Shown here: positions 1-64,000 of the stretch, one piece after another
Position numbering within the stretch: position 1 is the first letter of the stretch
Layout of the letters: each line of letters starts with the position of its first letter
Assembly (NCBI GenBank): GCA_008330645.1
Contig: VLTN01000042.1
Location: 62,001-126,000, forward strand
Source of the DNA: Cafeteria roenbergensis
Taxonomy: Eukaryota; Sar; Bigyra; Bicosoecida; Cafeteriaceae
Length of the DNA: 64,000 nt
Direction of reading: 5' to 3'
Translations under genes and position numbers: made by a program
The notes under the pieces: generated by a model
The model's database searches: none
What the model saw: the letters and a program-made list of their open reading frames with translations, nothing else
What the model was told of the DNA's origin: nothing

Positions 1-1
1 G

Positions 2-1420
2 GACGCCACCAGAGCTGGTTCCGCCGACAGCCGGCGTCGAGCCGAGGCCGCGCGCCACGGCGCACCAGGCTCGCTCGCCCAGCTGGTGCCGGTGGCGCCC
101 CCGTCGTCTGTGGGGCTGGACCTCGCCGCCGAGCCGTTCGGCTCTGCCGACTACCTCGGCGGCGGCGGCGGCGGGGAGCAGGCCAGCCGCCGTAGCGGCA
201 AGCGCCCCAGAGAGAGCGGCGCGGGCGCCGGCGGCGCTCCGGGCCAGCGCGGCGACTACGCCGGCCACCTGCCCCACGGCGGGCATGGCGGGCATGGGGC
301 CGGGGGCGCGAGCGCTGGCGGGGTGAGCGCCCCCGCCGTGCTGGACCACGGGCAGATCGACGGCGTGAGCGACGCCGGTCCCCTGGCCAAGCGCGTCTGC
401 CCTGCCACGTCATCCGCGCTCTCAGACTCGGGCATGTGCGGCGACGGCTGCGGCGGCGGCGGGGCTTGTGGCGGGGGGTCGGCCTCCTCCGTCATCGCCA
501 CCACGCGGTGGCGTATTCCCGATTTCGCCGCCGACAGGCAGGCTGCTGAGATGCGCGGCGAGACTGCGGGCCACGGCAGCGCCGACCCGGCGGCGGTGGC
601 GGCGGCGGCGGCGGCGGCGGCTGAGCGGCAGCACCACCAGCGCCACGCCCCGCAGCGCCGCCCCGCTGACGAGAGCAGGGCCGTTGACGACGAAGTGGAC
701 GACGACGTGGACGACGAAGTGGACGACGGACGCCGGGAGCACAGGGCCGGCAGAGCCGCCGAGTCCGCCTCCAGCACGGGGGGCCGGAGCCTCGCCCTAC
801 ACCACGGCCGCGGGGACGGGGAGGGCCTCGCGGGGGCCCGTGACAGGTCCTCGGCCGGCCGAAACCGCGCCGGAGGGGCCACGCCCGTGCCCGCCCCGCT
901 GAGCATCTCATCCCGCTCGGGAACCGGCGGCGGCGCTGGCGCTGGCGCTCGCGCGCCCGGCCCGCAGTCGGCAGAGCTGATCAGCCGGCTGGCGCGCCAA
1001 GACGCGCTGATGATGATGCAGAGCCAGCAGATGTCGGCCATGCAGGAGGAGCTGCGATCGCTGCGGTCGTTCATCGAGGTGCTGGCCTCTGCCACGCAGC
1101 GCCAGCAGCAGGCGCCGCTGCGGCCGTCGGCGGGCGACGTGACCCCGGAGACTGGAACGGCCGAGGAGAGGCTGGCCGCCAAGGCGCGCGCTCGCGCCCC
1201 TAGCGGGGCCTGGAGCCAGTCGGGCTCTGCCCAGGCACCCTCCGGCCCGGGCAATGCGGGGCCGGCCGCCTGTGCCGAGGCAGCCGCCGGCCCCGGCTGC
1301 GCCGCCGCAGACCCCTTCCCAGCGCCCCCGGCTGCCGGCCTCGCCGCCCCCGGCCCGCAGTCCGCAATCATCGCCCCAAACTCCCTCTTCCGCGCCTCCG
1401 CGCTCGGCATGCACTGCTGA
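2..1420 (+). CDS. Disordered coiled-coil protein, 5' end outside window
   Basis: The reading frame is open from base 2 to a TGA at 1418-1420, so the window holds the C-terminal part of a longer protein or a last exon. No ATG that would serve as a natural start is seen near the left edge. The protein is low in complexity: glycine runs, a DDEVDDDVDDEVDD acidic stretch near base 690, and alanine runs. One ordered-looking segment near bases 970-1110 is rich in M, Q, L and E (for example LMMMQSQQMSAMQEELRSL) and is predicted by eye to form an amphipathic coiled coil. A basic KRPRE patch near base 200 could act as a nuclear signal. Function is not recognised. A comparably long frame on the opposite strand is judged a shadow, because it lacks the coiled-coil pattern. 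Confidence 0.5.
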   Translation, partial: DATRAGSADSRRRAEAARHGAPGSLAQLVPVAPPSSVGLDLAAEPFGSADYLGGGGGGEQASRRSGKRPRESGAGAGGAPGQRGDYAGHLPHGGHGGHGAGGASAGGVSAPAVLDHGQIDGVSDAGPLAKRVCPATSSALSDSGMCGDGCGGGGACGGGSASSVIATTRWRIPDFAADRQAAEMRGETAGHGSADPAAVAAAAAAAAERQHHQRHAPQRRPADESRAVDDEVDDDVDDEVDDGRREHRAGRAAESASSTGGRSLALHHGRGDGEGLAGARDRSSAGRNRAGGATPVPAPLSISSRSGTGGGAGAGARAPGPQSAELISRLARQDALMMMQSQQMSAMQEELRSLRSFIEVLASATQRQQQAPLRPSAGDVTPETGTAEERLAAKARARAPSGAWSQSGSAQAPSGPGNAGPAACAEAAAGPGCAAADPFPAPPAAGLAAPGPQSAIIAPNSLFRASALGMHC

Positions 1421-1966
1421 GCCGGCGCCAACATTGGCGGCCGCACACTGGGACGGTAACCGGTTCGCGCCAGCTGCAGGTCTATTCGACCCGCTTGTCG
1501 CTGTCGCCTTGCCGGAACCCCGCACCCCGACCCGTGCTTGCCGCCCGCCTGCGCTCTTGAGAGTGCGCCCGCCACCCCCCCCCCCCCCCCGCCTCCTATG
1601 GCCTAGTCCCGGGGCTATGGGGCGCTCTCATCTGCGCCGGCGATTATTTTCACGTTCATGTGTGCTTCCCGCGGTCCCCCCCCCTTCATTGCCCCGACTT
1701 CCGGTCTGTGCTCCTGGCTGGTGCCGCGCCGGCCAGCTTGTGGATTCCCTATACCCCCGTTCGCGTCCCCGTACCGCACCCTGCTTCGACCCTGCCGTCG
1801 TGCTGTGTGCCTCTTGTGTGGCTCCGAGCGGCGTGAAGAATGCTATGCGCGCTCCCAACCATGGTGGCCGCTGCAAGTGAATGTGCGCGGGCTGCGACAC
1901 ACGTCATCCATTTCGAGACGCTCGGAGCGTCGGCCGGGCCGGCACTCTGGCCGTCTGCGGGCAGCC
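1421..1966. other. Intergenic stretch with a long poly-C run
   Basis: No gene is seen between the upstream stop and the ATG at 1967. A cytosine run of about 18 lies near 1572-1590 and a shorter one near 1677. The segment is pyrimidine-rich on the + strand and probably holds the 3' UTR of the first gene and the promoter of the next. Confidence 0.4.
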
Positions 1967-2430
1967 ATGAGCAAGCGGATGTGGTCACTGGTAATGGGCA
2001 CAAAGGACCCGGCAGTCAGGTAAGGCGGGCTTGGGTCCGCGGGCCGGCTTTGCGCGGCAAAGCCTGCGATTCGCTTGGGCACACAGGCGCCGCCCTCCTG
2101 GCGCCGCCTCGCGGCACCCGCAAAGCGCTTGCCCCGGTTGGTCACATCCACCTTGAACATGTACGCAGTATGCTGGCCTGGGGCGTGGCCTTGGGCGGCT
2201 TTGCTGCGTACCGGATGGGCATGTTCTCGAGCGGCGGCGAGTCTTCCGCGAGCTCCCCGCAAGGCCAATTCTCCCAGAAGGAGTTGCAGGAGTGGAACGC
2301 GAAGCTGCAAAAGGAGGCGCACGTGCGCGCGGCGCCCGCTGACAAGGACGCCGCCGCTATCATCGCTCGTGCGGAGGCGGCCAAGGCTGCCAAAGCCGCC
2401 AAGCACGACCAAGACAGCGCGAGGAGGTGA
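1967..2430 (+). CDS. Small single-span membrane protein, two exons
   Basis: Exon 1 is 1967-2019, the intron is 2020-2168 (donor GTAAGG, acceptor TACGCAG), and exon 2 is 2169-2430. The joined frame gives 104 residues. The N-terminus MSKRMWSLVMGTKDPAVS leads into a hydrophobic segment at about residues 19-36 (MLAWGVALGGFAAYRMGMF). After that come a serine-rich linker and an amphipathic, alanine- and lysine-rich helix ending in DQDSARR. Single-span proteins of this size with a charged helical tail are common in the mitochondrial inner membrane, but I recognise no family, so that location is inference. The ATG at 1967 was chosen because it is in phase with exon 2 and gives a compact protein. An open frame through the intron also exists, so an unspliced form cannot be excluded. 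Confidence 0.55.
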
Positions 2431-2817
2431 CGCCAGCCGCACCGGAGAGCACCCCCCCCCCCCCTGCCGCCGCTGCGACAGCAAGGTCCGGCTCACACCT
2501 GGCACCGCAGGGCAGCCACAGGCATCCCGCAAGCCGGCTCGAGCCGGTTGAGGTGGTCAACCAGGTGCTGCAGTGTCAGCGATAGGCGTGCCTGCGGGGC
2601 GTGCAATATGCCTGCGGCGCTGGCTGGAGCGCGTGCAATGTGTCTGCGGCGCTGGCTGGAGCGCGTGCAATGTGCCTGCGGTGCTGGCTGGAGCGCGTGC
2701 AATGTGTCTGCGGCGCTGGCTGGAGCGCGTGCAGCGTTCTTCCCGTTGCTCAGCTGTCACACGATCAAACGAAGACGATCTCATGCAGCGGCGGGGGCGG
2801 GGGCCGGGAGCCCGCGC
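2431..2817. other. Intergenic region between convergent genes
   Basis: This lies between the stops of the small + gene and the - strand stomatin-like gene. It holds a poly-C run near 2450-2464 and a 32-base minisatellite, listed separately. No gene is seen. Confidence 0.5.
2601..2728. repeat. 32-base minisatellite, four copies
   Basis: Four head-to-tail copies begin at 2601, 2633, 2665 and 2697, each opening with GTGCAATRTG and closing with GGCTGGAGCGC. A fifth copy breaks off after GTGCA at 2729. Copies differ by only a few transitions, so the array is young or is being homogenised. Because 32 is not a multiple of three, the frame rotates between copies, so the repeat is not coding. Confidence 0.9.
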
Positions 2818-4525
2818 TCACGCCGCGACTGGGCGGGGTCCCGACGGGCTCATGATGCTGTCCGCGGCAGAGACCGCCTCCCAGGGCAGCAGGACCGCCT
2901 CGCCGCCGGCGCTGATGCGGCCCAGCGTGTTGAGGTAGCTGATGGAGGACAAGTAGTCCACCGCCTTGAACCCGCCCTCCGTTAGGGCGCCGCGGAGGTG
3001 CCGGATGGAGGCGGCCTGGGCGCGCGCCTCGAGGACCTTGGCGTCGGCCGCGCCCTTGGCGCGGGTGATGGCCGAGGCTCGCTCGCCCTCCGCCTCGTTG
3101 AGAGTCTCGGCGGCGGTGCCGCGCGACATGATGACCGCTGCCTCGCGCTGGCCGTCGGCGCGCAGCACCTGCGCCCTGCGGCTGCGCTCTGCCCTGATCT
3201 GCTGTTCCATGGCGTCCGCGATGTCGGCGGGGGGGAGGATGTTGAAGATCTCCACGCGAGTGATCTGCACGCCCCACCGCTCGGAGTCCAGCTGCACGCG
3301 CGACCTGCGGCAGGGTGGGCGTTGGGCGTGGGGGGCAGGTGTGGGGGGCAGGTGGGGGGAGTCTGCCGGGCAGTGGGCGCCGCGCAGCGCGTGGGCGCCG
3401 GGGCGCGGGGCTCGTTGGGGGCGCCGCGCAGCGCGTGGGCGCCGGGGCGCGGGCTTGGACGCCGCCAGAGCGGCCGGCGCGGAACTCACAGGAGCTCGGC
3501 GTTGATGATCTCGCGGGAGCTGAAGGTGTCGTCGAGCGTCATGCGGGCGATGATGTCGCGAAGCGTTGACTGGCAGAGGAACTCGATCGAGTCGGGGAGG
3601 TTCTTCACGCGGTAGACCGCGTTTCGGGGGTCAACGACCTTGAAGAACACCATGGCGTCGCACTGCACGGACACGGTGTCCTTGGTGATGACGGGCTGCT
3701 TCGTGAGGTCGATGAGGTGCTCGCGCAGGTCCACGCGGTTCGTGTCCACGATGTTCACGCGGGTCTTTGAGCTGTCGGCTTGCGCAGAAAGGAAGCGCCA
3801 GTTGATTCTGCACCGGTGGCGGAGACGGGAGCGGTGGGCGACAGAGTGGGTGAACGAGAAGCACAAGGCTGGCGCGGCGAGCAAAGGCTGGCACCGCGCG
3901 GACTGGCGAGCGTGCCAGACTCACGTCCGAGGGAACTCGATGATGGGAATTACCCAGTGGATGCCTGCAGGGGCGGGTGGGCGGCGCGGGTCGGGGCGCA
4001 GGGGCGTGGCAAGGGAGTTTGCGCCTGGCACGCAAGACGGCTTGCTGATCTTTCGCAACGCCGCGACTGCGCACTGCGCAAGCCGTCGCCTCACCGGGCT
4101 TGAGCACACGGTTAAACTTTCCCAGGCGCTCAATGATCATGACCTGCGGGGGGCGTGACGCGAGGGCGCGGGGAACGCGGCGCTGGCGAGCGGGGCGACG
4201 GGTGCGCAGGTCCGGCAACATGCCCGGAATTGCCTCCGTGCCGTCCGCCTGCCGCCCGCGGCGCGAGGGCTGGGCCGGAAGGGGACCGCCGGCGATGGGA
4301 CCAGTGCCCGCTTGTGGCCGCACTCCACACGACGGCTTGGCCCACACCCGGTCCGGAAGGCCGCGCGCAGCGCGCCCCGACCCCGCTCGGCCCGTTCCAC
4401 TGCTGGGCAGGCTCGAGGCTCACCTCGGCATTCCGGACGACCACGAAACCCTTGCGCACGAGAACGAACAGCAGGATGCTGAGGACCACGATGACCACAA
4501 GCGCCGCCACCTCGCCCTCGTCCAT
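2818..4525 (-). CDS. Stomatin-like SPFH/prohibitin-family membrane protein, five exons
   Basis: Exons on the minus strand are 4525-4424, 4143-4095, 3964-3925, 3771-3490 and 3304-2818, with GTGAG donors throughout. The joined frame is 319 residues, close to the 290-350 usual for stomatins. Residues 6-23 form one hydrophobic N-terminal hairpin. It is followed by the signature start of the SPFH domain (VMIIERLGKFNRVLKPG), the core (VDLREHLIDLTKQPVITKDT), WGVQITRVEI, and an alanine/glutamate-rich helix with the typical ERSRRAQVLRADGQREAAVI pattern. Family members form ring-like oligomers that organise membrane microdomains in plasma membrane or mitochondria. No clear mitochondrial presequence is visible, so the location is open. 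An in-frame ATG at 4564 would add 13 residues. The last intron (3489-3305) contains a 35-base direct repeat. Confidence 0.85.
3375..3453. repeat. 35-base direct repeat inside an intron
   Basis: Two copies of a GC-rich 35-base segment start at 3375 and 3419, 44 bases apart, both opening GGGCGCCGCGCAGCGCGTGG. They lie in the last intron of the stomatin-like gene. Confidence 0.8.
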
Positions 4526-4887
4526 GGCTGCCGCGCCAGGGGGTGGCGCGAGTGCCTTGCGCATCCCCGTCGTGCTTGGTCGGCAGAGCCGGCGCCCAGG
4601 CGTGGCGAACACCGCGCCCCACACCGCGACTGCGTGGGGGCCGCCCCCGTGAAGGAGGCAGCATGCGGAAATGGGCGCGCACGCTTGCCCCTCCCGCCGT
4701 CGCGGCGGCTGCAGCCTTGGGCGCCGATGGCGGTGCTGACGGCCGCTGTTCCGACCTGGCAATGCGGCGGGTCGCTGCAAGCGCCTCGACGCCCTTCTCC
4801 ACGACCTCACCGCTCGGAAAGTCTCGCCTAACCGCGTCCGTGCACCACGAGGCGCGTCTTTCCGCGGCGGTCGGTCTGTTCTCCGCC

Positions 4888-7671
4888 ATGGGGGCCGCTG
4901 AGCCGGGCGCCGCACAGAGGCCGCCCAGGCTCGCGCTCATCGATTTGCGCGGCGCCCGTGGGCCGGAGGACGTCGCTGCCGCGGTCGGCGACGGGGCTGC
5001 GTCCCTGCGCCTCCGCCTTCGAGCGGCAGCGGAGCGGGTGGGGGTGCTTGGCCCGCGTCCAGCGGCGTCAGCGGCGGCGTCAGCGGCGGAGGCCGCGTCG
5101 CGCCTGGCAGCGAGGCTGGACGTCGGCGCCGCGTCTGCGGAGGAGGCGCGTGTTGTGGTTGTCCTGCCCCGGCTAGAGCGGGGCACAGGGCGCGCCGTAT
5201 CGCTGCGGGAGGTGGAGGCCGCGGCGGCGGCGCTGGCTCTGCAATCCCGCCCTTCAGACGCAGACGCCGACGCAGACGCCGACACCCACCGGCCGCCAGC
5301 GGGGCGCTCCACCGGCGCGGGCCAGGAGTCGCTCGGAAGGCGCCAGCAGCGGCTGTGGGCGGCTCTGCGCCTCGCGCTGATGCAGATTGAGGTGGCCCCA
5401 GACCCATCAGCTGCCGGTCACACCCAGGCCGACCAGGACAAAGGCCGAAGGGCTGACAGCGACTCTGCGAAACCGCCCGCAGGAAGCGACGGGTCGTCGA
5501 ACTCAGCGGTGTCCATTGGCTCTGCCCAGGCTCTGCTGATTTCACACTTCGTCGCAATATGGCTGCAGGAAACTGAGCCCGCGTTGAGCGTGCACGCGGT
5601 TTCACGGACCCCGCCCCATGGACTGGTCCCGGTCAGCGCCGCGTCATCTGCGCTGCGGCCGCTCAGCCGACGCGAAACCGCGCGGGCATTTGCGTCGTTC
5701 GTTGCATGCGAAACCGACGCCGCAGACCGCGCCAGTGCCTCCGAGGCGGGCCGCGATGCAAGTGACGCTGCAAGCGACGCAGCAAGCGACGCTGCAAGTG
5801 ACGCCGGAAGCGACGCCGGAAGCGACGCTGGAATCGATGCAGCAAGCGACGCTGCAAGCGACGCGGCAACGCCAGTCGACCTTGATGGCTCCGACGCTTT
5901 GGCCGACACCGCTGGCCGTGGTAACTGGACGGCCGCCAGACCAGCCGGCACCTCCGCCGCAGCGGCGGCAGGGCTGGACAGCGGAGTGAGAGGGCCATCC
6001 TCGCTTGCGAGGCTGGCGCCTAGCCGCGCCGTGGCGGCGGTGGCGGGGAGTGCGGAGGCGGCGGCGGAGGCGATCGCGGCAGCAGATGGGGCGTCGCCTC
6101 AGGGCAGAGCCGCGCCCTGCAGTGGCGACGAGGCGGCTGGTCGGGCCGCGCGCCGATCGGCGCTGCTTCGCGCGATCGACGAGCGGGTGGATGCCGAAAC
6201 CGCGCGGCTGCGGTCGGCCCTGGCGCTGAGCGTTGAAGACGGCGCATCCGGCGCCGGCGACTCGGGCGCTGCTGCTGGCGGCTCGGGGGCTGCTGCTGGC
6301 ATGAGCGTGGCGCTGTGGAGTGCCCTGGCCGCGGCGGCGGGCCACGGTCAGCTGCTGCCTGTGCCGGGGCTCGCGGACCTTGGTGCCGAGACAGGCGGCG
6401 GCAAGGGGGAGGGGCCCTGCGAATACGAGGAGGGGCCCTGTGGAGACGAGGAGGGGCCCTGTGGGGACGATGGGGGGCCCTGTGAGGACGAGGATGCATC
6501 TCTTGGCCCCGCCCATGGCGGCAGTGGGGCGGGTCGGAGCGGACGGGCCGGCCTTGAAGCGAGCTCTGCCGGGGTTCGGCGAGAAAACAGCCGCGCTGCT
6601 GAGCCGGGCGAGGGCTTCGGCGACGCCGCCGCCGGCGGAACGGACCCGGCGCTGGAGGAAGAGGAAGAGGAGGAGGACGACGAGATGGCTCTGCCACACC
6701 GCGAAGTGCCCCGGCAGAGCCCACGTGAGGTGGCGTGGCCCGCAGGCGCCGAGCTGGCGGCGGTGGTGGAGGCAGTAACGCCCGCTGTCGGCGGCGCGGC
6801 GGCAGACGGGGAGGCGGCGACCACGCTGGCGGTTTCGGCTGTGTCAGGTTTCGTGGGGGAGCGTTGGCTGGTGCTCTCTAGGCCGAATACCAGCGCAGCA
6901 GACCCTGGGCAGCCTGCGGCGTCTGGTGCTGGTGCTGCTGGTGCTGCTGGTGCTGGTGCTGCTGGTGCTGGTGCTTCGGCGGCGGCTGCCCGGGCCGCTG
7001 CTGCGCTGCCCTCCAGCGCGGGGGTGCTGGTCCGCCCGGGTCCCTTCGTCGGCGAAGCGTTTCGCCGCCTGGCGGCGGACGAGAGCACTGTCGCGTGCAT
7101 GGAGCAGCGGTTTCGCGGCGTGCTGATTCGAGCAATGGGCTCTCGGCTGTGCGATGAGGTCGGGGCGATCGAGGGCGAAGCGCGGGCTGCCGGCAGAGCG
7201 GTGAGAGACGTTGAGGAGAGGTTCGCTGAGGCAGTGAGAGACGCCCAGGCGGCGGCTGCGGCGGCGGTTTCTGGCGCCGACGGCAGTGCGGACGCGCAGA
7301 GGGACGCGAACGAGCGCGTTGCCAAGCTTGCCATGGCGCGAGTGGACGTCGATGCGCACAGGGCCGGCGTGGCGTCGCGCCTGCAGGAGGCGGTGCGGCG
7401 CGCTGACGCCCTGCTCGCGATGCGGGGCTTGCTGGACGAGGGTCACGCGGCTCGCGTTGCTGCTGCGAGGGAGCAGGCCCAGGCGGCCGAGCTGGAGCTG
7501 CTCGAGTGTCTCAGCGACGGCACCGCCCGCAGCAAAACACACGCACCGGACGCGCCGCAGCGCGCGAGCTCGTGGTCCCCGGCCAGCCCTGGGGCGGCCC
7601 CCGCGAGCTCTTTGTGGCAGCCCGCGCAGCCACAGCAGGCAAGTGCGTGGAGCCCGCCCGAGCGCCGATGA
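4888..7671 (+). CDS. Repeat-rich alanine protein with C-terminal coiled coil, unknown function
   Basis: This frame is open for 927 residues from the ATG at 4888, which has a strong GCCATGG context. An in-frame ATG at 4663 would give 1002 residues. The N-terminal 130 residues (LALIDLRGARGPEDVAAAVG onward) look folded but match no family I recognise. The middle carries two in-frame minisatellites: an ASDA array (bases 5755-5870) and a GPCxxEE array (6412-6495). Glycine/alanine runs follow near 6925-6985. The last 190 residues are strongly helical, from FRRLAADESTVACMEQRF to ELELLECLSDG, and probably form a coiled coil. The start lies about 360 bases from the divergent stomatin-like gene, so a shared promoter is likely. 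Its stop precedes the RAD54 ATG by 160 bases on the same strand. Confidence 0.6.
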   Translation: MGAAEPGAAQRPPRLALIDLRGARGPEDVAAAVGDGAASLRLRLRAAAERVGVLGPRPAASAAASAAEAASRLAARLDVGAASAEEARVVVVLPRLERGTGRAVSLREVEAAAAALALQSRPSDADADADADTHRPPAGRSTGAGQESLGRRQQRLWAALRLALMQIEVAPDPSAAGHTQADQDKGRRADSDSAKPPAGSDGSSNSAVSIGSAQALLISHFVAIWLQETEPALSVHAVSRTPPHGLVPVSAASSALRPLSRRETARAFASFVACETDAADRASASEAGRDASDAASDAASDAASDAGSDAGSDAGIDAASDAASDAATPVDLDGSDALADTAGRGNWTAARPAGTSAAAAAGLDSGVRGPSSLARLAPSRAVAAVAGSAEAAAEAIAAADGASPQGRAAPCSGDEAAGRAARRSALLRAIDERVDAETARLRSALALSVEDGASGAGDSGAAAGGSGAAAGMSVALWSALAAAAGHGQLLPVPGLADLGAETGGGKGEGPCEYEEGPCGDEEGPCGDDGGPCEDEDASLGPAHGGSGAGRSGRAGLEASSAGVRRENSRAAEPGEGFGDAAAGGTDPALEEEEEEEDDEMALPHREVPRQSPREVAWPAGAELAAVVEAVTPAVGGAAADGEAATTLAVSAVSGFVGERWLVLSRPNTSAADPGQPAASGAGAAGAAGAGAAGAGASAAAARAAAALPSSAGVLVRPGPFVGEAFRRLAADESTVACMEQRFRGVLIRAMGSRLCDEVGAIEGEARAAGRAVRDVEERFAEAVRDAQAAAAAAVSGADGSADAQRDANERVAKLAMARVDVDAHRAGVASRLQEAVRRADALLAMRGLLDEGHAARVAAAREQAQAAELELLECLSDGTARSKTHAPDAPQRASSWSPASPGAAPASSLWQPAQPQQASAWSPPERR
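5755..5870. repeat. 12-base in-frame array (ASDA repeat)
   Basis: About nine and a half units of 12 bases, of the type GCNGCAAGCGAC, encode (A/G)SDA repeats in the unknown + strand protein. Changes are mostly synonymous or alanine to glycine, so the array is kept in frame. Confidence 0.85.
6412..6495. repeat. 21-base in-frame array (GPCxxEE repeat)
   Basis: Four units of 21 bases begin at 6412, 6433, 6454 and 6475. Each starts GGGCCCTG and encodes GPC followed by acidic residues. The regularly spaced cysteines between acidic residues could bind metal, but this is only a suggestion. Confidence 0.85.
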
Positions 7672-7832
7672 GGCGCCAGCCGCGCTGCGCGGGCAAATGC
7701 TCGCGCCGTTGGGCTCTGCCTGCTCGAATCGTGGAGCACTCGCCCGGACGCGCCCGCCCCCGCCCTCGCCCACACACCCCAGGACGAGACCGACGGGCCG
7801 CACCCGGTCCGGGACGGGGTACGCTCACAGGA

Positions 7833-10800
7833 ATGCGCAGGTCTCACGCGCCGAGCCAGCGGCGGCTGAGCGGCGGCACGTCGCCGCGGAGCGTCAACGC
7901 CGCTGCGGTGAGCTCGAATGTGCAACGCTGCGCGCGCCCGCCGCGCCCGCCGCGCCCCCCGAGCGCCACCCCGCCCCGCGCAGCCCGCGCCCGTCCGCGA
8001 CTGGTTCTCGCAAGCTTGCGCTGCCCGCCTGCGCCTCGCTGGTCGCTCGCCGCCGCGCTTCGTTGGCCAACCGCGGCCGCCGCGACTGCCGGTTTTCGCT
8101 CCGCAGATGGCCGAGGGCAGCATCCAGGTGGTGCAGGCGCCGATCCTCAGCTGCCTCACTGTGCCCAAGGCAAAGTTCTGCCCCCCCCGCGTCGCCAACC
8201 CGGCTGCCTTCGCTGCCATGAGCCAGCAAGCTCGGCGCCGGCGGGGCACGCTTGGCGCCCGCAAGCGCCTGCGAACCGGCCCGCTGCTCCTGGCGGCCAA
8301 GCGGCCTGCCCCTTCCCCGTCCGTCACGTCCGACGACGGGGCAGACGCGCCCAGCCCCGCGGTCGAGGCGCCCGAGCTGCCCAAGGCGGAGCCCGCGGCC
8401 GCCAAGCCCAGCTCTGCCGCGGAGGGTTACGACCCTGTGGTGCTGTGGGTGCCGGAGGAGGCCGGTGGGATCGCGGCCTGGGACGAGGAGGCTGAGGCCG
8501 TTCGCGCCGACGGCGGCATTCCGGTCGCCCCTCCCGGGAGCGTTGTGGTTGACGCCTGCGTGGGGCGGTTCCTGCGTCCCCACCAGCGGGAGGGGCTGCG
8601 CTTCCTATGGGACTGCGTGTCGGGCGTGCGGGTTACCCAGACGGGCCCGGGGGTCCTGGGCCTCGGCAAGAGTGGCAAGAGCGGGGACGGGGCGGACAGT
8701 GACTCCTCCAGCGACACCGATGCAACTGCTGACGCAACCACGACCACGGCTCGTCGCGCCGGCCGCGGCCGGGGCAGACCAGCCAAGGGCGGCGGCCGGC
8801 GCGGCGGGCACTCCAGCAGCGCTGCGGCTGCCGCAGCTGCCGCTGGCGCCAGCCCCGTTCGGCGGAGCAGCAGACGTCGGCGGGTCGCCCGTCCGCCCAC
8901 GCCCTCCGACGACGACGAAGAGGACACGGCCACAAGTAGCAGCGAGGACGAGAACGGGGACGGCTCTGCCGACGAAGTGGAAAGCGGCGGCGGTCGACGT
9001 GGCGCCAACGCAGCCGGTGGCGGCGACGGTGACGGCGACGGCGACGGTGGCGGCGACGGCGACGGTGATGCGACTGAGGACGAGGATGACGAGGAGGAGG
9101 AGGAGGAGGAGGAGGAAGCGGGGGCGGGGGGGAGTTCTGGCTCCGATCCGGACGACGACGATGGCGACACCGACGCCGGCGAGGACGACGGCGGCGACGC
9201 CCCCCCCTCCGCCCCACGGGCAGCCTTCAAGCCCCCAGCCGCAACCTCTGGCGGCGGCGGGAGCAGCAGCAGCAGCAGCAGCAGCAGCGGCGGCGGCAGT
9301 GGCGTTGGCGGCGCGGCCGCACCCCTTGCCGGGTGCATTCTCGCTGACGACATGGGCCTGGGGAAGACTCTTCAGAGCGTGACGCTGCTCTGGACGTGCC
9401 TGCAGCAGGGCCCCAACGGGTCCCCCCTCGCCCGCCGAGCCATCGTGGTCACACCCACCAGCCTGGTGGCGAACTGGTCTCAGGAGATTCGCAAGTGGCT
9501 CGGCGACCGCTGCCCGCACATCGCTCTGTCGGAGGCGTGTCGCTCCAAGGTGACGGCGGGGATCAGCGAGTTCCTGGCTCCCAGGGGCCCGCGGCTCCTC
9601 ATCCTGTCATACGAGACGTTTCGCATGCACGCCAAGCGCCTCACGGGGCCGGCGGCCGCCTCAGCCTGCGAGCTGCTAATCTGCGACGAAGCGCACCGCC
9701 TCAAGAACGACGAGACGCAGACAGCGCGCGCCCTCAGCGGCCTGGCCACGCTCCGCCGCGTGCTGCTGTCTGGCACCCCCATCCAGAACAACCTGGACGA
9801 ATTCTACGCTATGGCAAACTTCTGCAACCCCGGCGTGCTGGGGACGCCCAAGCAGTTCCACCGGCACTTTGAGTCGCCCATCCTGGAGGCCAGGGAGCCG
9901 GGAGCGTCGGACGCGGCCGTTGCACGCTCAGCCGTCGCCACCGAGGCGCTGAGCGCGGTGGTGAACCAGTTCGTGCTGAGGCGGACCAACGCACTGCTCT
10001 CCGACCACCTCCCGCCCAAGCTGGTGCAGGTCGTCGTATGCCCGCTGTCGCCGCTGCAGCGCCAGATGTACGAGGCGGTGCTCGCGACGGACGCGGTGCA
10101 GTCCATCCTGCGCGCCGCAGCGGCCAGGGCAGCGGCGGCGGACGAGGCTGCAGCGGCCGCTGCCGCGAGCAAACGCGGCAACCGCGACGACGGCAGCGAC
10201 GACGGCAGCGACGACGACGACGACGGCGGCGACGACAACAACGACGGCAGCGACGACGATGACGACGACGGCGGCGGCGGCGGCGGCGGCGCGCTCAGCG
10301 AAGCGGAGGAGGTCGATGAGGAGACAGCGGCCGCCATCGCAGCCGCTGCCGGCAGCTCCGGCCGCAAGGCCACGGGAGCTCTGCCCGTGATCAACACTCT
10401 CCGGAAGATATGCAACCACCCGTCCATCGCGCTGCAGCCGGCGGGGGACTCCCGCGCGGCGGGCGTGACGTCGGCGCTGCGCGACACCATGCTTGCGGTG
10501 TGCGACGTGCCCGACGCGCTGCGGGCGGCGGCCTCGGGGTATGGGCTCAGCAGGCGCCGCGGGGGCGGCGTGGACGCGTCGCTGGGGGGCAAGGTGAGCC
10601 TGCTAGCCAGCATGCTGGAGCTGATGCGGGCGCGGGGCACGGAGCGCATCGTGATCGTGTCAGTGACGACCCAGACGCTGGACCTGGTGGGGCAGCTCTG
10701 CCAGGAGCGGGGCTTCCCCGTGATTCGCCTCGACGGCTCCATCGGCGCGGGCAAGCGGCAGCAGCTGGTCGACCGGTTCAACGACCCCTCCCGCGACGAG

Positions 10801-12268
10801 TTCGTGTTCCTCCTCTCCTCCAAGGCGGGGGGCTGCGGGCTGAACCTGGTGGGGGCTAGCCGGCTGGTGCTGCTCGACTGCGACTGGAACCCGGCGGTGG
10901 ACAAGCAGGCTGCGGCACGCGTGTGGCGCGACGGCCAGAAGCGGCGCGTGTTCGTCTACCGCTTCCTGGCCCGGGGCACACTTGAGGAGAAAATCTTTCA
11001 GCGTCAGCTTAGCAAGGAGGGGCTTCACACCATCGTGGTGGAGGAGCGCGCCGAGGCCGTGTCAATCGCCTCCGAGGCGCTTAGGGACCTGTTCCAGTAC
11101 GACGCACACGTTGAGAGCGACACTCACCGCGCCATCCGCTGTAAGCGGTGCTTCCGCCTCGAGGACGCGCCACCAGGGGCGTCGCAGGAGGGCCCGGCCA
11201 CCGACCCGGCAGAGCCCGTTGACGCGTTCAAGAGCGACGCACAGGCCGGCGCAGCCAGCCAGCCCGGAGAGGCGGCCAGCGGCGGCAGCGGCGGCAGCGG
11301 TGGCAGCGGTGGCAGCGGCGGCAGCGGCGGCGAGGACGAGTTGGACCCCAGCTCGGCCGACGCCGGAGCCGGAGCCGGCGGCGGCGGGCGGGACGGCTCG
11401 CGCCGCGCCATCGCCCCGCATCGCCGCCAGCTGGGCAGCCCCGAGGAGGCCGACCTGCTGCGTTGGTCCCATCACAGCGACATCAGCACCATCGCGGAGG
11501 CTGACCCCATCCTAGCCGACGCCGCAGCCATGGCGCCCCCCGACGCCCCCACCGTCAGCTTCGTCTTCGGACTGCAGGTTCGTGGCAAGACCATCCAGGA
11601 GGCTGACCCGGCGGCCGAAGCGGCGGCAGCAGCAGCCCGTGGCACCGGCGGCGCAAGGGCCGGCGGCCGGCGCCGCCTCGGCCTGGGAGTTGGCAGGCGC
11701 CCCGCGGCTCTGCCAGCAAGGCCCGCGGCTCTGCCAGCAAGGCCCGCGGCTCTGCCAGCAAGGCCCGCGGCTCTGCCAGCAAGGCCCGCGGCTCTGCCCG
11801 CAAGGCCCGCGGCTCTGCCAGCAAGGCCCGCGGCTCTGCCCGCAAGGCCCGCGGCTCTGCCAGCAAGGCCCGCGGCTCTGCCAGCAAGGCCCGCGGCTCT
11901 GCCCGCAAGGCCCGCGGCTCTGCCAGCAAGGCCCGCGGCTCTGCCCAGCAAACCTCCAGCGCCGTCTCCCGCGGCCGCGCGCTCGGCGCTGCCGCTGCGA
12001 AACACCCCCGCCAAGCCGGCCGCGGCAGTCACTGCGGCTCAGCGGGCACCGACGGCCGCGAAACCGCCCGTTGTGGGCCTTGCGGCTTTGGCGGCCTCCC
12101 GTCAGGCAGGCGCACCACCCGGCGCCGCCACCCAGGCGAAACCGCTCGAACGGCCCCGGCCTCGCGAGACGAGCGACGCTCCCACCTCGCAACAGAAGCA
12201 GAGCCCGACCGTCGCGCCACCGCCGCCGCCGCCGCCGTCGGCATCTTCGTCCTCGTCGTCAGCAGCCG

Positions 12269-12303
<35 letters not shown>

Positions 12304-12855
12304 GTGGCGGCGACGTCCGGAACAGCGCCGACGCCTCCTCCAAGCAGTGAAACCGCCGCACAGCTCAAAGCCGTCGTATCGCGCATCGCTCCGCCCAGCA
12401 TCGCCTCTGACGCAGACCCGGCCAGCTCTGCCGGCAGAGCCGGTGTGGACCCGGCTCCGCTTTCTCAGTCCGCCTCGACCCCGTCCACCGCGGCGCGGGC
12501 GCCCGCTGCCGCCCTTGCCGCCCCTGCGGCCGGCCCGGCCGCCGGCCACGCCGAGAGGCCCCCTCTTGCTCCGTCGTCCTCCGCGCGGGCCAATGCTTTG
12601 CCGTCGGCCGTGTCTCCGGCGCCGGGCAAGCCCGTGGCCCTGCCGGTTCGTCGATCGTCGGGATCAGCAGAGCCCGATCCTTCCTTCCTCCCTCCGTTGT
12701 CGCTCTCCCTGGCGTCAAGCGGATCGGCGGTTTCGCCGGACGCTCCTGCCCAGAGGGCCCCTTCGGCGGGCCCCGTGCCTACGCTCCTCACCCTGTCAGG
12801 GCCCCTTCGCCCCGGAGGGGCCCCCCTCAGCCTCTCTCGCAAGCCGCGCCTGTGA
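7833..12855 (+). CDS. RAD54: RAD54-type SNF2 DNA translocase
   Basis: Exon 1 is 7833-7907, the intron is 7908-8106 (GTGAGC...CTCCGCAG), and exon 2 is 8107-12855, giving 1607 residues. Exon 1 encodes MRRSHAPSQ, matching the conserved RAD54 N-terminus MRRSLAPSQ. The SNF2 core follows: FLRPHQREGLRFLWDCV near residue 180, Walker A DMGLGKT near 440, DEAHRLKN near 552, LLSGTPIQNN, FVLRRTN, ICNHP, LDGSIGAGKRQQLVDRF, LLSSKAGGCGLNLV near 929, and the arginine-finger region ARVWRDGQKRRVFVYRF. RAD54 drives Rad51 strand exchange and branch migration in homologous recombination in the nucleus. The protein is about twice the usual 750 residues. It has a 230-residue acidic and serine insert between the HPHQ region and Walker A, a second acidic insert near 700-785, and a 550-residue low-complexity tail that includes a 12-copy RPAALPA array. 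No splice consensus suggests that the first insert is an intron. Confidence 0.93.
11698..11949. repeat. 21-base array, 12 copies, in RAD54 tail
   Basis: Twelve nearly identical 21-base units encode RPAALPA. Units differ at one site, CCAGCA versus CCCGCA, in an irregular order. Every unit contains the word GGCTCTGCC, which is also scattered through the whole window. In the two alternative frames and on the opposite strand the array is also open, which makes long shadow frames. Confidence 0.9.
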
Positions 12856-13054
12856 GGCCCATCGACCCTGCCCCCTGCCCCTTCCCTCCCCCCCGCCTCG
12901 ACCCCTCACCCCTCTCGTCTCCCCGGCTGCGCCGCTGCGGACCCAATATTTGTGGCTGGCAAACTATCGACGGTGTGGTGTGTGTGGGGGGGGGGTTCGG
13001 TGCTGCGGGCCCGGGCGCGACGCGTGCGACAGAGCTCTGCTCCTCGGTGTTGGG

Positions 13055-14430
13055 TCACTCGGCCTTACGTTCCGCCGGCTCATACCACTCACGGGGCATG
13101 CCTGCCAAGTCGCGCCACTCCGTGTTGAAAGGTGGCCGCAGCCTGCCGGTGAAACGATCCGCCGTGATGCTGTGAAAGAGAGCCGTTGCGCGAGCACGAG
13201 CGGCAACGCCAGCGTCTGCATCAGCGGCCGGGCAAGCGTCAGTGGCAGCTGCATCGGCTGCAGCGGCCTCTGAGACGGCCTCCGCGGCAGCGGCCTCCAC
13301 CGCAGCCTCCCACTTCGCCGGCAGAGCTTGCTCAAGCCCGGTGCCGCCCGCCACATCCCGCCCCGTCTCGGCAATGCGCTTCAGCCAACGGACACCCGCG
13401 CCGACGTGGTCAACCTCCATGCGTGCGTTGCGGTCCAGCAGCGCTGCGGGTGATGGGGTGGTGATGGGAAAGGGATGGGACTGTGATGGGATTGTGATGC
13501 TTGGCTCGTGGCGGGTCAGGGAACAGCCCAAGCTAGACCAGACGTGCGAGCCGGCCCCCGCGGCGCGAGGAGTAGGGGCGTGACACCGCGGCCTCCGCGT
13601 TGCCGCGTCGGGGCAGCAGGCCGCAAACTGGGTCTCCGCCCCCCCCCCGCCCCCCGCCCCCCCTCCAATGCGGACAAGCGGAGGTGCGGCCGTCGGCAGG
13701 GCGGGGCGCAACGGCTCCCTCTCCGGCGGCGCAGGAGTCACTCACCCACTGATAGTTTGTCGCCCGCGCCGTCGAGCTTCCGGCGGGCGAGCGGGTAGAC
13801 GTCGAGCCCACGCGCCTCGTGAACGCAGTGAATGATCGCGAGTCGGGCGGCGAGGGAGTCGGCTGTCTCCATGGCGCTGCTCCACAGGCTGGAGTGGGCA
13901 GGAATGCAGCCGTAGGCACCGCCCCACTCCTCGAGGCGAGCGTGCCAGGAGCGGAAGTGGTCGGCCTCCTCGGCCGCCACGCGCACCCAGTCCTCAAAGA
14001 AGGCGGGCGGCATGGCCGCGGCGGCGGGCTCTCCGGCCCCGGCGCCGCGGCGAACTCCAAACCGGGCGATGATGTCCCAGGACAAGTCGATCGCGCAGCT
14101 CTCGGCGTGGACGAGCGCGTGAATGCCCGCGAGTCTGGACTTGTTGGACACCTTGCCCGGCGGCAGCAGCTCCACGTACGACGGCCGCGCTGGCTCGGCG
14201 GGGGGCATGGGCACCTCCTTTCCGGCATCAGGAAGCAGCGGCAGCGAGCCTGCTCTCCAGGCCTCAACGGCGCGTTCGGTCAGCGCGGCCTTCGCGAAGC
14301 CGCCTGCGGTGTTGAGCACGGCCACTGCCGCCTCGATGAGGGAGCCCGGCACTGCGGGCACCGTCGCCTCCTCGTCCGCGTTGAAGGCCATAGCGGGCTC
14401 TGCGCGCGACTTGGCAGCCGTGGCGGCCAT
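13055..14430 (-). CDS. DUF455 ferritin-like protein, two exons
   Basis: Exon 1 is 14430-13746 and exon 2 is 13443-13055, joined across a 302-base intron (donor GTGAGT, acceptor CCCGCAG) to give 357 residues. The N-terminal part ends in a helical segment with VSNKSRLAGIHALVHAESCAIDL. The signature HFRSWHARLEEWGGAYGCIP and HEARGLDVYP follow, and exon 2 supplies MEVDHVGAGVRWLKRI. The spaced glutamate and E/D-x-x-H pairs (HAES, EADHF, EARG, EVDHV) fit a di-iron ferritin-like four-helix bundle, as expected for DUF455 relatives of MiaE. Substrate is unknown in the family. The start at 14430 has an ATGGCC context. It converges with RAD54; the two stops are about 200 bases apart. Confidence 0.82.
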
Positions 14431-14952
14431 GGGGCACGCGCGAGGGTGGAGCGCAGCGGTTGCATTTTCTCGCCCTGCGACTTCGCAAATATTCGCACCC
14501 CGCGGCAGCCGGTCGCAAAGCGGCTGAAACACAAGCGGCCCGAAAGCGCCAGCGAGTCACCGAGGCCGCACCCCTGCAGTGCGAGGGAGAGAGAGAGAGA
14601 GCGATGCGGCCCACCTTGCGCCGGGGCTGCGGCCCTGGCACTGCGCGCCCGAGAGCGAGATTGTGCGCGAGCCCAATTTGCGTCTTGCATGAGCTGGGTC
14701 GCACCGCGCGCACGCACATCGCCGGGGCCGCACCGGATGCGGATGCCCACGCGTCACGCAGCGATGGAGCAAGCGGCACTACTGGGGGGAGCGGTCAGCA
14801 TTTGTGCCCGAGCAGTGGCAGCCTCCGACCGCCCCGCAATCAGCCAGCGCATGCCTTGCTGGTTGCAGCAGCGCGTGGTTCCTTGACGGCCGGGGCACCC
14901 GGCTGCGCATTGGGTTGGGAGCGCTTCGCAGCCACCGCCCGGTTCCGGCCAC
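14431..14952. other. Intergenic region upstream of DUF455 gene
   Basis: This lies between the DUF455 start and the stop of the next minus-strand gene. It holds a (GA)n microsatellite of about eight units near 14587-14602. No convincing gene is seen. It should contain the DUF455 promoter and the 3' UTR of the glycine-rich gene. Confidence 0.4.
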
Positions 14953-17142
14953 TCAGACTCCTGCCGCCGCCAACATCCCCGTGGCGGCCGCGGCGGCAGC
15001 AGCGCCGACGAGCGTTGCGCCGCTCCCCGCAGCCCTCGCCTCTGCCGCCGCTGCCGTGGCGGCGCGAGCAATCTCCTCCAGCCGCCGCTGCCAAGCCGGC
15101 TCCGTGGCCACCCCCCATTGCGTCTTCGAGGGCGGGGCGGCAGACTGTCTCCGCTCCGCGGCTAAGCCGCCCCCGCCGGCGCCCGCACCCGCACCGGCGC
15201 CGCTTGCAATGCCGGCGCCGCCTCGGCCGCGCGACTTGCCGCGAGCAACCACCACCCTGGGCCGTGCAACGCCCCCGCCGCCCGCCCCCGCCGCGCATGT
15301 CGGCCCCGCGTCCCGTCGCTGGAAACCAGCCTCCTCCCCCCCCTCCCTCGTGGGCCGGGCTTGCTCACACTGCACCAGCAAGCCGACCACGACCACCGCC
15401 GGCGCGCCCGCAGCCGTCGCCAGAGACGACGTCCCGCCGCCGCCGCCGCCGCCACCACCGCCTCTGCCACCCCCCGCGCCGCCGCCGCCGCCGCCACCAC
15501 CACCTCCACCGCCTCCGCCGCGCTGATTGCGGCGAGATGGGCTCGAGAGGCTCGCTCTGCGGCTCCTGGCCCAGGGCGACGCCATCACCGCCACATCACT
15601 GGACGGGACGGCGGCGCTGCTTGCGCGGCTCTGCCGGTGCAGCGTGGGGACCGGGCCGTCCGGCGCGGTGGCCGGGGTCGCGCTGAGCTCCCCGGTGACG
15701 ACCGTGGGCCGGGCCGGGGCGTCCACGACCTCTGTCGAGTGGCTGGGCCGTGACGTCGACCCGACGGCCGCCGCCGCAGCAGCAGCGGCAGCGGACGCCG
15801 CCGCCGCCGCGGCCGCCACCATCGCACCCCCCGCCGCCGCCACCCCCCCCCCTGCCGCCGCCACTGCGCTGCTCAGCGCGCGGCCGGCCCCGCTGACCCC
15901 CCCCATGCTGCCGCTGCTCCCCGCCGCCTTGGCCTCTGCATCGCGCCTGCGCGTCTCCAGCCCCCGCCGCAGGGTCGACAAGTCAGCTGACAGGTCGTCC
16001 AGGCCCCCGGCAGAGCGCATCCACGGCGCCCGGGCGAAACCGCTGCCGGAGGAGCTGGCGCCGCGCCCGACCGCGGCCCCTCCCCTGAGCGCCCCCCCGC
16101 CGTGCCTCCCCCGTGCCGCCGCGCCCCCGGCGGCCCCGGCGGCTGCGTCGTCGGAGGCGCCGTCCCCCCCGGAGGCGAAGAGGATGAGGAGGCCTGGGCC
16201 GTTGGCGTCAGCTGACGCCGCCTGGGCGGTGTCGCTCGCGTCGCCAGCGGGCCCCTGGCTGCTCGTCGATCGCACGGGAAGCGGCCTGCGAGCGAGCCGC
16301 TGTCTGAGCTCTGCCGCAGTGAGCGAGGAGCCCTTGCGGTGAGACGATACGGCGGCGCGGGCGGCCGGGCTGGCCGTGACGGCGGGGGCGTGGGTCGGCT
16401 TCTCCGGGGCGGTGGCCGGCATGCGGGGGAGGGGGCCGTTCCTGAGGCCGCTGAGGACGATGGCGGCGTCGGTTGCGATTCCGCCGCTCTCGTCGTCGTC
16501 GTCGTCGTCATCGTCGTCGGGCCACCCCTCCGTGCCGGGCCCAAAGGCGGGCGGGCTAGGGCGCTTGGCGGTGACGGTGGCCACGGCGGCGGGGGGGGAC
16601 GTGGTGAGCGGCAGCGTGGGCGAGGCAGGCCGCCCGTTTGACGGGCGGCCCCGGTGCTCCAGCCCGGAGGGTCGCGCGCGGCCTCCAGTGCGCTCCTGCA
16701 GCGACGCGCTTGGCGCCGAAATGCCGGTGATCACGAGCAGGGAGTCCAGGCCGGGGGTGGCGGCGTCGCCAGCCCGGGGCGTGTCCGCGGGGGCGGATGC
16801 CGTGGACGGGAAGCAATCCCCAGTCTCGCACGCCAGCCGGGGCAGCCCCATGCTGGGGACAACCCCGATGGCCTGCGCAGGGGTGGGGGCCACAACCTGG
16901 GGGCGGAACTCGCAGCCCAGGGGCAGGCCGCCGCCGAGAGACCGCCCCATTTTCAGCAGGTTCTGGCAGGCGTGGTCAAAGTCTCGGGCAAGCGCGGCTG
17001 GCGGCGCCGCGAGCGCGGCGGGAAGCGGGTCCGGCACCGACCGCGGGCGGCAGGCCACCGACGCGATGAGGCGCATGCGCGGGGGGCCGCCGTCCTCCGC
17101 GGCGTCCACGCTATAGGCGTTCACGCGCGCGAGGCTGAGCAT
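14953..17142 (-). CDS. Glycine/alanine-rich protein, unknown function
   Basis: One frame of 729 residues runs from ATG 17142 to a stop at 14953. The first 110 residues look ordered (MLSLARVNAYSVDAAEDG, then DFDHACQNLLKMGRSLGGGL), and a short ELRQRLARRPLPV motif occurs mid-protein. The rest is low complexity, with a DDDDDDDDDE run, a run of about 20 glycines near base 15450-15530 produced by a GCC/CCG microsatellite, and polyalanine. The C-terminal 60 residues (TQWGVATEPAWQRRLEEIAR) look folded again and may be the conserved part. No family is recognised. The frame stays open upstream of 17142 without another ATG, so a further 5' exon is possible. Confidence 0.5.
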   Translation of the reverse strand: MLSLARVNAYSVDAAEDGGPPRMRLIASVACRPRSVPDPLPAALAAPPAALARDFDHACQNLLKMGRSLGGGLPLGCEFRPQVVAPTPAQAIGVVPSMGLPRLACETGDCFPSTASAPADTPRAGDAATPGLDSLLVITGISAPSASLQERTGGRARPSGLEHRGRPSNGRPASPTLPLTTSPPAAVATVTAKRPSPPAFGPGTEGWPDDDDDDDDDESGGIATDAAIVLSGLRNGPLPRMPATAPEKPTHAPAVTASPAARAAVSSHRKGSSLTAAELRQRLARRPLPVRSTSSQGPAGDASDTAQAASADANGPGLLILFASGGDGASDDAAAGAAGGAAARGRHGGGALRGGAAVGRGASSSGSGFARAPWMRSAGGLDDLSADLSTLRRGLETRRRDAEAKAAGSSGSMGGVSGAGRALSSAVAAAGGGVAAAGGAMVAAAAAAASAAAAAAAAAVGSTSRPSHSTEVVDAPARPTVVTGELSATPATAPDGPVPTLHRQSRASSAAVPSSDVAVMASPWARSRRASLSSPSRRNQRGGGGGGGGGGGGGGAGGGRGGGGGGGGGGTSSLATAAGAPAVVVVGLLVQCEQARPTREGGEEAGFQRRDAGPTCAAGAGGGGVARPRVVVARGKSRGRGGAGIASGAGAGAGAGGGGLAAERRQSAAPPSKTQWGVATEPAWQRRLEEIARAATAAAAEARAAGSGATLVGAAAAAAATGMLAAAGV

Positions 17143-17626
17143 CGCGGCAAAAGCAATCGATGCCTTCGGCGCCTTGGAGCCCTGACTAGCGGCGAGGCGG
17201 GCCTGCGACTGAGCTTGCTCGCTGGCCTCGCGGTTCGGGCGCTCAATCGGGCCGCCGTGAGGCAAGCCCGCGGTCGAACTGTGCTCAGTTGCGGCGAGGC
17301 GCGGAAACGGCTTCGCTCCGCAAGCTCGTGCAAATTGCCGCCAAGACTTGCCGCATTTGGGGCCTGAGTCCTCGGCGGACTATGCATCGGCACCGCGGCC
17401 ATACTCGTGAATTTCGGACTGATGGGCGCGGCCTTGTGCATTTTCGCAAAGCGGACAACGCAACCAGCTCGGCCTGCGACCCCGCTCCGTCAAGCGCACG
17501 CTCTGATTCGCGCGCGGCGGGGGCTATGCTCGCGGGCGCGTCGCTGCGGCGGCACTGCTGGCTCCCGAGCCGCTGCAGCGACGGCGCTGCGCAGACCCCG
17601 CCGGCGGGGGTCGCGCACGCCCGGGC
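17143..17626. other. Intergenic region between two minus-strand genes
   Basis: No gene is recognised. Base composition is less GC-rich near 17330-17460 than in the flanking genes, as expected for a promoter region of the glycine-rich gene. Confidence 0.35.
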
Positions 17627-20600
17627 TCACTCGCGCAGCTGTGCCGGCAAGCCCCGAAGGACGGCCGCGACGGCGTCCAGGCTTGTGGGGATGGCGAAGC
17701 CGCCGACGCGCAGGCTCCCGCCGACGAGACCGCCCACGGGCCTGCCGCTGGTCAGCGACGGGCGCGCTGCCCCGGCGCACGCTTTGCGCGCACTGGCCCC
17801 TTCCCGGGCGAGTGAGGCCTGCCGGGGCGCCTGGTGCGGCTGCCTCGCCCGCACTCCGCGCCGAGCCCGACCCGCAGCCACGCCGGGCGATGGCGGCGCC
17901 ATTGACCGGGCCCCCGGCCACGCGACCGGCGCCGACGACGCCACGCCCGCCGGAGCGGGAGGGAACCCCTGCACTGCCGGCGCGGGCGCCAGAGGCCAGC
18001 GCTGCCCCCCGGGCCGCGCCGGCCACGACGCCGCGGCGCCGGCACCGGCACTGGCACCGGCACCGGCACTGGCGCTGGCACCTGCGGGCACCGGCCCTTG
18101 GCTCGGCCTCGCAGCCGGCGAGCCGGCGCCCCCCTCCCCGCTCGCCACAGCCTGCATCGAGGGTGCGAACCCGCCACCGGCGGGCCCAGCCCTAGCGGCG
18201 GCGCACTCCTGCTCGGGGGTGGGCTCGGCGGAGCCACGTCCGTCGCGGGCTGCCTCGGCGGCGCCAGCAGCGGCCTCGCTCGATGCGTGGGGCCCCGCTG
18301 GCAGGAACTGCCGCTGGTGGAGCTGCTGGCCCGCGAGCGACTCCTGAAGGCGCAGCACCGCCACTGGCCCGCCCCCGGCCGCCGCCGCGTCGGCGACCCC
18401 GCGCCGCGCACGCTTGGCAGCCAAGCGTCGCTCCCGCGCCGTGCCCGCCGACGGCACCGGCTCGACCAGCCGCAGCGGCAGCTCCAGCGGCCGGGAGCGC
18501 ACCACCCAGCACCGCGGCGCAGCGCCGGGGAGGTCCACTGGCGCCGCCAGCAAGGACGCGTTGAGCGGAGCCGCCGCACCGGGGCCAGACCCCGCTGCGT
18601 CTGGGGCGTGCCCGCCTCGAGTGAAGGGAGCGGGACCCAGCTGCCCGAGCCCCGACATCGCGGCTGACCGGACCCAGCTGGCTGTGGACGACATCACTTC
18701 GCCGGGAAGCCGCCCGCCAACCACCCGAGCAGGGACTTCGCCGCCGCCTCCGCCGCAGCCGCTGTCGCCGCAGCCGCCGTGATCGCCACCGCCGCTGCTG
18801 CCGCTGCTGCCGCTTCTCCAGCGCGCGCCAGTCAGCGCCTCCTCAGCGCCGGCAGCCAGAGCGCGGGCAGTGCCCTCCGCGCCGCCCTGTGACCAGCAGG
18901 CCAGCGCCCCAGTGCGCCCCAGCGCGCCGTCACCAGCACTGCCGCCGCAGGCACCCTCACCGCCGGCGTCGTCGTCCTCGGCGTCAGCGGCGGCGTCGTC
19001 TTCAGCGCCGCGGCGCAAGACCACTGTGCCTGCGCTCGCGACAAGCCCTGCCACTGCGCGGCACTGAAGCCCTGCCGCCCACGCGTCCAGAGTTGCTCCG
19101 GATGACGTGTCAGGCGCAGCGGCGGAGCGGTCGCTCAGGCGGGCGGCAGCCTCCATTGCAGATCTCCCCGCGGGGTTGGCGCAGGCGAAGCGGGCCGATG
19201 CCAGGCGGGCGTCCGACCGACGCCCCAGCGCCTGCAGCACAAGCACCGCTGAGTCGCAGAGCGCGGGGCCGAGCCCCGGCAGAGCCGGTCCCCGAACGAC
19301 GGCCGGCCCGTGCGCAGCCCTCCAGGGGACCGGCAGGCCGGCAGAGCCAGGAGCAGAGCGCGGCTCCGCGGAACGGCCGGGCCCAGGAGCCACTGCGACC
19401 GCGGCAACCGCCAAGCCGTCCCCCGCCATAGCCAGGGCAACGCCGTGGAGTGCGAGCGAGCTCGCGCAGGCACCGCCATCGCCTCCAGCAGCCGCCCGCC
19501 CGTCGCCTCGCGGCTTGGCCGGAAGCGGGGTCACAGGGGGCCACACTGCCTGAGGCCGCGCGGCGCCCTCCAGCCCCATCAGCGAGCTCTGCCAGGCAGG
19601 GGCCGCTGATGGGGTGGTGGTCGCCCTGTGGCCCGAGTTGGCATTGGCCTTGGCCGGGTGCCCGCCGTCGCCGTCGTCGCCGCCGTCGTCGTCGTCGTCG
19701 TCGTCGGCGTCGGCGTCGGCGTCGTTATCGTCGCCTCCACCGCCGCTGCAGTGAGTGTGCGTGCGTGGGTTCGCGACCCGTGCGCGCTTGGGCGCTGGCT
19801 CGACTCCGGCCCCTGCCATGGCGTCGCCACGCGGCTCTGCGGCTGTGCCGAGCTCGACCGTCGCTGCAGCGGCGTCGGGCGGAGTGGCGGCAGCGCTATC
19901 CGCCTCTGCAAGAACGAACCTGGTCGCGTCCACTGGGGGCGTGTCGCTGCTCGCGTTCGCGGCACTGAGGCCGGCGGCCGGGCGTTGCCGAGGCGGGTGG
20001 ACCCCCGCGACTCGAGCCGTCGACAGCAGCCGCTCCCCCGCTCGCCGCCCGCCGCCCGTTGACGTCGGAGCAACGCTCAGTGCGGCCAGGGTTGGGAGCG
20101 AAGCCGGGGCGCTCGGCGGCGACGCAAAGAGCGCAACCCTCCCGCTCGCCGGAGCCGGAGTTGGACCCGCGGGCGGGTGCAGCCAGCCGCGCAGCCGCGC
20201 TCGCACGGCCGCCGCGGCACGAAGCACCGCGCTGTCGGCCCCGAGCTCCAGCGGCAAGGTCCCCGGGCTGGCGCTGCCGAGCGGGCCTGAGGCGGAGAGA
20301 GCGGCCTCGGGCCGAGGAGGGCGACTGGAGCGAGGGAGGAGCCACTTGGCGCATGGGCGCGGCATGCGCTGGGGGGCCGAGGGCGTGCGCGCCGTGAGGA
20401 CGAGGGCGTGGGCGAATGCGGCGGTCTGGACGCGCCATGCCAGGCCGTCGAAGCTGGTCGCCCGCACGTCGGTCCGCTCTAGGAAGAGCATGGTGGAGAT
20501 GCCGATGGCCTCGGCGGTGGAGCAGCCGAGGATGGAGCACGGGCCGCGGCCTGCGATGGCGGGGGGGGGCGAATGGGAGGTGGGCGGGTGCCCGGGCAGC

Positions 20601-21888
20601 GCCGCCGGACTGGTCGCTCACAACGGGCCCTGCGGGCGGAGCGGGCACAGCAGACAGAGGCTCGCTGCGCTCGCATGCCTCACACTGGGCTGCCCACAGC
20701 GCGACGGCGAGCAGGCCCGGGCGAGCGAGCTGAAGCAGAGACGGAGACGACTGGCCGGCCACCAGCCGCCGAACAAGGCGAGGGCACCGGGCGGCCGCCT
20801 CGGCAGCCCGCTGGCGCCGAGCGAGCCTGGAGGGAGGGTCGGCCCGGGCCACAAGCGAGTCGGCCGCCGCCGGGTCGCCTCCGAGCAAGCAGCCGAAGAA
20901 GGCCGCCGCAGCCCGGCTGAGCAGCCTGTCAGCGTCGCGGCTCGGCTGCAGCAGCGTGGATGCCACGCTCGCGCGCAGCTTTGCCGCGGCCGCCGACGCC
21001 GCGCCGGCAGCCTCGCAGGAGCTGCTGTCTGCCGCGGCGGCGAGTCCAGCGACGACCTCGCGGGCTGCGAGCTGGAGCTCAGCCCATGCGCGCGGGTCCT
21101 CGAGCGACTCAGCCACCCCCGCAAACGACGACTCCTCGAACGTGAGGGCCCTCCCGCATGCGAGTGGCGGCGTGCCTCGCGATCCGTGGCCGGGGGAGGA
21201 CTGGAAGGACGCCGGACGGCACTTGGGGTTGCCGAGGTGTCGGCGCTGCGACGCGAGTCGTTCCCGCACTGCGTGCGAGATGACTGGCCGCATGGCCTCC
21301 AACAGGTCCTGAACGGTCCATCCAAACACGTTGGCCACGCCTGCAGTGAGACCGGGCGGCTTTGCGCAAGGGAGGGCGAGGCGCGTGGTCACACTGCATC
21401 TGAGGCGCGCGGCGGGCAACCCGGCGCGCAGCAGCGCAGCAAGCGCCCCCCAAGGGCTGCGGCGTTCGCCTGCGACCGGGCCACATCACGCCAGCTCGGC
21501 TGGCGCGGCGATACCGAGCGATTGGGCCCCTGAGCTGGGGTGGGAGCGCGGCTCGGTCGCTGCCGGTCGCGCGCCCCGCGTCGCCCGGCGAGCAGTTGCC
21601 CGCGCTGCGACAAGCAGCTCCTGGCCGCCCTATGGGCCGCGCCCACTGCGCCCGGCCACCTGCAGTCGCATCGCGCTCACCTTCCGCGCCCGCCTTTGGG
21701 ATGAGGCAGTCTGCAGCGCTGGCCATGGCCGCGGCGCAGCGCTCCGGGTCCGCTGTCGTGAAGCACTGCTCGTCCGCGAGCCACGCCGGCGGCACGTCGA
21801 CGCGCACAACAAGCACATCCGCGAGCTGCGCTCCGGGAGCGTGCGTGTGTGGACGGTCCCCGCCCCGCGAGCGCGCCAAAGCGGCCAT
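17627..21888 (-). CDS. Large three-exon protein, unknown function
   Basis: Exons are 21888-21681, 21340-20684 and 20550-17627, with donors GTGAGC and GTGAGG and pyrimidine-rich acceptors. Phases agree and the product is 1262 residues. Exon 1 contains LADVLVVRVDVPPAWLADEQ. Exon 2 contains VFGWTVQDLLEAMRPVISHA and several helical repeats. The exon 2/3 junction gives a continuous segment, LLAVALWAAQC then RGPCSILGCSTAEAIGISTM, followed by FLERTDVRATSFDGLAWRVQ. The remaining 900 residues alternate low-complexity stretches with short ordered pieces such as LPLRLVEPV and VLRLQESLAGQQLHQRQF. I recognise no family. The gene starts 123 bases from the divergent p28 start, which suggests a shared promoter and perhaps a flagellar connection, though that is speculative. 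Confidence 0.5.
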
Positions 21889-22011
21889 TCCGCGGCTCGG
21901 AGTGTGCAGCTGCTGCTCGCCCGCAAGCACGGCACATCACACTCCGCAGAAACGGCAGAGCCATGCCGGGCGGCAGGCCCAACGCTCCCGCGGGCGTCAC
22001 CGCAGTCCGCC
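21889..22011. promoter_or_regulatory. Candidate bidirectional promoter
   Basis: Only 123 bases separate the ATG of the minus-strand unknown gene from that of p28/DNALI1 on the + strand. Any core promoters must lie in or overlap this gap. No TATA box is evident. The word GGCAGAGCC occurs at 21954. Confidence 0.4.
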
Positions 22012-23607
22012 ATGGCGGACCTGGACCCGCGAGACGTGCCCTTCAGCCTGATGCGATGGGGCAGGCCTGTCCCAGTGGGCGAGGGTGCGGCTTTTGCCGC
22101 GGACGACAAGGACGACGCCGAGACCAGGCGCGAGACGTTGCTCCGAGCGCTGCTTGGCGGCCGGTGAGCGCGATGCAGGTGCCAGCGCTCTGAGCCCCCG
22201 CGCCGCCCGCTCCCCCACTCCCCGCAATGCGGCCCGGCTGCGGCGCGCCGCCTCCTGCGCTGCCGGCGCCGGTGCCAGAGCCCGCTCGCAGGCGCAGCAG
22301 CCACTGCCTGGCACGCCTCTGTTACCGCTGCACGCGCGACCGCCGTCGTCGCCACGGCAAATTGCTGCGCCTCGCGCTCGTGCTGCAAGCACTCCGCCTC
22401 CCCCCGTGCAGCGAGTTTGTGGACTCCCGGGGGCGCCTATGGCACCAGGACCCTGACACGCGTCACGCCACCCGCCAAGCAGCCGCCGACGCCGACAGCG
22501 CTCTCAGCGCGTCGCTGGCGCTCTTCCAGGCGCGGGAGCGGCCCGTCTGCCCTGTCAGGGAGCAGCTCTTTTCACAGGCGTTCGACGAGGTCATCAGGGA
22601 GGTGAGAGACGCGGCGCTGCTCGCTGCATCCTGGCAACGGGCAAGCTGCTCGGCCGAGGCTGCGTGCCGCCGAGGCGGCCGTGCGTGCCGGCTTCCCACT
22701 AGTGCAAGCTCGTTGCGATGCCGCGAGCGCTGCTGTCACTCCTCCTGCGCAGGAGGCTGTCGTCAGTCCAGAGCGGAGCTTGCTTCTGCTCCGCGTGAGA
22801 GACCAGTACCGGCTCTCTCTGGCCGCCTACGGCGCCGTCGCGATGGGCGGGGTGGAGTTCGGACAGGCGACGCGTGGGCGCGTGGCAGCTGACGCGGCAG
22901 CAGCAGCGGAGGCCTCGGTTCCGCTCGGGCGCGGAGCGGCGCCGGGCCGCGATGGCCTCATCGTGGAGCGGATCACGAGGCCCTCGAGCGCTGCCGCGGG
23001 CTCTGCGGGCCCGGTGTCGCTCACCGAGCCCGAGGAGGACGAGAGCGACTCCGCGTCAGGCGACGGCTTGGCAGAGCCCGCGCCCGTCGCGTCGGGCGGA
23101 GTCACCCCGTTTGCTGGCCGGACAGCGGCGAGAACGGCCGGCGGCAGCGGCGGGGCGGACGGCTCCGGCAGAGCCAGCGGTGGCCCGAAACCCGCTCCGT
23201 TCAGCATGCCCAAGCCGGCAGCGCACGCTGACGACATGCCCGTCGCGGCAGGCGCCACGTCCGAGGGGGACGACCCCACTCTGGAGGCGGCAGTGCGGCG
23301 CCTGGCCAGGGAGGTCCGGGCTCTGCAGGTTAGGGTGCAGGAGGGGCGGCTGACGGTGCGGGCGGCCGTGGAGGCGGACCAGCGGCGGAGCGCGGCCGAG
23401 GAGGCTGGTCGCATGCGGGCGGCTGACGAGCTGCGGAAGCAGAACGCGCTGCTGGCGTCGGTGGTGGAGCAGGCGCGGGCGTCGCTCGCGGACATGGACG
23501 GGGGTCTGCCCGACGACGGCCACGGAGCCGGCGCCGGCGCTCTGGGGGCTGCGGACGCAGTGGCTGGCGGCGACGCCGCTGTCTTCGCGCAGGCGGAGGC
23601 GGAGTGA
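22012..23607 (+). CDS. DNALI1: Axonemal inner dynein arm light chain p28 (DNALI1)
   Basis: Exons are 22012-22163, 22412-22601 and 22753-23607, giving 398 residues; the usual length is about 250. The splice at 22163/22412 creates REFVDSRGRLWHQ, matching the family PPREWxEDGKLW. The next exons give ARERPVCPVREQLFSQAFDE, VIRE and PERSLLLLRVRDQYRLSLAAY, diagnostic for p28. The protein is a light chain of single-headed inner dynein arms in motile flagella, so the organism is flagellated at some stage. A low-complexity insert of about 130 residues separates the conserved core from a C-terminal coiled coil (EAAVRRLAREVRALQVRVQE to RKQNALLASVVEQARASL). The ATG at 22012 lies in GCCATGG. Splice donors are GTGAGC and GTGAGA. 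Confidence 0.9.
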
Positions 23608-23875
23608 CGCCGCGAAACCGCTCCCGCTCTGCGAGAGCTCTTTGATTGAGTCTGTTGTGTGCGTGGGTGTGAGTGGGTGTGAGTGGGCGTGAGTGTGTGA
23701 ATGGGTGTATGAGTGAGTGTGAGTGTCTGGCGCGGGGCTCCCCCTCCTCGGAGACGCTGCCCCGAGCATATTCTGAACAACACCCTTCGACGCCTCGAAT
23801 ACACGCGAGCGGCCCGCTGGGGGAAAGGGGGGGGGGGGGGGAGGATGCCTCCAGCGGTGCGCGCCGGACGGCGAG
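23608..23875. other. Short convergent intergenic region with simple repeats
   Basis: This lies between the p28 stop and the transporter stop. It holds a GTGAGTG-type minisatellite, described separately, and a poly-G run of about 13 near 23828-23841. It presumably carries both 3' UTRs. Confidence 0.5.
23661..23727. repeat. GTGAGTG-rich degenerate tandem repeat
   Basis: About 67 bases consist of imperfect GTGAGTG/GGTGT units on the + strand just after the p28 stop codon. It is strongly G/T skewed. Each GTGAGT resembles the splice donor used by genes in this window. Confidence 0.8.
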
Positions 23876-25288
23876 TCAGACCACCCCCCCCAGCTCCGTG
23901 TCGTCCAGCTGCTCAAGCGACGAGCTGGTTCTGCCGTCCAGCAGGCGAGGCAGGGCCCCGGCGTCGGGGCTCCGACGCAGCAAGCCATCGCCGTCGGAGT
24001 CGCTGTCGCTGCCGAGGGCCGCGTCCGAGCGATGCGACGGCGCACCCGCAGCGCTGCTGCTGCCCGCCGGGTCCACGCACCCCACCTGGCCCCCGGGGTG
24101 CGGCGACCCGCTGTTCGAGGCAGCCGCTGTTGCGTGCCTCTGGGCGTCAGGGACGCCATCCGTCCGACTGGCGACGGCGGCAGCCGCCGCCCCGGCTGCC
24201 GCCGCGCTGCTGCCTCCGCGCATTTTGCCCCAGGCCACGAGAAGCGTCGCCGCGCACACGACGGCCGCCCCTGACACCGCCCACCACGTCACCGCCTCCC
24301 CCAGCACCGCCTGATAGACAAAGGCCAGCACCACGTCCAGGTTGCGCATCGCTGTCGCCGGACCGGCCTTCTCAAGCATCAGACCGTTGTTCAGAAGCCA
24401 CTGCCCCGCAAAGCCCAGCAGGCCCACGGCGAGCAAGCCAGCCACGGACAGAACGTCCGCCGGGGCCTGAAAGCCCTGGCCCGACGCAAAGGCAACGCTT
24501 GGAGCGATCACCAGCCCCGCGACCGCAAACCAAGCAACCACCACCGCCGAGTCCACCTTTTCCCGCCCCGGCGCAGCAAGCGCGCGCACGCACAGGTACG
24601 CGCAAGCAGCAAGGAGCGAGGAGAGCACGGCGCAGGCGACTGCCTCAGGATACGTCAGCTGGAACAGCGTTTCGACGTCTCGCTGGGGGGCCTCCCCGGG
24701 GCCAACCGGCCCGAAAAGAAACTCTGGGCGGACCACGAGCACGACGCCGCCGAAGCCCAGCAGCAGCGCGGCGCCCTCCAGCCAGCCGAATGCCTCGCGG
24801 AGCACGACGGCCGCAAGCACAGCGGTCACAACCGGGTTGGTGAAAATGATGGCGTTGGCATCGCCGACGGGCAGCTGGGTGACCGCCACGAACACCAGCG
24901 ACATGGCCACGGCACCGATGACCGCCCGGGCCGTCAGCAGCAGCCGCTGCGACGGCGGGCCCAGCAGCCCGTGCTCCGGCCGCTGCAAGGCCACCGTCAC
25001 GGCGGCCACGATGAGGTTGATCGCGAAGCGGACGGACGCGATCATGAACGGCGAAAACGAGGTCCGAAGCATGTGCACGACCAGGGTCATGAGCGAAAAC
25101 ATGACTGCGCTGAGCGCCATGAACGAGAGGCCGAGGACGCGGGGAGGGACGCCGCACGTGCGCGCCTGCCCGGGCTGGGGCGCCGAAGGCGAGGAGCCCG
25201 GATCGGGCCGTCGCAGCGGAGCCAACTCGACTTCGTCTGCGCTGGCCCTGCGGGCCGTGCGCCTCGGGGACGGGGCTGAGGCTGGCAT
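23876..25288 (-). CDS. EamA/DMT-family membrane transporter
   Basis: This is a single exon of 470 residues with an ATG at 25288. About ten membrane spans follow a 50-residue cytosolic N-terminus, beginning with VLGLSFMALSAVMFSLMTLV. The two EamA repeats are visible: FSPFMIASVRFAINLIVAAV and PVGDANAIIFTNPVVTAVLA in the first, and LLNNGLMLEKAGPATAMRNL and FVYQAVLGEAVTWWAVSGAA in the second. The family moves nucleotide sugars, amino acids or other small metabolites; the closest pattern is the SLC35G-like group, but the substrate cannot be read from sequence. The C-terminal 110 residues after the last span are disordered and end in DTELGGVV. No intron is needed. Confidence 0.85.
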   Translation of the reverse strand: MPASAPSPRRTARRASADEVELAPLRRPDPGSSPSAPQPGQARTCGVPPRVLGLSFMALSAVMFSLMTLVVHMLRTSFSPFMIASVRFAINLIVAAVTVALQRPEHGLLGPPSQRLLLTARAVIGAVAMSLVFVAVTQLPVGDANAIIFTNPVVTAVLAAVVLREAFGWLEGAALLLGFGGVVLVVRPEFLFGPVGPGEAPQRDVETLFQLTYPEAVACAVLSSLLAACAYLCVRALAAPGREKVDSAVVVAWFAVAGLVIAPSVAFASGQGFQAPADVLSVAGLLAVGLLGFAGQWLLNNGLMLEKAGPATAMRNLDVVLAFVYQAVLGEAVTWWAVSGAAVVCAATLLVAWGKMRGGSSAAAAGAAAAAVASRTDGVPDAQRHATAAASNSGSPHPGGQVGCVDPAGSSSAAGAPSHRSDAALGSDSDSDGDGLLRRSPDAGALPRLLDGRTSSSLEQLDDTELGGVV

Positions 25289-25790
25289 GCCCCACTGACG
25301 CCGCCGGGCAAGCAGCGGGGCCTAGCCCCGCAGCTGCTGGCCTTTTCGGCCTGAGGCGAGGCGGGACAGCGGAAAGACAGATGGAGCCCCGCGCTTCCCA
25401 AGCTGAGGCGCTCCGTGTGTGCGGCAGGCGTGGTGGGCACGGGCTTGGGGACTATTCTCGTCGAGCAAGACTCCGGTGCAGAGCTGTGGCTGTTGATGGT
25501 GAGAATTTCGAGGTGTTGAACGGCCTCACACAAGCGGCTGCTTTGGGCAAGGCCCTCTGTCGATGCTCAGAGCAGGAGCGCGCACGCGGTACGTCACAGT
25601 CATGCACGCCCCTAGCTTCGCGCACCAGGCGGTGCAGCGGCGGTAGGCAACAGTGGGCGCCGCTGCCGCGACAGCCCCGATCGTGGCGAGAGCAGCGATT
25701 CCTCGCGGCCCGCCCCAACGAAGAACAAACAATGCGGAACCGCCGAAGCTGGTCAGGCAGCCGCGCATGGCGTGCGCCCTTGGGACTCGG
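25289..25790. other. Intergenic region upstream of transporter
   Basis: About 500 bases of distinctly lower GC separate the transporter start from the stop of the five-span membrane protein. Short frames exist on both strands (for example minus 25768-25526), but none has family similarity or good splice signals. It probably carries the transporter promoter. Confidence 0.4.
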
Positions 25791-28700
25791 CTACAAGTCG
25801 CCCATGCCGCCCATGGCGTCGTGGCCAGGCGCCGGACCAGAATGGCCTCCTATCCACTCTGTGTGGGCGGGCGGCTCCGCCGCGTCCGACCCGTCAGCCC
25901 CGGCGCTCATCGCCTGTCCCGGCATGGCGAACCCGGGCATCCCTTCCCACGGCTGCTGCGAGTCTAGGCCCGCGAACCTCACCCTGCCGCGGCCGGGCGC
26001 GGCGGCGGTCGGGGAGGGAGGCCCCGGCGGGGACCTGTCCCCGAGCAGCAGGGGGGAATCCGACCCGTCCGAGGGTGGGCCTGGCGGAGACACTGACGTG
26101 GCCGCGGGCGGAGCGGACGGCGGCGGGGGCGGAGCCGCCTGGCTCGGATCCGGTGCCCATCCGTGCGCCGGCGGGGAGGTCGCCGACGGCGGCGCGGGCG
26201 GCGCGGACGGCCGAACGATGGCCGACGTCTGCAGGCTCTGCCCGCCGGACAAGGACCTTCTGGCCACCAACCGCGCGGCCTCGATGGCCCGAGCCGATTC
26301 GCTGGGTCGGCCGGACTGCGGCACGACGGCGCCGTACCCGCCCGCCACGCCCGCCCTCGCGCCGCCCTCGTCCTCCAGCAGGGAGTCTCTCCGATCCTCC
26401 AGAAGCGAATCCCTCCGCCCGCTGTGGCCCCAGTTCGCAATGTGCGCGCGCGGCGGCACGAACCCGCTTCGCGCCACGGGCACAGGCGGCGCCTCCGGGC
26501 CCGCGAACTGCGGCTCAAACGCCAAAGGCGGGCACGGCCCGTCATCCCACGGCCGGTGGGAAGGCGCTGCCAGTGTCCCCGCGGCTGCCTTTGGCGCTGC
26601 CCCGCCTCCTGCTCCCGCTCCGGCGGCTGCTGCCTCGGCCTCGGCGCCGGCAGCTGCGAGGCTCGGGCGGGACGCCTCCGGTGATGCTGCAGCCGCTTCA
26701 GATGCCGTTGTCGACGTTGCTGCTGCTGCTGCTGCGGCCCCGGCGCCCCCTGCAGAGTGGCGTCCGGCTGGCTGGCCCGAAAGCAGCGAGTCTGTAGTTC
26801 CATAGCCGGGCCGCTGGGAAGGGGGAACGTATGGATCTGCCGCAGGAGCGGGGGCTGGAGCGGGTGCGGGGCCGCTGAACCGAGGCCAGAAGGGCGAGCG
26901 CAGCTCTTCGCCCGCGGGGCCGGCGCGAGATTCAGTGCCGGGATGACCCTCTCCGGGGATGGGCGAGTCAGGCCTCCAGAGGGGCTGAGCGACGTCGTGC
27001 TCCTCGTAAATTCGCTCGTAAGCCTTGAGAGCCACGGATGCCTCCGCGGGGTGCAGGTGACAGAGCCCGATTGAGAGACACGCGAGGACCAACAAAAGCA
27101 ACACCACCACGGCGCTCGCCAGCGTGGCGGGCACAAGAACTCGCGAAACAATGTCTGAGCAAATGGGTTTCACCAAGGCGACGGTTGCACCGCGGACGGC
27201 GTCACAAGACATTGCGTCGCGAAGGGTGGCGTTGGCCGTCTCGATCAGCTGGAGCGTCAAGAGCAGAGCTTCGTTCACCTGGAAGGCTGCCTGCTTTCCG
27301 AGCGTCGTGTTGGCTCGCGGAGCGAGCGACGCGTTGAGAGCCACGAGTTGCTCGCTTGCACCAGCGGCGAGCGAAAGCGCGCCGGCCACCTGACCACGCC
27401 AGGTGTTTTCGGGGTCCGGCACCAGCGGATTCGAAGCCTCCGGTGACGCCAGCCAAGTGGCGTTGCCTGCGCCGGAGCCTTGGTCGATCGCAAACGCGCA
27501 GGTTGCCGCGGCAGCCGCAGCAGCCTCCGCTGGCGTGCCGCCCGCCGAGGCGGTCAGAACGGCGGCAGCATCAGCAGTGCCCAGGTACTGGGCGATCGAC
27601 GAGACTGTGACAAGCGGCATCGGTCCACCGCTGCCAGACGCTGACGCCAAGCCAAGAGCTTCGCCCTCCTGCTGGCCGAAATGCGGAAGCCCGCTCTGCA
27701 GCGTTGAGGGCGGGAGCGGCCCCGCAAGCCTCGGCGCTGTGTTGGTGACCGCCGCTGCAAGAACAACGGCGTACCGGCCCGGGGCGTCGCACCCGTCGGC
27801 GAGCAGCGTGGTCACGGCGAGGAGGGGCAGCAACAGCGCAAGCGACGTCGGGATGCCCACCACGACCATCACCGTGCTGGAGCAGCGAAACAGGCACGGA
27901 CACCTCGCGCAGCAGCGCGTGGGGGTCGCGGCGAGGGCGCAGAGCGACGCCGCCACCAGGGTCCCGAGGAGGACGGCGGCCACGGCCACGATTCCGCCCA
28001 ACGCCTGCGCGCGGCTTGCCGCAGCGGCGAGGGAGGACGGCCACGCCCCGATGCCGAATTCCGGCGACACCACACCCAGCAGCAGCCCTGCACCGTTGTA
28101 GAGGGCCATGCCGGCTCTCCGTGCCTCATCGGCGGCGGCCGGCTCGCCCAGGGTTTCCAGCGAGCTTTGCGCCACGGACAGACTCGTTGACGCCGCGTTC
28201 GCATTCGCCTGAGCGCTGCTGAGAGGGGCCGTGACCGCCCCGGTGGCTACGGATGCAGCATGGATGCCCTCCGCGATGTTGTGCAAGCCGACTGCGAGCG
28301 ACCCCGCCGGCACAACCACAAGCCCGATGACCACGCAGGCCGCCACGACGGCCACGGCTGAGAAGAAGCGCGCCGACACGCAGGTGCACATCGGCATGTC
28401 ATACTTGGCAAAGTGGGTCCGCGCGCGCTCGCTCAGCGTCGAGGGCTCGAGGGTGGCTCCGACGCAGAGCGCGCAGCGGCAGCTGTCCCGATAGAGGCGG
28501 ATGCAGCAGTGCGCCACGAGCTGCCCAGCGACCACCAGCACCGCTGCCAGAGCAACCAGCGCGCCGGAGACAACAAGTCCTTGCACGTAGTCTGCCGAGT
28601 CGGCGTCGTGCTCGCCAGGCTGGGAGTCGCAGATGGCCGAGTCGCTGAACCAGCCGACGAAAATGGGCGGAAGGCAGCTCAGGTGCCGAATGGCGAAGGG

Positions 28701-29057
28701 GGCCGGAATGGTGGTGGGCGCATCGCCAAACGTGAGGTTGAGGCGTGCCTCGCGGCCGTGGATGCCCGCAATCCAGGCGTCCGAGTAGCCCAGCCACGAC
28801 GCCGGGCGCGTTCCCGCGCTTGGGAGCTCCGGGCCTGTGCCCCGCTCGCCGCCGTGCGCCAGGCTGGGCCTGCCTGCTCGAAGGACTGGGGCGCTGGGAC
28901 CCCACCCACCCTGGTACTCTGACACGGTACCGTGGGGCGCTCCTGCGTGGCCCGTCGGCGCCGCGGCAGCAGTTGTTGAAGGCAGCTCAACGAGTGCAGA
29001 CAGCACTGCGCACGCCAAGGCCAACGGCACAGCACGCCCTTGCAGCATCAAGGTCAT
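25791..29057 (-). CDS. Prominin-like five-span membrane protein
   Basis: One exon of 1088 residues starts at ATG 29057 with a signal peptide (LALACAVLSALVELPSTTAA). An extracellular N-terminal domain precedes span 1 (VQGLVVSGALVALAAVLVVA). A cysteine-rich loop leads to span 2 (FFSAVAVVAACVVIGLVVV). A first extracellular loop precedes spans 3 and 4 (ALGGIVAVAAVLLGTLVAAS; SLALLLPLLAVTTLLAD). A larger second loop with NAT/NTT glycosylation sites precedes span 5 (LASAVVVLLLLVLACLSIGL). This five-span, two-large-loop layout with a cysteine cluster after span 1 is that of prominins, which bind cholesterol and mark membrane protrusions; sequence similarity is too weak to be certain, and tweety-like proteins are an alternative. 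A 370-residue proline and serine-rich cytosolic tail follows. A 128-base piece of this gene recurs at 31959. Confidence 0.6.
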   Translation of the reverse strand: MTLMLQGRAVPLALACAVLSALVELPSTTAAAAPTGHAGAPHGTVSEYQGGWGPSAPVLRAGRPSLAHGGERGTGPELPSAGTRPASWLGYSDAWIAGIHGREARLNLTFGDAPTTIPAPFAIRHLSCLPPIFVGWFSDSAICDSQPGEHDADSADYVQGLVVSGALVALAAVLVVAGQLVAHCCIRLYRDSCRCALCVGATLEPSTLSERARTHFAKYDMPMCTCVSARFFSAVAVVAACVVIGLVVVPAGSLAVGLHNIAEGIHAASVATGAVTAPLSSAQANANAASTSLSVAQSSLETLGEPAAADEARRAGMALYNGAGLLLGVVSPEFGIGAWPSSLAAAASRAQALGGIVAVAAVLLGTLVAASLCALAATPTRCCARCPCLFRCSSTVMVVVGIPTSLALLLPLLAVTTLLADGCDAPGRYAVVLAAAVTNTAPRLAGPLPPSTLQSGLPHFGQQEGEALGLASASGSGGPMPLVTVSSIAQYLGTADAAAVLTASAGGTPAEAAAAAAATCAFAIDQGSGAGNATWLASPEASNPLVPDPENTWRGQVAGALSLAAGASEQLVALNASLAPRANTTLGKQAAFQVNEALLLTLQLIETANATLRDAMSCDAVRGATVALVKPICSDIVSRVLVPATLASAVVVLLLLVLACLSIGLCHLHPAEASVALKAYERIYEEHDVAQPLWRPDSPIPGEGHPGTESRAGPAGEELRSPFWPRFSGPAPAPAPAPAADPYVPPSQRPGYGTTDSLLSGQPAGRHSAGGAGAAAAAAATSTTASEAAAASPEASRPSLAAAGAEAEAAAAGAGAGGGAAPKAAAGTLAAPSHRPWDDGPCPPLAFEPQFAGPEAPPVPVARSGFVPPRAHIANWGHSGRRDSLLEDRRDSLLEDEGGARAGVAGGYGAVVPQSGRPSESARAIEAARLVARRSLSGGQSLQTSAIVRPSAPPAPPSATSPPAHGWAPDPSQAAPPPPPSAPPAATSVSPPGPPSDGSDSPLLLGDRSPPGPPSPTAAAPGRGRVRFAGLDSQQPWEGMPGFAMPGQAMSAGADGSDAAEPPAHTEWIGGHSGPAPGHDAMGGMGDL

Positions 29058-29268
29058 CGCCGGAACAGCGCTGGCCCCGACGCCACGCGTGCAATCGGCC
29101 GCCAGATGGCGAGCGCTGGACTGGAGTGTAGGGCGGGCATGGAACAAGTCGCTGCAGTTTCCGCGCTCTGGCGCTGCCAAGATGGAACTTCCGAGATTGG
29201 CGTCCAGCAAGCACTGCCAGGCCACTGCGTCGCGAGCATGTTTTGCGGGCCCACGCCGATTCGAACAT

Positions 29269-29661
29269 GGGCAAGCACGAAAGGTGTCTCAGCCGCGGCG
29301 TATGTCAGTGCGCAGGGCATCCGTCTTGGGTTTGTTCGGCTTGGGCAGGCTTTGCCCGAAAGAAGGCGAGGCGCAGGCTCAGGTGCGGATGCTCTGCATC
29401 ATCTCGGCATCCAATACCTGCTACGGCAAGTCCGTCTTGTTAAGCGGGCATGCTGTGGTCCCCACTGGGTGGGGGGGTCCACCTTGTGTTTCCAAGTGTC
29501 GGAGACGAACTTGCCAGCGCGTGCCAACGCAACCTGGTCTATGCTGTGACGCCAGGCCTCCACAGATCGGCCAAAGACAACGAGCGTGCCGTCGTCGTGC
29601 CACGTTTTGTGGGAGCCGATGATTGTGTCGGTCGCGTGGACAAATTTGCCCGTCGCGAGAT
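29269..29661 (-). pseudogene. Truncated 3' copy of the neighbouring glycosyltransferase
   Basis: These 393 bases match 32085-32474, the 3' end and flank of the glycosyltransferase at 32236-33639, at roughly 97 percent. They encode the same C-terminal stretch (GKFVHATDTIIGSHKTWHDD). Similarity stops abruptly at 29661, so about two thirds of the gene and its start are missing. Relative to the intact gene there is a small length change near 29460-29480 that shifts the frame before the natural end. It lies just upstream of the five-span protein gene and is part of a tandem duplication described in the findings. Confidence 0.85.
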
Positions 29662-29786
29662 AGCACCGACGGGGCTCTGCTGAGTTCAGCGGCGGATTCA
29701 AGCCTCGTCGCGCACCCCCGCGGCCATCACACCAAGCAGGGGCCACTCTCAGCGAGACCGCTGGGCGCCCTGGTTCTGGTAGTGCG

Positions 29787-30080
29787 ATGCCGAAGCCGCG
29801 CTGCAGCTCTCACAATGTCCTCGCTGTCGCGGCCGGCCTCGCGTTGCTTCTCCTGCTGTTGCTCGCAAGCGGGTTGGGGCCAGGAACGACCGCGGAGGAT
29901 CAGAAGCCGGCGTTCCGGCTGCAGCTGCATGACAAGGCAGCGGGTGCGGACAGCTATGGCGGCGCGTGGGGGTTGCTCGTCTCGAGTCGCGCGCAGCGCG
30001 GGGATAGCTGGTTTCGGACTGCTTTCCTCGCGGCCGAGAGGCGCCTGACCCCTGCACCACCGCTCCCCGGAGCGATCTGA
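29787..30080 (+). CDS. Candidate first exon with membrane anchor for the next glycosyltransferase
   Basis: The ATG at 29787 opens a frame with a clear signal anchor, MPKPRCSSHNV followed by AVAAGLALLLLLLLASGLG, typical of Golgi type II enzymes. The + strand exon at 30692 needs a donor in phase 1. The only candidate I see is a weak G|GTGCGG at 29943/29944, which would make an intron of about 750 bases. The link is therefore tentative, and intermediate exons between 30100 and 30500 are possible. Alone the frame would encode 97 residues. Confidence 0.4.
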   Translation: MPKPRCSSHNVLAVAAGLALLLLLLLASGLGPGTTAEDQKPAFRLQLHDKAAGADSYGGAWGLLVSSRAQRGDSWFRTAFLAAERRLTPAPPLPGAI

Positions 30081-30691
30081 CAGTGCGCTTGCGAACAAGT
30101 GCTTGTTGCCGTCGTGGACTCGCAGGCGAGGACACAGAAAACCGCCAGGGCGCTGTCACGTCGTCGGCCGCGAAGCCAGCGCTGCCGCCGAAATCAGCCG
30201 GTGGGCTCGCAGGTGCGCTCGACCTGCGCGTGTGTCGCGTTTGCAGGGTGGTGCACTCTGTTCTGGGCCGCTCACTCCGAAGCTGGGGCCTGTCCAGTGT
30301 CTGAGCTCCGCCGGGAATCGCGCGTCGCAGCCAGTGCGCCCCGCCCTGAAGCTGTGGCGAGCTGCGATCTTGCCCACGCCGTTGACGCACGCTGAGTCGC
30401 AGATGGCGGTGCGAAGGCTGCCTGTTCGTGCGCGCCGGTCCCTCAGGCAGTCGAGTGCACACCATCGCCCAAGCCGACGACGGTTGCCAAGGTCACTGGT
30501 GAGCTGTCGCAGTCGACAAGTGCACAGGTCAATGGGAAGTGTGCTCAGGCGACCCACCAGGTGTCCTGCGCCTAGGCTCGCCGCGTCCTCGCCGCGGTCG
30601 CAGCTGCCACGAGCGGCTGTGCCTGGTCCAGTGCTTGAACACGTTCCCTCCCCGCGTTTGCTTGGAGCTTCCGCGTTCTTGCTTCCCGCAG

Positions 30692-31728
30692 ATGGCGGCA
30701 GCAGCGGCAGCGAGGCTCGCCCCTACGTGCCCGACACGAGTAAAATGCTCAAGTGCGCGACAGCAAATGACATCCGAGTGGGTGTGAGGCGCCCGGTGGG
30801 CGCTGCGGGAGGGGCCATGGTCAAACCGCCTCGTGCAGTGTGGGCCTTCACGGTGGGCAAGGCCAAGCACCAGCTGGGGATGGACGCCAGGTACGACAAT
30901 CCGGCGCCGTTCGTGGCCGCTGCGTGGCGGCGGCTTGGGTACGAGCCGCTTGTGATCGTGGTGGCACAGGACAAGGCCCACGCGGCACGGCTGCAGGGCG
31001 AGGATGCGGACGGCGTGGAACCGCTGCTCGAGCTTCGTGCGATGGGCGTGGAGGTGCATGTGACTGCTCCGCCGCCGCACTACTCGCCTCAGCTCACGGG
31101 GCAGTTGGTTCGGATCGCAGCGCCTGCCGCTGCGCCACTGTGGGACGCCGAGACGGTCGTCACCACAGACGCTGACATGATGCCGCTGTCGGCGCGGTAC
31201 TTGCAGCAGGGGCGCCGCGACTCGATGGTGGTGTATAACCACGGAATCATTCACGATCAATTCGCCATGTGCTATATTCAGGCCCCGTCGAGGCTGTGGC
31301 GAAAAATCCTGGGCATTCCAGCCACGAAGCCCTACGAAACGTTCCCCGAAGCAGTCGCGGCAACGTTTGGCCAGGCTCCTGCCCCGCACTGGGCCATGGA
31401 TCAGGTTGAGGTCACGGAGAAGATCACGAACTGGGGCAAGTGGCAGTCGGAGGGGCAGAGGGTTCCCGTCGCGACCTTTCCAGGCTGGCGGCTGGATCGC
31501 ATCTCACCACCGTCCACCTTCCACCAACACGTTGACAACTGGCGAGACTGCAAAGAGGACGCAATCGATCACCACATGCACTACATCATGCCTGGCGAGT
31601 GCGGCGGCGAGGCCGCCAAGTCCCTCTCTCGGGTCGTGGAGCTTCTGTTCGAAGCCCAGGACGCTGCGGCGCTCCTCCGGTACCTGAAGCGAGTCACATG
31701 CGATGCAGGCGGTTCGGCGAAGTCTTGA
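30692..31728 (+). CDS. GT-A-like glycosyltransferase, main exon
   Basis: The exon begins after a strong acceptor (TTCTTGCTTCCCGCAG) and runs to a TGA at 31726-31728, about 345 residues. Key elements are AVWAFTVGKAKHQLGMDARY, then WRRLGYEPLVIVV, the DxD-type metal and sugar-nucleotide motif VVTTDADMMPL, VVYNHGIIHDQFAMCYI, and the late AMDQVEVTEKI and HQHVDNWRDCKED. The DAD in a beta-strand context and the overall order fit a GT-A fold transferase acting in the Golgi, but I cannot assign a CAZy family. The 5' exon or exons are uncertain; a membrane anchor at 29787 is the best candidate. The exon sits between the two copies of a local duplication. Confidence 0.65.
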
Positions 31729-32235
31729 CGGCAGGCCGGGTACAACGCTGCTCCAGGAAGGGCGCACGTGAGGGCATGTTGCAGCTTCAGGCAGTTGCAT
31801 GCGGGCTTCCTGCCCCTGGCGGATCGTTTGTTGTGCACCGCAACGGTGACCAGCGTGTGTCATTGGCATGTTTGGGCAGGTGTCCGGCGGGGTCTTAATG
31901 CAGAAGCGCGCGCGCGAAGCCCAGCACCGCCCCTGCGCAGCCAGCTGCAATAGCTGCTGGCCACGGCCACGATTCCGCCCAACGCCTGCGCGCGGCCTGC
32001 CGCAGTGGCGAGGGAGGACGGCCACGCCCCAATGCCGAATTCCGGTGACGCCACACCCAGCAGCAGCCCTGCACCACTGTAGAGGGCAAGCACGCAAGGT
32101 GTCCCAGCCGCGGCGTATGTCAGTGCGCAGGGCATCCGTCTTGGGTTTGTTCGGCTTGGGCAGGCTTTGCCCGAAAGAAGGCGAGGCGCAGGCTCAGGTG
32201 CGGATGCTCTGCATCATCTCGGCATCCAATACCTG
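31729..32235. other. Intergenic region holding a duplicated gene fragment
   Basis: No intact gene is seen. 31959-32087 is a fragment of the five-span membrane protein gene. From 32085 the sequence is the duplicated 3' flank of the glycosyltransferase. Confidence 0.6.
31959..32087 (-). pseudogene. Fragment of the five-span membrane protein gene
   Basis: These 129 bases match 27979-28106 of the intact prominin-like gene at about 95 percent, in the same orientation. They cover the sequence around residue 330, between spans 2 and 3. At GAGGGC (32082-32087) the match jumps directly to the sequence equivalent to 29269, so about 1.16 kb present in the intact locus is missing here. The fragment has no coding capacity of its own. 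Confidence 0.85.
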
Positions 32236-33639
32236 CTACGGCAAGTCCGTCTTGTTAAGCGGGCATGCTGTGGTCCGCACTGAGTGGAGGTCCACCTTGT
32301 GTTTCCAAGTGTCGGAGACGAACTTGCCATCGCGTGCCAACGCAACCTGGTCTATGCTGTGACGCCAGGCCTCCACAGATTGGTCAAAGACAACGAGCGT
32401 GCCGTCGTCGTGCCACGTTTTGTGGGAGCCGATGATTGTGTCGGTCGCGTGGACAAATTTGCCCGCCGCGAGACAAGACAGGGCAAAGTCAGCTCCGTAG
32501 CAGTGAAATTCTCTCAGCTGCTCGGTGAAGCGCCCCACGCTGCCACGGAGGGTTACGATCATGGCCTCATCCGGAACAAGACGTGCTGCTCTAGCGCTAG
32601 TCGTCACCGGAAGGACATAGGGCAGCATGCCAAAGTCCAACCAGTTTCCGCGATATGGAGCGACACCAGGGCTGACCTCGCTGCTGGCCAAGGCCAGGCC
32701 CAGTCCGCACCACGAGCCTGCATGCTCGGGCGAGTCGCTCAGCCGGTTCACCTGCTCGTAGATGGACAGCTCGAAGTTTGGCAGCAGATGCACGTCGTCA
32801 TGTAAGAACACTACGATGTCGTTTGGACCTGTAGTCGCCTCCCAGTATCCAGACGCGTTGCCGGCCAGCCTTGAGTTGCGCAAGGCATTGTAAGCCGCGG
32901 GGATGCCGCTAAGACGGCTGCTGTTGGAGTCGACAAGTGCCCAGCGGTGGCCTCCCGGCAGCAACGGGTCCAAGTACACCGCCGATCGGAGCAGATTTGT
33001 GCAAGCACGAATCAAACCCGTGCTCACACTGATGAAGTGCAGGGGCCCCCAGCGGCGTGCCAGCTCTATCACACGGTCGGCGCTACTGGGTCGGTCGATG
33101 ACAATTTCCTCTCGGCCGTCGCGCCGTGAAATTGTCAAGGAGTAGCGTGACCAATTTGCTGGATCCTGCACCGCGCTGACTAGAGTGCCTCCCGAGCCTG
33201 TTATCGGCCCAACAGGCCAAGTCAGCGGCCCGCCAATCTCCCTCACGCGGCTGGGGCTCGGCAGGTCCATTAGAAACACTTTCTCCGCGTCGGCGTTGAG
33301 AACCCAGCAGCCGTGCCCTCTGCCTTGGGAATCAGCCTGCCGGCACGGCATGTACTGGGCGGGCAACTGCGCGTTTGGAATCGGCGGTGAGCTTGTGTTG
33401 CTGGGCCCGCCGTCCGGAGCAGGGCGCTTTGGGAACACCATGTCGAAATGCCGTCGAACTGAGCTGCCCAGCGTTTGCCAGGAGCCTGTGCGTGCACATG
33501 GTGTCTCATACAACAACGGGGCGTTGGCTGCCCGCCTCAATCAGGGGCTCTCGGGCGCTGCAGAGGGTGCACATGAAAAAAGGCAAAGCGAAACCTCACC
33601 ACCAAGTTCAGTCGCCCAAAGCAGAAGCATGATCAGCAT
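32236..33639 (-). CDS. Secreted or Golgi glycosyltransferase, GT2-like
   Basis: Exon 1 (33639-33600) encodes the short hydrophobic start MLIMLLLWATELG. A 72-base intron (33599-33528, GTGAGG...GGGCAG, with a CTGAT branch-like site) leads to exon 2 (33527-32236). The product is 443 residues. Diagnostic segments are HFISVSTGLIRACTNLL, NDIVVFLHDDVHLLPNFELS with an HDDVH metal-binding motif, and HCYGADFALSCLAAGKFVHA followed by IIGSHKTWHDDG. These are arranged as in GT-A enzymes that begin with an acceptor loop and end with a catalytic H/D cluster. Two NxS/T sites (NWS, NAS) fit a lumenal protein. The family is GT2-like by appearance only. Its 3' third is duplicated at 29269-29661. The first exon is the less certain part. 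Confidence 0.65.
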
Positions 33640-34081
33640 TGACACTAAACCTAGTTTGATAACCCCGCTGAGGCCATTCCCGCCCCTGGGCTGGGCCGCC
33701 GTGTCCATTGGCGACGGGGACGGGGTGCGAGTCAGCAGCGTTGTGCCAGAGCAGGCTTCGATTCATTTCAGGCAGAGCGCTGTCGATCGCCGAGTGATTT
33801 GCCGATGCGTCTGGCTTCCACGAAGGCGGGCCACGCTCGCGGAACGAGCGACCAATGACAGCAATGCCACGCTGGAAACACGGGTACCTGACTGCTTGCA
33901 CAACCGTGTGCGACTCTCTGCGAATGACGAGCAGGGTTCCGGCGCACGCGATGCACACAGCAAGCAGACAGGATTCCCGCCCCAGAGTTGAAAATCGCAG
34001 CCCACCCCAGCAGACAGCCCACCCAGACCCTCACGCTACCAAGCTCGCAGTCTCCCCTCACCAGCCCCGCCAAAGCGGGGG
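33640..34081. other. Intergenic region, low GC
   Basis: This lies between the glycosyltransferase start and the histidine kinase stop, both on the minus strand. A minus-strand frame with a hydrophobic stretch (CLLAVCIACAGTLLVI, near 33970-33910) is open but has no ATG; it could be an alternative 5' exon of the glycosyltransferase. Nothing else is seen. Confidence 0.35.
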
Positions 34082-37000
34082 TCACCCGTCACCTGAGAAG
34101 GACGCGCGCGCGCTCGCGATTGCCACATCCAGCGCGGGCGGAACCGGGTGCCCACCCTTGCACACGCACTCCCGCAACGCGCTCAGGATCTTGAACCGCG
34201 AGACCGGCTTCAGCAAGGTGGCAACTGCCCCGCACCTCGCAAATTGGCTCGTTGGGCCGATGTCCTCGGGAGCGCCCGACAGACCCACCAGCGGCACGCT
34301 CTTCAGCCGCGGGTCCGCAGCCGCGGCGACAGCCATCTGGGGGCCCGACATCACGGGCATGCTGGAGTCTGAAAGCACGGCTACCAGAGCCCCCGCACGC
34401 CCAGCCTCCGCCTCCTCCACCAGGGCCCCCATCCGGGCCAAGCCCTGTTGGCCGTCGCCCGCGCACTCGACAGCGAACCCTAGCTTCACCAGCAACCGCA
34501 CGAGAATCCGGGCCGTAGCGGTGTCATCCTCCACCACAAGCACGTGCATGCGCAATGGCTCTCCCGGGCTCGCGTCGCTTGGCCCGCTGTCAGCGCCCGC
34601 CTCTCTCTCAGCGCGCCTTCGTGCCCGCCGCCCGCCGGCACGATCCTTCCGGGGCGACGGGCGATCCCGTCCGTGTCGCGCGCTGCCCGGAGGGGGCGAC
34701 ACCGCCGCGGCAGACCCAAGGGCCGACCCGCTCACTGAGGCCACGGAGGCTGCTGGTGAGGCTGCTTGCGTGTGCTCCGCCGCCGCGGCGGGGCTCTTTT
34801 GGGTGGCAGAGCCGTCGGGGTCGGCGAGCAGAGCCCGCTCCTCGCCGATAAGGTCCGCGCCCGACGTGTCCGCGTGGACAGAGCCCGACGACAGCGCTCT
34901 GTCACGCCCGAACCCCCAGCGGTGGCCTCCTGAGGCTGCCACCCCCGCCCCCCCTGCGCCGCTGGGAATGCTGGCTCTACCGGATACGGTCCTCCCTCCC
35001 ATCGATGACACCGCTGCATCGCGGCCGGCGCTAGCAGAGCCGCCGCCGACCAGAGCCGTCCCCGCCCGCACGGAGTGGGCTTCCCGCCGCGGCGACCGGG
35101 TCACGCTTGCCTCGCCGCCCAGGCGCCCCGACAAGGCGGACTCCGCGCGGCTCTGCCGGTCCGCGACGTCGCCCGCCGCGGATGACACGGGTCGCGCGGG
35201 GCGTCCGGCACCGGCCCCTCCGTTGTCGGCAGAGCCACGGTCGCGGAGCGACGCTGACCTGCCGCCGATGGCACAGCCCGGGTGCTGCGTCTCATCGACG
35301 TCCGCAGCAGACGCGACCCCGTCAGACTTGGCCGACTCAGAGGGGTCGTCGTGCGCGGCCCGGGCCTGCCCGCCCGGTCCCCCGCCGGCCGGGGCCGGGG
35401 CTGGGGCTGCAGTTGGATAACGAGCGGCGCCAACGGCGTTGCCGCTCGCGTCCAGCTCTGCTGAGAGGCCTGGCCACGCCTTTCGTGACGTGTGCCGAGA
35501 CGGGGTCTCCGCCTTGGTTGCATCGGCAGAGCTGGCGCCTGCAGAGCCCAGAGCGTGCGGCGTGGCCTCCTGCTGGCCCTCGGAGCGGAGAGGAGGATCC
35601 AGCCCTCGGGTCGCCCTGTCCTCAGGCGACAGCTTGGAGAGGCCGCGGCCGCCGGCCGCCTTTGCGTGTCTGGCCTCTGCGACCCACCCACTGCTGTGCA
35701 TGGCCGTTGCGTTCATTGCGGCCGTGGCGGAGTCTGGGGTGGGCACGTCTGGGCAGGGAAGCGCGTAGGACTCGCCGCTGACTTGCAGGTGACCGGCCGT
35801 GTCTGGCAAACGGAGCTTCTTTCCGGACACGTGCGCGACGCGGCCCCGGCGGCCAGTTGACTGCACCGAGAGCTGGCGCTTCGGGCCACCAGAGTCGGCC
35901 AAGTCGCCAGCGTCTCCCGACGCGCCAGGCTGGCTCGTGATACCTCCGGCTCTACCGGAAGGATTGTGGTCCGTGTGCCAGCCTCCGCGGTCCGCCTCCA
36001 GCCACCCGCCCGACGCAGGGGCGGCGTGAGCGCCACGCTTGCCGCTGCCGCCCGAACCCTCCTCGCCGAAGGCTGCCCCGCCAGCCCTGCCTCTGACGTT
36101 GTAGGCAGGACCGTCATCCGGAGCGCCGTCGTGCTCCACGACGGCCCGAACCTTGACTGGCAGAGCCAGCACGAACTCCGCACCACCTTGGCCATCGGCT
36201 CTGTCCCGGCAAAACACCGACCCGCCCATGAGCGTGGCCAGCTCCCGGCATAGCGCGAGGCCCAGACCTGTGCCCTTGAGCCGAGCAGCAGCCCCGCCCA
36301 CGCTCAGCTGCTGGTAGGCGGCGAAAAGACGCCCTCGCTCCGCGAGCGGGACGCCCGGCCCGTCGTCGCTAACCGACGCGACCAGCAGCGCGGGCAAGCT
36401 CGCAGCCACCGACCTCCGCGCCGCTGCCCTCCCGCCTACCGATCTGGAGCCTCCGCCTCCTGCAGCAGCGGCGGCGGCTGCTGCTGCCGCACTGGCGTCC
36501 GTTCCAGCCCTGCAGAGCCGCCCTGCGTTGCTCGAGGAGGCGGATCCGCGGAGCGTACGGCGGGAGTGAGAGCCGAAGCTCTTCCGAGACGGGTCCCGAT
36601 TCGCATCCTCAGTCGACGACGCGAAGCCGCCGCCGCGCGAGGAGGCGAGTGGTGAGGCCTGGGTCGGATCGGCATCCGGCCAGCGGTGGCCGCTGCCAGC
36701 ACCAGTGCTCTCGGCGTTGCCGGCCGCATCGGCTGCAGCTGCAGCGGCCGCTGGGCCCGCCGATGGAGCGACGGCTGCCGCCACGTCTGCGGCCGCTTTG
36801 GCCCTGCTTGGCGCGGATGCGACTGCCGCGCGATGGGCCGGCGACGTTCTCGGGGCGCGCCCCGGAATATTCGTGGCTGCCGACGACGTGTCTGTGAGGT
36901 CTTTTGCCGGGGCGCCGGCGCGAAAGCCAGTCTCCACTGATTTCGACGGCCGATGCGCTGACGCTGCCGGGGGCGGGCCTTGGGCTCTGCCGGTGACGTT

Positions 37001-40000
37001 GACCACGTGCTGCCTCAGCGCACGCCCATGGCCGCTGCGGGCGCCGCTGGGCGGGAAGCTAGGCTGGCGCGCGAGCGAGCCCGAGTCGGTGCTGGCACGA
37101 AGCGCCTTCAGCATGGCGAAACCGCGCGTGCCATCCGTGAGAGACGCAAGAGCCTGGTCCGGGCAGGCGAAGAGGGACACCTTGGCAGTCACCGCCGAGT
37201 CCGCAAACTTGACGGCGTTTGAGCAGAAATTTCCGACAATTTGCGCAAACGCCGTTGGGTCAGCCAGCACCTCCCACTGGACTGATCTGTCGACCGTCGA
37301 GCCGCCCGGGCCGATGGTCGGCATGGTCTCTGGAAGGTTCGCTGACGCCACCGTGACCACCACGTGACTCTTGCTCGACTGGGCAGCTGAGCGCGCTGAC
37401 GTGATGCCGTCGCCAAACCGGAGGGACGGGCTTGGCCTGGAAGAGGCCCCCCCGCTTCGCACCGACCCCAGCCCCAGAGCGGCGCCGCCTCCGTGACTGC
37501 CGCCGGGCCCGGAAGCAGCAGCTGTGGCGCTGAGCACGTCCATCACGCCCCCGCCTCCGGCAGCGGCTGCTGCGGCCAGGGTCGCTCCGAGCCCGCGCTG
37601 CTTCCGGGCGTACTGTGATCGAACCGGCTCCATCAGCTGGCCTAGCGACGACCACTCTCGAGACAATGACCCCTCCCGCATGTACGTTGCGCGCTGCAGG
37701 CCCAGCGTGTCCGACAGCACGCTGCGCGCTGCCCTGAGACCCGACACGACCGACCGAACCGCCTCCTGCGCACACTCGATGTGGTCCAGCACGCCCGTGT
37801 AGGGCAGCGCGGCCCCTGGAGACGAGGCGAACTGGCTCGCCGTCGCGGTCATGTTGGCGGTACCATCGGCAGAGCCGACGGGTGACCCCGACGGGACCGG
37901 GGCTCGAGTGCCGGCGGGGGCGGCGACGCTGGCCCGGGCGGCAGAGCCCACCGAGCTGCGGTCTGACCGAGGGGGCAGCGATACGGACGTCCTGACAAGC
38001 TCCGACCCCCCGCTGCCTCGGCGTTCCACCCCGCCACCTGTGGCAGAGCCAAGAGAGCCCGTTCCTCGCGACAGGTCTTCCTCACAGGGCCCTCCACGGG
38101 CAGCGGCACTTCCCTCACCATCGCCGTCGGCAGAGCCGGCTGCTTCGCCGTCGCCGCAGCTGTGGCCGGCCAGCTCGTCAGTGGAGGGGCCACGCATCCT
38201 GGACGACGAAACCGACTGCAGGGCCACGCACCCGCTGCCATGGCGATGAACAGAGCTGGGGCGGAGGGGTGACACTGGCGCGGCTGCCTCCTGACCCGCT
38301 GCTGACACCCTCGCTGCGCATTGCGGCGGGTTTGATTCGCCGGGAGCACTGGCCACCGCCTGGCCAGACCTGCTGGCCTTCCCGATAGCCCGCGAGGCAG
38401 AGCTTCTCTGCGGGTCGGCGCTGAGCGACCGGCGGGCCGACCCCTCCTCGCCAGCTGGTTGCGCCGCCTGGCGGCTCAGAGCGTCGCAGCCAGCCACCGC
38501 ATCGGGGCCGGCGCCGCGTGCCGGCGGGGTCGCGGCGACACCCACTGCCGAGCGCCGCTGAGCGGTTTCATCGGCTCTCCGCTTCGCACCCGTTGACGTC
38601 CGCTTGGTGCCTCGCGCCCCCGTCGCCGCCGTGCGCTGGGACGCGGGCCCAGCCACCCGCACCGTCCCGGCCGCGGCGGAGACCCTGTTTCCAACGGTCA
38701 CGAACGAGGTCATCACCGTTGGGCCCGCGGACACATCGCAGTTCTCCGTGAAACCGCCAGCGAAGCCCGCGCGCAAGCGGGTCGCGTGAGCGGCCCCTGA
38801 AGCGCCTGCCTTGGCCGGCGATTGGCCAGGGTGGCTCCACGGCAGAGCCGCGCTCCCAACGGCGCCCTCGACGCCTGGGGTGCGGCCGAGGAGGCGCGGC
38901 CCCACGGCCCCTGCTGCCCCCGGACTGGGCCCGCTGACGAAAATCGTGCCGCCGCTGGGCAGGGCCGATGCCAGCTCCAGCGTCTCTGCGGCTCCGGCCA
39001 GCTCGTCGGCTGCCTCCTCCGCCGCGAGCGACGCCGCGTTGATGGGGTTCCTTGCCTCGTGGGTCACGTAGCTGACGAACCTGCTGATGCCTGCGGCCTC
39101 TCGCTGCAGGATGCGCCGCACTTCGGACACGGCAACGTCTTTGGCCGTTGCCGACGTGGCCGTCAGCACGACCGGAAGTGCAACTGCAACCACAAGGACC
39201 GACATCAGGTAGGACGCCGTGGCGTAGCTCTCCGGCATGACGACCTTGGTCGCCGTCAGCGCCAGGTGCATCAGCCCGATGAACAGCACTCCGCTGGTGT
39301 GCATGTCAGGAATCTGAAACCGCAGCACAAACTCTTTGGTAGAGCCGTCCTTGTGCCGACGGTGCGCCACATCGCAGCAACGGCGCGGCGACGCGCCGGC
39401 GCCGGGCGCGGCAGAGCCGCGCGCGTTGCGACTGTACCTGGTTGCCGGCCCTCGGGGCCGCACAAGCCGGGAGGACGGCTCGCTCCCGCCGTCCGAGGAT
39501 GAGTCGCTGCCGGCAGAGCCGTCTCGCCCGCGGGCGCTGGCGCCGCCCACGGTGCGCGGGCGGAGCGCTGACTCCCACAAAAGCTCCCCCAGCGGCAGCT
39601 CGCCGGCAGAGCTGTGGCGAGGGAGGACGCTCATTGCTGCAGCGCCGAGAGACGCCTTGCACCCGTCCCACACCTCAACCGAGCCTCTTGCTCTTGCAAC
39701 GAGCGGCTCTGCAGCCACCGGAGCGAAGGAAGGGTCGGACCCTGAATGGCGCTGGCACAGGCGGCAGCAGCAGCAGAAGCACCGGCGAAGGCTTCGGCAG
39801 CGGCACCACCGCGCCTGAGAGGAGCAGCTGCCGGCGTACCTTGCTGCAGATCCGCTCGACGCGGCCGAGCCGGACCACCGAGCGGGCGACGCGCCCCGCC
39901 CAGCCGACGAGGCCCGGCGCCTCCAGCCGCCGCTGCTGCCCTTGGCGGACCGCTTGCCCGCCGCGATTGCAGCGGGCGCGCGCGGGAGGGGTGTCCGCTT

Positions 40001-40945
40001 GGGGCCGCAGCACCGGATGGAGCAGGTGGAGTCGGGCAGCTGGGGCGAGCGAGCGGCGGCGGCCGCGGTTGACGCCAGAGTTGTGAGGAATACGGCCACC
40101 AGGCATCCGCCAAGCAGCGGGTTGTAGTCCTCCTGAGTCGCGAACGTTGCCCCCGCCACGGACTGCACCGCGCTGGAGGCGAGCAGGCCCACAGAAGCCC
40201 ACGCTGAGATGGCCAGGGCAGTGGCGGGTCGGCCGCAGAGCAGCGCGCTGCGGGGCGAGTGCCCCTGGTCCGCGTGCGGCCGCGCCGAAGTCATGAGCAA
40301 CACTGCCACCGACGTGATGCTGGCCGTGCAAGCGATGTAGACGGGCGACCCGCCAGGCTGCTCGCACATCTGGGTTGTGTCGCCGTCGGCGCCAAAATAG
40401 GTGACGAAGTTGGTGCCGCTGAAGAGGCCCAGGACGGCGAGCACGAGCGTTTGTGCGCAGGCTAAAATCACCCAACGCGCCGGCCACAGGACGCCCGCGA
40501 ACAGCGACCCCGGGCCGGACAGCGAGAGGCAGTGGCAGCCGCTGAGCTGCGTGCAGCAGCCGCGCCTGCCGCAGGGGTCGCGCGCCGCGTGGCATGTGGC
40601 GGTCCACGACGCGCGGCGGGAGGCGCATGTGAGCGCCGCTCCAAAGGTGAGCGCGCACACGGCCAAGAACACCAGCGACAGGAACGCCACCTGCGCGTTG
40701 CTCAGAACTCGTGCCCGCTGCTCGGTCATGGTTCCGTTGAAGACGCTGGCGCACCTGGCCAGGTCGTCCGCGATGGGCACAGGCAGCGCCGACGGGAAGA
40801 CGTGTGGCGCCAGCCGAGCGGTGACTCCGATTCCTACCACCAGCACCCCCAGGCCGAGCTGCGCCCCCAGGGCCACGCAGTCCTCCACATACACGGTATT
40901 GTCTTTGTCGGCGTCCGAGTCTGCGCTGTCGGAGGTCCGGCGCAT
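34082..40945 (-). CDS. Giant membrane hybrid histidine kinase with receiver domain
   Basis: One exon of 2287 residues starts at ATG 40945. About six spans lie in the N-terminal 250 residues (VALGAQLGLGVLVVGIGVTA; VAFLSLVFLAVCALTFGAAL; YNPLLGGCLVAVFLTTLAST). Two more precede the kinase (GVLFIGLMHLALTATKVVM; LMSVLVVAVALPVVLTATSA). The H-box is FVSYVTHEARNPINAA, with the phosphorylated histidine near residue 629. The N-box is IVGNFCSNAVKFADS near 1240. The G-boxes are VSDDGPGVPL and KGTGLGLALCRELATLMGG near 1525. The receiver is C-terminal: HVLVVEDDTATARILVRLLV, phosphoacceptor aspartate in LSDSSMPVMSG near 2192, and LLKPVS. The expected role is a phosphorelay sensor at a membrane; no periplasmic-type sensor fold is recognisable, and the ligand is unknown. 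Linkers of 300-600 disordered residues separate H-box, N-box and receiver and are full of the word GGCTCTGCC. No phosphotransfer partner lies nearby. Confidence 0.9.
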   Translation of the reverse strand: MRRTSDSADSDADKDNTVYVEDCVALGAQLGLGVLVVGIGVTARLAPHVFPSALPVPIADDLARCASVFNGTMTEQRARVLSNAQVAFLSLVFLAVCALTFGAALTCASRRASWTATCHAARDPCGRRGCCTQLSGCHCLSLSGPGSLFAGVLWPARWVILACAQTLVLAVLGLFSGTNFVTYFGADGDTTQMCEQPGGSPVYIACTASITSVAVLLMTSARPHADQGHSPRSALLCGRPATALAISAWASVGLLASSAVQSVAGATFATQEDYNPLLGGCLVAVFLTTLASTAAAAARSPQLPDSTCSIRCCGPKRTPLPRAPAAIAAGKRSAKGSSGGWRRRASSAGRGASPARWSGSAASSGSAARYAGSCSSQARWCRCRSLRRCFCCCCRLCQRHSGSDPSFAPVAAEPLVARARGSVEVWDGCKASLGAAAMSVLPRHSSAGELPLGELLWESALRPRTVGGASARGRDGSAGSDSSSDGGSEPSSRLVRPRGPATRYSRNARGSAAPGAGASPRRCCDVAHRRHKDGSTKEFVLRFQIPDMHTSGVLFIGLMHLALTATKVVMPESYATASYLMSVLVVAVALPVVLTATSATAKDVAVSEVRRILQREAAGISRFVSYVTHEARNPINAASLAAEEAADELAGAAETLELASALPSGGTIFVSGPSPGAAGAVGPRLLGRTPGVEGAVGSAALPWSHPGQSPAKAGASGAAHATRLRAGFAGGFTENCDVSAGPTVMTSFVTVGNRVSAAAGTVRVAGPASQRTAATGARGTKRTSTGAKRRADETAQRRSAVGVAATPPARGAGPDAVAGCDALSRQAAQPAGEEGSARRSLSADPQRSSASRAIGKASRSGQAVASAPGESNPPQCAARVSAAGQEAAAPVSPLRPSSVHRHGSGCVALQSVSSSRMRGPSTDELAGHSCGDGEAAGSADGDGEGSAAARGGPCEEDLSRGTGSLGSATGGGVERRGSGGSELVRTSVSLPPRSDRSSVGSAARASVAAPAGTRAPVPSGSPVGSADGTANMTATASQFASSPGAALPYTGVLDHIECAQEAVRSVVSGLRAARSVLSDTLGLQRATYMREGSLSREWSSLGQLMEPVRSQYARKQRGLGATLAAAAAAGGGGVMDVLSATAAASGPGGSHGGGAALGLGSVRSGGASSRPSPSLRFGDGITSARSAAQSSKSHVVVTVASANLPETMPTIGPGGSTVDRSVQWEVLADPTAFAQIVGNFCSNAVKFADSAVTAKVSLFACPDQALASLTDGTRGFAMLKALRASTDSGSLARQPSFPPSGARSGHGRALRQHVVNVTGRAQGPPPAASAHRPSKSVETGFRAGAPAKDLTDTSSAATNIPGRAPRTSPAHRAAVASAPSRAKAAADVAAAVAPSAGPAAAAAAADAAGNAESTGAGSGHRWPDADPTQASPLASSRGGGFASSTEDANRDPSRKSFGSHSRRTLRGSASSSNAGRLCRAGTDASAAAAAAAAAAGGGGSRSVGGRAAARRSVAASLPALLVASVSDDGPGVPLAERGRLFAAYQQLSVGGAAARLKGTGLGLALCRELATLMGGSVFCRDRADGQGGAEFVLALPVKVRAVVEHDGAPDDGPAYNVRGRAGGAAFGEEGSGGSGKRGAHAAPASGGWLEADRGGWHTDHNPSGRAGGITSQPGASGDAGDLADSGGPKRQLSVQSTGRRGRVAHVSGKKLRLPDTAGHLQVSGESYALPCPDVPTPDSATAAMNATAMHSSGWVAEARHAKAAGGRGLSKLSPEDRATRGLDPPLRSEGQQEATPHALGSAGASSADATKAETPSRHTSRKAWPGLSAELDASGNAVGAARYPTAAPAPAPAGGGPGGQARAAHDDPSESAKSDGVASAADVDETQHPGCAIGGRSASLRDRGSADNGGAGAGRPARPVSSAAGDVADRQSRAESALSGRLGGEASVTRSPRREAHSVRAGTALVGGGSASAGRDAAVSSMGGRTVSGRASIPSGAGGAGVAASGGHRWGFGRDRALSSGSVHADTSGADLIGEERALLADPDGSATQKSPAAAAEHTQAASPAASVASVSGSALGSAAAVSPPPGSARHGRDRPSPRKDRAGGRRARRRAEREAGADSGPSDASPGEPLRMHVLVVEDDTATARILVRLLVKLGFAVECAGDGQQGLARMGALVEEAEAGRAGALVAVLSDSSMPVMSGPQMAVAAAADPRLKSVPLVGLSGAPEDIGPTSQFARCGAVATLLKPVSRFKILSALRECVCKGGHPVPPALDVAIASARASFSGDG

Positions 40946-41487
40946 CGCGGTCGGCGCTGGGAGAGCGGCGCTGGCCGTGTCTTGCGAACTGGCCACCAGC
41001 CGCGGGGGGCAGCCGAAGCGGCCGGAGCCGGCAAGCGCTCCGGCGGGACCCGAGCAGCCGCGGCGGGCTGCGAGGACCCCCTTGGCCCCGCTGGGCGCGG
41101 AAGGGGCCGGCTTCGGGGCTGCCGCCTCGGGGTGCAAGCGGTCAGGGCGGCCAAGCGGAGGGGACTTTAGGTTGCGGCAGCGCCGTCGGCGGCAAAGCCA
41201 GGCGACACCAGCGATCGATGGGCGATGCGCCAAAGTTGCTCCCACATGCCGCCAGCCCGCCCAACGAAGCGCCCGCGACCTCCCCCCCCTCCCCCCCGCC
41301 TCTTGCATCCCAGCAAAGCGGCTGGCGGGATGGTTTGTGGCCCGGGTCGGCAAAAACCGGCCGCGGCCCAGTGCTGCGGAGCACCCGCTAGCAGCCCGGA
41401 GTCGCGAGCAGCAACGGCCCTTCGGGGCTGCCACGGCGGAGACTGCCGCGCGAGCGGCCGCCCGGAGGCCCAGCCAGCGGCGTGGGG
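40946..41487. other. Upstream region of histidine kinase
   Basis: The minus-strand frame remains open upstream of the chosen ATG to about 41761 without a convincing start. Either an earlier start (an ATG near 41310 adds about 120 basic residues) or a promoter lies here. No other gene is seen. Confidence 0.35.
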
Positions 41488-42486
41488 ATGGGAGGGGACA
41501 ACCGCAGCATTGGCGCGGCTTGTTGGTGCACGGTTTGGTCGCGGCCCGGCAGCTTTCCGGCACGCGGCGGTCAGCAGCGCGCCCAACTTGCAGCTGGCGT
41601 TCGGGCCGAGACGAGGCCTGAGTTACGGTTGGCTCTTGGCCCACGCGCCCAAGTCGGCACAGAGCCTCGCCGAAGCGCGCTGCCGCACCCCCCGAGTGCT
41701 GAACCGACGGTGCATCGTGCTGCGGCAGCCGCGGTAGCAGGCGCACAGGTGGAATGGTCACGCCGAGCAGAACGTGGCATTGAACGTCGGCTCAAATTTC
41801 TCCGGCTGCACACACTGCGCGAGGGCGCGCCGGCTGCTGGGTGGGCAGGGAGAGCAGCATGCCAAGTGTGTGTGGATACGAGCCTTCATGCAAAGAGGGG
41901 GTGCAAGCAGGGATGCGTGTGGCACGCCCGCAGCTTGGCCGGGAAGTTTGTGGGGAGCGTTCTCGAGGCAGACCAATCTCGGCTGCAGCAGACGCCGGGC
42001 GCTCGCCGACTTCACAACGGACCCCGGTGCCAAGCGTGGGACAAGCCAAAGTGGCACGCCGCCATATCCCGGCTGCGTCGCAGCACATTGCGCCTGCCTC
42101 CTGCTGGCCGCGATGCGTGTAGCTGGCGGAGTGTCGCAGGGCGCAAGCTGCGACCAGCCACTGGGCCAAGCCCCATCGCGAGTGGAACGAGGAACGCCAG
42201 TGTCACCTCCCTATCATCAGCCCGGGGATGGCTTGCTTGCTCTGGGCCGGCCATGGCGCCCAGCTCCCTCTCACAACTTGAAGTGCACAGATTGTGCAGC
42301 GCAGTGCTCGTTGCCGTGCGCGACGCGTCACAGGCCGCGCTTGGACCCTCACCTGCTTTGCAGTGCTGGGAGGACCCAGCGTTGAGCCCGTGTGTTGCTT
42401 TGGCTTCGATTGGCAAGTTGTGGCCCAGTGACTTGCTGTTGTCTCAATATGCGATTGACACGTACACAGCGCTCGATTTGCGCTAG
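41488..42486 (+). CDS. Possible protein-coding frame, unknown
   Basis: A + strand frame of 332 codons from ATG 41488 to a TAG at 42486 crosses a stretch of lower GC, where such length is less expected by chance. The last 75 residues look protein-like (LSQLEVHRLCSAVLVAVRDA, then LSPCVALASIGKLWPSDLLL). The first 250 are arginine-rich and unconvincing, so perhaps only a 3' exon is real. Minus-strand frames in the same place are shorter and similarly unsupported. No family is recognised. Confidence 0.22.
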   Translation: MGGDNRSIGAACWCTVWSRPGSFPARGGQQRAQLAAGVRAETRPELRLALGPRAQVGTEPRRSALPHPPSAEPTVHRAAAAAVAGAQVEWSRRAERGIERRLKFLRLHTLREGAPAAGWAGRAACQVCVDTSLHAKRGCKQGCVWHARSLAGKFVGSVLEADQSRLQQTPGARRLHNGPRCQAWDKPKWHAAISRLRRSTLRLPPAGRDACSWRSVAGRKLRPATGPSPIASGTRNASVTSLSSARGWLACSGPAMAPSSLSQLEVHRLCSAVLVAVRDASQAALGPSPALQCWEDPALSPCVALASIGKLWPSDLLLSQYAIDTYTALDLR

Positions 42487-42563
42487 GCTAGACCATGACG
42501 GTCTGCTCACGCTGGGCAAGGCAGATGGCTGGCCCAGGGCTTCTTGGTCGACGACACAACGCA

Positions 42564-44303
42564 TCAGCTGGCCTGCGGTTCCGCGCTGCTCGCCCAGGGG
42601 TGGCAAGTCATGGGAGCTGCACGCCCAGCCTGCACATCCTCGGTGAACGCTCCGAGCCACCAGTAGTGCTCGCGGCTCCACGGTCGTGAGTGCAGAGACA
42701 GGGAGCTCACTTTGCACCATGATGATGGCGAGTCGCACCGGCAAAACTCCAAGTCCAAGCTTGTGTCAGCTGGCCCCAGGCCATTTGGCACCCGGCCCGT
42801 TGCCACTCGCCACTCCTCCAACGTCGGGTCTGCCCGAGGGTGACGCCACGGAGCGGCCATGGACGACGCGTCTCTGCCGATGAGACGAGTCAGCGAAGCA
42901 TCTCCTGCAGTCATATATTGCGCAGAAGCCTGCCTACTCGCCAGAAGCCAGGGCTCCAGCTCTGAGTCGTCAAACTTGCGCCCAAAGTGGCGCTCGGTCA
43001 TCCACAGCTGTACCTCTGCCAGCGCTCTCGCTTCGAATGCTGCCAAGTGGCCGAACCCGCAGCGCAACACGTCAGGGTTGGCACAAGGCCAGTCTGTCTG
43101 GTCCGAAGCCTTGTTGCTCGTGACAGGCGGGAGCGTGATCCAAGGGCGATAGTTGTCCACTTTTCCGGTGGATTCGAGCCAGAGCATGTATTCCCCCACC
43201 TCCGACGGCCCGCCAAACGCCGCCAAGTCAATAAACACCGGGTGCCCCCCGTCAGCGTCCCCTGTAGCCCGAGGCAGAAACGCTGAGTATCTCGCACCCC
43301 CCCACACCAACGGCACAGCTCCGACGACAATTGCGTCCATCACCTTCTCCGACGCGTATCCCGGTGCGGCGCTATTTTCCATGGCCATCGCAAAGGTGGA
43401 GTTGGCCAGCATCGGCAGCTTTTGCAGCACCTTGCGGCCAATGTCGATTGGGTCTTCCATGCCAAAGCACCCGCCCCGAAAGGAGACCCTCTCGCCTTGG
43501 CCCGCGCCACTAAGCCACTCGCTCAGCTGTTGCATGAACGCGAGGCGGGGCGACCTTTGGGCCTCGCAGTTGGACACCGCTCCGGCCACCAACTGAGGGC
43601 GCAACTGCCGCGTTGGAGACTGCCGCGCAGGCGCGAAATCCCGCCAAGACGAGAACGTTGGAAGCGGCGAAACTCTTGTGAAGTCCGCACGCGGGTCCAA
43701 CGTGGCCCATCCGTCAGCAAGCGTCAGGACCGTGCGCGAGAACTCAGGCGTTGTACCCCAGCACCGCCGGATATTCTCTTTGGAAGCGACAACGACGGTT
43801 CTGGACAACAGCGCTTCCGTAGGTAGGGTCCCGCCGCTGCCATACATCAACGTGCAAGGGTCCAAGACCACACCGGTTGAGTCATTTCCAAGCGAAGTTG
43901 CCGGTCTCCATTGGCAAGGCACAGTCTCTGCGTTTTTGAGCCAAGCTCGCGGTTGTGCGCCAAAGCTGAAACCTGGAATGGCGTCGATTACGCACCGCGA
44001 CCGGGGCGCATGGACGCCGCACTTCCTGTCCACCGGATCCAGTCGCCGGCCACTATGGTCCAGTCTACAAGGCTTGGGGGGCTCACTTGGGACGGGGGAG
44101 GCCGATGTGCTCCACGCGACCCTGAGGGAAGGGTTGTGTCGTTGGGTCGGCGTCCAAAGGAGAGCGGTTCCCAGTGCAGCGCCAGCTATGGCCAAGAGAC
44201 AGCTTACGGCCCCATGCCGGAGACTGGGAAGCCAGTGTCGAAGTTTGACCCGTCGTCCTGGTGCGGCAAGTCTAGTGGTGGGCCTGCGAGCAGCAGGAAA
44301 CAT
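42564..44303 (-). CDS. GT10 alpha-1,3-fucosyltransferase-like type II membrane protein
   Basis: One exon of 579 residues from ATG 44303. A signal anchor (AVSCLLAIAGAALGTALLW) starts near residue 33. The GT10 C-terminal signature is clear near residues 300-345: FAMAMENSAAPGYASEKVMD, AIVVGAVPLVWGGARYSAFLP, then the FIDLAAFGGPSEVGEYMLWL stretch. The family equivalent is FENS...DYxTEKxxxxxxxGxVPVVxG. The upstream half contains FTRVSPLPTFSSWRDF and the cysteine-bearing FRGGCFGMED. The predicted role is GDP-fucose dependent transfer to N-glycans or surface glycans in the Golgi. A C-terminal extension of about 200 residues with EVQLWMTERHFGRKFDDSEL is unusual for the family. The 5' gap up to 45394 carries no recognised gene. 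Confidence 0.82.
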   Translation of the reverse strand: MFPAARRPTTRLAAPGRRVKLRHWLPSLRHGAVSCLLAIAGAALGTALLWTPTQRHNPSLRVAWSTSASPVPSEPPKPCRLDHSGRRLDPVDRKCGVHAPRSRCVIDAIPGFSFGAQPRAWLKNAETVPCQWRPATSLGNDSTGVVLDPCTLMYGSGGTLPTEALLSRTVVVASKENIRRCWGTTPEFSRTVLTLADGWATLDPRADFTRVSPLPTFSSWRDFAPARQSPTRQLRPQLVAGAVSNCEAQRSPRLAFMQQLSEWLSGAGQGERVSFRGGCFGMEDPIDIGRKVLQKLPMLANSTFAMAMENSAAPGYASEKVMDAIVVGAVPLVWGGARYSAFLPRATGDADGGHPVFIDLAAFGGPSEVGEYMLWLESTGKVDNYRPWITLPPVTSNKASDQTDWPCANPDVLRCGFGHLAAFEARALAEVQLWMTERHFGRKFDDSELEPWLLASRQASAQYMTAGDASLTRLIGRDASSMAAPWRHPRADPTLEEWRVATGRVPNGLGPADTSLDLEFCRCDSPSSWCKVSSLSLHSRPWSREHYWWLGAFTEDVQAGRAAPMTCHPWASSAEPQAS

Positions 44304-45394
44304 TGTCAGGAGCCCTGGCTGGTTGCCTGGTACTTGAGCCCAACAGGCGAGGCGAGGCAAAACAGTAGCACAGCCACGAGCTGTCGGTCGCGGGTGTGGT
44401 GAGATTTTACGCCACTTTGGGGACCGGCGGCGCGCAGCCGGCCCTGACTGTGAGCGTGCCTCTTTCTGGCGCTGCCAGGCTCATGAAAGCAGAGCTCGCT
44501 GCGACCCCGTCGACAGGCAGGGCGGCGGCAAGATGGTGACGCATCCATTGCGAGCGGTCACCAGGCGGCTGGAATGGAGCGCGGCGCCGGCTCAGCAGCT
44601 CTCGCGACATGGTCCTGCAGCGCGCACGCCCCCCCACGCCCAAGCGATGCCTGGCAGGCGAGAACTGGTCGCGCCGGTCGTGCTGCAGGGTGTGCAAGCT
44701 TCCTCCCCTTCCCGGCGCTGTTCGACGGCAATGGCACAGCCTCGCTGGTCTGCGCCAGCCATCAGCAAGAGATGCAGACATGGGCTCAACGTCGGGGCAG
44801 TCGATGCGTCGCCTCGTCCAAGGCTCACCAATCCACGGGCGACTTGGCAGGAGATGCTGCAATGCGCTGCAGCTTTGGATCCCACCAGAAGCTCGGGGGG
44901 GGGGGGGGCACGCCGGACAAGGTGTCTGGATCAGGCACCCCCATCGCCTCAGCCTTGAAAAGAATGCACAGCAGGGCATTTGGCAATGCAGGCTTACAGC
45001 GTCGATGGCTGTCGAAACGTTTCCTTTTTCAGCATCTGCTGTGGAATTGCTGCGTGTTGCACAAGGTGCAGGATGTTTCCCCTCTGTCCTCCCTTCCCGT
45101 GCGGTGTGACGTTCAGCAAGACCCAAGAATCCGGAAAGGCGCCTGCTTGCCTCTGCTCCACAATGGAAAGGTCAGAACGCGAAATCAGCAGAGTCATTTA
45201 CTCAGCCGATATTCCGCCTTTCCTGCAAACTGCAAAGGGGGCGATGGCTAAGGGTGTCGGAGCCCGCGAGCCGATTGATCGCATTGGGTTTAGGTTAACA
45301 TCGTTGGGCCATCGTCCCTTGTCGCTGCCGGGGGGAACATAATATACACATGCGCTCAAATAATGCAAAGGGCTGAAAGCGCGCACAAAATCGA
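44304..45394. other. 1.1 kb divergent region without a recognised gene
   Basis: This lies between the divergent fucosyltransferase-like and GNAT genes. It has lower GC than its surroundings and a poly-G run of 13 at about 44896-44909. Overlapping frames occur on both strands (plus 44574-45251, minus 45126-44407), but neither shows a family motif or splice support. An unrecognised small gene is possible. An AT-rich block lies at the right end. Confidence 0.35.
45336..45351 (+). promoter_or_regulatory. AT-rich TATA-like element
   Basis: ACATAATATACACATG at 45337-45352 stands out in a GC-rich context, 45-60 bases before the GNAT ATG at 45395. The position would suit a core promoter element with a very short 5' UTR. 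This is inference from composition and spacing only. Confidence 0.25.
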
Positions 45395-47492
45395 ATGCAG
45401 GAGGGTGCGGCCAAGACCTGCTACCGGGTTGGATGCTGCACAGAGGCAGATATTCCCGCGTGGGGGACGCTGACTGCAGCAGGGTTCAGCCACCGCGACG
45501 GTGAGCGCGGTCGTTTGCGCGCGAACGCCCAACTCGCTGGCTTCGGCCCACCACCCATCAGCGTGGCTCTCAGAATGGCACGGTCCGACTGATTGCACCG
45601 CGGGCAGGTCAGTACAACTGACCGGGTGCTCTCGCTCTGAGCCGGGCACGCTGGTAGCGTCGCTCTGGTCTGCTGTTGCCGTGTTCAACGCCAGCCGGAA
45701 ACGCCGACTGTTGTGGCCGTCCCCGACGCTGCCATCGACCCGACCTTCGTGGCCCCCGCTCGGAGCGAGTGATGTCTCTCTATCAGGCTTGCTTGTGGGT
45801 GTTTGCTTTGCCCCGTCATCCCCCGCAGGCGATCCTGACCGATTCCTGCGAAAGTTCCGGGCAGACCCTTCAGCCCAGCCCACTGACCTCATCGTGGCCC
45901 GGCTGCAGCGGTCGCCACCGCCCCCATGCGAGGCCACCGGCGGTACGACACGCAGGACAGCTCCTGGGGCCCCGCGGCCCGCACCCACCGGTGCAGCCGG
46001 CGGCGACGCTGCAGCTTGCGCTGGCGGCGCCGCTGCCACCAAGAACGACTCGACCTCCGCCCCCACTGGCACGCTTGCTGCTACAGTGCGCGTGTTCAGG
46101 CGCAGAGTTTGGCTGCGCGCCTGCCGAGGCCCCGAAGGCAAAGACACTGGGTTAGTCTCTGCCGACGATGGCAGCACTGCGGGTGTGTGCGTTGAGCTGT
46201 TGGGTCTGGGGGAGGTGTGCACCCACCCCGACCACAGGCGTCGTGGCCTCGCTGCTCGAACGCTGGTGGCGGCGGCAGCCAGGTGCGAGGAGGCCGCCGA
46301 TCCCGGGACAGTGCCAACTTCGCGCGGTTTCGGTCCGCTCGTGGCTCTGCATGCCGCCTCAGAGGCGTCCGCACTGTACGCCCGCATGGGATTCGAACAC
46401 GTGTCCGTTGCAAAGTGTGCAGTCGTCGTCGCATCGCCTGAGGCATCGGCTACCCTGGCTGCAAGGCACGTTTGCAGCCCCTCCAGCGCGGTGACCAGCT
46501 GCGCCGCTGAACCTGCACGTGCCAACGGCGAATCCGACTGCGTCCGCCTGATGTCTCCACGTCAAGTCGCTGCGCTCCCCGAAATCCCGCTCCCCCGGAC
46601 GACACCTGGGGCGGACGACGTCACCTCTCTGCCAGGCAGCCCCGCTGTGCTGGTCAGCTCTGCCGCGTCCTGGGCTGGTGACGCTGGTCGCGGACCGCTT
46701 TCGACTGAGGCAGCGTGGCGTGTGAGGGAAGCGACGCCTGATGATGTCCCGGCAATGGCGTCTCTTCGGTCTCGAATGAGGGACTCTGAGCGACTGGTCG
46801 GGGTGCACGAGCGATCAGCGGCTCACTGGGTGAAGTTCATCATGGGGTGGAAATGCTCCTCGGGAGTGATGGTCCTCGAAGTGCGTGCCAGCCCGCCGGC
46901 TGCCCCCGGCTCAGGTGACACTGCCGACGCCTGGACGGCTTGCGCCTACGCCATTGGGCTCTGCAAGCGCGGGAAAGCCTCCGTGGGCGAGCTGGCCATC
47001 GCAGCGGCACCAGCAGACCGTGGCCAGCGGAGGGGCAGCACCGTGCCAGCCGCCGGCCTCGCCCGCCTCGTGAGCGACGCCGTGCTGTCGGCTGCGCGGG
47101 CGGATCCTGCCGCCGCAGCGTCCGTGTCTGGCGCCCGGTGCGTCGTGGCATCATGCCCCCTGGCAGCGAGCAGAGCGCTCTTGAGAGCAGTGGGTCCTGC
47201 CAGCGCGGAGCTGTCCGAGCTGCCAGCTCTCTCCGATCGCGGGTGGATGTATCGCCCTCTGAGCAACTTCGCTGCCCACGCAGCAGCCGCGCTGCATCGC
47301 GCGCCCGCCGATGCGGCTGACGGCTGTCCGGGCACGCCGCCAAAAGGCAGGGCGGGCTCCAGTGACTCCGCCGGCCGAGGGAGCGGCGCTCCGCCGGCCG
47401 CCAACGCTGCGGCAGGGCAGGCATCCATGGCGGCAGTTCGACTGGCTGAGGTTGAGTGCAGGCACGTCGTTTGGGACACTGACGGCTTCTAG
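45395..47492 (+). CDS. Acetyltransferase with two GNAT domains, two exons
   Basis: Exon 1 is 45395-45500 and exon 2 is 45829-47492, joined across a 328-base intron (GTGAGC...CCCCCGCAG), giving 589 residues. The first exon begins the N-terminal GNAT fold (CYRVGCCTEADIPAWGTLTA). The splice makes SHRDGDPDRFLRKFRADP. Motif A for acetyl-CoA binding is GLGEVCTHPDHRRRGLAART near residue 165, followed by ALYARMGFEHVSVAKCAVVV. A second GNAT-like half begins at WRVREATPDDVPAMASLRSR and continues with GVMVLEVRA, VGELAIAAAPADRGQRRG and CPLAASRALLRAV; its pyrophosphate loop RGQRRGS is degenerate. Substrate is unknown; lysine or small-molecule acetylation are both possible. A disordered tail ends in WDTDGF. 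Its stop is 145 bases from the convergent PEX5 stop. Confidence 0.8.
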
Positions 47493-47636
47493 AGTTAGCC
47501 GTGGCATTGTGGTGGGCTGCAGCTCGAGAAACCATGGCTCAGCTCAGGCCGCGCGCCCAATTGAGGCCTCATAGTTCGTTTGTTGAGCCACAGAGCCTGC
47601 CTTGGCCAGCACGCGGGCAGCGTGGCACCCCGCTTG

Positions 47637-49805
47637 CTAAGCGCTTGCACTGCTCATGCCCAGCTCGGCCGCCAACGCTTCGACGTCTCGGTCGTACGCC
47701 AGGCCGATGAGGCGCGCGCGGCGCTCCTGCTCGGCCTCGTCACCCGCTCCCGGTGCGTCGCCTGCGCCAGGGGATCCGCCCACTTGGCCGCCAAGCCTGG
47801 CGTCGCTGTCCCAGCTGAACAGTGTCATACGCAGGCGCTGCCACACGTGCGGCGCGTCGACATTCTGCCTGAGTGCGCGAACGAACGAGCGGGCCGCCTC
47901 CTCGTGCCTGCCAAGCGCCGACAGCGCTACCCCTTGATTGTGCATCGCGCGGGCATAGCCCGGGCGGAGCGAAAGGGCCTGCTCATACAGCGGTAGAGCT
48001 TCGAGGTGGCGGCTGCCGTTGGCAAGAGTGGCCGCCAGCCGGTTCAGCGTGACGTAGCGAGGGACCCCCTGCAGCATCGAGGGGCCGGCGGAACCGGCGG
48101 CCGGCCCAGCGGTGTCGTCGCCCATCGTGGCAGCCACGGCCGCGCTGGCCGCAGCCAGCACATGCGGACTGGCGCCTGGCGTTGGATCTGGCGCCGGCTT
48201 TGCCTGCAGAGCTCGCTTCAGCTGCGCGGCGGCTGCGTCCCAGTCTCGAGAGATGTTGTACAGGAGACCGAGCACCGATGCGACGTCGGGGTCACTGGGA
48301 GCCTCCCGCTGAACCCTCAGCATCAGCTCGCTGACGCGGTCCATCTCCGAGCCATCACCATACAGGTCCCCTTCGAGCTCCGCGCCGTCTGCGCCCCGCG
48401 AAGCTGCCGCAGCAGCAGCAGCCTCTCCACCGCGGCTGGCCCCTGCGCCCCCCGTCTCCTCCTCCTGGTCAAGACCCAGGTCATCCAGGTGCGAGAAGCT
48501 GGGGTTGTGCCGCACCCAGTCCCGCAACACGGCAAGGGCGCTCGACTCGCGAAGCTCGTTCACCAGCGAGCAGCCCAACGCCAGCAGGGCCCGCACGTTG
48601 TACGGGTCCGCTGCCACGGCCTGTTCCAGGCAAGCGATTGCGCGGGCGTCGTCCTCCGTCTCCGCTGCGCAGTTTCCGAGAATTCTCCAAGCTTCAGACA
48701 GTCCGGGGTCGCGTCTCACGGCAGCCTCAAGCGCCAGCGTGGCCTCTTGTATCCTTCCAGCGTCGAAGAGACGCCGGCCCACCTCCAACGCAGTGTCAGG
48801 CCCAAGGCCGTCCTCGGGCACAGCGGATGCAACGCCGGCCAACTCGCGGGCCGAGCCGCCAAGAAACGGGTTGGAATCTGCGTCGCGCGTGAAGCTATAG
48901 GCGGCGGCAGCGCCCTCTGGGTCGGCAGACCCCGAGGCGTGACGGCCTGCCTGCAGGGATTCTTCCACCGCATCGGCCAGTGGGGCGCCAGTGTGGTCGG
49001 CAGAGGCGACTTCCATCACAGGCACATCACCCTGAAGCGAGCGTCCGTCAGCTGAGAGCGTCACGCGGCCTGCTGCGATCCGGGCCATCAGCTCCCCGAC
49101 GGCCGACGCCCGGCCAGCTCCCAGCCCTCCCTCTTGCTCTGCCAGCCCCAGTCCGTGCACCACGGCTGCGGCCTGCCGTCGCAGCTCGTCGTCAACGGCG
49201 TCGGCTGCGCTGGTTGGGGCTGGCTCGGACGATACTGGCGACGCGGGCGCTACAGGGCCAGTGATCGAGGAGCGGGCGGCCGGGTCGAGCCCAGCTGGTT
49301 CCCTTAGGGCCTGGAAGTCGGTGGAGGGGGCGGCGAGCCCGCGCTCGATCTGCTCGGCGCTGGGGCGCAGGCTGAAGGCGCCCGGCACGGAGAGGCGCTG
49401 AGGCCCAGCCGCGCCCTGCTGGGCGAGGTGAGGCGGCATGGGGCGGTATGGCGCAGCCTGGTACAGTGCCTCATGATGCGGTCCGGGCTGGTAGGGAGCG
49501 TGGTGGCGCACAAGGTGCGAAGGCGGGTGCGCGATTGCTGCGGAGGGAGCTTGTCTTGCCGCTGCGCCAGGAGAAGGCCCCATAACGGCTTGCCACACCG
49601 CGTCAAGGCGCGCGTGCTGATCAGCAGCGCTTGGCCCCGCCGCACTGGGCGCCGGGTGCTGCAGATGCAGCTGAGATGGCGCGGTGGGAAGCAAGGAGTC
49701 GGCAACGCGCGATGCTGCCGAGGACACCACACGGTCGAGAGCCGGGGCCAATCCGCCGCCCTGCTGCTGGGAGGTTCCCTTGGGGGGACCTCCTGCGTCT
49801 GCCAT
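47637..49805 (-). CDS. PEX5: Peroxisomal targeting signal 1 receptor PEX5
   Basis: One exon of 722 residues from ATG 49805. The C-terminal half is the PEX5 TPR domain: WRILGNCAAETEDDARAIAC, ALGCSLVNELRESSALAVLR, DWVRHNPSFSHL, VASVLGLLYNISRDWDAAAA, and the PTS1-binding repeats LNRLAATLANGSRHLEALPL and GYARAMHNQGVALSALGRHE. The family SKL-binding asparagines are visible in these repeats. The motif YSFTRDADSNPFLG before the TPRs matches the conserved Y-x-F/NPF linker. The N-terminal half is disordered with one WQAVM, a weak WxxxF/Y-type motif for PEX14 binding. PEX5 carries PTS1 cargo into the peroxisome. The near N-terminal cysteine used for PEX5 recycling is not seen, so a short upstream exon may be missing from this model. 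Confidence 0.9.
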   Translation of the reverse strand: MADAGGPPKGTSQQQGGGLAPALDRVVSSAASRVADSLLPTAPSQLHLQHPAPSAAGPSAADQHARLDAVWQAVMGPSPGAAARQAPSAAIAHPPSHLVRHHAPYQPGPHHEALYQAAPYRPMPPHLAQQGAAGPQRLSVPGAFSLRPSAEQIERGLAAPSTDFQALREPAGLDPAARSSITGPVAPASPVSSEPAPTSAADAVDDELRRQAAAVVHGLGLAEQEGGLGAGRASAVGELMARIAAGRVTLSADGRSLQGDVPVMEVASADHTGAPLADAVEESLQAGRHASGSADPEGAAAAYSFTRDADSNPFLGGSARELAGVASAVPEDGLGPDTALEVGRRLFDAGRIQEATLALEAAVRRDPGLSEAWRILGNCAAETEDDARAIACLEQAVAADPYNVRALLALGCSLVNELRESSALAVLRDWVRHNPSFSHLDDLGLDQEEETGGAGASRGGEAAAAAAASRGADGAELEGDLYGDGSEMDRVSELMLRVQREAPSDPDVASVLGLLYNISRDWDAAAAQLKRALQAKPAPDPTPGASPHVLAAASAAVAATMGDDTAGPAAGSAGPSMLQGVPRYVTLNRLAATLANGSRHLEALPLYEQALSLRPGYARAMHNQGVALSALGRHEEAARSFVRALRQNVDAPHVWQRLRMTLFSWDSDARLGGQVGGSPGAGDAPGAGDEAEQERRARLIGLAYDRDVEALAAELGMSSASA

Positions 49806-50395
49806 AGGCCCCGGGCGCGCGGTGGGGTGGAGCAAGTCGAGTGTTGTTTTCTAGTGCCGAGGTGCTCGGCAGAGCCGCCTTGAGACTCCGGCAGCTGCTT
49901 GGAGAAACCCCGGCGTGCGAGGCCGAGCTTGGCAGGGACTGGATTTTGCGAGTGCCGGCATATTCCCAGGCGCGAGAGCATCTTCGATCGCTTATTGGGC
50001 CACCGCTGCATGGGGAGCTGGTTGTCCGGCCACAGCGACCAGAGGTTTCGCCTGGCGTGCGCATGAGGCACGGCACCCCAGACGCTCGATTGGACTTCCT
50101 TGTCCCTCTCACGACATGCCGCACGTGATACCCGCGAGCCAATTATCGAGAGCAGCGCCGCTGTCCGGCTGCAGCCGAGTCAATCACCCGCGCACACAGG
50201 CTCAGGCGTGCGCCCCTGCTCGCACGCCGCCAAAGGCGAGTTGCGCTTCGGCCCAACAAGTCGTGTGGCTGGTGCATGCTACAATGCCTGCGAGCGGGAC
50301 ACGGCTGGCTCGCTGGCCCTCCTTACAATATTGTGGGCACAGCTGATCGACAACAAGCCAGAGCTGCCGGCGTTCTAGGGCTCGCCAACAGCTTG
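49806..50395. other. Intergenic region upstream of PEX5
   Basis: Roughly 590 bases of lower GC lie between the PEX5 start and the stop of the giant minus-strand gene. Short frames exist but none is supported. It could hold the PEX5 promoter and a small 5' exon. GGCAGAGCC occurs at 49868. Confidence 0.4.
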
Positions 50396-53300
50396 CTAGC
50401 CAAGCGCGTCCCCTCGGTCAGAACCGGCCCCGGTCACGTCGACTGCGGCGCCAATCGATTCTGCCAGCCGGCGTCCCAGTGCAGCCCCACCAGGCGGGGA
50501 CGAGGGAACCGGCGAGGGCGAGGATGAGGCCGGGCCGGACGCCGGCGCAGCCTGGCCGCCTGGCTGCATCGCTGGCAGCGCGCCCTGCTGTGACTGCGGG
50601 CTGGAGGACTCCTCGCTCTGGTCGGCCATCGGGGCACTGGTGGAGGCTGCCGCCGGTGATGCGGCGGGCGAATCCACGGGTGCTTCCGCCACTGGCTGCG
50701 GCTGCGGCTGCGGCTTGGCGCCCCTGGCTGACGGTGCCGAATCGAACCGCCCAGAAGGCGCGCAGGGGTCGATACCGGCCAGCTCACCTCTGCCTCCTGC
50801 AGGAGCGGGCTCCACGTCATCCGCCGAAACCACGACGACAAACCGCTGCTGCAGGGGCACACCCAGCTCTGCGAGCGTCGGGGCCTTGCTCCCGGGCAGC
50901 CCGGCCGCCACGACCGACCCAGAGACTGCCGTACCGACGTGGCTGGAGCCCAGTGGGAGCTGGGTGTCCGTTGTTCCTATGGCGGTCACAGCCCTGCCGA
51001 TCCTTTCGCCGATGGCCAGGCAAAGGTCCTCCGGCGTCGCAGTGGCGTGCGCGGCAGCTGACAGCGACAGGGCAACCGAGCGGCGCTGTGTGCTCGGAAC
51101 GTCGCTCCACCAACGATGGGAGCAGCTGGGGCTGGCCGACACCTCTTGTTGAGCGAGTGAAGCAACATCTGGCCTCGCAGTGTCACTGGCAATCGCCCCT
51201 CCGGCAGGGCCCACTGACTTGGTCGCCGTGGTCTGCAGCGAGGACGCTCCCGACGAGGGTTCAGGCACAGCCGCCTGCGCGGGCGCGTCTGCCGACCCTT
51301 GCACGGACAAACACGGCCGTTCCGCTGAAGCCCGGTGCAGCGGTGCAGCCGGTGCGCATGGGGGAGGCACTGGCACCGGAGGGGGCACCGGCAGCGGTTG
51401 CGGCTCCGCCACGCCCGCTGAGCCGCCCTCGCTCGACAATGCCGATTCTTGCAGCTCAGCCCGAGAGTCAGCGGCGAGCTGCGCGCGCCCCTCTCCACGG
51501 TCTTGGGGCTTGGCAGGCGCCGACAGGGCGCTGAGGCCGGAAACGTCGATGCGGCCGACTGAGGGGTTCGGCCGCGGGCGTGGCTGCTCTTCGCTTCGCG
51601 GCTCGGCCTCGCGGGACGCGGCTGGCGGAGGCGCACCAGCGCCCGCGTGAAACCGCGCAGCGAATAACAAAGCCGGCTGCGACCTGAGGACATCATGGTC
51701 GTCAGCGCCGTCGCCAGCGCCTCCCGGGCCTGCGGTCGCAGCACCATTGCTTGCAGGGGAGGTTGCCGGGGGGAGCGCAGGCGGGCGCGCGCCCGGGCTG
51801 CGGCGGTGAACGACGCCAGGACAGCGTGATGCGCTCGTTGGGCGGGAGGCTGCGTCTCGGGGTGGGGTTGTGCGGGTGGCCGGCCCGTCGAAAGCAGGCG
51901 CCCTTGCTTGGGCCGGCTGGCTGGCTGCGTCGCTCGGGCCGGACTGCGGCACTGTTCCCGATGTCGAGGATGCGGCGCCGGAGCTGTCACTCGGTGCCGC
52001 GCCAGATGGCCTCGCTTTAGGGGTGTCGCCGCAGCTGTGGGCACTGAGCAGAGGCTGGCTGTCACATGGCGCGCCAGCCGTAGCCGGGTGAATAGTTTCT
52101 TGGACGCGCCCTGACGACGCTGCGTGCGTGGTCTCTCGCTGGGCCGTCGTAGGCACGCCGGCATTCTCGGTGGTTTTGACAGGGCCAGGGCTAGGCCGCC
52201 TGGAGCTGCCGGGCTGGCTGGGCAGGGCTTGGGCTGGTGCTGGTGCTGGTGCTGGTCGTGAGTCCGCCGCCGACTCGCTCCCTGACTGGGCCGCGGCCGC
52301 CGCGGCTGCCAGTGGCGTCACCGGAGAATCGCCCGCGCGTCCTTCTGCGCCCTCAGTTGCGTCGTCCTCACAGTCACTGCAACGTGCCGTTGCCGTTGCG
52401 CTTCCGTCCCTGGACCGCCCTGCCGACTCCGGCTCTGCCGGTGATGAGGCCATCGGCGGAAGGGCCGAGGTTGCGCCAGCGCTAGCACCAGCATCCACCA
52501 CGTCCGCTGAACGCGCGACGGTTGCACCACGCGTCAGGCGGTCAGGCAGGGAGCGGTTGTGCGGTGGCGACACCCGCTGATCAAGGGAAGACGCGAGACT
52601 TGCTCCAGGCAGACCGACTTCGTCAGCGCGGGAAGCGCCCAGACCGGAAGCGCCATAGAGCCGGTCAAAGAAGTCGCTCGTAGCTCTGCCTGGCGTCAGG
52701 GGAACGTCTGGTGTGTGCGTCGGCTCCTGGCTCAGGAGGAGGCGCGCAGCGCTCGCGGCCGGCCTTCCAGGAAGCGGCTTGCCGGGAGGGTCATTGGCAG
52801 GCGACGCTTGAGCAGAGCCTGGGTCTCTAGGCGGGACGCTGGTGGCGGAAGGCGGAGCTAGCTTGGCTGCTGGTGGCGTTGGCAGCCGGGCTGGACCTTC
52901 CCGGCGAATGACGCCGTTGGGGCCGCGCACAATGCGCCGAGGACTGGGCGCTGGCGCCGATGTGGTGGGGGCAGCGTTGCCCGACACGCTGACCACCCGG
53001 ACAGCTGAAACGGCTGCCGAGGACGACGACGCCGAATCGGCTTCCGGAGGCTCTGGTTGCCCGCTGCCGCCGTCGCTGCCGCCGCCCGCAAGACAGCCGG
53101 CCGTGTCTGCACCACAGGCAGCTCCTCTTCCACTCGCACTGCTCGACTGCCCAGCGTCGGCCGCAGAGAGAGGACTGGTCTTTGCGGGAGCTCGATCATG
53201 CCGCAAGGCAGGTTTGCGCTCCCCGCTGGCACGCGGTGAGGAGTGCGGCGCAGCCGGCCCGCCCCCGCGCTGCTGGCCGGGCAGCTCAGACGACCGGACC

Positions 53301-56300
53301 AGCGACGAGTCGTGACGCACCGCGAGTGCAAGCGCAGCAGCTGCTGCTTCCGCCTCCTCGTCCGGACTGAGGGCGCCAGTTCTGCCGAGCCCTGGTGCAG
53401 AGCTCGCTGTCGGGCAAGCCACTGCTGGCCCCGGCGACGCGTCAGCGCGCCCGCCAGCCGCAGGCACGCTCACATCGTGCACTTCGGCTCTGCCACACGA
53501 GCGGGCGGCGGCCGGCCCAGCAAAGCCGGCGGCTGTGGCAGCAGCGGCCACACCATCGTGATCGCCTCCTGCTGGCTCGGCTGTCCGGTCTGCCTTGGCG
53601 CGCCCCCTGCCCAGCTCTGCCCTGAGCTGGTCGATCGCAGCCGACGCATCCGCCAGATCCTTTGCGGCTTGCTCTCTCCGTGAAACCGCCTCCGAGGTCG
53701 CTGCTTTGAGCGCATCCACAGCCCCCTCCAGCGCTGCAGTGCTGGACCTCCAGCAGTCGATGACGTCACTGGCCACGACTCTGAGCGACTCCACCCTCTG
53801 GGCGGCCTTTGTGGCAAGCTGACGCGATGAAGCTACGCCTCTGAGCAGCGACCGCAGCGTTGAAGCGGGGACTTTCACCGGAACTAGGTGTCCGGCCGGT
53901 ATGGCGGCAACCCCAGCGAGGGACTCCGCGACTGCGCTCAGCTCCAGCTCAATGCCTTCGATGACGTCAGCGGCGGATCCTGCCACCGAAGCAACGCGGC
54001 CACGAAACCTGGACCTGAGAGGCGCGGCATCACCAGCCGCCCCTTCCAACACTGCCGCTCTCGCGGCTTCGCGCCCGCGGAGCAGATCGGAATCCTGGGC
54101 CGTGCCATGGTCCTCGCGTGGCGCGTTGCCGCTCGGCCGCCGCGTCCCGCGGCCAGGCTGCGCCGACGGCTCCTTGCTGGTGCTTGCAGCCAGGAGTCGA
54201 GACTCCAAAGCTCGCAGCCCACCTGCAGCCTCAGCCGACGGCGAAGCCATCCTTGCGCGAGCCCGCCTGACCACGCCTCGGCCTGGTGCCGAATCGGCGG
54301 TGGTTGGTATGGTGGCGGATTGGTCCGTTTCTCTGGACGCGACCCGATCACCCCCGCGCTGAAGGGCGGTTCCGGCGCCGGGGCTGCCCGCCGTCTGGTC
54401 GCCGGTACGACGCAGCTGCTGCGCGCTGCCGATGGGCGCCGGCGACCTGCCCAGGTTGCCCGCGCGCTGGCGCAGGGCGGTCGCTTCGGCCGCCGCCCCT
54501 CTGGGCGCGCCTTCGGCGGCGGCCCGTCGGCGTCCCGCTGCCAGCTGCTGCAGCGACGGAGGCATCCGTGCGAATGCGGCAGATGTGGCTCTGCCGGATG
54601 TTCGACCGGCCGACTGCGCCCCTCGTGACAAGCCCCCACGTGAAGCAGCCCCCGACCGGTGTGCAGAGCTTGCTCTGCCGCGCGAATTCCGCAGGCTCCT
54701 GGCTGCGGGGCCGCCACGCTGCTGATTTCGCGTGCCGGCCAGAGAGCGGGTCTCGCTGCCACTCCCCGCACCAGTGCCGGGAACTGCGCTGCCCGCCGGT
54801 TGGGACTGCGCAGTGTTGGCGGCAGCGGACCTGGCAGCCGAGAGCCCCGCGGCGGTGCCCCCCCTCGACCCACGCGCAGCTGTTGGGCGGATGCCCTGCT
54901 CCAGCCAGGCAAGTGCGGCTTTGGCCTCGGGCGACACAGCGGCGACATGGGCAGCTGCAGCAGCTGCCGCCGCCGACGAGGAGGCGGCAAAGCCCGTGGG
55001 CCCCATGGATTCGCTGCGGGCAGGGGCCCTGCGCGTAGGCCCAGCGAGGCCCCCCTGGCCGCTCAGCGGGCCGGGGGGGGTGGAGGCCGAGCGACTGTGG
55101 TGTCCGGCCGCTGCCACTCTACCGAAGTGCTCTGCTGCGACAGTTTGTGGGTCCGCCGGCCGCCTTGCGGCGGCCCCGGGCGAGCTGAGCGCTTTGGCTC
55201 GGCGCGCGCTCCTCGGCTGCGCGCCGGAGCTCAGCTTTGAGGACAGCAGCGGTGTCCGCGGCGCAGAGGCGGCTCTTCCGACGGATCGCTTCACCCGCCG
55301 TCCGTCTGCGACAGCAGAGGGCGAGGATGCAGCGGGCGGGAGCTGATCCCCGCGTGGCGCGACGGCAGGCTGGCGGAGGCCGCCAGCGGCAGAAGCCGGC
55401 GCGGGCGAGACAGTGTCGCTTCCAGCGGACACCCCAGCGCTACTTGCCGCGAGGGGAAGCACGCCACCCCCTGCCTTTGTCAGGGCGCCGCTTTCGCTGG
55501 CAGTCGTCGCTGGGTCGCAAGGAGCAGGTAGGCTAGCCGCCTCTAGCGTCGCAGGCCCCTCGGCGGCGTGTTCAGCGTCGGCAATGGCCTTGTGGCCGTT
55601 CTTTGCCTGCGCACCGGCACCCGAAGGCCGAGCAGCGCTTTGACGCTCCGCCTGCGACTTCTCGTGAGTCCCCGGAGGGACGTGGCCCATCCTGCTCCGA
55701 GCGAGGCGGCCCCGGTGCCGAGAGGGCGGGCTCTGCCGACGCGGCACCATTGCGGCGTCTGGGCGTGATCCTGCGGCGGCCGAGCTGTTGGCGTCACTGC
55801 CGGCACGCCCAGCTCCGGCTCTCGACAGCTTGCCTCCCGCGACTGCCACCCCACCCGAGGCCGCCTCTGGCCCCGGTGCAAGGTTGCCGCTGGGGCCGTC
55901 AGCAGCAGAGGGGGGGTTGGGGCCAGGTGTCGTCGCCATGCCGTGTGGCTGGAAGGACCCGCAAGAGGATCGGTGAACCGGCGATGCCTTGTCGGACGCC
56001 ACGCCGGCCCCAGGGATGCAGCTCTGCTTGGAGGGGGAGCCTAGTCGGGGCCTTGTTGCTCTGGCGGAGCCTCGGGCGTCTGTCTCCGGCGTCTCATCGA
56101 GCCCGAACGCGTCGCGCCACGTGGCCAGGCGGGGGAGGGAGCGAGCCGCTCTGCTGCCTTGGGGGTGAGTGGTCCTGCTGGCAGGGGAGGTATCCCTGGC
56201 GGGGGGCGAGTGCGCTGCGACGCCGGCGGGAGCAGAAATCGGCAAGCGGGTTGCAGGCTGCCCGCCGTCGCGACGATGTGTTTTGGGCACAGGCGGGGGT

Positions 56301-56824
56301 GCTCCGATCGGTGGGTTGGACTGCCCCAGTGCTGAAGAGGGGCGCACTGCCGCCTTGGCCAGGGAGGGGGGCGCGGCATCGGCGTCTCCGAGCCCCTCGG
56401 TGGCTCGCCTGCCCGACGGTTGGCTTGACGGGCTGCCACCCTGAGCGGCGTCCGGTGACGAGGCCGCCGATGGCACCTTGAACGCGCTTCGTCGAGGCTG
56501 GGCAGTTGGGCTCTTCGGCTGAGGCTCACCAGTCCCGAGGGAGCGAGCGGTGCCTGGAGAATTGGCCAGCGCGTTGGACGCAGAAGGTTGCGCCTCGGCC
56601 GTGCCCGGAGTGAACGCGACAGCGCGACTGCGGGCCAAAGGCGAGGCAAGGCCCGCGGCAGCATCGTCCCTGCCAATCTGGAGCCACTGAGCCCACTCCG
56701 AGGGCTCAAGTCGCTGCCGCCAGGCCAACAGCTGTCGCAGCTCGTTGTCAAGCAGGCGGTCTTCTGGCCGAGAGCTGAAATTTTTGGCAAGAAGCAGCCG
56801 CGTGGCTGCGTCAGGAAGAGGCAT
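50396..56824 (-). CDS. Giant disordered protein with central coiled coil, unknown function
   Basis: One uninterrupted frame of 2142 residues from ATG 56824. The first 60 residues form a compact helical start (PDAATRLLLAKNFSSRPEDR, then LDNELRQLLAWRQRLEPSEW). Most of the remainder is alanine, serine, proline and glycine-rich with scattered RS and SR pairs. A 130-residue ordered block near bases 53600-54000 contains IELELSAVAESLAGVAAI, STLRSLLRGVASSRQLATKA and AAIDQLRAELGRGRAKAD and is probably a coiled coil. Near the C-terminus a second ordered block reads WWSDVPSTQRRSVALSLSAA, then LCLAIGERIGRAVTAIG and LAELGVPLQQRFVVVVSADD. I recognise no family; a centrosomal or flagellar scaffold would fit the composition but is only a guess. 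Confidence 0.55.
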   Translation of the reverse strand: MPLPDAATRLLLAKNFSSRPEDRLLDNELRQLLAWRQRLEPSEWAQWLQIGRDDAAAGLASPLARSRAVAFTPGTAEAQPSASNALANSPGTARSLGTGEPQPKSPTAQPRRSAFKVPSAASSPDAAQGGSPSSQPSGRRATEGLGDADAAPPSLAKAAVRPSSALGQSNPPIGAPPPVPKTHRRDGGQPATRLPISAPAGVAAHSPPARDTSPASRTTHPQGSRAARSLPRLATWRDAFGLDETPETDARGSARATRPRLGSPSKQSCIPGAGVASDKASPVHRSSCGSFQPHGMATTPGPNPPSAADGPSGNLAPGPEAASGGVAVAGGKLSRAGAGRAGSDANSSAAAGSRPDAAMVPRRQSPPSRHRGRLARSRMGHVPPGTHEKSQAERQSAARPSGAGAQAKNGHKAIADAEHAAEGPATLEAASLPAPCDPATTASESGALTKAGGGVLPLAASSAGVSAGSDTVSPAPASAAGGLRQPAVAPRGDQLPPAASSPSAVADGRRVKRSVGRAASAPRTPLLSSKLSSGAQPRSARRAKALSSPGAAARRPADPQTVAAEHFGRVAAAGHHSRSASTPPGPLSGQGGLAGPTRRAPARSESMGPTGFAASSSAAAAAAAAHVAAVSPEAKAALAWLEQGIRPTAARGSRGGTAAGLSAARSAAANTAQSQPAGSAVPGTGAGSGSETRSLAGTRNQQRGGPAARSLRNSRGRASSAHRSGAASRGGLSRGAQSAGRTSGRATSAAFARMPPSLQQLAAGRRRAAAEGAPRGAAAEATALRQRAGNLGRSPAPIGSAQQLRRTGDQTAGSPGAGTALQRGGDRVASRETDQSATIPTTADSAPGRGVVRRARARMASPSAEAAGGLRALESRLLAASTSKEPSAQPGRGTRRPSGNAPREDHGTAQDSDLLRGREAARAAVLEGAAGDAAPLRSRFRGRVASVAGSAADVIEGIELELSAVAESLAGVAAIPAGHLVPVKVPASTLRSLLRGVASSRQLATKAAQRVESLRVVASDVIDCWRSSTAALEGAVDALKAATSEAVSRREQAAKDLADASAAIDQLRAELGRGRAKADRTAEPAGGDHDGVAAAATAAGFAGPAAARSCGRAEVHDVSVPAAGGRADASPGPAVACPTASSAPGLGRTGALSPDEEAEAAAAALALAVRHDSSLVRSSELPGQQRGGGPAAPHSSPRASGERKPALRHDRAPAKTSPLSAADAGQSSSASGRGAACGADTAGCLAGGGSDGGSGQPEPPEADSASSSSAAVSAVRVVSVSGNAAPTTSAPAPSPRRIVRGPNGVIRREGPARLPTPPAAKLAPPSATSVPPRDPGSAQASPANDPPGKPLPGRPAASAARLLLSQEPTHTPDVPLTPGRATSDFFDRLYGASGLGASRADEVGLPGASLASSLDQRVSPPHNRSLPDRLTRGATVARSADVVDAGASAGATSALPPMASSPAEPESAGRSRDGSATATARCSDCEDDATEGAEGRAGDSPVTPLAAAAAAAQSGSESAADSRPAPAPAPAQALPSQPGSSRRPSPGPVKTTENAGVPTTAQRETTHAASSGRVQETIHPATAGAPCDSQPLLSAHSCGDTPKARPSGAAPSDSSGAASSTSGTVPQSGPSDAASQPAQARAPAFDGPATRTTPPRDAASRPTSASRCPGVVHRRSPGARPPALPPATSPASNGAATAGPGGAGDGADDHDVLRSQPALLFAARFHAGAGAPPPAASREAEPRSEEQPRPRPNPSVGRIDVSGLSALSAPAKPQDRGEGRAQLAADSRAELQESALSSEGGSAGVAEPQPLPVPPPVPVPPPCAPAAPLHRASAERPCLSVQGSADAPAQAAVPEPSSGASSLQTTATKSVGPAGGAIASDTARPDVASLAQQEVSASPSCSHRWWSDVPSTQRRSVALSLSAAAHATATPEDLCLAIGERIGRAVTAIGTTDTQLPLGSSHVGTAVSGSVVAAGLPGSKAPTLAELGVPLQQRFVVVVSADDVEPAPAGGRGELAGIDPCAPSGRFDSAPSARGAKPQPQPQPVAEAPVDSPAASPAAASTSAPMADQSEESSSPQSQQGALPAMQPGGQAAPASGPASSSPSPVPSSPPGGAALGRRLAESIGAAVDVTGAGSDRGDALG

Positions 56825-57467
56825 AGGTACCAGCCGTGGGACGGGCTGCCGCAGCCGTCCCGGGGGTGGCTGAGCGCGCACCTGCCACGGTTGCGAACGC
56901 AGATTGCGCTCTGCTTGACCGATGTTGCGGGTCGCCAATCCATTTCAGCCCCAATCCGTGGATTTTGCGGCGAGCGTTCTCCAGGGCGGCTCCTCCCTTT
57001 GGGCTATGCTCATGGGCTCCCGCATGCTCACAGTGGCAGCCATGTTGGCGTTTCGAGCTGTCGCTGACCGGCTGAATGCTGGCGATGCGCTCGGCGCGCA
57101 AAGGAGGCTCGGAAAACGCCTTGACAGGCTGACTGACCAGTGTGTGGCGTGCGAGTTGCAGAAACATGCCCTGCGTGTACTGTTCTGACCCGCCCGTGCG
57201 GGTTGTTGGGCCGGAACTTTGGCATGTTCGAACCTTTGAAGTTGCAGCAACGCGAGTCTGCGGAAAGCGGATTGCCGGCTTGGCCCTCCCAGTGCTCTGC
57301 CGGTGCAAACTCGCGCCTTGCGCTCAGGACGCGCGGAGGCAGCGTGAGAGCACAATTTAATCCCACGGACACTGTGCTGTGCACTCCTCACGGCCGGGCA
57401 GGGAGCTCACCCCTCGGGCTCTGGTGGCGCTCCCTCGGACCCGCGGGTTCCAACTCGTCCGTCCGCG
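56825..57467. other. Divergent intergenic region
   Basis: These 640 bases separate the divergent giant protein and FkbM-like genes and have lower GC. No supported gene is seen; the longest frames (about 150 codons) overlap each other on both strands. Confidence 0.4.
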
Positions 57468-59494
57468 ATGCAGGCCACGAGAAGGCAGCATTGGCAGGCC
57501 GCATCCGAGACTTGCTCGAGACGGATGCTTCGAACAATTTCTGTCCTCGCTGTTACAGCAGCGGCGGCCTTGGTTTGGTCCGGCTCGGGCGTTGTTTCGG
57601 CTAGCTTACGCTCTGGTCCCCGAGCTGCAGTGTCAAGCAACCAAATCGGACACACGCCCTGCAGCAGTCAAAGCGCAAGCCAGTCGCTTTCAGCCGAGCT
57701 AGTTCGAGCCTCCCAAGCATGGGCAATGCTGGCGTCAGGGCTTCCGTGCTCAGTAGCCCGCGACAAGGAGTTTCACCGAGACGACTCCAAGGCTCTCGCT
57801 CTCGCAGTGCTGAGCAAAGGACGCTGCCCCTCTTGTGCGGACATCCCCCCTCGGTGCTCTTCCCAGGTGTACATCCCAGTCAACAGGAGCCAGCCAGCCC
57901 TCCACCGCAAGCCGCTCGACGAGCAGTCTGCATATCAGGTGAGGCCTGCAGCGAATTTGTGCTCGGCAACGGGATGGCGCGAGGTGCCTGAGGGGATGTG
58001 CCTTGACTACCTACTCCTCCTGCTTATCCCCAGGCCGAGGCCGCACACTGCGAGGCAATATACGCCCCGGGAAGAACCGACGCACAGGGCAAAGAGTGGA
58101 GCATCGAGGAATTTGCCTCCCTCCCACTTGCCGGTCAACAATTTAATGATGCCGAGCGCGACGCTCTCCTATCGCTAGTAGAGTACCCCAAGCCTTCCCA
58201 GAGACCAAAGCTTGCAGTTGAGGTGAATGCGTGCGACGACGGTGCTCCACCGCTCGCGCTGGTGGCCGAGCACTGGACGGCATTCGTCACCTCAGGAGGG
58301 CTCCAACTCGATCGGGTGTTCGCGGTATGTTCGGGAGCCACGCCAGCGAGCTGGTGTGCCAGCTTGGCAACTGCAGCAGCAATTTCCCGACGTGATGCAA
58401 TGAGCACGCGGCCCCACTGTCGCGGACTGCTGGCTGCGGCGCTTGTGGTTGACTTGCGGATGCGGTGGCCGAATGTTCGTTTCAGCAGCAGCGCCCCAGG
58501 AGGAGTGGTGGGAGGGGGGGCGTCGCTGCTGGAAGGGCCTGCGGCATGGGTGCTTGCCCAGCGCACCAAGCTGGCCGATGTTCAACCGGATGTCGATGCC
58601 GTGCTGGCTTCGGCAGCTGGGAGCACCCGCGGCACCGTGCCGTCGCACGGGCAGCTGGCTGGAGCAGTGATGGCTTCGAGCCTCGCATGGGTCCTCTCCA
58701 GCATGGGCGACGCGCGAGCTCCAGCACCTCTGCTCAGTTCGGTCAATGCTTCGCTCATGTCCGGGTTGTGGATGAGCGCCTACGCCAATCGTGTCGGCCC
58801 GGTGCGGCACGCCTACCAAAGCTCCAAGCTGCCGGTGCGGTTTCCTCTCGGCTGCCAGCACAGCGCTGAGTACGCGCGGGAGGTTGTCTTTCTTGAGCCA
58901 CTGGAGGCCCACTTGCGAAACCTGGCGTTTGTTGAGACACGGAACCCGATTGTCTTCGCACCGTATCGAGTCCTCCCCAGCTTGCCATCGGTCAAGGCGC
59001 GTTCCTACAGGCGCCGCATCCTCATCGACATCGGAGCGAACGAGTTCGAGCGATCACCCAGGTTCCTCATCGACATGTACGAGCCGTTCGCCCCCTTTGA
59101 CGAGGTTTACTTGCTCGATCCGCACCCCCTCTCCCCTTCCCCCTCCTACAGCGCCAGATACAAAATTCAGAACGTGCTGGGCTCGATCTCGATCGGCTCG
59201 GGCGACGACAGCGACCTGCTCGCTGCATTCGATCGCCTGAACATCAAGGCAGACGATTTCGTGGTGCTCAAGTTTGATGTCGACGAGGGGCCGCAAGGGC
59301 TGACGATGGAGTGGGGCTTCCTCAGGTACTTTGTGTCGTCAAAGTTGTTCTTGCTGGTCGACGAGCTGTTTCTCGAACTGCACTTCTTCTGGCCGTTAAT
59401 AGGATGGCATCACCATGCTCACAGTATGTGGGAGGCGTTCGACGCGATGCGGCAGCTGCGAGCTTGCGGGGTTGCCGTGCACGCTTGGCCATGA
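57468..59494 (+). CDS. Membrane-anchored FkbM/DUF7870-like methyltransferase-fold protein
   Basis: Exon 1 is 57468-57938 and exon 2 is 58034-59494, split by a 95-base intron (GTGAGG...TTATCCCCAG). The product is 643 residues. A signal anchor (MLRTISVLAVTAAAALVWSG) begins at residue 20; the ATG encoding it, at 57525, is an alternative start. The lumenal middle is cysteine-bearing (CPSCADIPPRCSSQVYIPVN). The C-terminal 170 residues have the SAM-fold order: RRRILIDIGANEFERSPRF near residue 487, VYLLDPHPLSPSPSYS, DFVVLKFDVDEGPQGLTMEW near 570, and LLVDELFLELHFFWPL near 600. The last motif is characteristic of the plant and algal DUF7870 group. The glycine loop is reduced to IDIGANE, so SAM binding is not assured. 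A role in surface glycan or lipid methylation is inferred from anchor and family. Confidence 0.72.
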
Positions 59495-59953
59495 TTGCAA
59501 TTGCAGCCACTGCTGCCCCGGTACTGCGGCAAGTGCGTGCGCGTCGCGGGTGCCGTTCGAAGGCATTGCCTTGCAAAGCAGCAACTGACATCGTTTTCAG
59601 TGCGGGTCGCGTGGCGCTTGGACACTCGCTGGCCCGGAGCGCAGCCACGATCGTTGCGCTGGTCGCGGCGGCAATCGCTGCTGTTGCAAGCCAGGCCACC
59701 CAAGAAGGTCACCCCACACACCACACGTCCCACGAGCGTGTCACCCAACTATCAGCCTTCAGTCACAGTTGGGAGGGCCTCACGCGCCAGGCGCGCAGGC
59801 GCGGCGCCTGGCCGTCGCCGCCCAACGAGCGCAAGCGCAGGATCCGGCTCTGCCAGCGGAAGGCAGCGCGTTCGCACCAAGCAGAAACGGAGCGCACTCA
59901 GCCAGGCCTGCCACCTGGCCGGTCGCGCTGCCCCCCCCGCCTCAGTCGTTGCC
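59495..59953. other. Intergenic region upstream of threonine dehydratase
   Basis: About 460 bases between two + strand genes. Overlapping frames on both strands have no support. It probably holds a terminator region and the threonine dehydratase promoter. Confidence 0.4.
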
Positions 59954-62161
59954 ATGCTTGCTCGCAAGAGTGCCCGCGCTGCGGCAGTGGCTGCCCGGGC
60001 CGGTGCGCGCGCTGGAGGCGCAGGTTCTGTGCTGCTTCGCTCGGCCTCCACCAAGGGCTCGTCCTCGCGCGTCGGGCGCCAGGCCATCTTCAATGGGCTG
60101 CCTGTGACCTTTGCTGATATTTCGGAGGCCCGCTATCGCATCCGGCCAGGTGAGCTCCCGTCGTTGGTCCGTCTGCTGGCTGCTGGGCTTGCGCAAGTTG
60201 CATTCGGCGCGTTGCGGCGGCAACCGCCGCAGCATCTAGCCACTGTGGCACCGCCTGCTCGTGCTGCGTGAGGCGGTGCGAGTGCGGGACTGCCTGACGA
60301 CCAGGCTCCGACCGAGACCGGCTCTCGTCGCGTCTGGGGGGGGCTGGTGTCAAGGTCATGTGGCTTTGGCGCCAGTGTTCCTCTGCTGGAGTCCGCCCGC
60401 TTGCCCGCTCGCCCGCCCGCCACCAAGCCGGCTTGCCTCACCGTGGTCCGCGCAGACGTGGAGCCCACTGCCATGCGCTACAGCAAGCGCGAGTCTGCTG
60501 CCCGTGGCTGCACCGTGTACTTCAAGGACGACACCGAAATGCCCACCGGTTCGTTCAAGGAGCGCGGGGCTCGCAACGCGCTCCTGCGGCTGACCGACGA
60601 GCAGCGCGCCATCGGCGTCATCGCCGCCTCTGCCGGGAACCACGCCCAGGCCCTCGCCTACCACGCAAAGCAGCTGGAGATCCCCGCCACCGTGGTGATG
60701 CCGCGCATCGCCCCCCTGACCAAGATCCAGAACTGCCGCGACTTTGGCGCCAACGTGATCTTGCACGGAGACCACCTCGGCGAGGCCCGGGACGAGGCCG
60801 AGCGCCTCGCTTCCAACAACGGACTGCGCTACATCAACGGGTACGACGACGCCGAGATCATCGCCGGGTGAGTCATCCATGGCCTCCACGTTGCTGCCGA
60901 AAAGTTCCCGCCGCATCCCCTGCCGCCCAGCTCGCCCCCCCTGTGGCCGCCAGCCAATGACCGGTGCAAGCTCGAGCCGGACGCGGCTTGTCGGGAGGAG
61001 CGCCCGCCCCCCAATCGCGCCCGCCTCTGCCCTCCCTGGCGATGCCCGCTTCTGCCCTGCCTGGCCATGCCCGACCAACGTCCGCCCTGGCCATCCCCGA
61101 AGCTGCCCGCCCTGGCATTGACTGCTCGATTGTTTGCAGAGCCGGCACCATGGGCCTCGAGATCGTGGAGCAGGTGCCCGACGTTGACGCAGTCATCGTG
61201 CCCGTTGGGGGCGCCGGCCTCATCGCCGGCGTGGCCCTCGCCATCAAGACGCTCCGCCCAGAGTGCCTCGTCATTGGGGTAGAGCCCACGCACGTGGCCT
61301 CGCTCACCGCCGCTCTGGAGGCCGACGAGCCCGTGCGCATCGACCCTGGCCCCACCATCGCCGACGGCCTGCTGGTGCCCAAGGTTGGCTCCAACGCCTT
61401 CCTCATCGCCCGCGCGTGCGTGGACAAGGTAAGCCGTGTGGCATGCCCCTCCCCCCGCTGATCCCGTTCCACCCGTCTGCGGGGTCCGCGTATCGAGCTG
61501 CTGACCGCGGACACTCTTGCTGCCAGGCCTGCCTCCGCAGGTCGTGACCGTGTCCGAGCGCTGGATCGCGCTGGCAATGCTGCGGCTCTTGGAGCACGAA
61601 AAGAGCGTCGTGGAGGGAGGCGGAGCAACTGGCTACGCCGCGCTCCTGGCCGGAAAGCTCCCAGAACTTGCCGGAAAGCGCGTGGTGGTGCCTCTGTGCG
61701 GCGGCAACGTGGACATGGCCATGCTTGGCCGTGTGATCGACCGAGGCCTTGCCGCCGACGCGCGGCTGATTCAATTCACTGCCACAGTGTCTGACCGGCC
61801 CGGCGGCATCGCTCGGCTGACGTCCGTTCTGGCGGCGGAGGGCGTGTCTATTCGCGACATCTTCCACGAGCGGGCATGGGTGGAGAGCAACACGTACCAG
61901 GTGAACGTCAAGGTGGTGGCGGAGACGAGCGGGGAGGACCACGCGGCGTCCATGTTCGCCCGACTTGAGCGCGAGCCAGGCATTAGCATGCAGGTTGAGA
62001 GCGCGCATTGGCACTTCAAGCGCCACCTGCCCCCTGGGGCAGTGCGGGCGCCCGAGGAGCATTCGCGCGAGCAGCTTGTCCACACCGACACGGAGATGGA
62101 CGATGCGTCCGCCGGAGCGGCCGAGCCCGAAGCGGCGGAGGCCAGCGAGCAGCGGGCCTGA
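59954..62161 (+). CDS. Threonine dehydratase with ACT domain, mitochondrial
   Basis: Exons are 59954-60149, 60456-60867, 61140-61428 and 61541-62161, with donors GTGAGC, GTGAGT and GTAAGC; all phases agree and give 505 residues. Residues 1-40 form a basic, acid-free presequence (MLARKSARAAAVAARAGARA), so import into mitochondria or a related organelle is likely. The PLP-binding lysine is K100 in TGSFKERGARNALLRL. The glycine loops VPVGGAGLIAGVALAIK and CGGNVD follow, with SAGNHAQALAYHAKQL typical of fold-type II. The C-terminal ACT domain (LIQFTATVSDRPGGIARLTS, VNVKVVAETSG) suggests allosteric control by an amino acid. The enzyme converts threonine to 2-oxobutanoate and ammonia. One ACT-like domain, as in catabolic TdcB-type enzymes with an ACT extension, rather than the two of IlvA, makes the isoleucine pathway versus catabolism undecided. 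Confidence 0.92.
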
Positions 62162-62476
62162 GCGCTGGCTCCCACGGAAACACGGCGATTTTGCGGTCTT
62201 GATTTGGCCCCAGACTCCTCCACAGCACCGGCCAGACCGCCATGCGCAGCCAGCTTTCCCGCCTACTTCCCTGTCCCGCTGCGGCTGTGTGAAGGGGCAG
62301 ACGGTGCGGCGAGCAGCGCTCTGCAACGAATATAGGCAGCTCACTTCCGCAGCTATCTCGCGCGCAAGCCGGCCCATGCCACGTGCGAACACGCCCATTG
62401 CATGAGAGTTTGAGTCGGCGCGGTGTTGCTCTGTGCCTTTCCGTGTAGTGGCGAGCGCAAAAGCTGAGAACAACTG
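62162..62476. other. Intergenic region between two + strand genes
   Basis: About 315 bases with lower GC (for example ATATAGGCAGCTC near 62330). No gene seen; probably 3' UTR plus promoter. Confidence 0.4.
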
Positions 62477-64000
62477 ATGCAGAGTTGCGACCGTCTTCAA
62501 CTCAGCAAGCGACTCTGCCGATCTGCGCTATTCACACTCGCGCTGTACGCACCCTTGAACCTCAGGGCGCCATCCGGCGGGGCGCCAATTGGCGACCTGA
62601 GAAGAATCGAGCGGCTAGTCGTCTCTGCGTCCCAAGACGCTTCGCCCAAGGCGCCGTTTCGGAGTGCAGTGGTGATGGCTTTGCAGGCCAAGGACTCGGG
62701 GGCAATCGCACGTCCCAACGGGCCGCACGCTTCGAGGCACGACGCAACCGCCAGTTCGGGTCAGCCTATGAGTGTAGGTCGCGACCCAAGTGCTGCCTGT
62801 GGCCCAGATGCCGACGAGGCAGCCGACCTTGCGGCGCAGCAACAAATGCTTGCTGAAGCCGCAGCGGCCTTCGCCGCGATGTCCTTCGGCGACGACGAGG
62901 CAGGCGCATGGCAAACAGACACACGGCATGCATGGGGCCAGCCCGCCGGCGAGTGGTCCTCCGAGGAGGTGGAGGACGAGGACGAGGAGACGACGGCTGA
63001 AGCTGACGGCTGGGCAGCGGACATGCTCGGCCCTGGGAGAACGGCCGGAGAGCGAACGCGTGCATCCTACCACGCGCGTCTGGCTGATCACCTCGCCCGC
63101 ATAGCCGCCTCCCGCCGCTTTGGAATCGACACCGACCTCCTCTTCAGCTCCGCAGGCGAAGCTCGCGGTGGCAACCCAGCGGCTCTGCCAGCCCTCCCCT
63201 TGCAGGGGCCTTCGCGGCTCACAGGAGCAACGCCGTTCAGCGTGGAGCACGACGCCTCCCTCAGCGAGTCAGCAAGTCCCACTCGGCTCAGCGCTGCTGA
63301 GGCCGCTGGCGCAGCTGGCGCTGCTGGCGCTGCCCTCAGGCCGGCCTGGTGGAAGACGGACGCCTCCCCGGCCAAAGCAGCCGAGTCGAGCGATCGCATG
63401 GGACCACCAGCCGGCTCGGCGATGTGTCGAGCCGCAGCGCCCGCGGTGGCGCTGCCCGACATGCAGAAGGCAATCAGAGCGAGAGCGTCTCATCGCAACA
63501 GAGCGGTGACGTCAGCTGCAGGGCGGGTGAAAGCTGATGCTGAGGCGGCCTGGTCGTCGTCTCTGCGGCCAGGCGCGACAGCCGAGGCCGAAGCTCGCGG
63601 CGAGGGCTTGTCCAAAGACAAGGCAGCGAGCGAGGACGAGCGAGCTGCGCGACGCATGCAGAGGCAGGCGCGGGCAGCGATTCGGGGAGGCGAGACGGCG
63701 TGCTCTGACGACAGCTCATCGGGCCCAGAGTCGCCGCACGCGGGGGAGGCCGCGAGCGAAGCCGGACGCGAGGACGGACGCGAGGACGGACGCGACGCAG
63801 ACGCGAGATCGACGGCGCACGGACTGCAGAGGGCCGTGTCACCCCCACAGTTGCCGGAGATGGTCGATAGAATGGGTGTTCCCCGTTTGGACGTGATGGT
63901 TGACTCGACGCTGATGTTCGGGAGCCAGCAGCCGTGGGTGGACGAGGTGCCTGCCCCGTACGCCCGGCCTGGCCAGACCGGCCAGCCGCTCGCTGGCAAT
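62477..64000 (+). CDS. Unknown protein, 3' end outside window
   Basis: A frame opens at ATG 62477 and has no stop through base 64000, at least 508 codons. Alternative in-frame starts are near 62672 and at 62768. The chosen start gives a basic N-terminus with a hydrophobic stretch (LCRSALFTLALYAPLNL) that could be a targeting signal. After 62768 the protein is acidic and alanine-rich (DEAADLAAQQQMLAEAAAAF; WSSEEVEDEDEETT) with one ordered helix, RASYHARLADHLARIAASRR. A short GREDGREDGRDAD repeat appears near 63765. No family is recognised. Minus-strand frames over the same bases are shadows, being full of arginine and proline and without motifs. Confidence 0.5.
   Translation, partial: MQSCDRLQLSKRLCRSALFTLALYAPLNLRAPSGGAPIGDLRRIERLVVSASQDASPKAPFRSAVVMALQAKDSGAIARPNGPHASRHDATASSGQPMSVGRDPSAACGPDADEAADLAAQQQMLAEAAAAFAAMSFGDDEAGAWQTDTRHAWGQPAGEWSSEEVEDEDEETTAEADGWAADMLGPGRTAGERTRASYHARLADHLARIAASRRFGIDTDLLFSSAGEARGGNPAALPALPLQGPSRLTGATPFSVEHDASLSESASPTRLSAAEAAGAAGAAGAALRPAWWKTDASPAKAAESSDRMGPPAGSAMCRAAAPAVALPDMQKAIRARASHRNRAVTSAAGRVKADAEAAWSSSLRPGATAEAEARGEGLSKDKAASEDERAARRMQRQARAAIRGGETACSDDSSSGPESPHAGEAASEAGREDGREDGRDADARSTAHGLQRAVSPPQLPEMVDRMGVPRLDVMVDSTLMFGSQQPWVDEVPAPYARPGQTGQPLAGN

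Follow-up and report, generated by a model that had tools for sequence, protein, structure and literature searches.

Three iterated DNA words dispersed through the nuclear genome of Cafeteria roenbergensis

Words in the 64-kb window

The stretch of C. roenbergensis DNA analyzed here (64,000 nt; hereafter, the window) contains ORFs for an SNF2 helicase and a histidine kinase, and exact copies of a nine-base word, GGCAGAGCC (W1), are scattered over its whole length on both strands (Table 1). A total of 50 copies was found, as compared to a mean of 2.95 and a maximum of 9 among 100 shuffles. An initial annotation of the window, made by eye, had reported more than 30 dispersed copies where base composition forecast only a couple; both statements agree with our counts, as all 32 of the starts listed are exact and the dispersed copies number 38. 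The remaining 12, likewise annotated before, make up a tandem array of 21-bp units in the helicase (RAD54) ORF. Two longer words, W2 (GCGAAACCGC) and W3 (GTCAGCTGAC), each of 10 bp, were also identified, and the window holds both the W2 core and W3.

The histidine-kinase ORF (34085-41761) had been described as the densest in W1. It is indeed dense, with 12 copies (15.6 per 10 kb), but an ORF at 4543-7671 with 5 copies (16.0 per 10 kb) equals it. A second copy of the kinase gene, which could have been used for dating the words, was not found by DNA search. An inverted repeat assigned to 12424-12441 proved to be a perfect palindrome over its inner 16 bp, the outermost bases being mismatched (A/C), and its left arm is a one-base variant of W1, AGCTCTGCC.

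Table 1. Positions of W1, W2 core and W3 sequences and associated repeats in the window
Feature	Position	Strand	Remark
W1 GGCAGAGCC	140..148	-	exact match
W1	749..757	+	exact match
W1	1223..1231	-	exact match
W1	4582..4590	+	exact match; absent from earlier list
W1	5518..5526	-	exact match
W1	6103..6111	+	exact match
W1	6687..6695	-	exact match
W1	6713..6721	+	exact match; absent from earlier list
W1	7712..7720	-	exact match
W1	8962..8970	-	exact match
W1	11208..11216	+	exact match; absent from earlier list
21-bp tandem array, SNF2-helicase ORF	11701..11951	12 W1, all -	omitted from sample enrichment counts
Perfect 16-bp palindrome GCTCTGCCGGCAGAGC	12425..12440	.	W1 at 12433 (+) plus one-base variant
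W1	12433..12441	+	exact match
W1	15627..15635	-	exact match; absent from earlier list
W1	19278..19286	+	exact match
W1	19340..19348	+	exact match
W1	21954..21962	+	exact match
W1	23070..23078	+	exact match; absent from earlier list
W1	23167..23175	+	exact match
W1	26234..26242	-	exact match; absent from earlier list
W1, histidine-kinase ORF	34805..34813	+	exact match
W1, histidine-kinase ORF	35149..35157	-	exact match
W1, histidine-kinase ORF	35228..35236	+	exact match
W1, histidine-kinase ORF	36159..36167	+	exact match
W1, histidine-kinase ORF	36983..36991	-	exact match
W1, histidine-kinase ORF	37868..37876	+	exact match
W1, histidine-kinase ORF	37940..37948	+	exact match
W1, histidine-kinase ORF	38042..38050	+	exact match
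W1, histidine-kinase ORF	38129..38137	+	exact match
W1, histidine-kinase ORF	38841..38849	+	exact match
W1, histidine-kinase ORF	39410..39418	+	exact match
W1, histidine-kinase ORF	39512..39520	+	exact match
W1	49868..49876	+	exact match
W1	52431..52439	-	exact match
W1	53486..53494	-	exact match
W1	54587..54595	-	exact match
W1	55729..55737	-	exact match
W1	59846..59854	-	exact match
W1	63181..63189	-	exact match
W2 core GAAACCGC	861..868	+	exact match
W2 core	5469..5476	+	exact match
W2 core	5596..5603	-	exact match
W2 core	5674..5681	+	exact match
W2 core	6196..6203	+	exact match
W2 core	6829..6836	-	exact match
W2 core	7107..7114	-	exact match
W2 core	7264..7271	-	exact match
W2 core	12060..12067	+	exact match
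W2 core	12138..12145	+	exact match
W2 core	12349..12356	+	exact match
W2 core	12727..12734	-	exact match
W2 core	16036..16043	+	exact match
W2 core	23614..23621	+	exact match
W2 core	37118..37125	+	exact match
W2 core	38562..38569	-	exact match
W2 core	38750..38757	+	exact match
W2 core	39316..39323	+	exact match
W2 core	46324..46331	-	exact match
W2 core	51649..51656	+	exact match
W2 core	53682..53689	+	exact match
W2 core	58837..58844	-	exact match
W3 GTCAGCTGAC, perfect palindrome	15982..15991	.	exact match
W3 GTCAGCTGAC, perfect palindrome	16207..16216	.	exact match
W3 core TCAGCTGA, full GT/AC flanks missing	49048..49055	.	core match

Enrichment over the genome and over background models

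The initial annotation had proposed a genome-wide count of W1, and had named a codon-pair or higher-order Markov model as a possible account of its frequency. In the 36.3-Mb genome W1 occurs 10,998 times and the reversed word 994 times; the corresponding counts are 2,499 and 249 for W2, and 428 and 43 for W3, where the reversed word is the only control and tandem-array copies are included. The over-representation of W1 is real and genome-wide, and at least three words behave alike, each being ~10-fold above control words. Another candidate, CAACTGCAA, was discarded as largely a local repeat.

Background models were applied to a 314-kb sample consisting of the window and 25 unselected 10-kb loci, with coding frames taken from a simple, in-house HMM in place of the genome annotation; loci chosen by their words (L001-L008 and L036) were excluded from enrichment counts. 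The sample has 120 W1 copies. Synonymous-codon shuffling yielded 12.4 coding copies (13.5 in a second run) as opposed to the 99 present, and the 21 noncoding copies compare with 3.5 expected. As annotated, W1 occurs in several frames and on both strands: all six frame/strand classes exceed the shuffle expectation, with 58 of the 99 coding copies in the codon-aligned frame, and 39 in sense and 60 in antisense orientation. The same shuffle gave 1.9 coding copies of W2 (31 present), 0.3 of its T form (11 present) and 0.5 of W3 (11 present). Neither class of model explained the W1 count, given that Markov chains of orders 1-5, trained on word-masked DNA, predicted 13-22 of the 120 copies, and a codon-pair chain predicted means of 13.3 (words masked) or 26.4 (words included) for the 99 coding copies. 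Among the encoded tripeptides, GRA is near expectation (132 vs. 127) and GSA is in excess (190 vs. 165 under a dipeptide model and 146 from composition), with 17 of the GRA and 41 of the GSA tripeptides using the W1 spelling; the GSA excess implies that some copies may have altered the protein as opposed to being respelled synonymously. Taken as a whole, these results show that W1 is a DNA-level signal, beyond what codon usage and protein sequence explain.

Word anatomy and regional density

Inverted-repeat arms are common to the three words. The center of W1 (GGC-AGA-GCC) is asymmetric, so that the word is not a perfect palindrome, and that of W2 is asymmetric as well; W3 alone is perfectly palindromic and has no loop. 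The core of W1 is strict and its end bases show graded preferences. The many one-base variants noted earlier are concentrated at the ends (167 vs. 64.9 expected), and the internal ones are only modestly in excess (274 vs. 222.6), as the decay of neutral copies would leave; the genome-wide count of one-mismatch forms (57,402 vs. 27,892) pools both kinds against a control unmatched in composition. In the sample, C-to-T changes are frequent at position 9 of W1 (52 vs. 9.1 expected) and position 2 of W2 (13 vs. 0.5). A third tolerated base, GGYAGAGCC, is not claimed, since its excess in the sample (9 vs. 1.0) shrank genome-wide to 667 vs. 580 for the reversed form. CpG deamination of a methylated ancestor was rejected, as the CpG form GGCGGAGCC is undepleted (25 vs. 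25.2) and no C5 methylase was found by the PF00145 search described below.

The bases flanking W1 are complementary in 43 of 120 copies (43.4 expected), and this lack of pairing covariation favors readout by a protein. Among end variants, the compensated AGCAGAGCT is enriched 1.4-fold, and the single changes AGCAGAGCC and GGCAGAGCT 2.9- and 6.0-fold, respectively. Around the 120 sample copies, base preferences are confined to the adjacent positions, and the flanks are otherwise unrelated; removal of similar flanks retains 97 of 132 occurrences, a total that counts the 12 of the kinase region twice. Neighboring copies within 300 bp agree in orientation in 27 of 38 cases (L036 included), for which tandem duplication is partly responsible.

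W1 averages ~1 per 3.3 kb and is strongly regional, with 12 copies in 110 kb (11 loci) on contigs C1-C9 and 70 in 140 kb (14 loci) on contigs C12-C38. GC content did not account for this (rho 0.07 over 31 segments). When the 42 longest of 71 coding segments of at least 300 aa were compared, the W1 density per 10 kb was lowest within Pfam stretches (1.5, based on just 3 copies), intermediate outside the domains of genes with Pfam hits (3.6) and highest in genes without hits (9.95); domain extents were the best among the stretches listed, and hits were accepted at E 0.001, at which one gene (L015:4464-7319) is under the curated cut-off. Such a distribution, uneven and tracking weak constraint, is no more in favor of selection than of neutral accumulation or drive. 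The words also co-vary regionally, and a single locus, L025, drives part of this: in 2-kb bins, with amino-acid make-up allowed for, the partial correlation of W1 and W2 was 0.35 (reached in 0 of 500 permutations), and without L025 it was 0.26 (1 of 500), the W1-W3 link was marginal (22 of 500) and the W2-W3 link was lost (104 of 500). Locus L036, chosen for its two W3 sites, has 15 W1 copies in 10 kb, as compared to a genome mean of ~3.

Candidate readers and origin of the words

No binding protein was identified for W1 or W2, and we know of no binding site that corresponds to either. When the entire genome was searched in six frames for a C5 DNA methylase (PF00145), no match was obtained at E 0.001; the search finds 10 of 14 prokaryote controls, and an intron-split gene could escape it. 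W3 is identical over all 10 bp to the symmetrical DNA of the solved MYF5 bHLH complex, an E-box (PMC11996681), and the genome encodes two HLH-domain matches (E 3.6e-9 and 2.2e-8). Judging from its sequence, W3 is a predicted bHLH-dimer site, although 11 of the 13 W3 sites in the sample fall within predicted coding DNA. Transcription-factor sites in coding DNA are unusual, and this was counted against a protein-site reading.

We tentatively favor, at somewhat less than an even chance, an explanation in which the words are dispersed protein-recognition sites that are gained mostly by synonymous change and favored genome-wide, resembling HIP1 but not belonging to it. Each word would be recognized in double-stranded DNA by a protein specific for its sequence, which for W3 would be a bHLH dimer. 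Sites would be created by point substitution. Within genes this would mainly affect tripeptides for which the word is a synonymous spelling, even where it requires rare codons such as AGA and TCT, and a genome-wide pressure favoring bound sites would hold the words far over background. That pressure is most likely weak selection in very large populations, with dispersed sites of architectural or regulatory binding as its target, and protein constraint together with some regional factor would set local density. In this account we infer that the words arose through substitutions, that proteins bind them, that the pressure is selective and that they have some role in the cell.

A mismatch-repair or conversion process, guided by a protein or a mark, might instead turn near-misses into words as by-products, as Elhai proposed for HIP1 (Elhai, 2015; PMC4390886); this is possible, but we think it unlikely. 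Density that follows weak protein constraint, co-variation of three words as a regional conversion rate would produce, and HIP1-like concentration of variants at the ends are consistent with it. However, near-misses are undepleted, the methyl-C form of the model would, on the negative PF00145 search, be without its enzyme, and no sexual cycle is reported for the species in its genome paper (PMC6972860), so that mitotic conversion or repair is the only kind known. Neutral, context-dependent mutation without any reader is decidedly unlikely: words do accumulate under weak constraint, in coding and noncoding DNA alike, but three unrelated words of 9-10 bases would be required, with 7-9 bases of context given the failure of the Markov models and the modest excess of internal neighbors.

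The other alternatives seem to us far less probable. An RNA or single-strand hairpin signal, very improbable in our view, would account for the arms and for C-to-T changes that retain G-U pairs at W1 position 9 and W2 position 2, but not for coding W1 in both orientations, the absence of covariation in the flanks, a compensated form that falls below single changes, or a W3 that lacks a loop. Descent from mobile-element copies, or from insertion or excision scars, is no more credible; copies are dispersed and ~28% of the genome is reported to be repeats (PMC6972860), but W1 flanks are unrelated beyond the adjacent bases, and the 10-bp W2 (31 coding copies, plus 11 of its T form) and W3 (11 coding copies) sites lie inside predicted open frames, which a bare 10-bp insertion would shift. 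As for codon usage, codon-pair bias or a protein motif, suggested by the codon-aligned majority and the GSA excess, it is refuted by the synonymous shuffle, tripeptide and codon-pair results, and enrichment in all six classes and in noncoding DNA leaves it almost no credence.

The likeness to HIP1 drawn in the initial annotation holds for dispersal, for occurrence on both strands, in all frames and genome-wide, and for deviations concentrated at the ends, but does not extend to membership. HIP1 (GCGATCGC) and the alternate HIPs of cyanobacteria are, as described for them, short, GC-rich iterated words with inverted-repeat arms and end deviations, as is W1 (PMC4390886). Unlike them, W1 and W2 have asymmetric centers and only W3 is a perfect palindrome; at least three words occur together, with W1 at ~1 per 3.3 kb and strongly regional; and the genome is a eukaryotic, nuclear one, with genes for dynein, formin FH2, SNF2 and SMC-hinge proteins. 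For a cognate methyltransferase, the PF00145 search, which covers the C5 family, gave no match. The bacterial USS/DUS and Chi words, 8-12 bases long and recurring in coding DNA about every 1-5 kb, are comparable; a sequence-specific reader maintains them, as is proposed here, but they belong to bacterial processes. A more speculative proposal, which we consider doubtful, is a HIP-like vocabulary in which DNA-bound proteins would bias repair or conversion to the sequences they bind; words of unrelated sequence would then spread jointly in regions of low constraint, and could mark host DNA as self against the AT-rich virophages and giant viruses of this flagellate.

Highly iterated words without a settled function are an open puzzle of cyanobacteria, and a eukaryote with three such words, among them a match to a known transcription-factor site, would mean that they are not tied to the biology of cyanobacteria, nor perhaps to a C5 methylase. 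Four strains (BVI, E4-10P, Cflag and RCC970-E3) have been assembled, and PacBio RS II reads are listed for them (45x for BVI; PMC6972860). These existing strain data could be used to measure word gain, word loss and base modification, and would thereby help to separate selection from word-favoring repair.

Abundance of three iterated words

The assembly containing the window, C42:62001-126000, comprises 36,303,456 bases in 167 contigs, and the window has a GC content of 70.2%; the assembly published for strain BVI of Cafeteria roenbergensis (now burkhardae) is described as having 170 contigs, 36,327,047 bases and 70.1% GC (PMC6972860). All 32 start positions listed in the initial annotation for the nine-base word GGCAGAGCC (W1) proved to be exact copies of it or of its reverse complement. 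The window contains 50 copies, 12 of them within a 21-bp tandem array and 38 outside it; dinucleotide-preserving shuffles of the window gave a mean of 2.95 and a maximum of 9. Genome-wide, with tandem arrays included, W1 has 10,998 copies, 5,553 of them on the forward strand and 5,445 on the reverse, vs. 994 for the reversed word, confirming the suspected enrichment.

An enrichment sample of 314 kb, consisting of 25 unselected 10-kb stretches and the window with its array masked, contained 120 copies, of which 99 were coding and 21 noncoding as assigned from frames predicted with a simple coding HMM. The excess, originally judged from a rough base-composition estimate, held against richer backgrounds. 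Markov models of orders 1-5 trained on word-masked sequence predicted 12.9-21.8 copies, and a codon-pair chain gave 13.3 (words masked) or 26.4 (words included) coding copies. Synonymous-codon shuffling, which preserves every protein and codon usage, predicted 12.4 coding copies, and 3.5 were expected in noncoding DNA. As the initial annotation had proposed, copies lay in several frames and on both strands: all six frame/strand classes exceeded expectation (41, 17, 16, 13, 9 and 3 observed; 3.3, 1.1, 2.3, 3.3, 1.5 and 1.0 expected, respectively).

When the 27,779 nine-mers expected three times or more were ranked by observed/expected ratio, W1 came second, behind a part of W2 (GYGAAACCGC) and ahead of a part of W3 (GTCAGCTGAC), two words also yielded by the over-represented-word scan. 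Their copies have unrelated flanks. Genome-wide, GCGAAACCGC (W2) occurred 2,499 times vs. 249 for its control, and W3 at 428 sites vs. 43. In coding DNA, W2 (31 vs. 1.9 expected), its T form (11 vs. 0.3) and W3 (11 vs. 0.5) were enriched; reversed W1 (7 vs. 9.0) and reversed W2 (2 vs. 1.9) were not.

Coding spelling and shape of the signal

Gly-Ser-Ala (GSA) tripeptides were written GGC TCT GCC in 41 of 190 cases, and GGC AGA GCC was the commonest spelling of Gly-Arg-Ala (GRA; 17 of 132), in line with the earlier remark that W1 forces rare codons such as AGA. The GRA total was at expectation (132 vs. 127, dipeptide model). Since GSA was somewhat above it (190 vs. 165, dipeptide model; 146, composition), some copies at GSA may have changed the protein sequence. 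On the whole, the word pressure targets DNA, exploiting synonymous freedom. W2 and W3, ten bases each, lie within predicted open frames, which argues against insertion of the bare words at those places.

Inverted arms are present in all three words (GGC-AGA-GCC, GYG-AAAC-CGC and the perfect palindrome W3). First- and last-base variants of W1 were enriched (167 vs. 65 expected), and variants at the inner seven positions showed a modest excess (274 vs. 223). C was favored to the left of W1 and G or A to the right, with complementary flanks in 43 of 120 copies vs. 43.4 if independent. The pairing double-change form AGCAGAGCT was enriched 1.4-fold, below the 2.9 and 6.0 of the two single changes. 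These unpaired flank preferences and the weak AGCAGAGCT led us to reject a hairpin reading; the pattern is the one expected if a protein reads the DNA as a duplex. W3 exactly matches the symmetrical DNA site described for a MYF5 bHLH co-crystal (PMC11996681), and two matches to HLH domains were found in the genome.

Distribution along the genome

W1 density was very uneven, with 12 copies in 110 kb at 11 sampled loci on contigs C1-C9 and 70 in 140 kb at 14 loci on contigs C12-C38. On C1, 66 of the first 100 forward copies listed lay below 420 kb and 34 from there to 1.22 Mb, which suggests domains of at least 100 kb. The 10-kb stretch L025 held 26 W1, 25 W2 cores and 10 W3 cores (six of them full sites), and nowhere else were the three words observed as densely as in its long frame. 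As the neighboring frame on the opposite strand is also dense, this looks like a regional feature. A 10-kb stretch of the C5 cluster picked solely for two W3 sites (L036) was rich in W1 (15 copies) and had just three W2 cores.

Per 10 kb, the 42 longest of 71 coding segments contained 1.5 W1 copies inside Pfam stretches (three copies in all), 3.6 in the rest of genes with a Pfam match and 9.95 in genes without one; ratios to synonymous shuffles were 6.5, 6.6 and 12.2, respectively. With amino-acid make-up allowed for, the words co-varied across 2-kb bins (partial correlations 0.35, 0.30 and 0.29, reached by 0, 0 and 1 of 500 permutations). After removal of L025, W1-W2 alone stayed clear (0.26; 1/500), W1-W3 was marginal (22/500) and W2-W3 was lost (104/500).

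Features observed in the window and in other genome stretches
Feature	Location	Observation
21-bp array	window 11701-11951	12 units, each containing W1; except in the last, units differ solely in the base right after W1 (A or C)
Array host	window 7918-12855	SNF2/RAD54-like helicase ORF
L025	1-10000 (C30:200001-210000)	Open frame of 2,786 aa that by eye looks disordered and of low complexity; no Pfam match in scanned part (1646-6817)
W3 cluster	C5:663000-883000	At least 13 palindromes in ~220 kb, among sites listed
L018 frames	3140-4717; 5647-7383	GAAACCGC core in identical context in neighboring frames, the second with sugar-transporter matches; looks like tandem gene duplication
L026	C31:100001-110000	GC just 57.7%, 78% noncoding (HMM), unlike other sampled loci
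L024, L029, L031		A single open frame spans almost all of each 10-kb stretch, with matches to dynein heavy chain, TIG-domain and DNA-PKcs; the exons are very long, in a genome of 70% GC
Contig C167		Small-subunit rRNA gene (bacterial Rfam family) adjoining frames resembling mitochondrial nad11 and nad1 by eye

Relation to HIP1 and candidate origin

The likeness to cyanobacterial HIP1 drawn in the initial annotation holds for behavior. We do not claim membership, because W1 and W2 are not perfect palindromes and the host is a eukaryote rather than a cyanobacterium. Openly licensed full texts on iterated eukaryotic words, Cafeteria genomes and bicosoecid motifs or methylation included no such report among the matches listed. 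Searched as whole-word strings, which misses those embedded in longer sequences, W1-W3 had a sole match in openly licensed papers, W3 as the MYF5 site. The main texts of two Cafeteria genome papers mention neither palindromes nor methylation; "motif" occurs 12 times in one, denoting virophage promoters in the excerpted passages.

The main rival to protein recognition is repair or conversion favoring the words, which accounts equally well for the tie to weak constraint and for the regions shared between words. Elhai's HIP1 model requires a methylase (PMC4390886). A genome search restricted to the C5 class found no C5 methylase domain at E 0.001. We favor the proposal that the three words are dispersed recognition sites for several DNA-binding proteins. 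Such sites would be gained by substitution and then favored genome-wide, probably through weak selection in the very large population of this organism.
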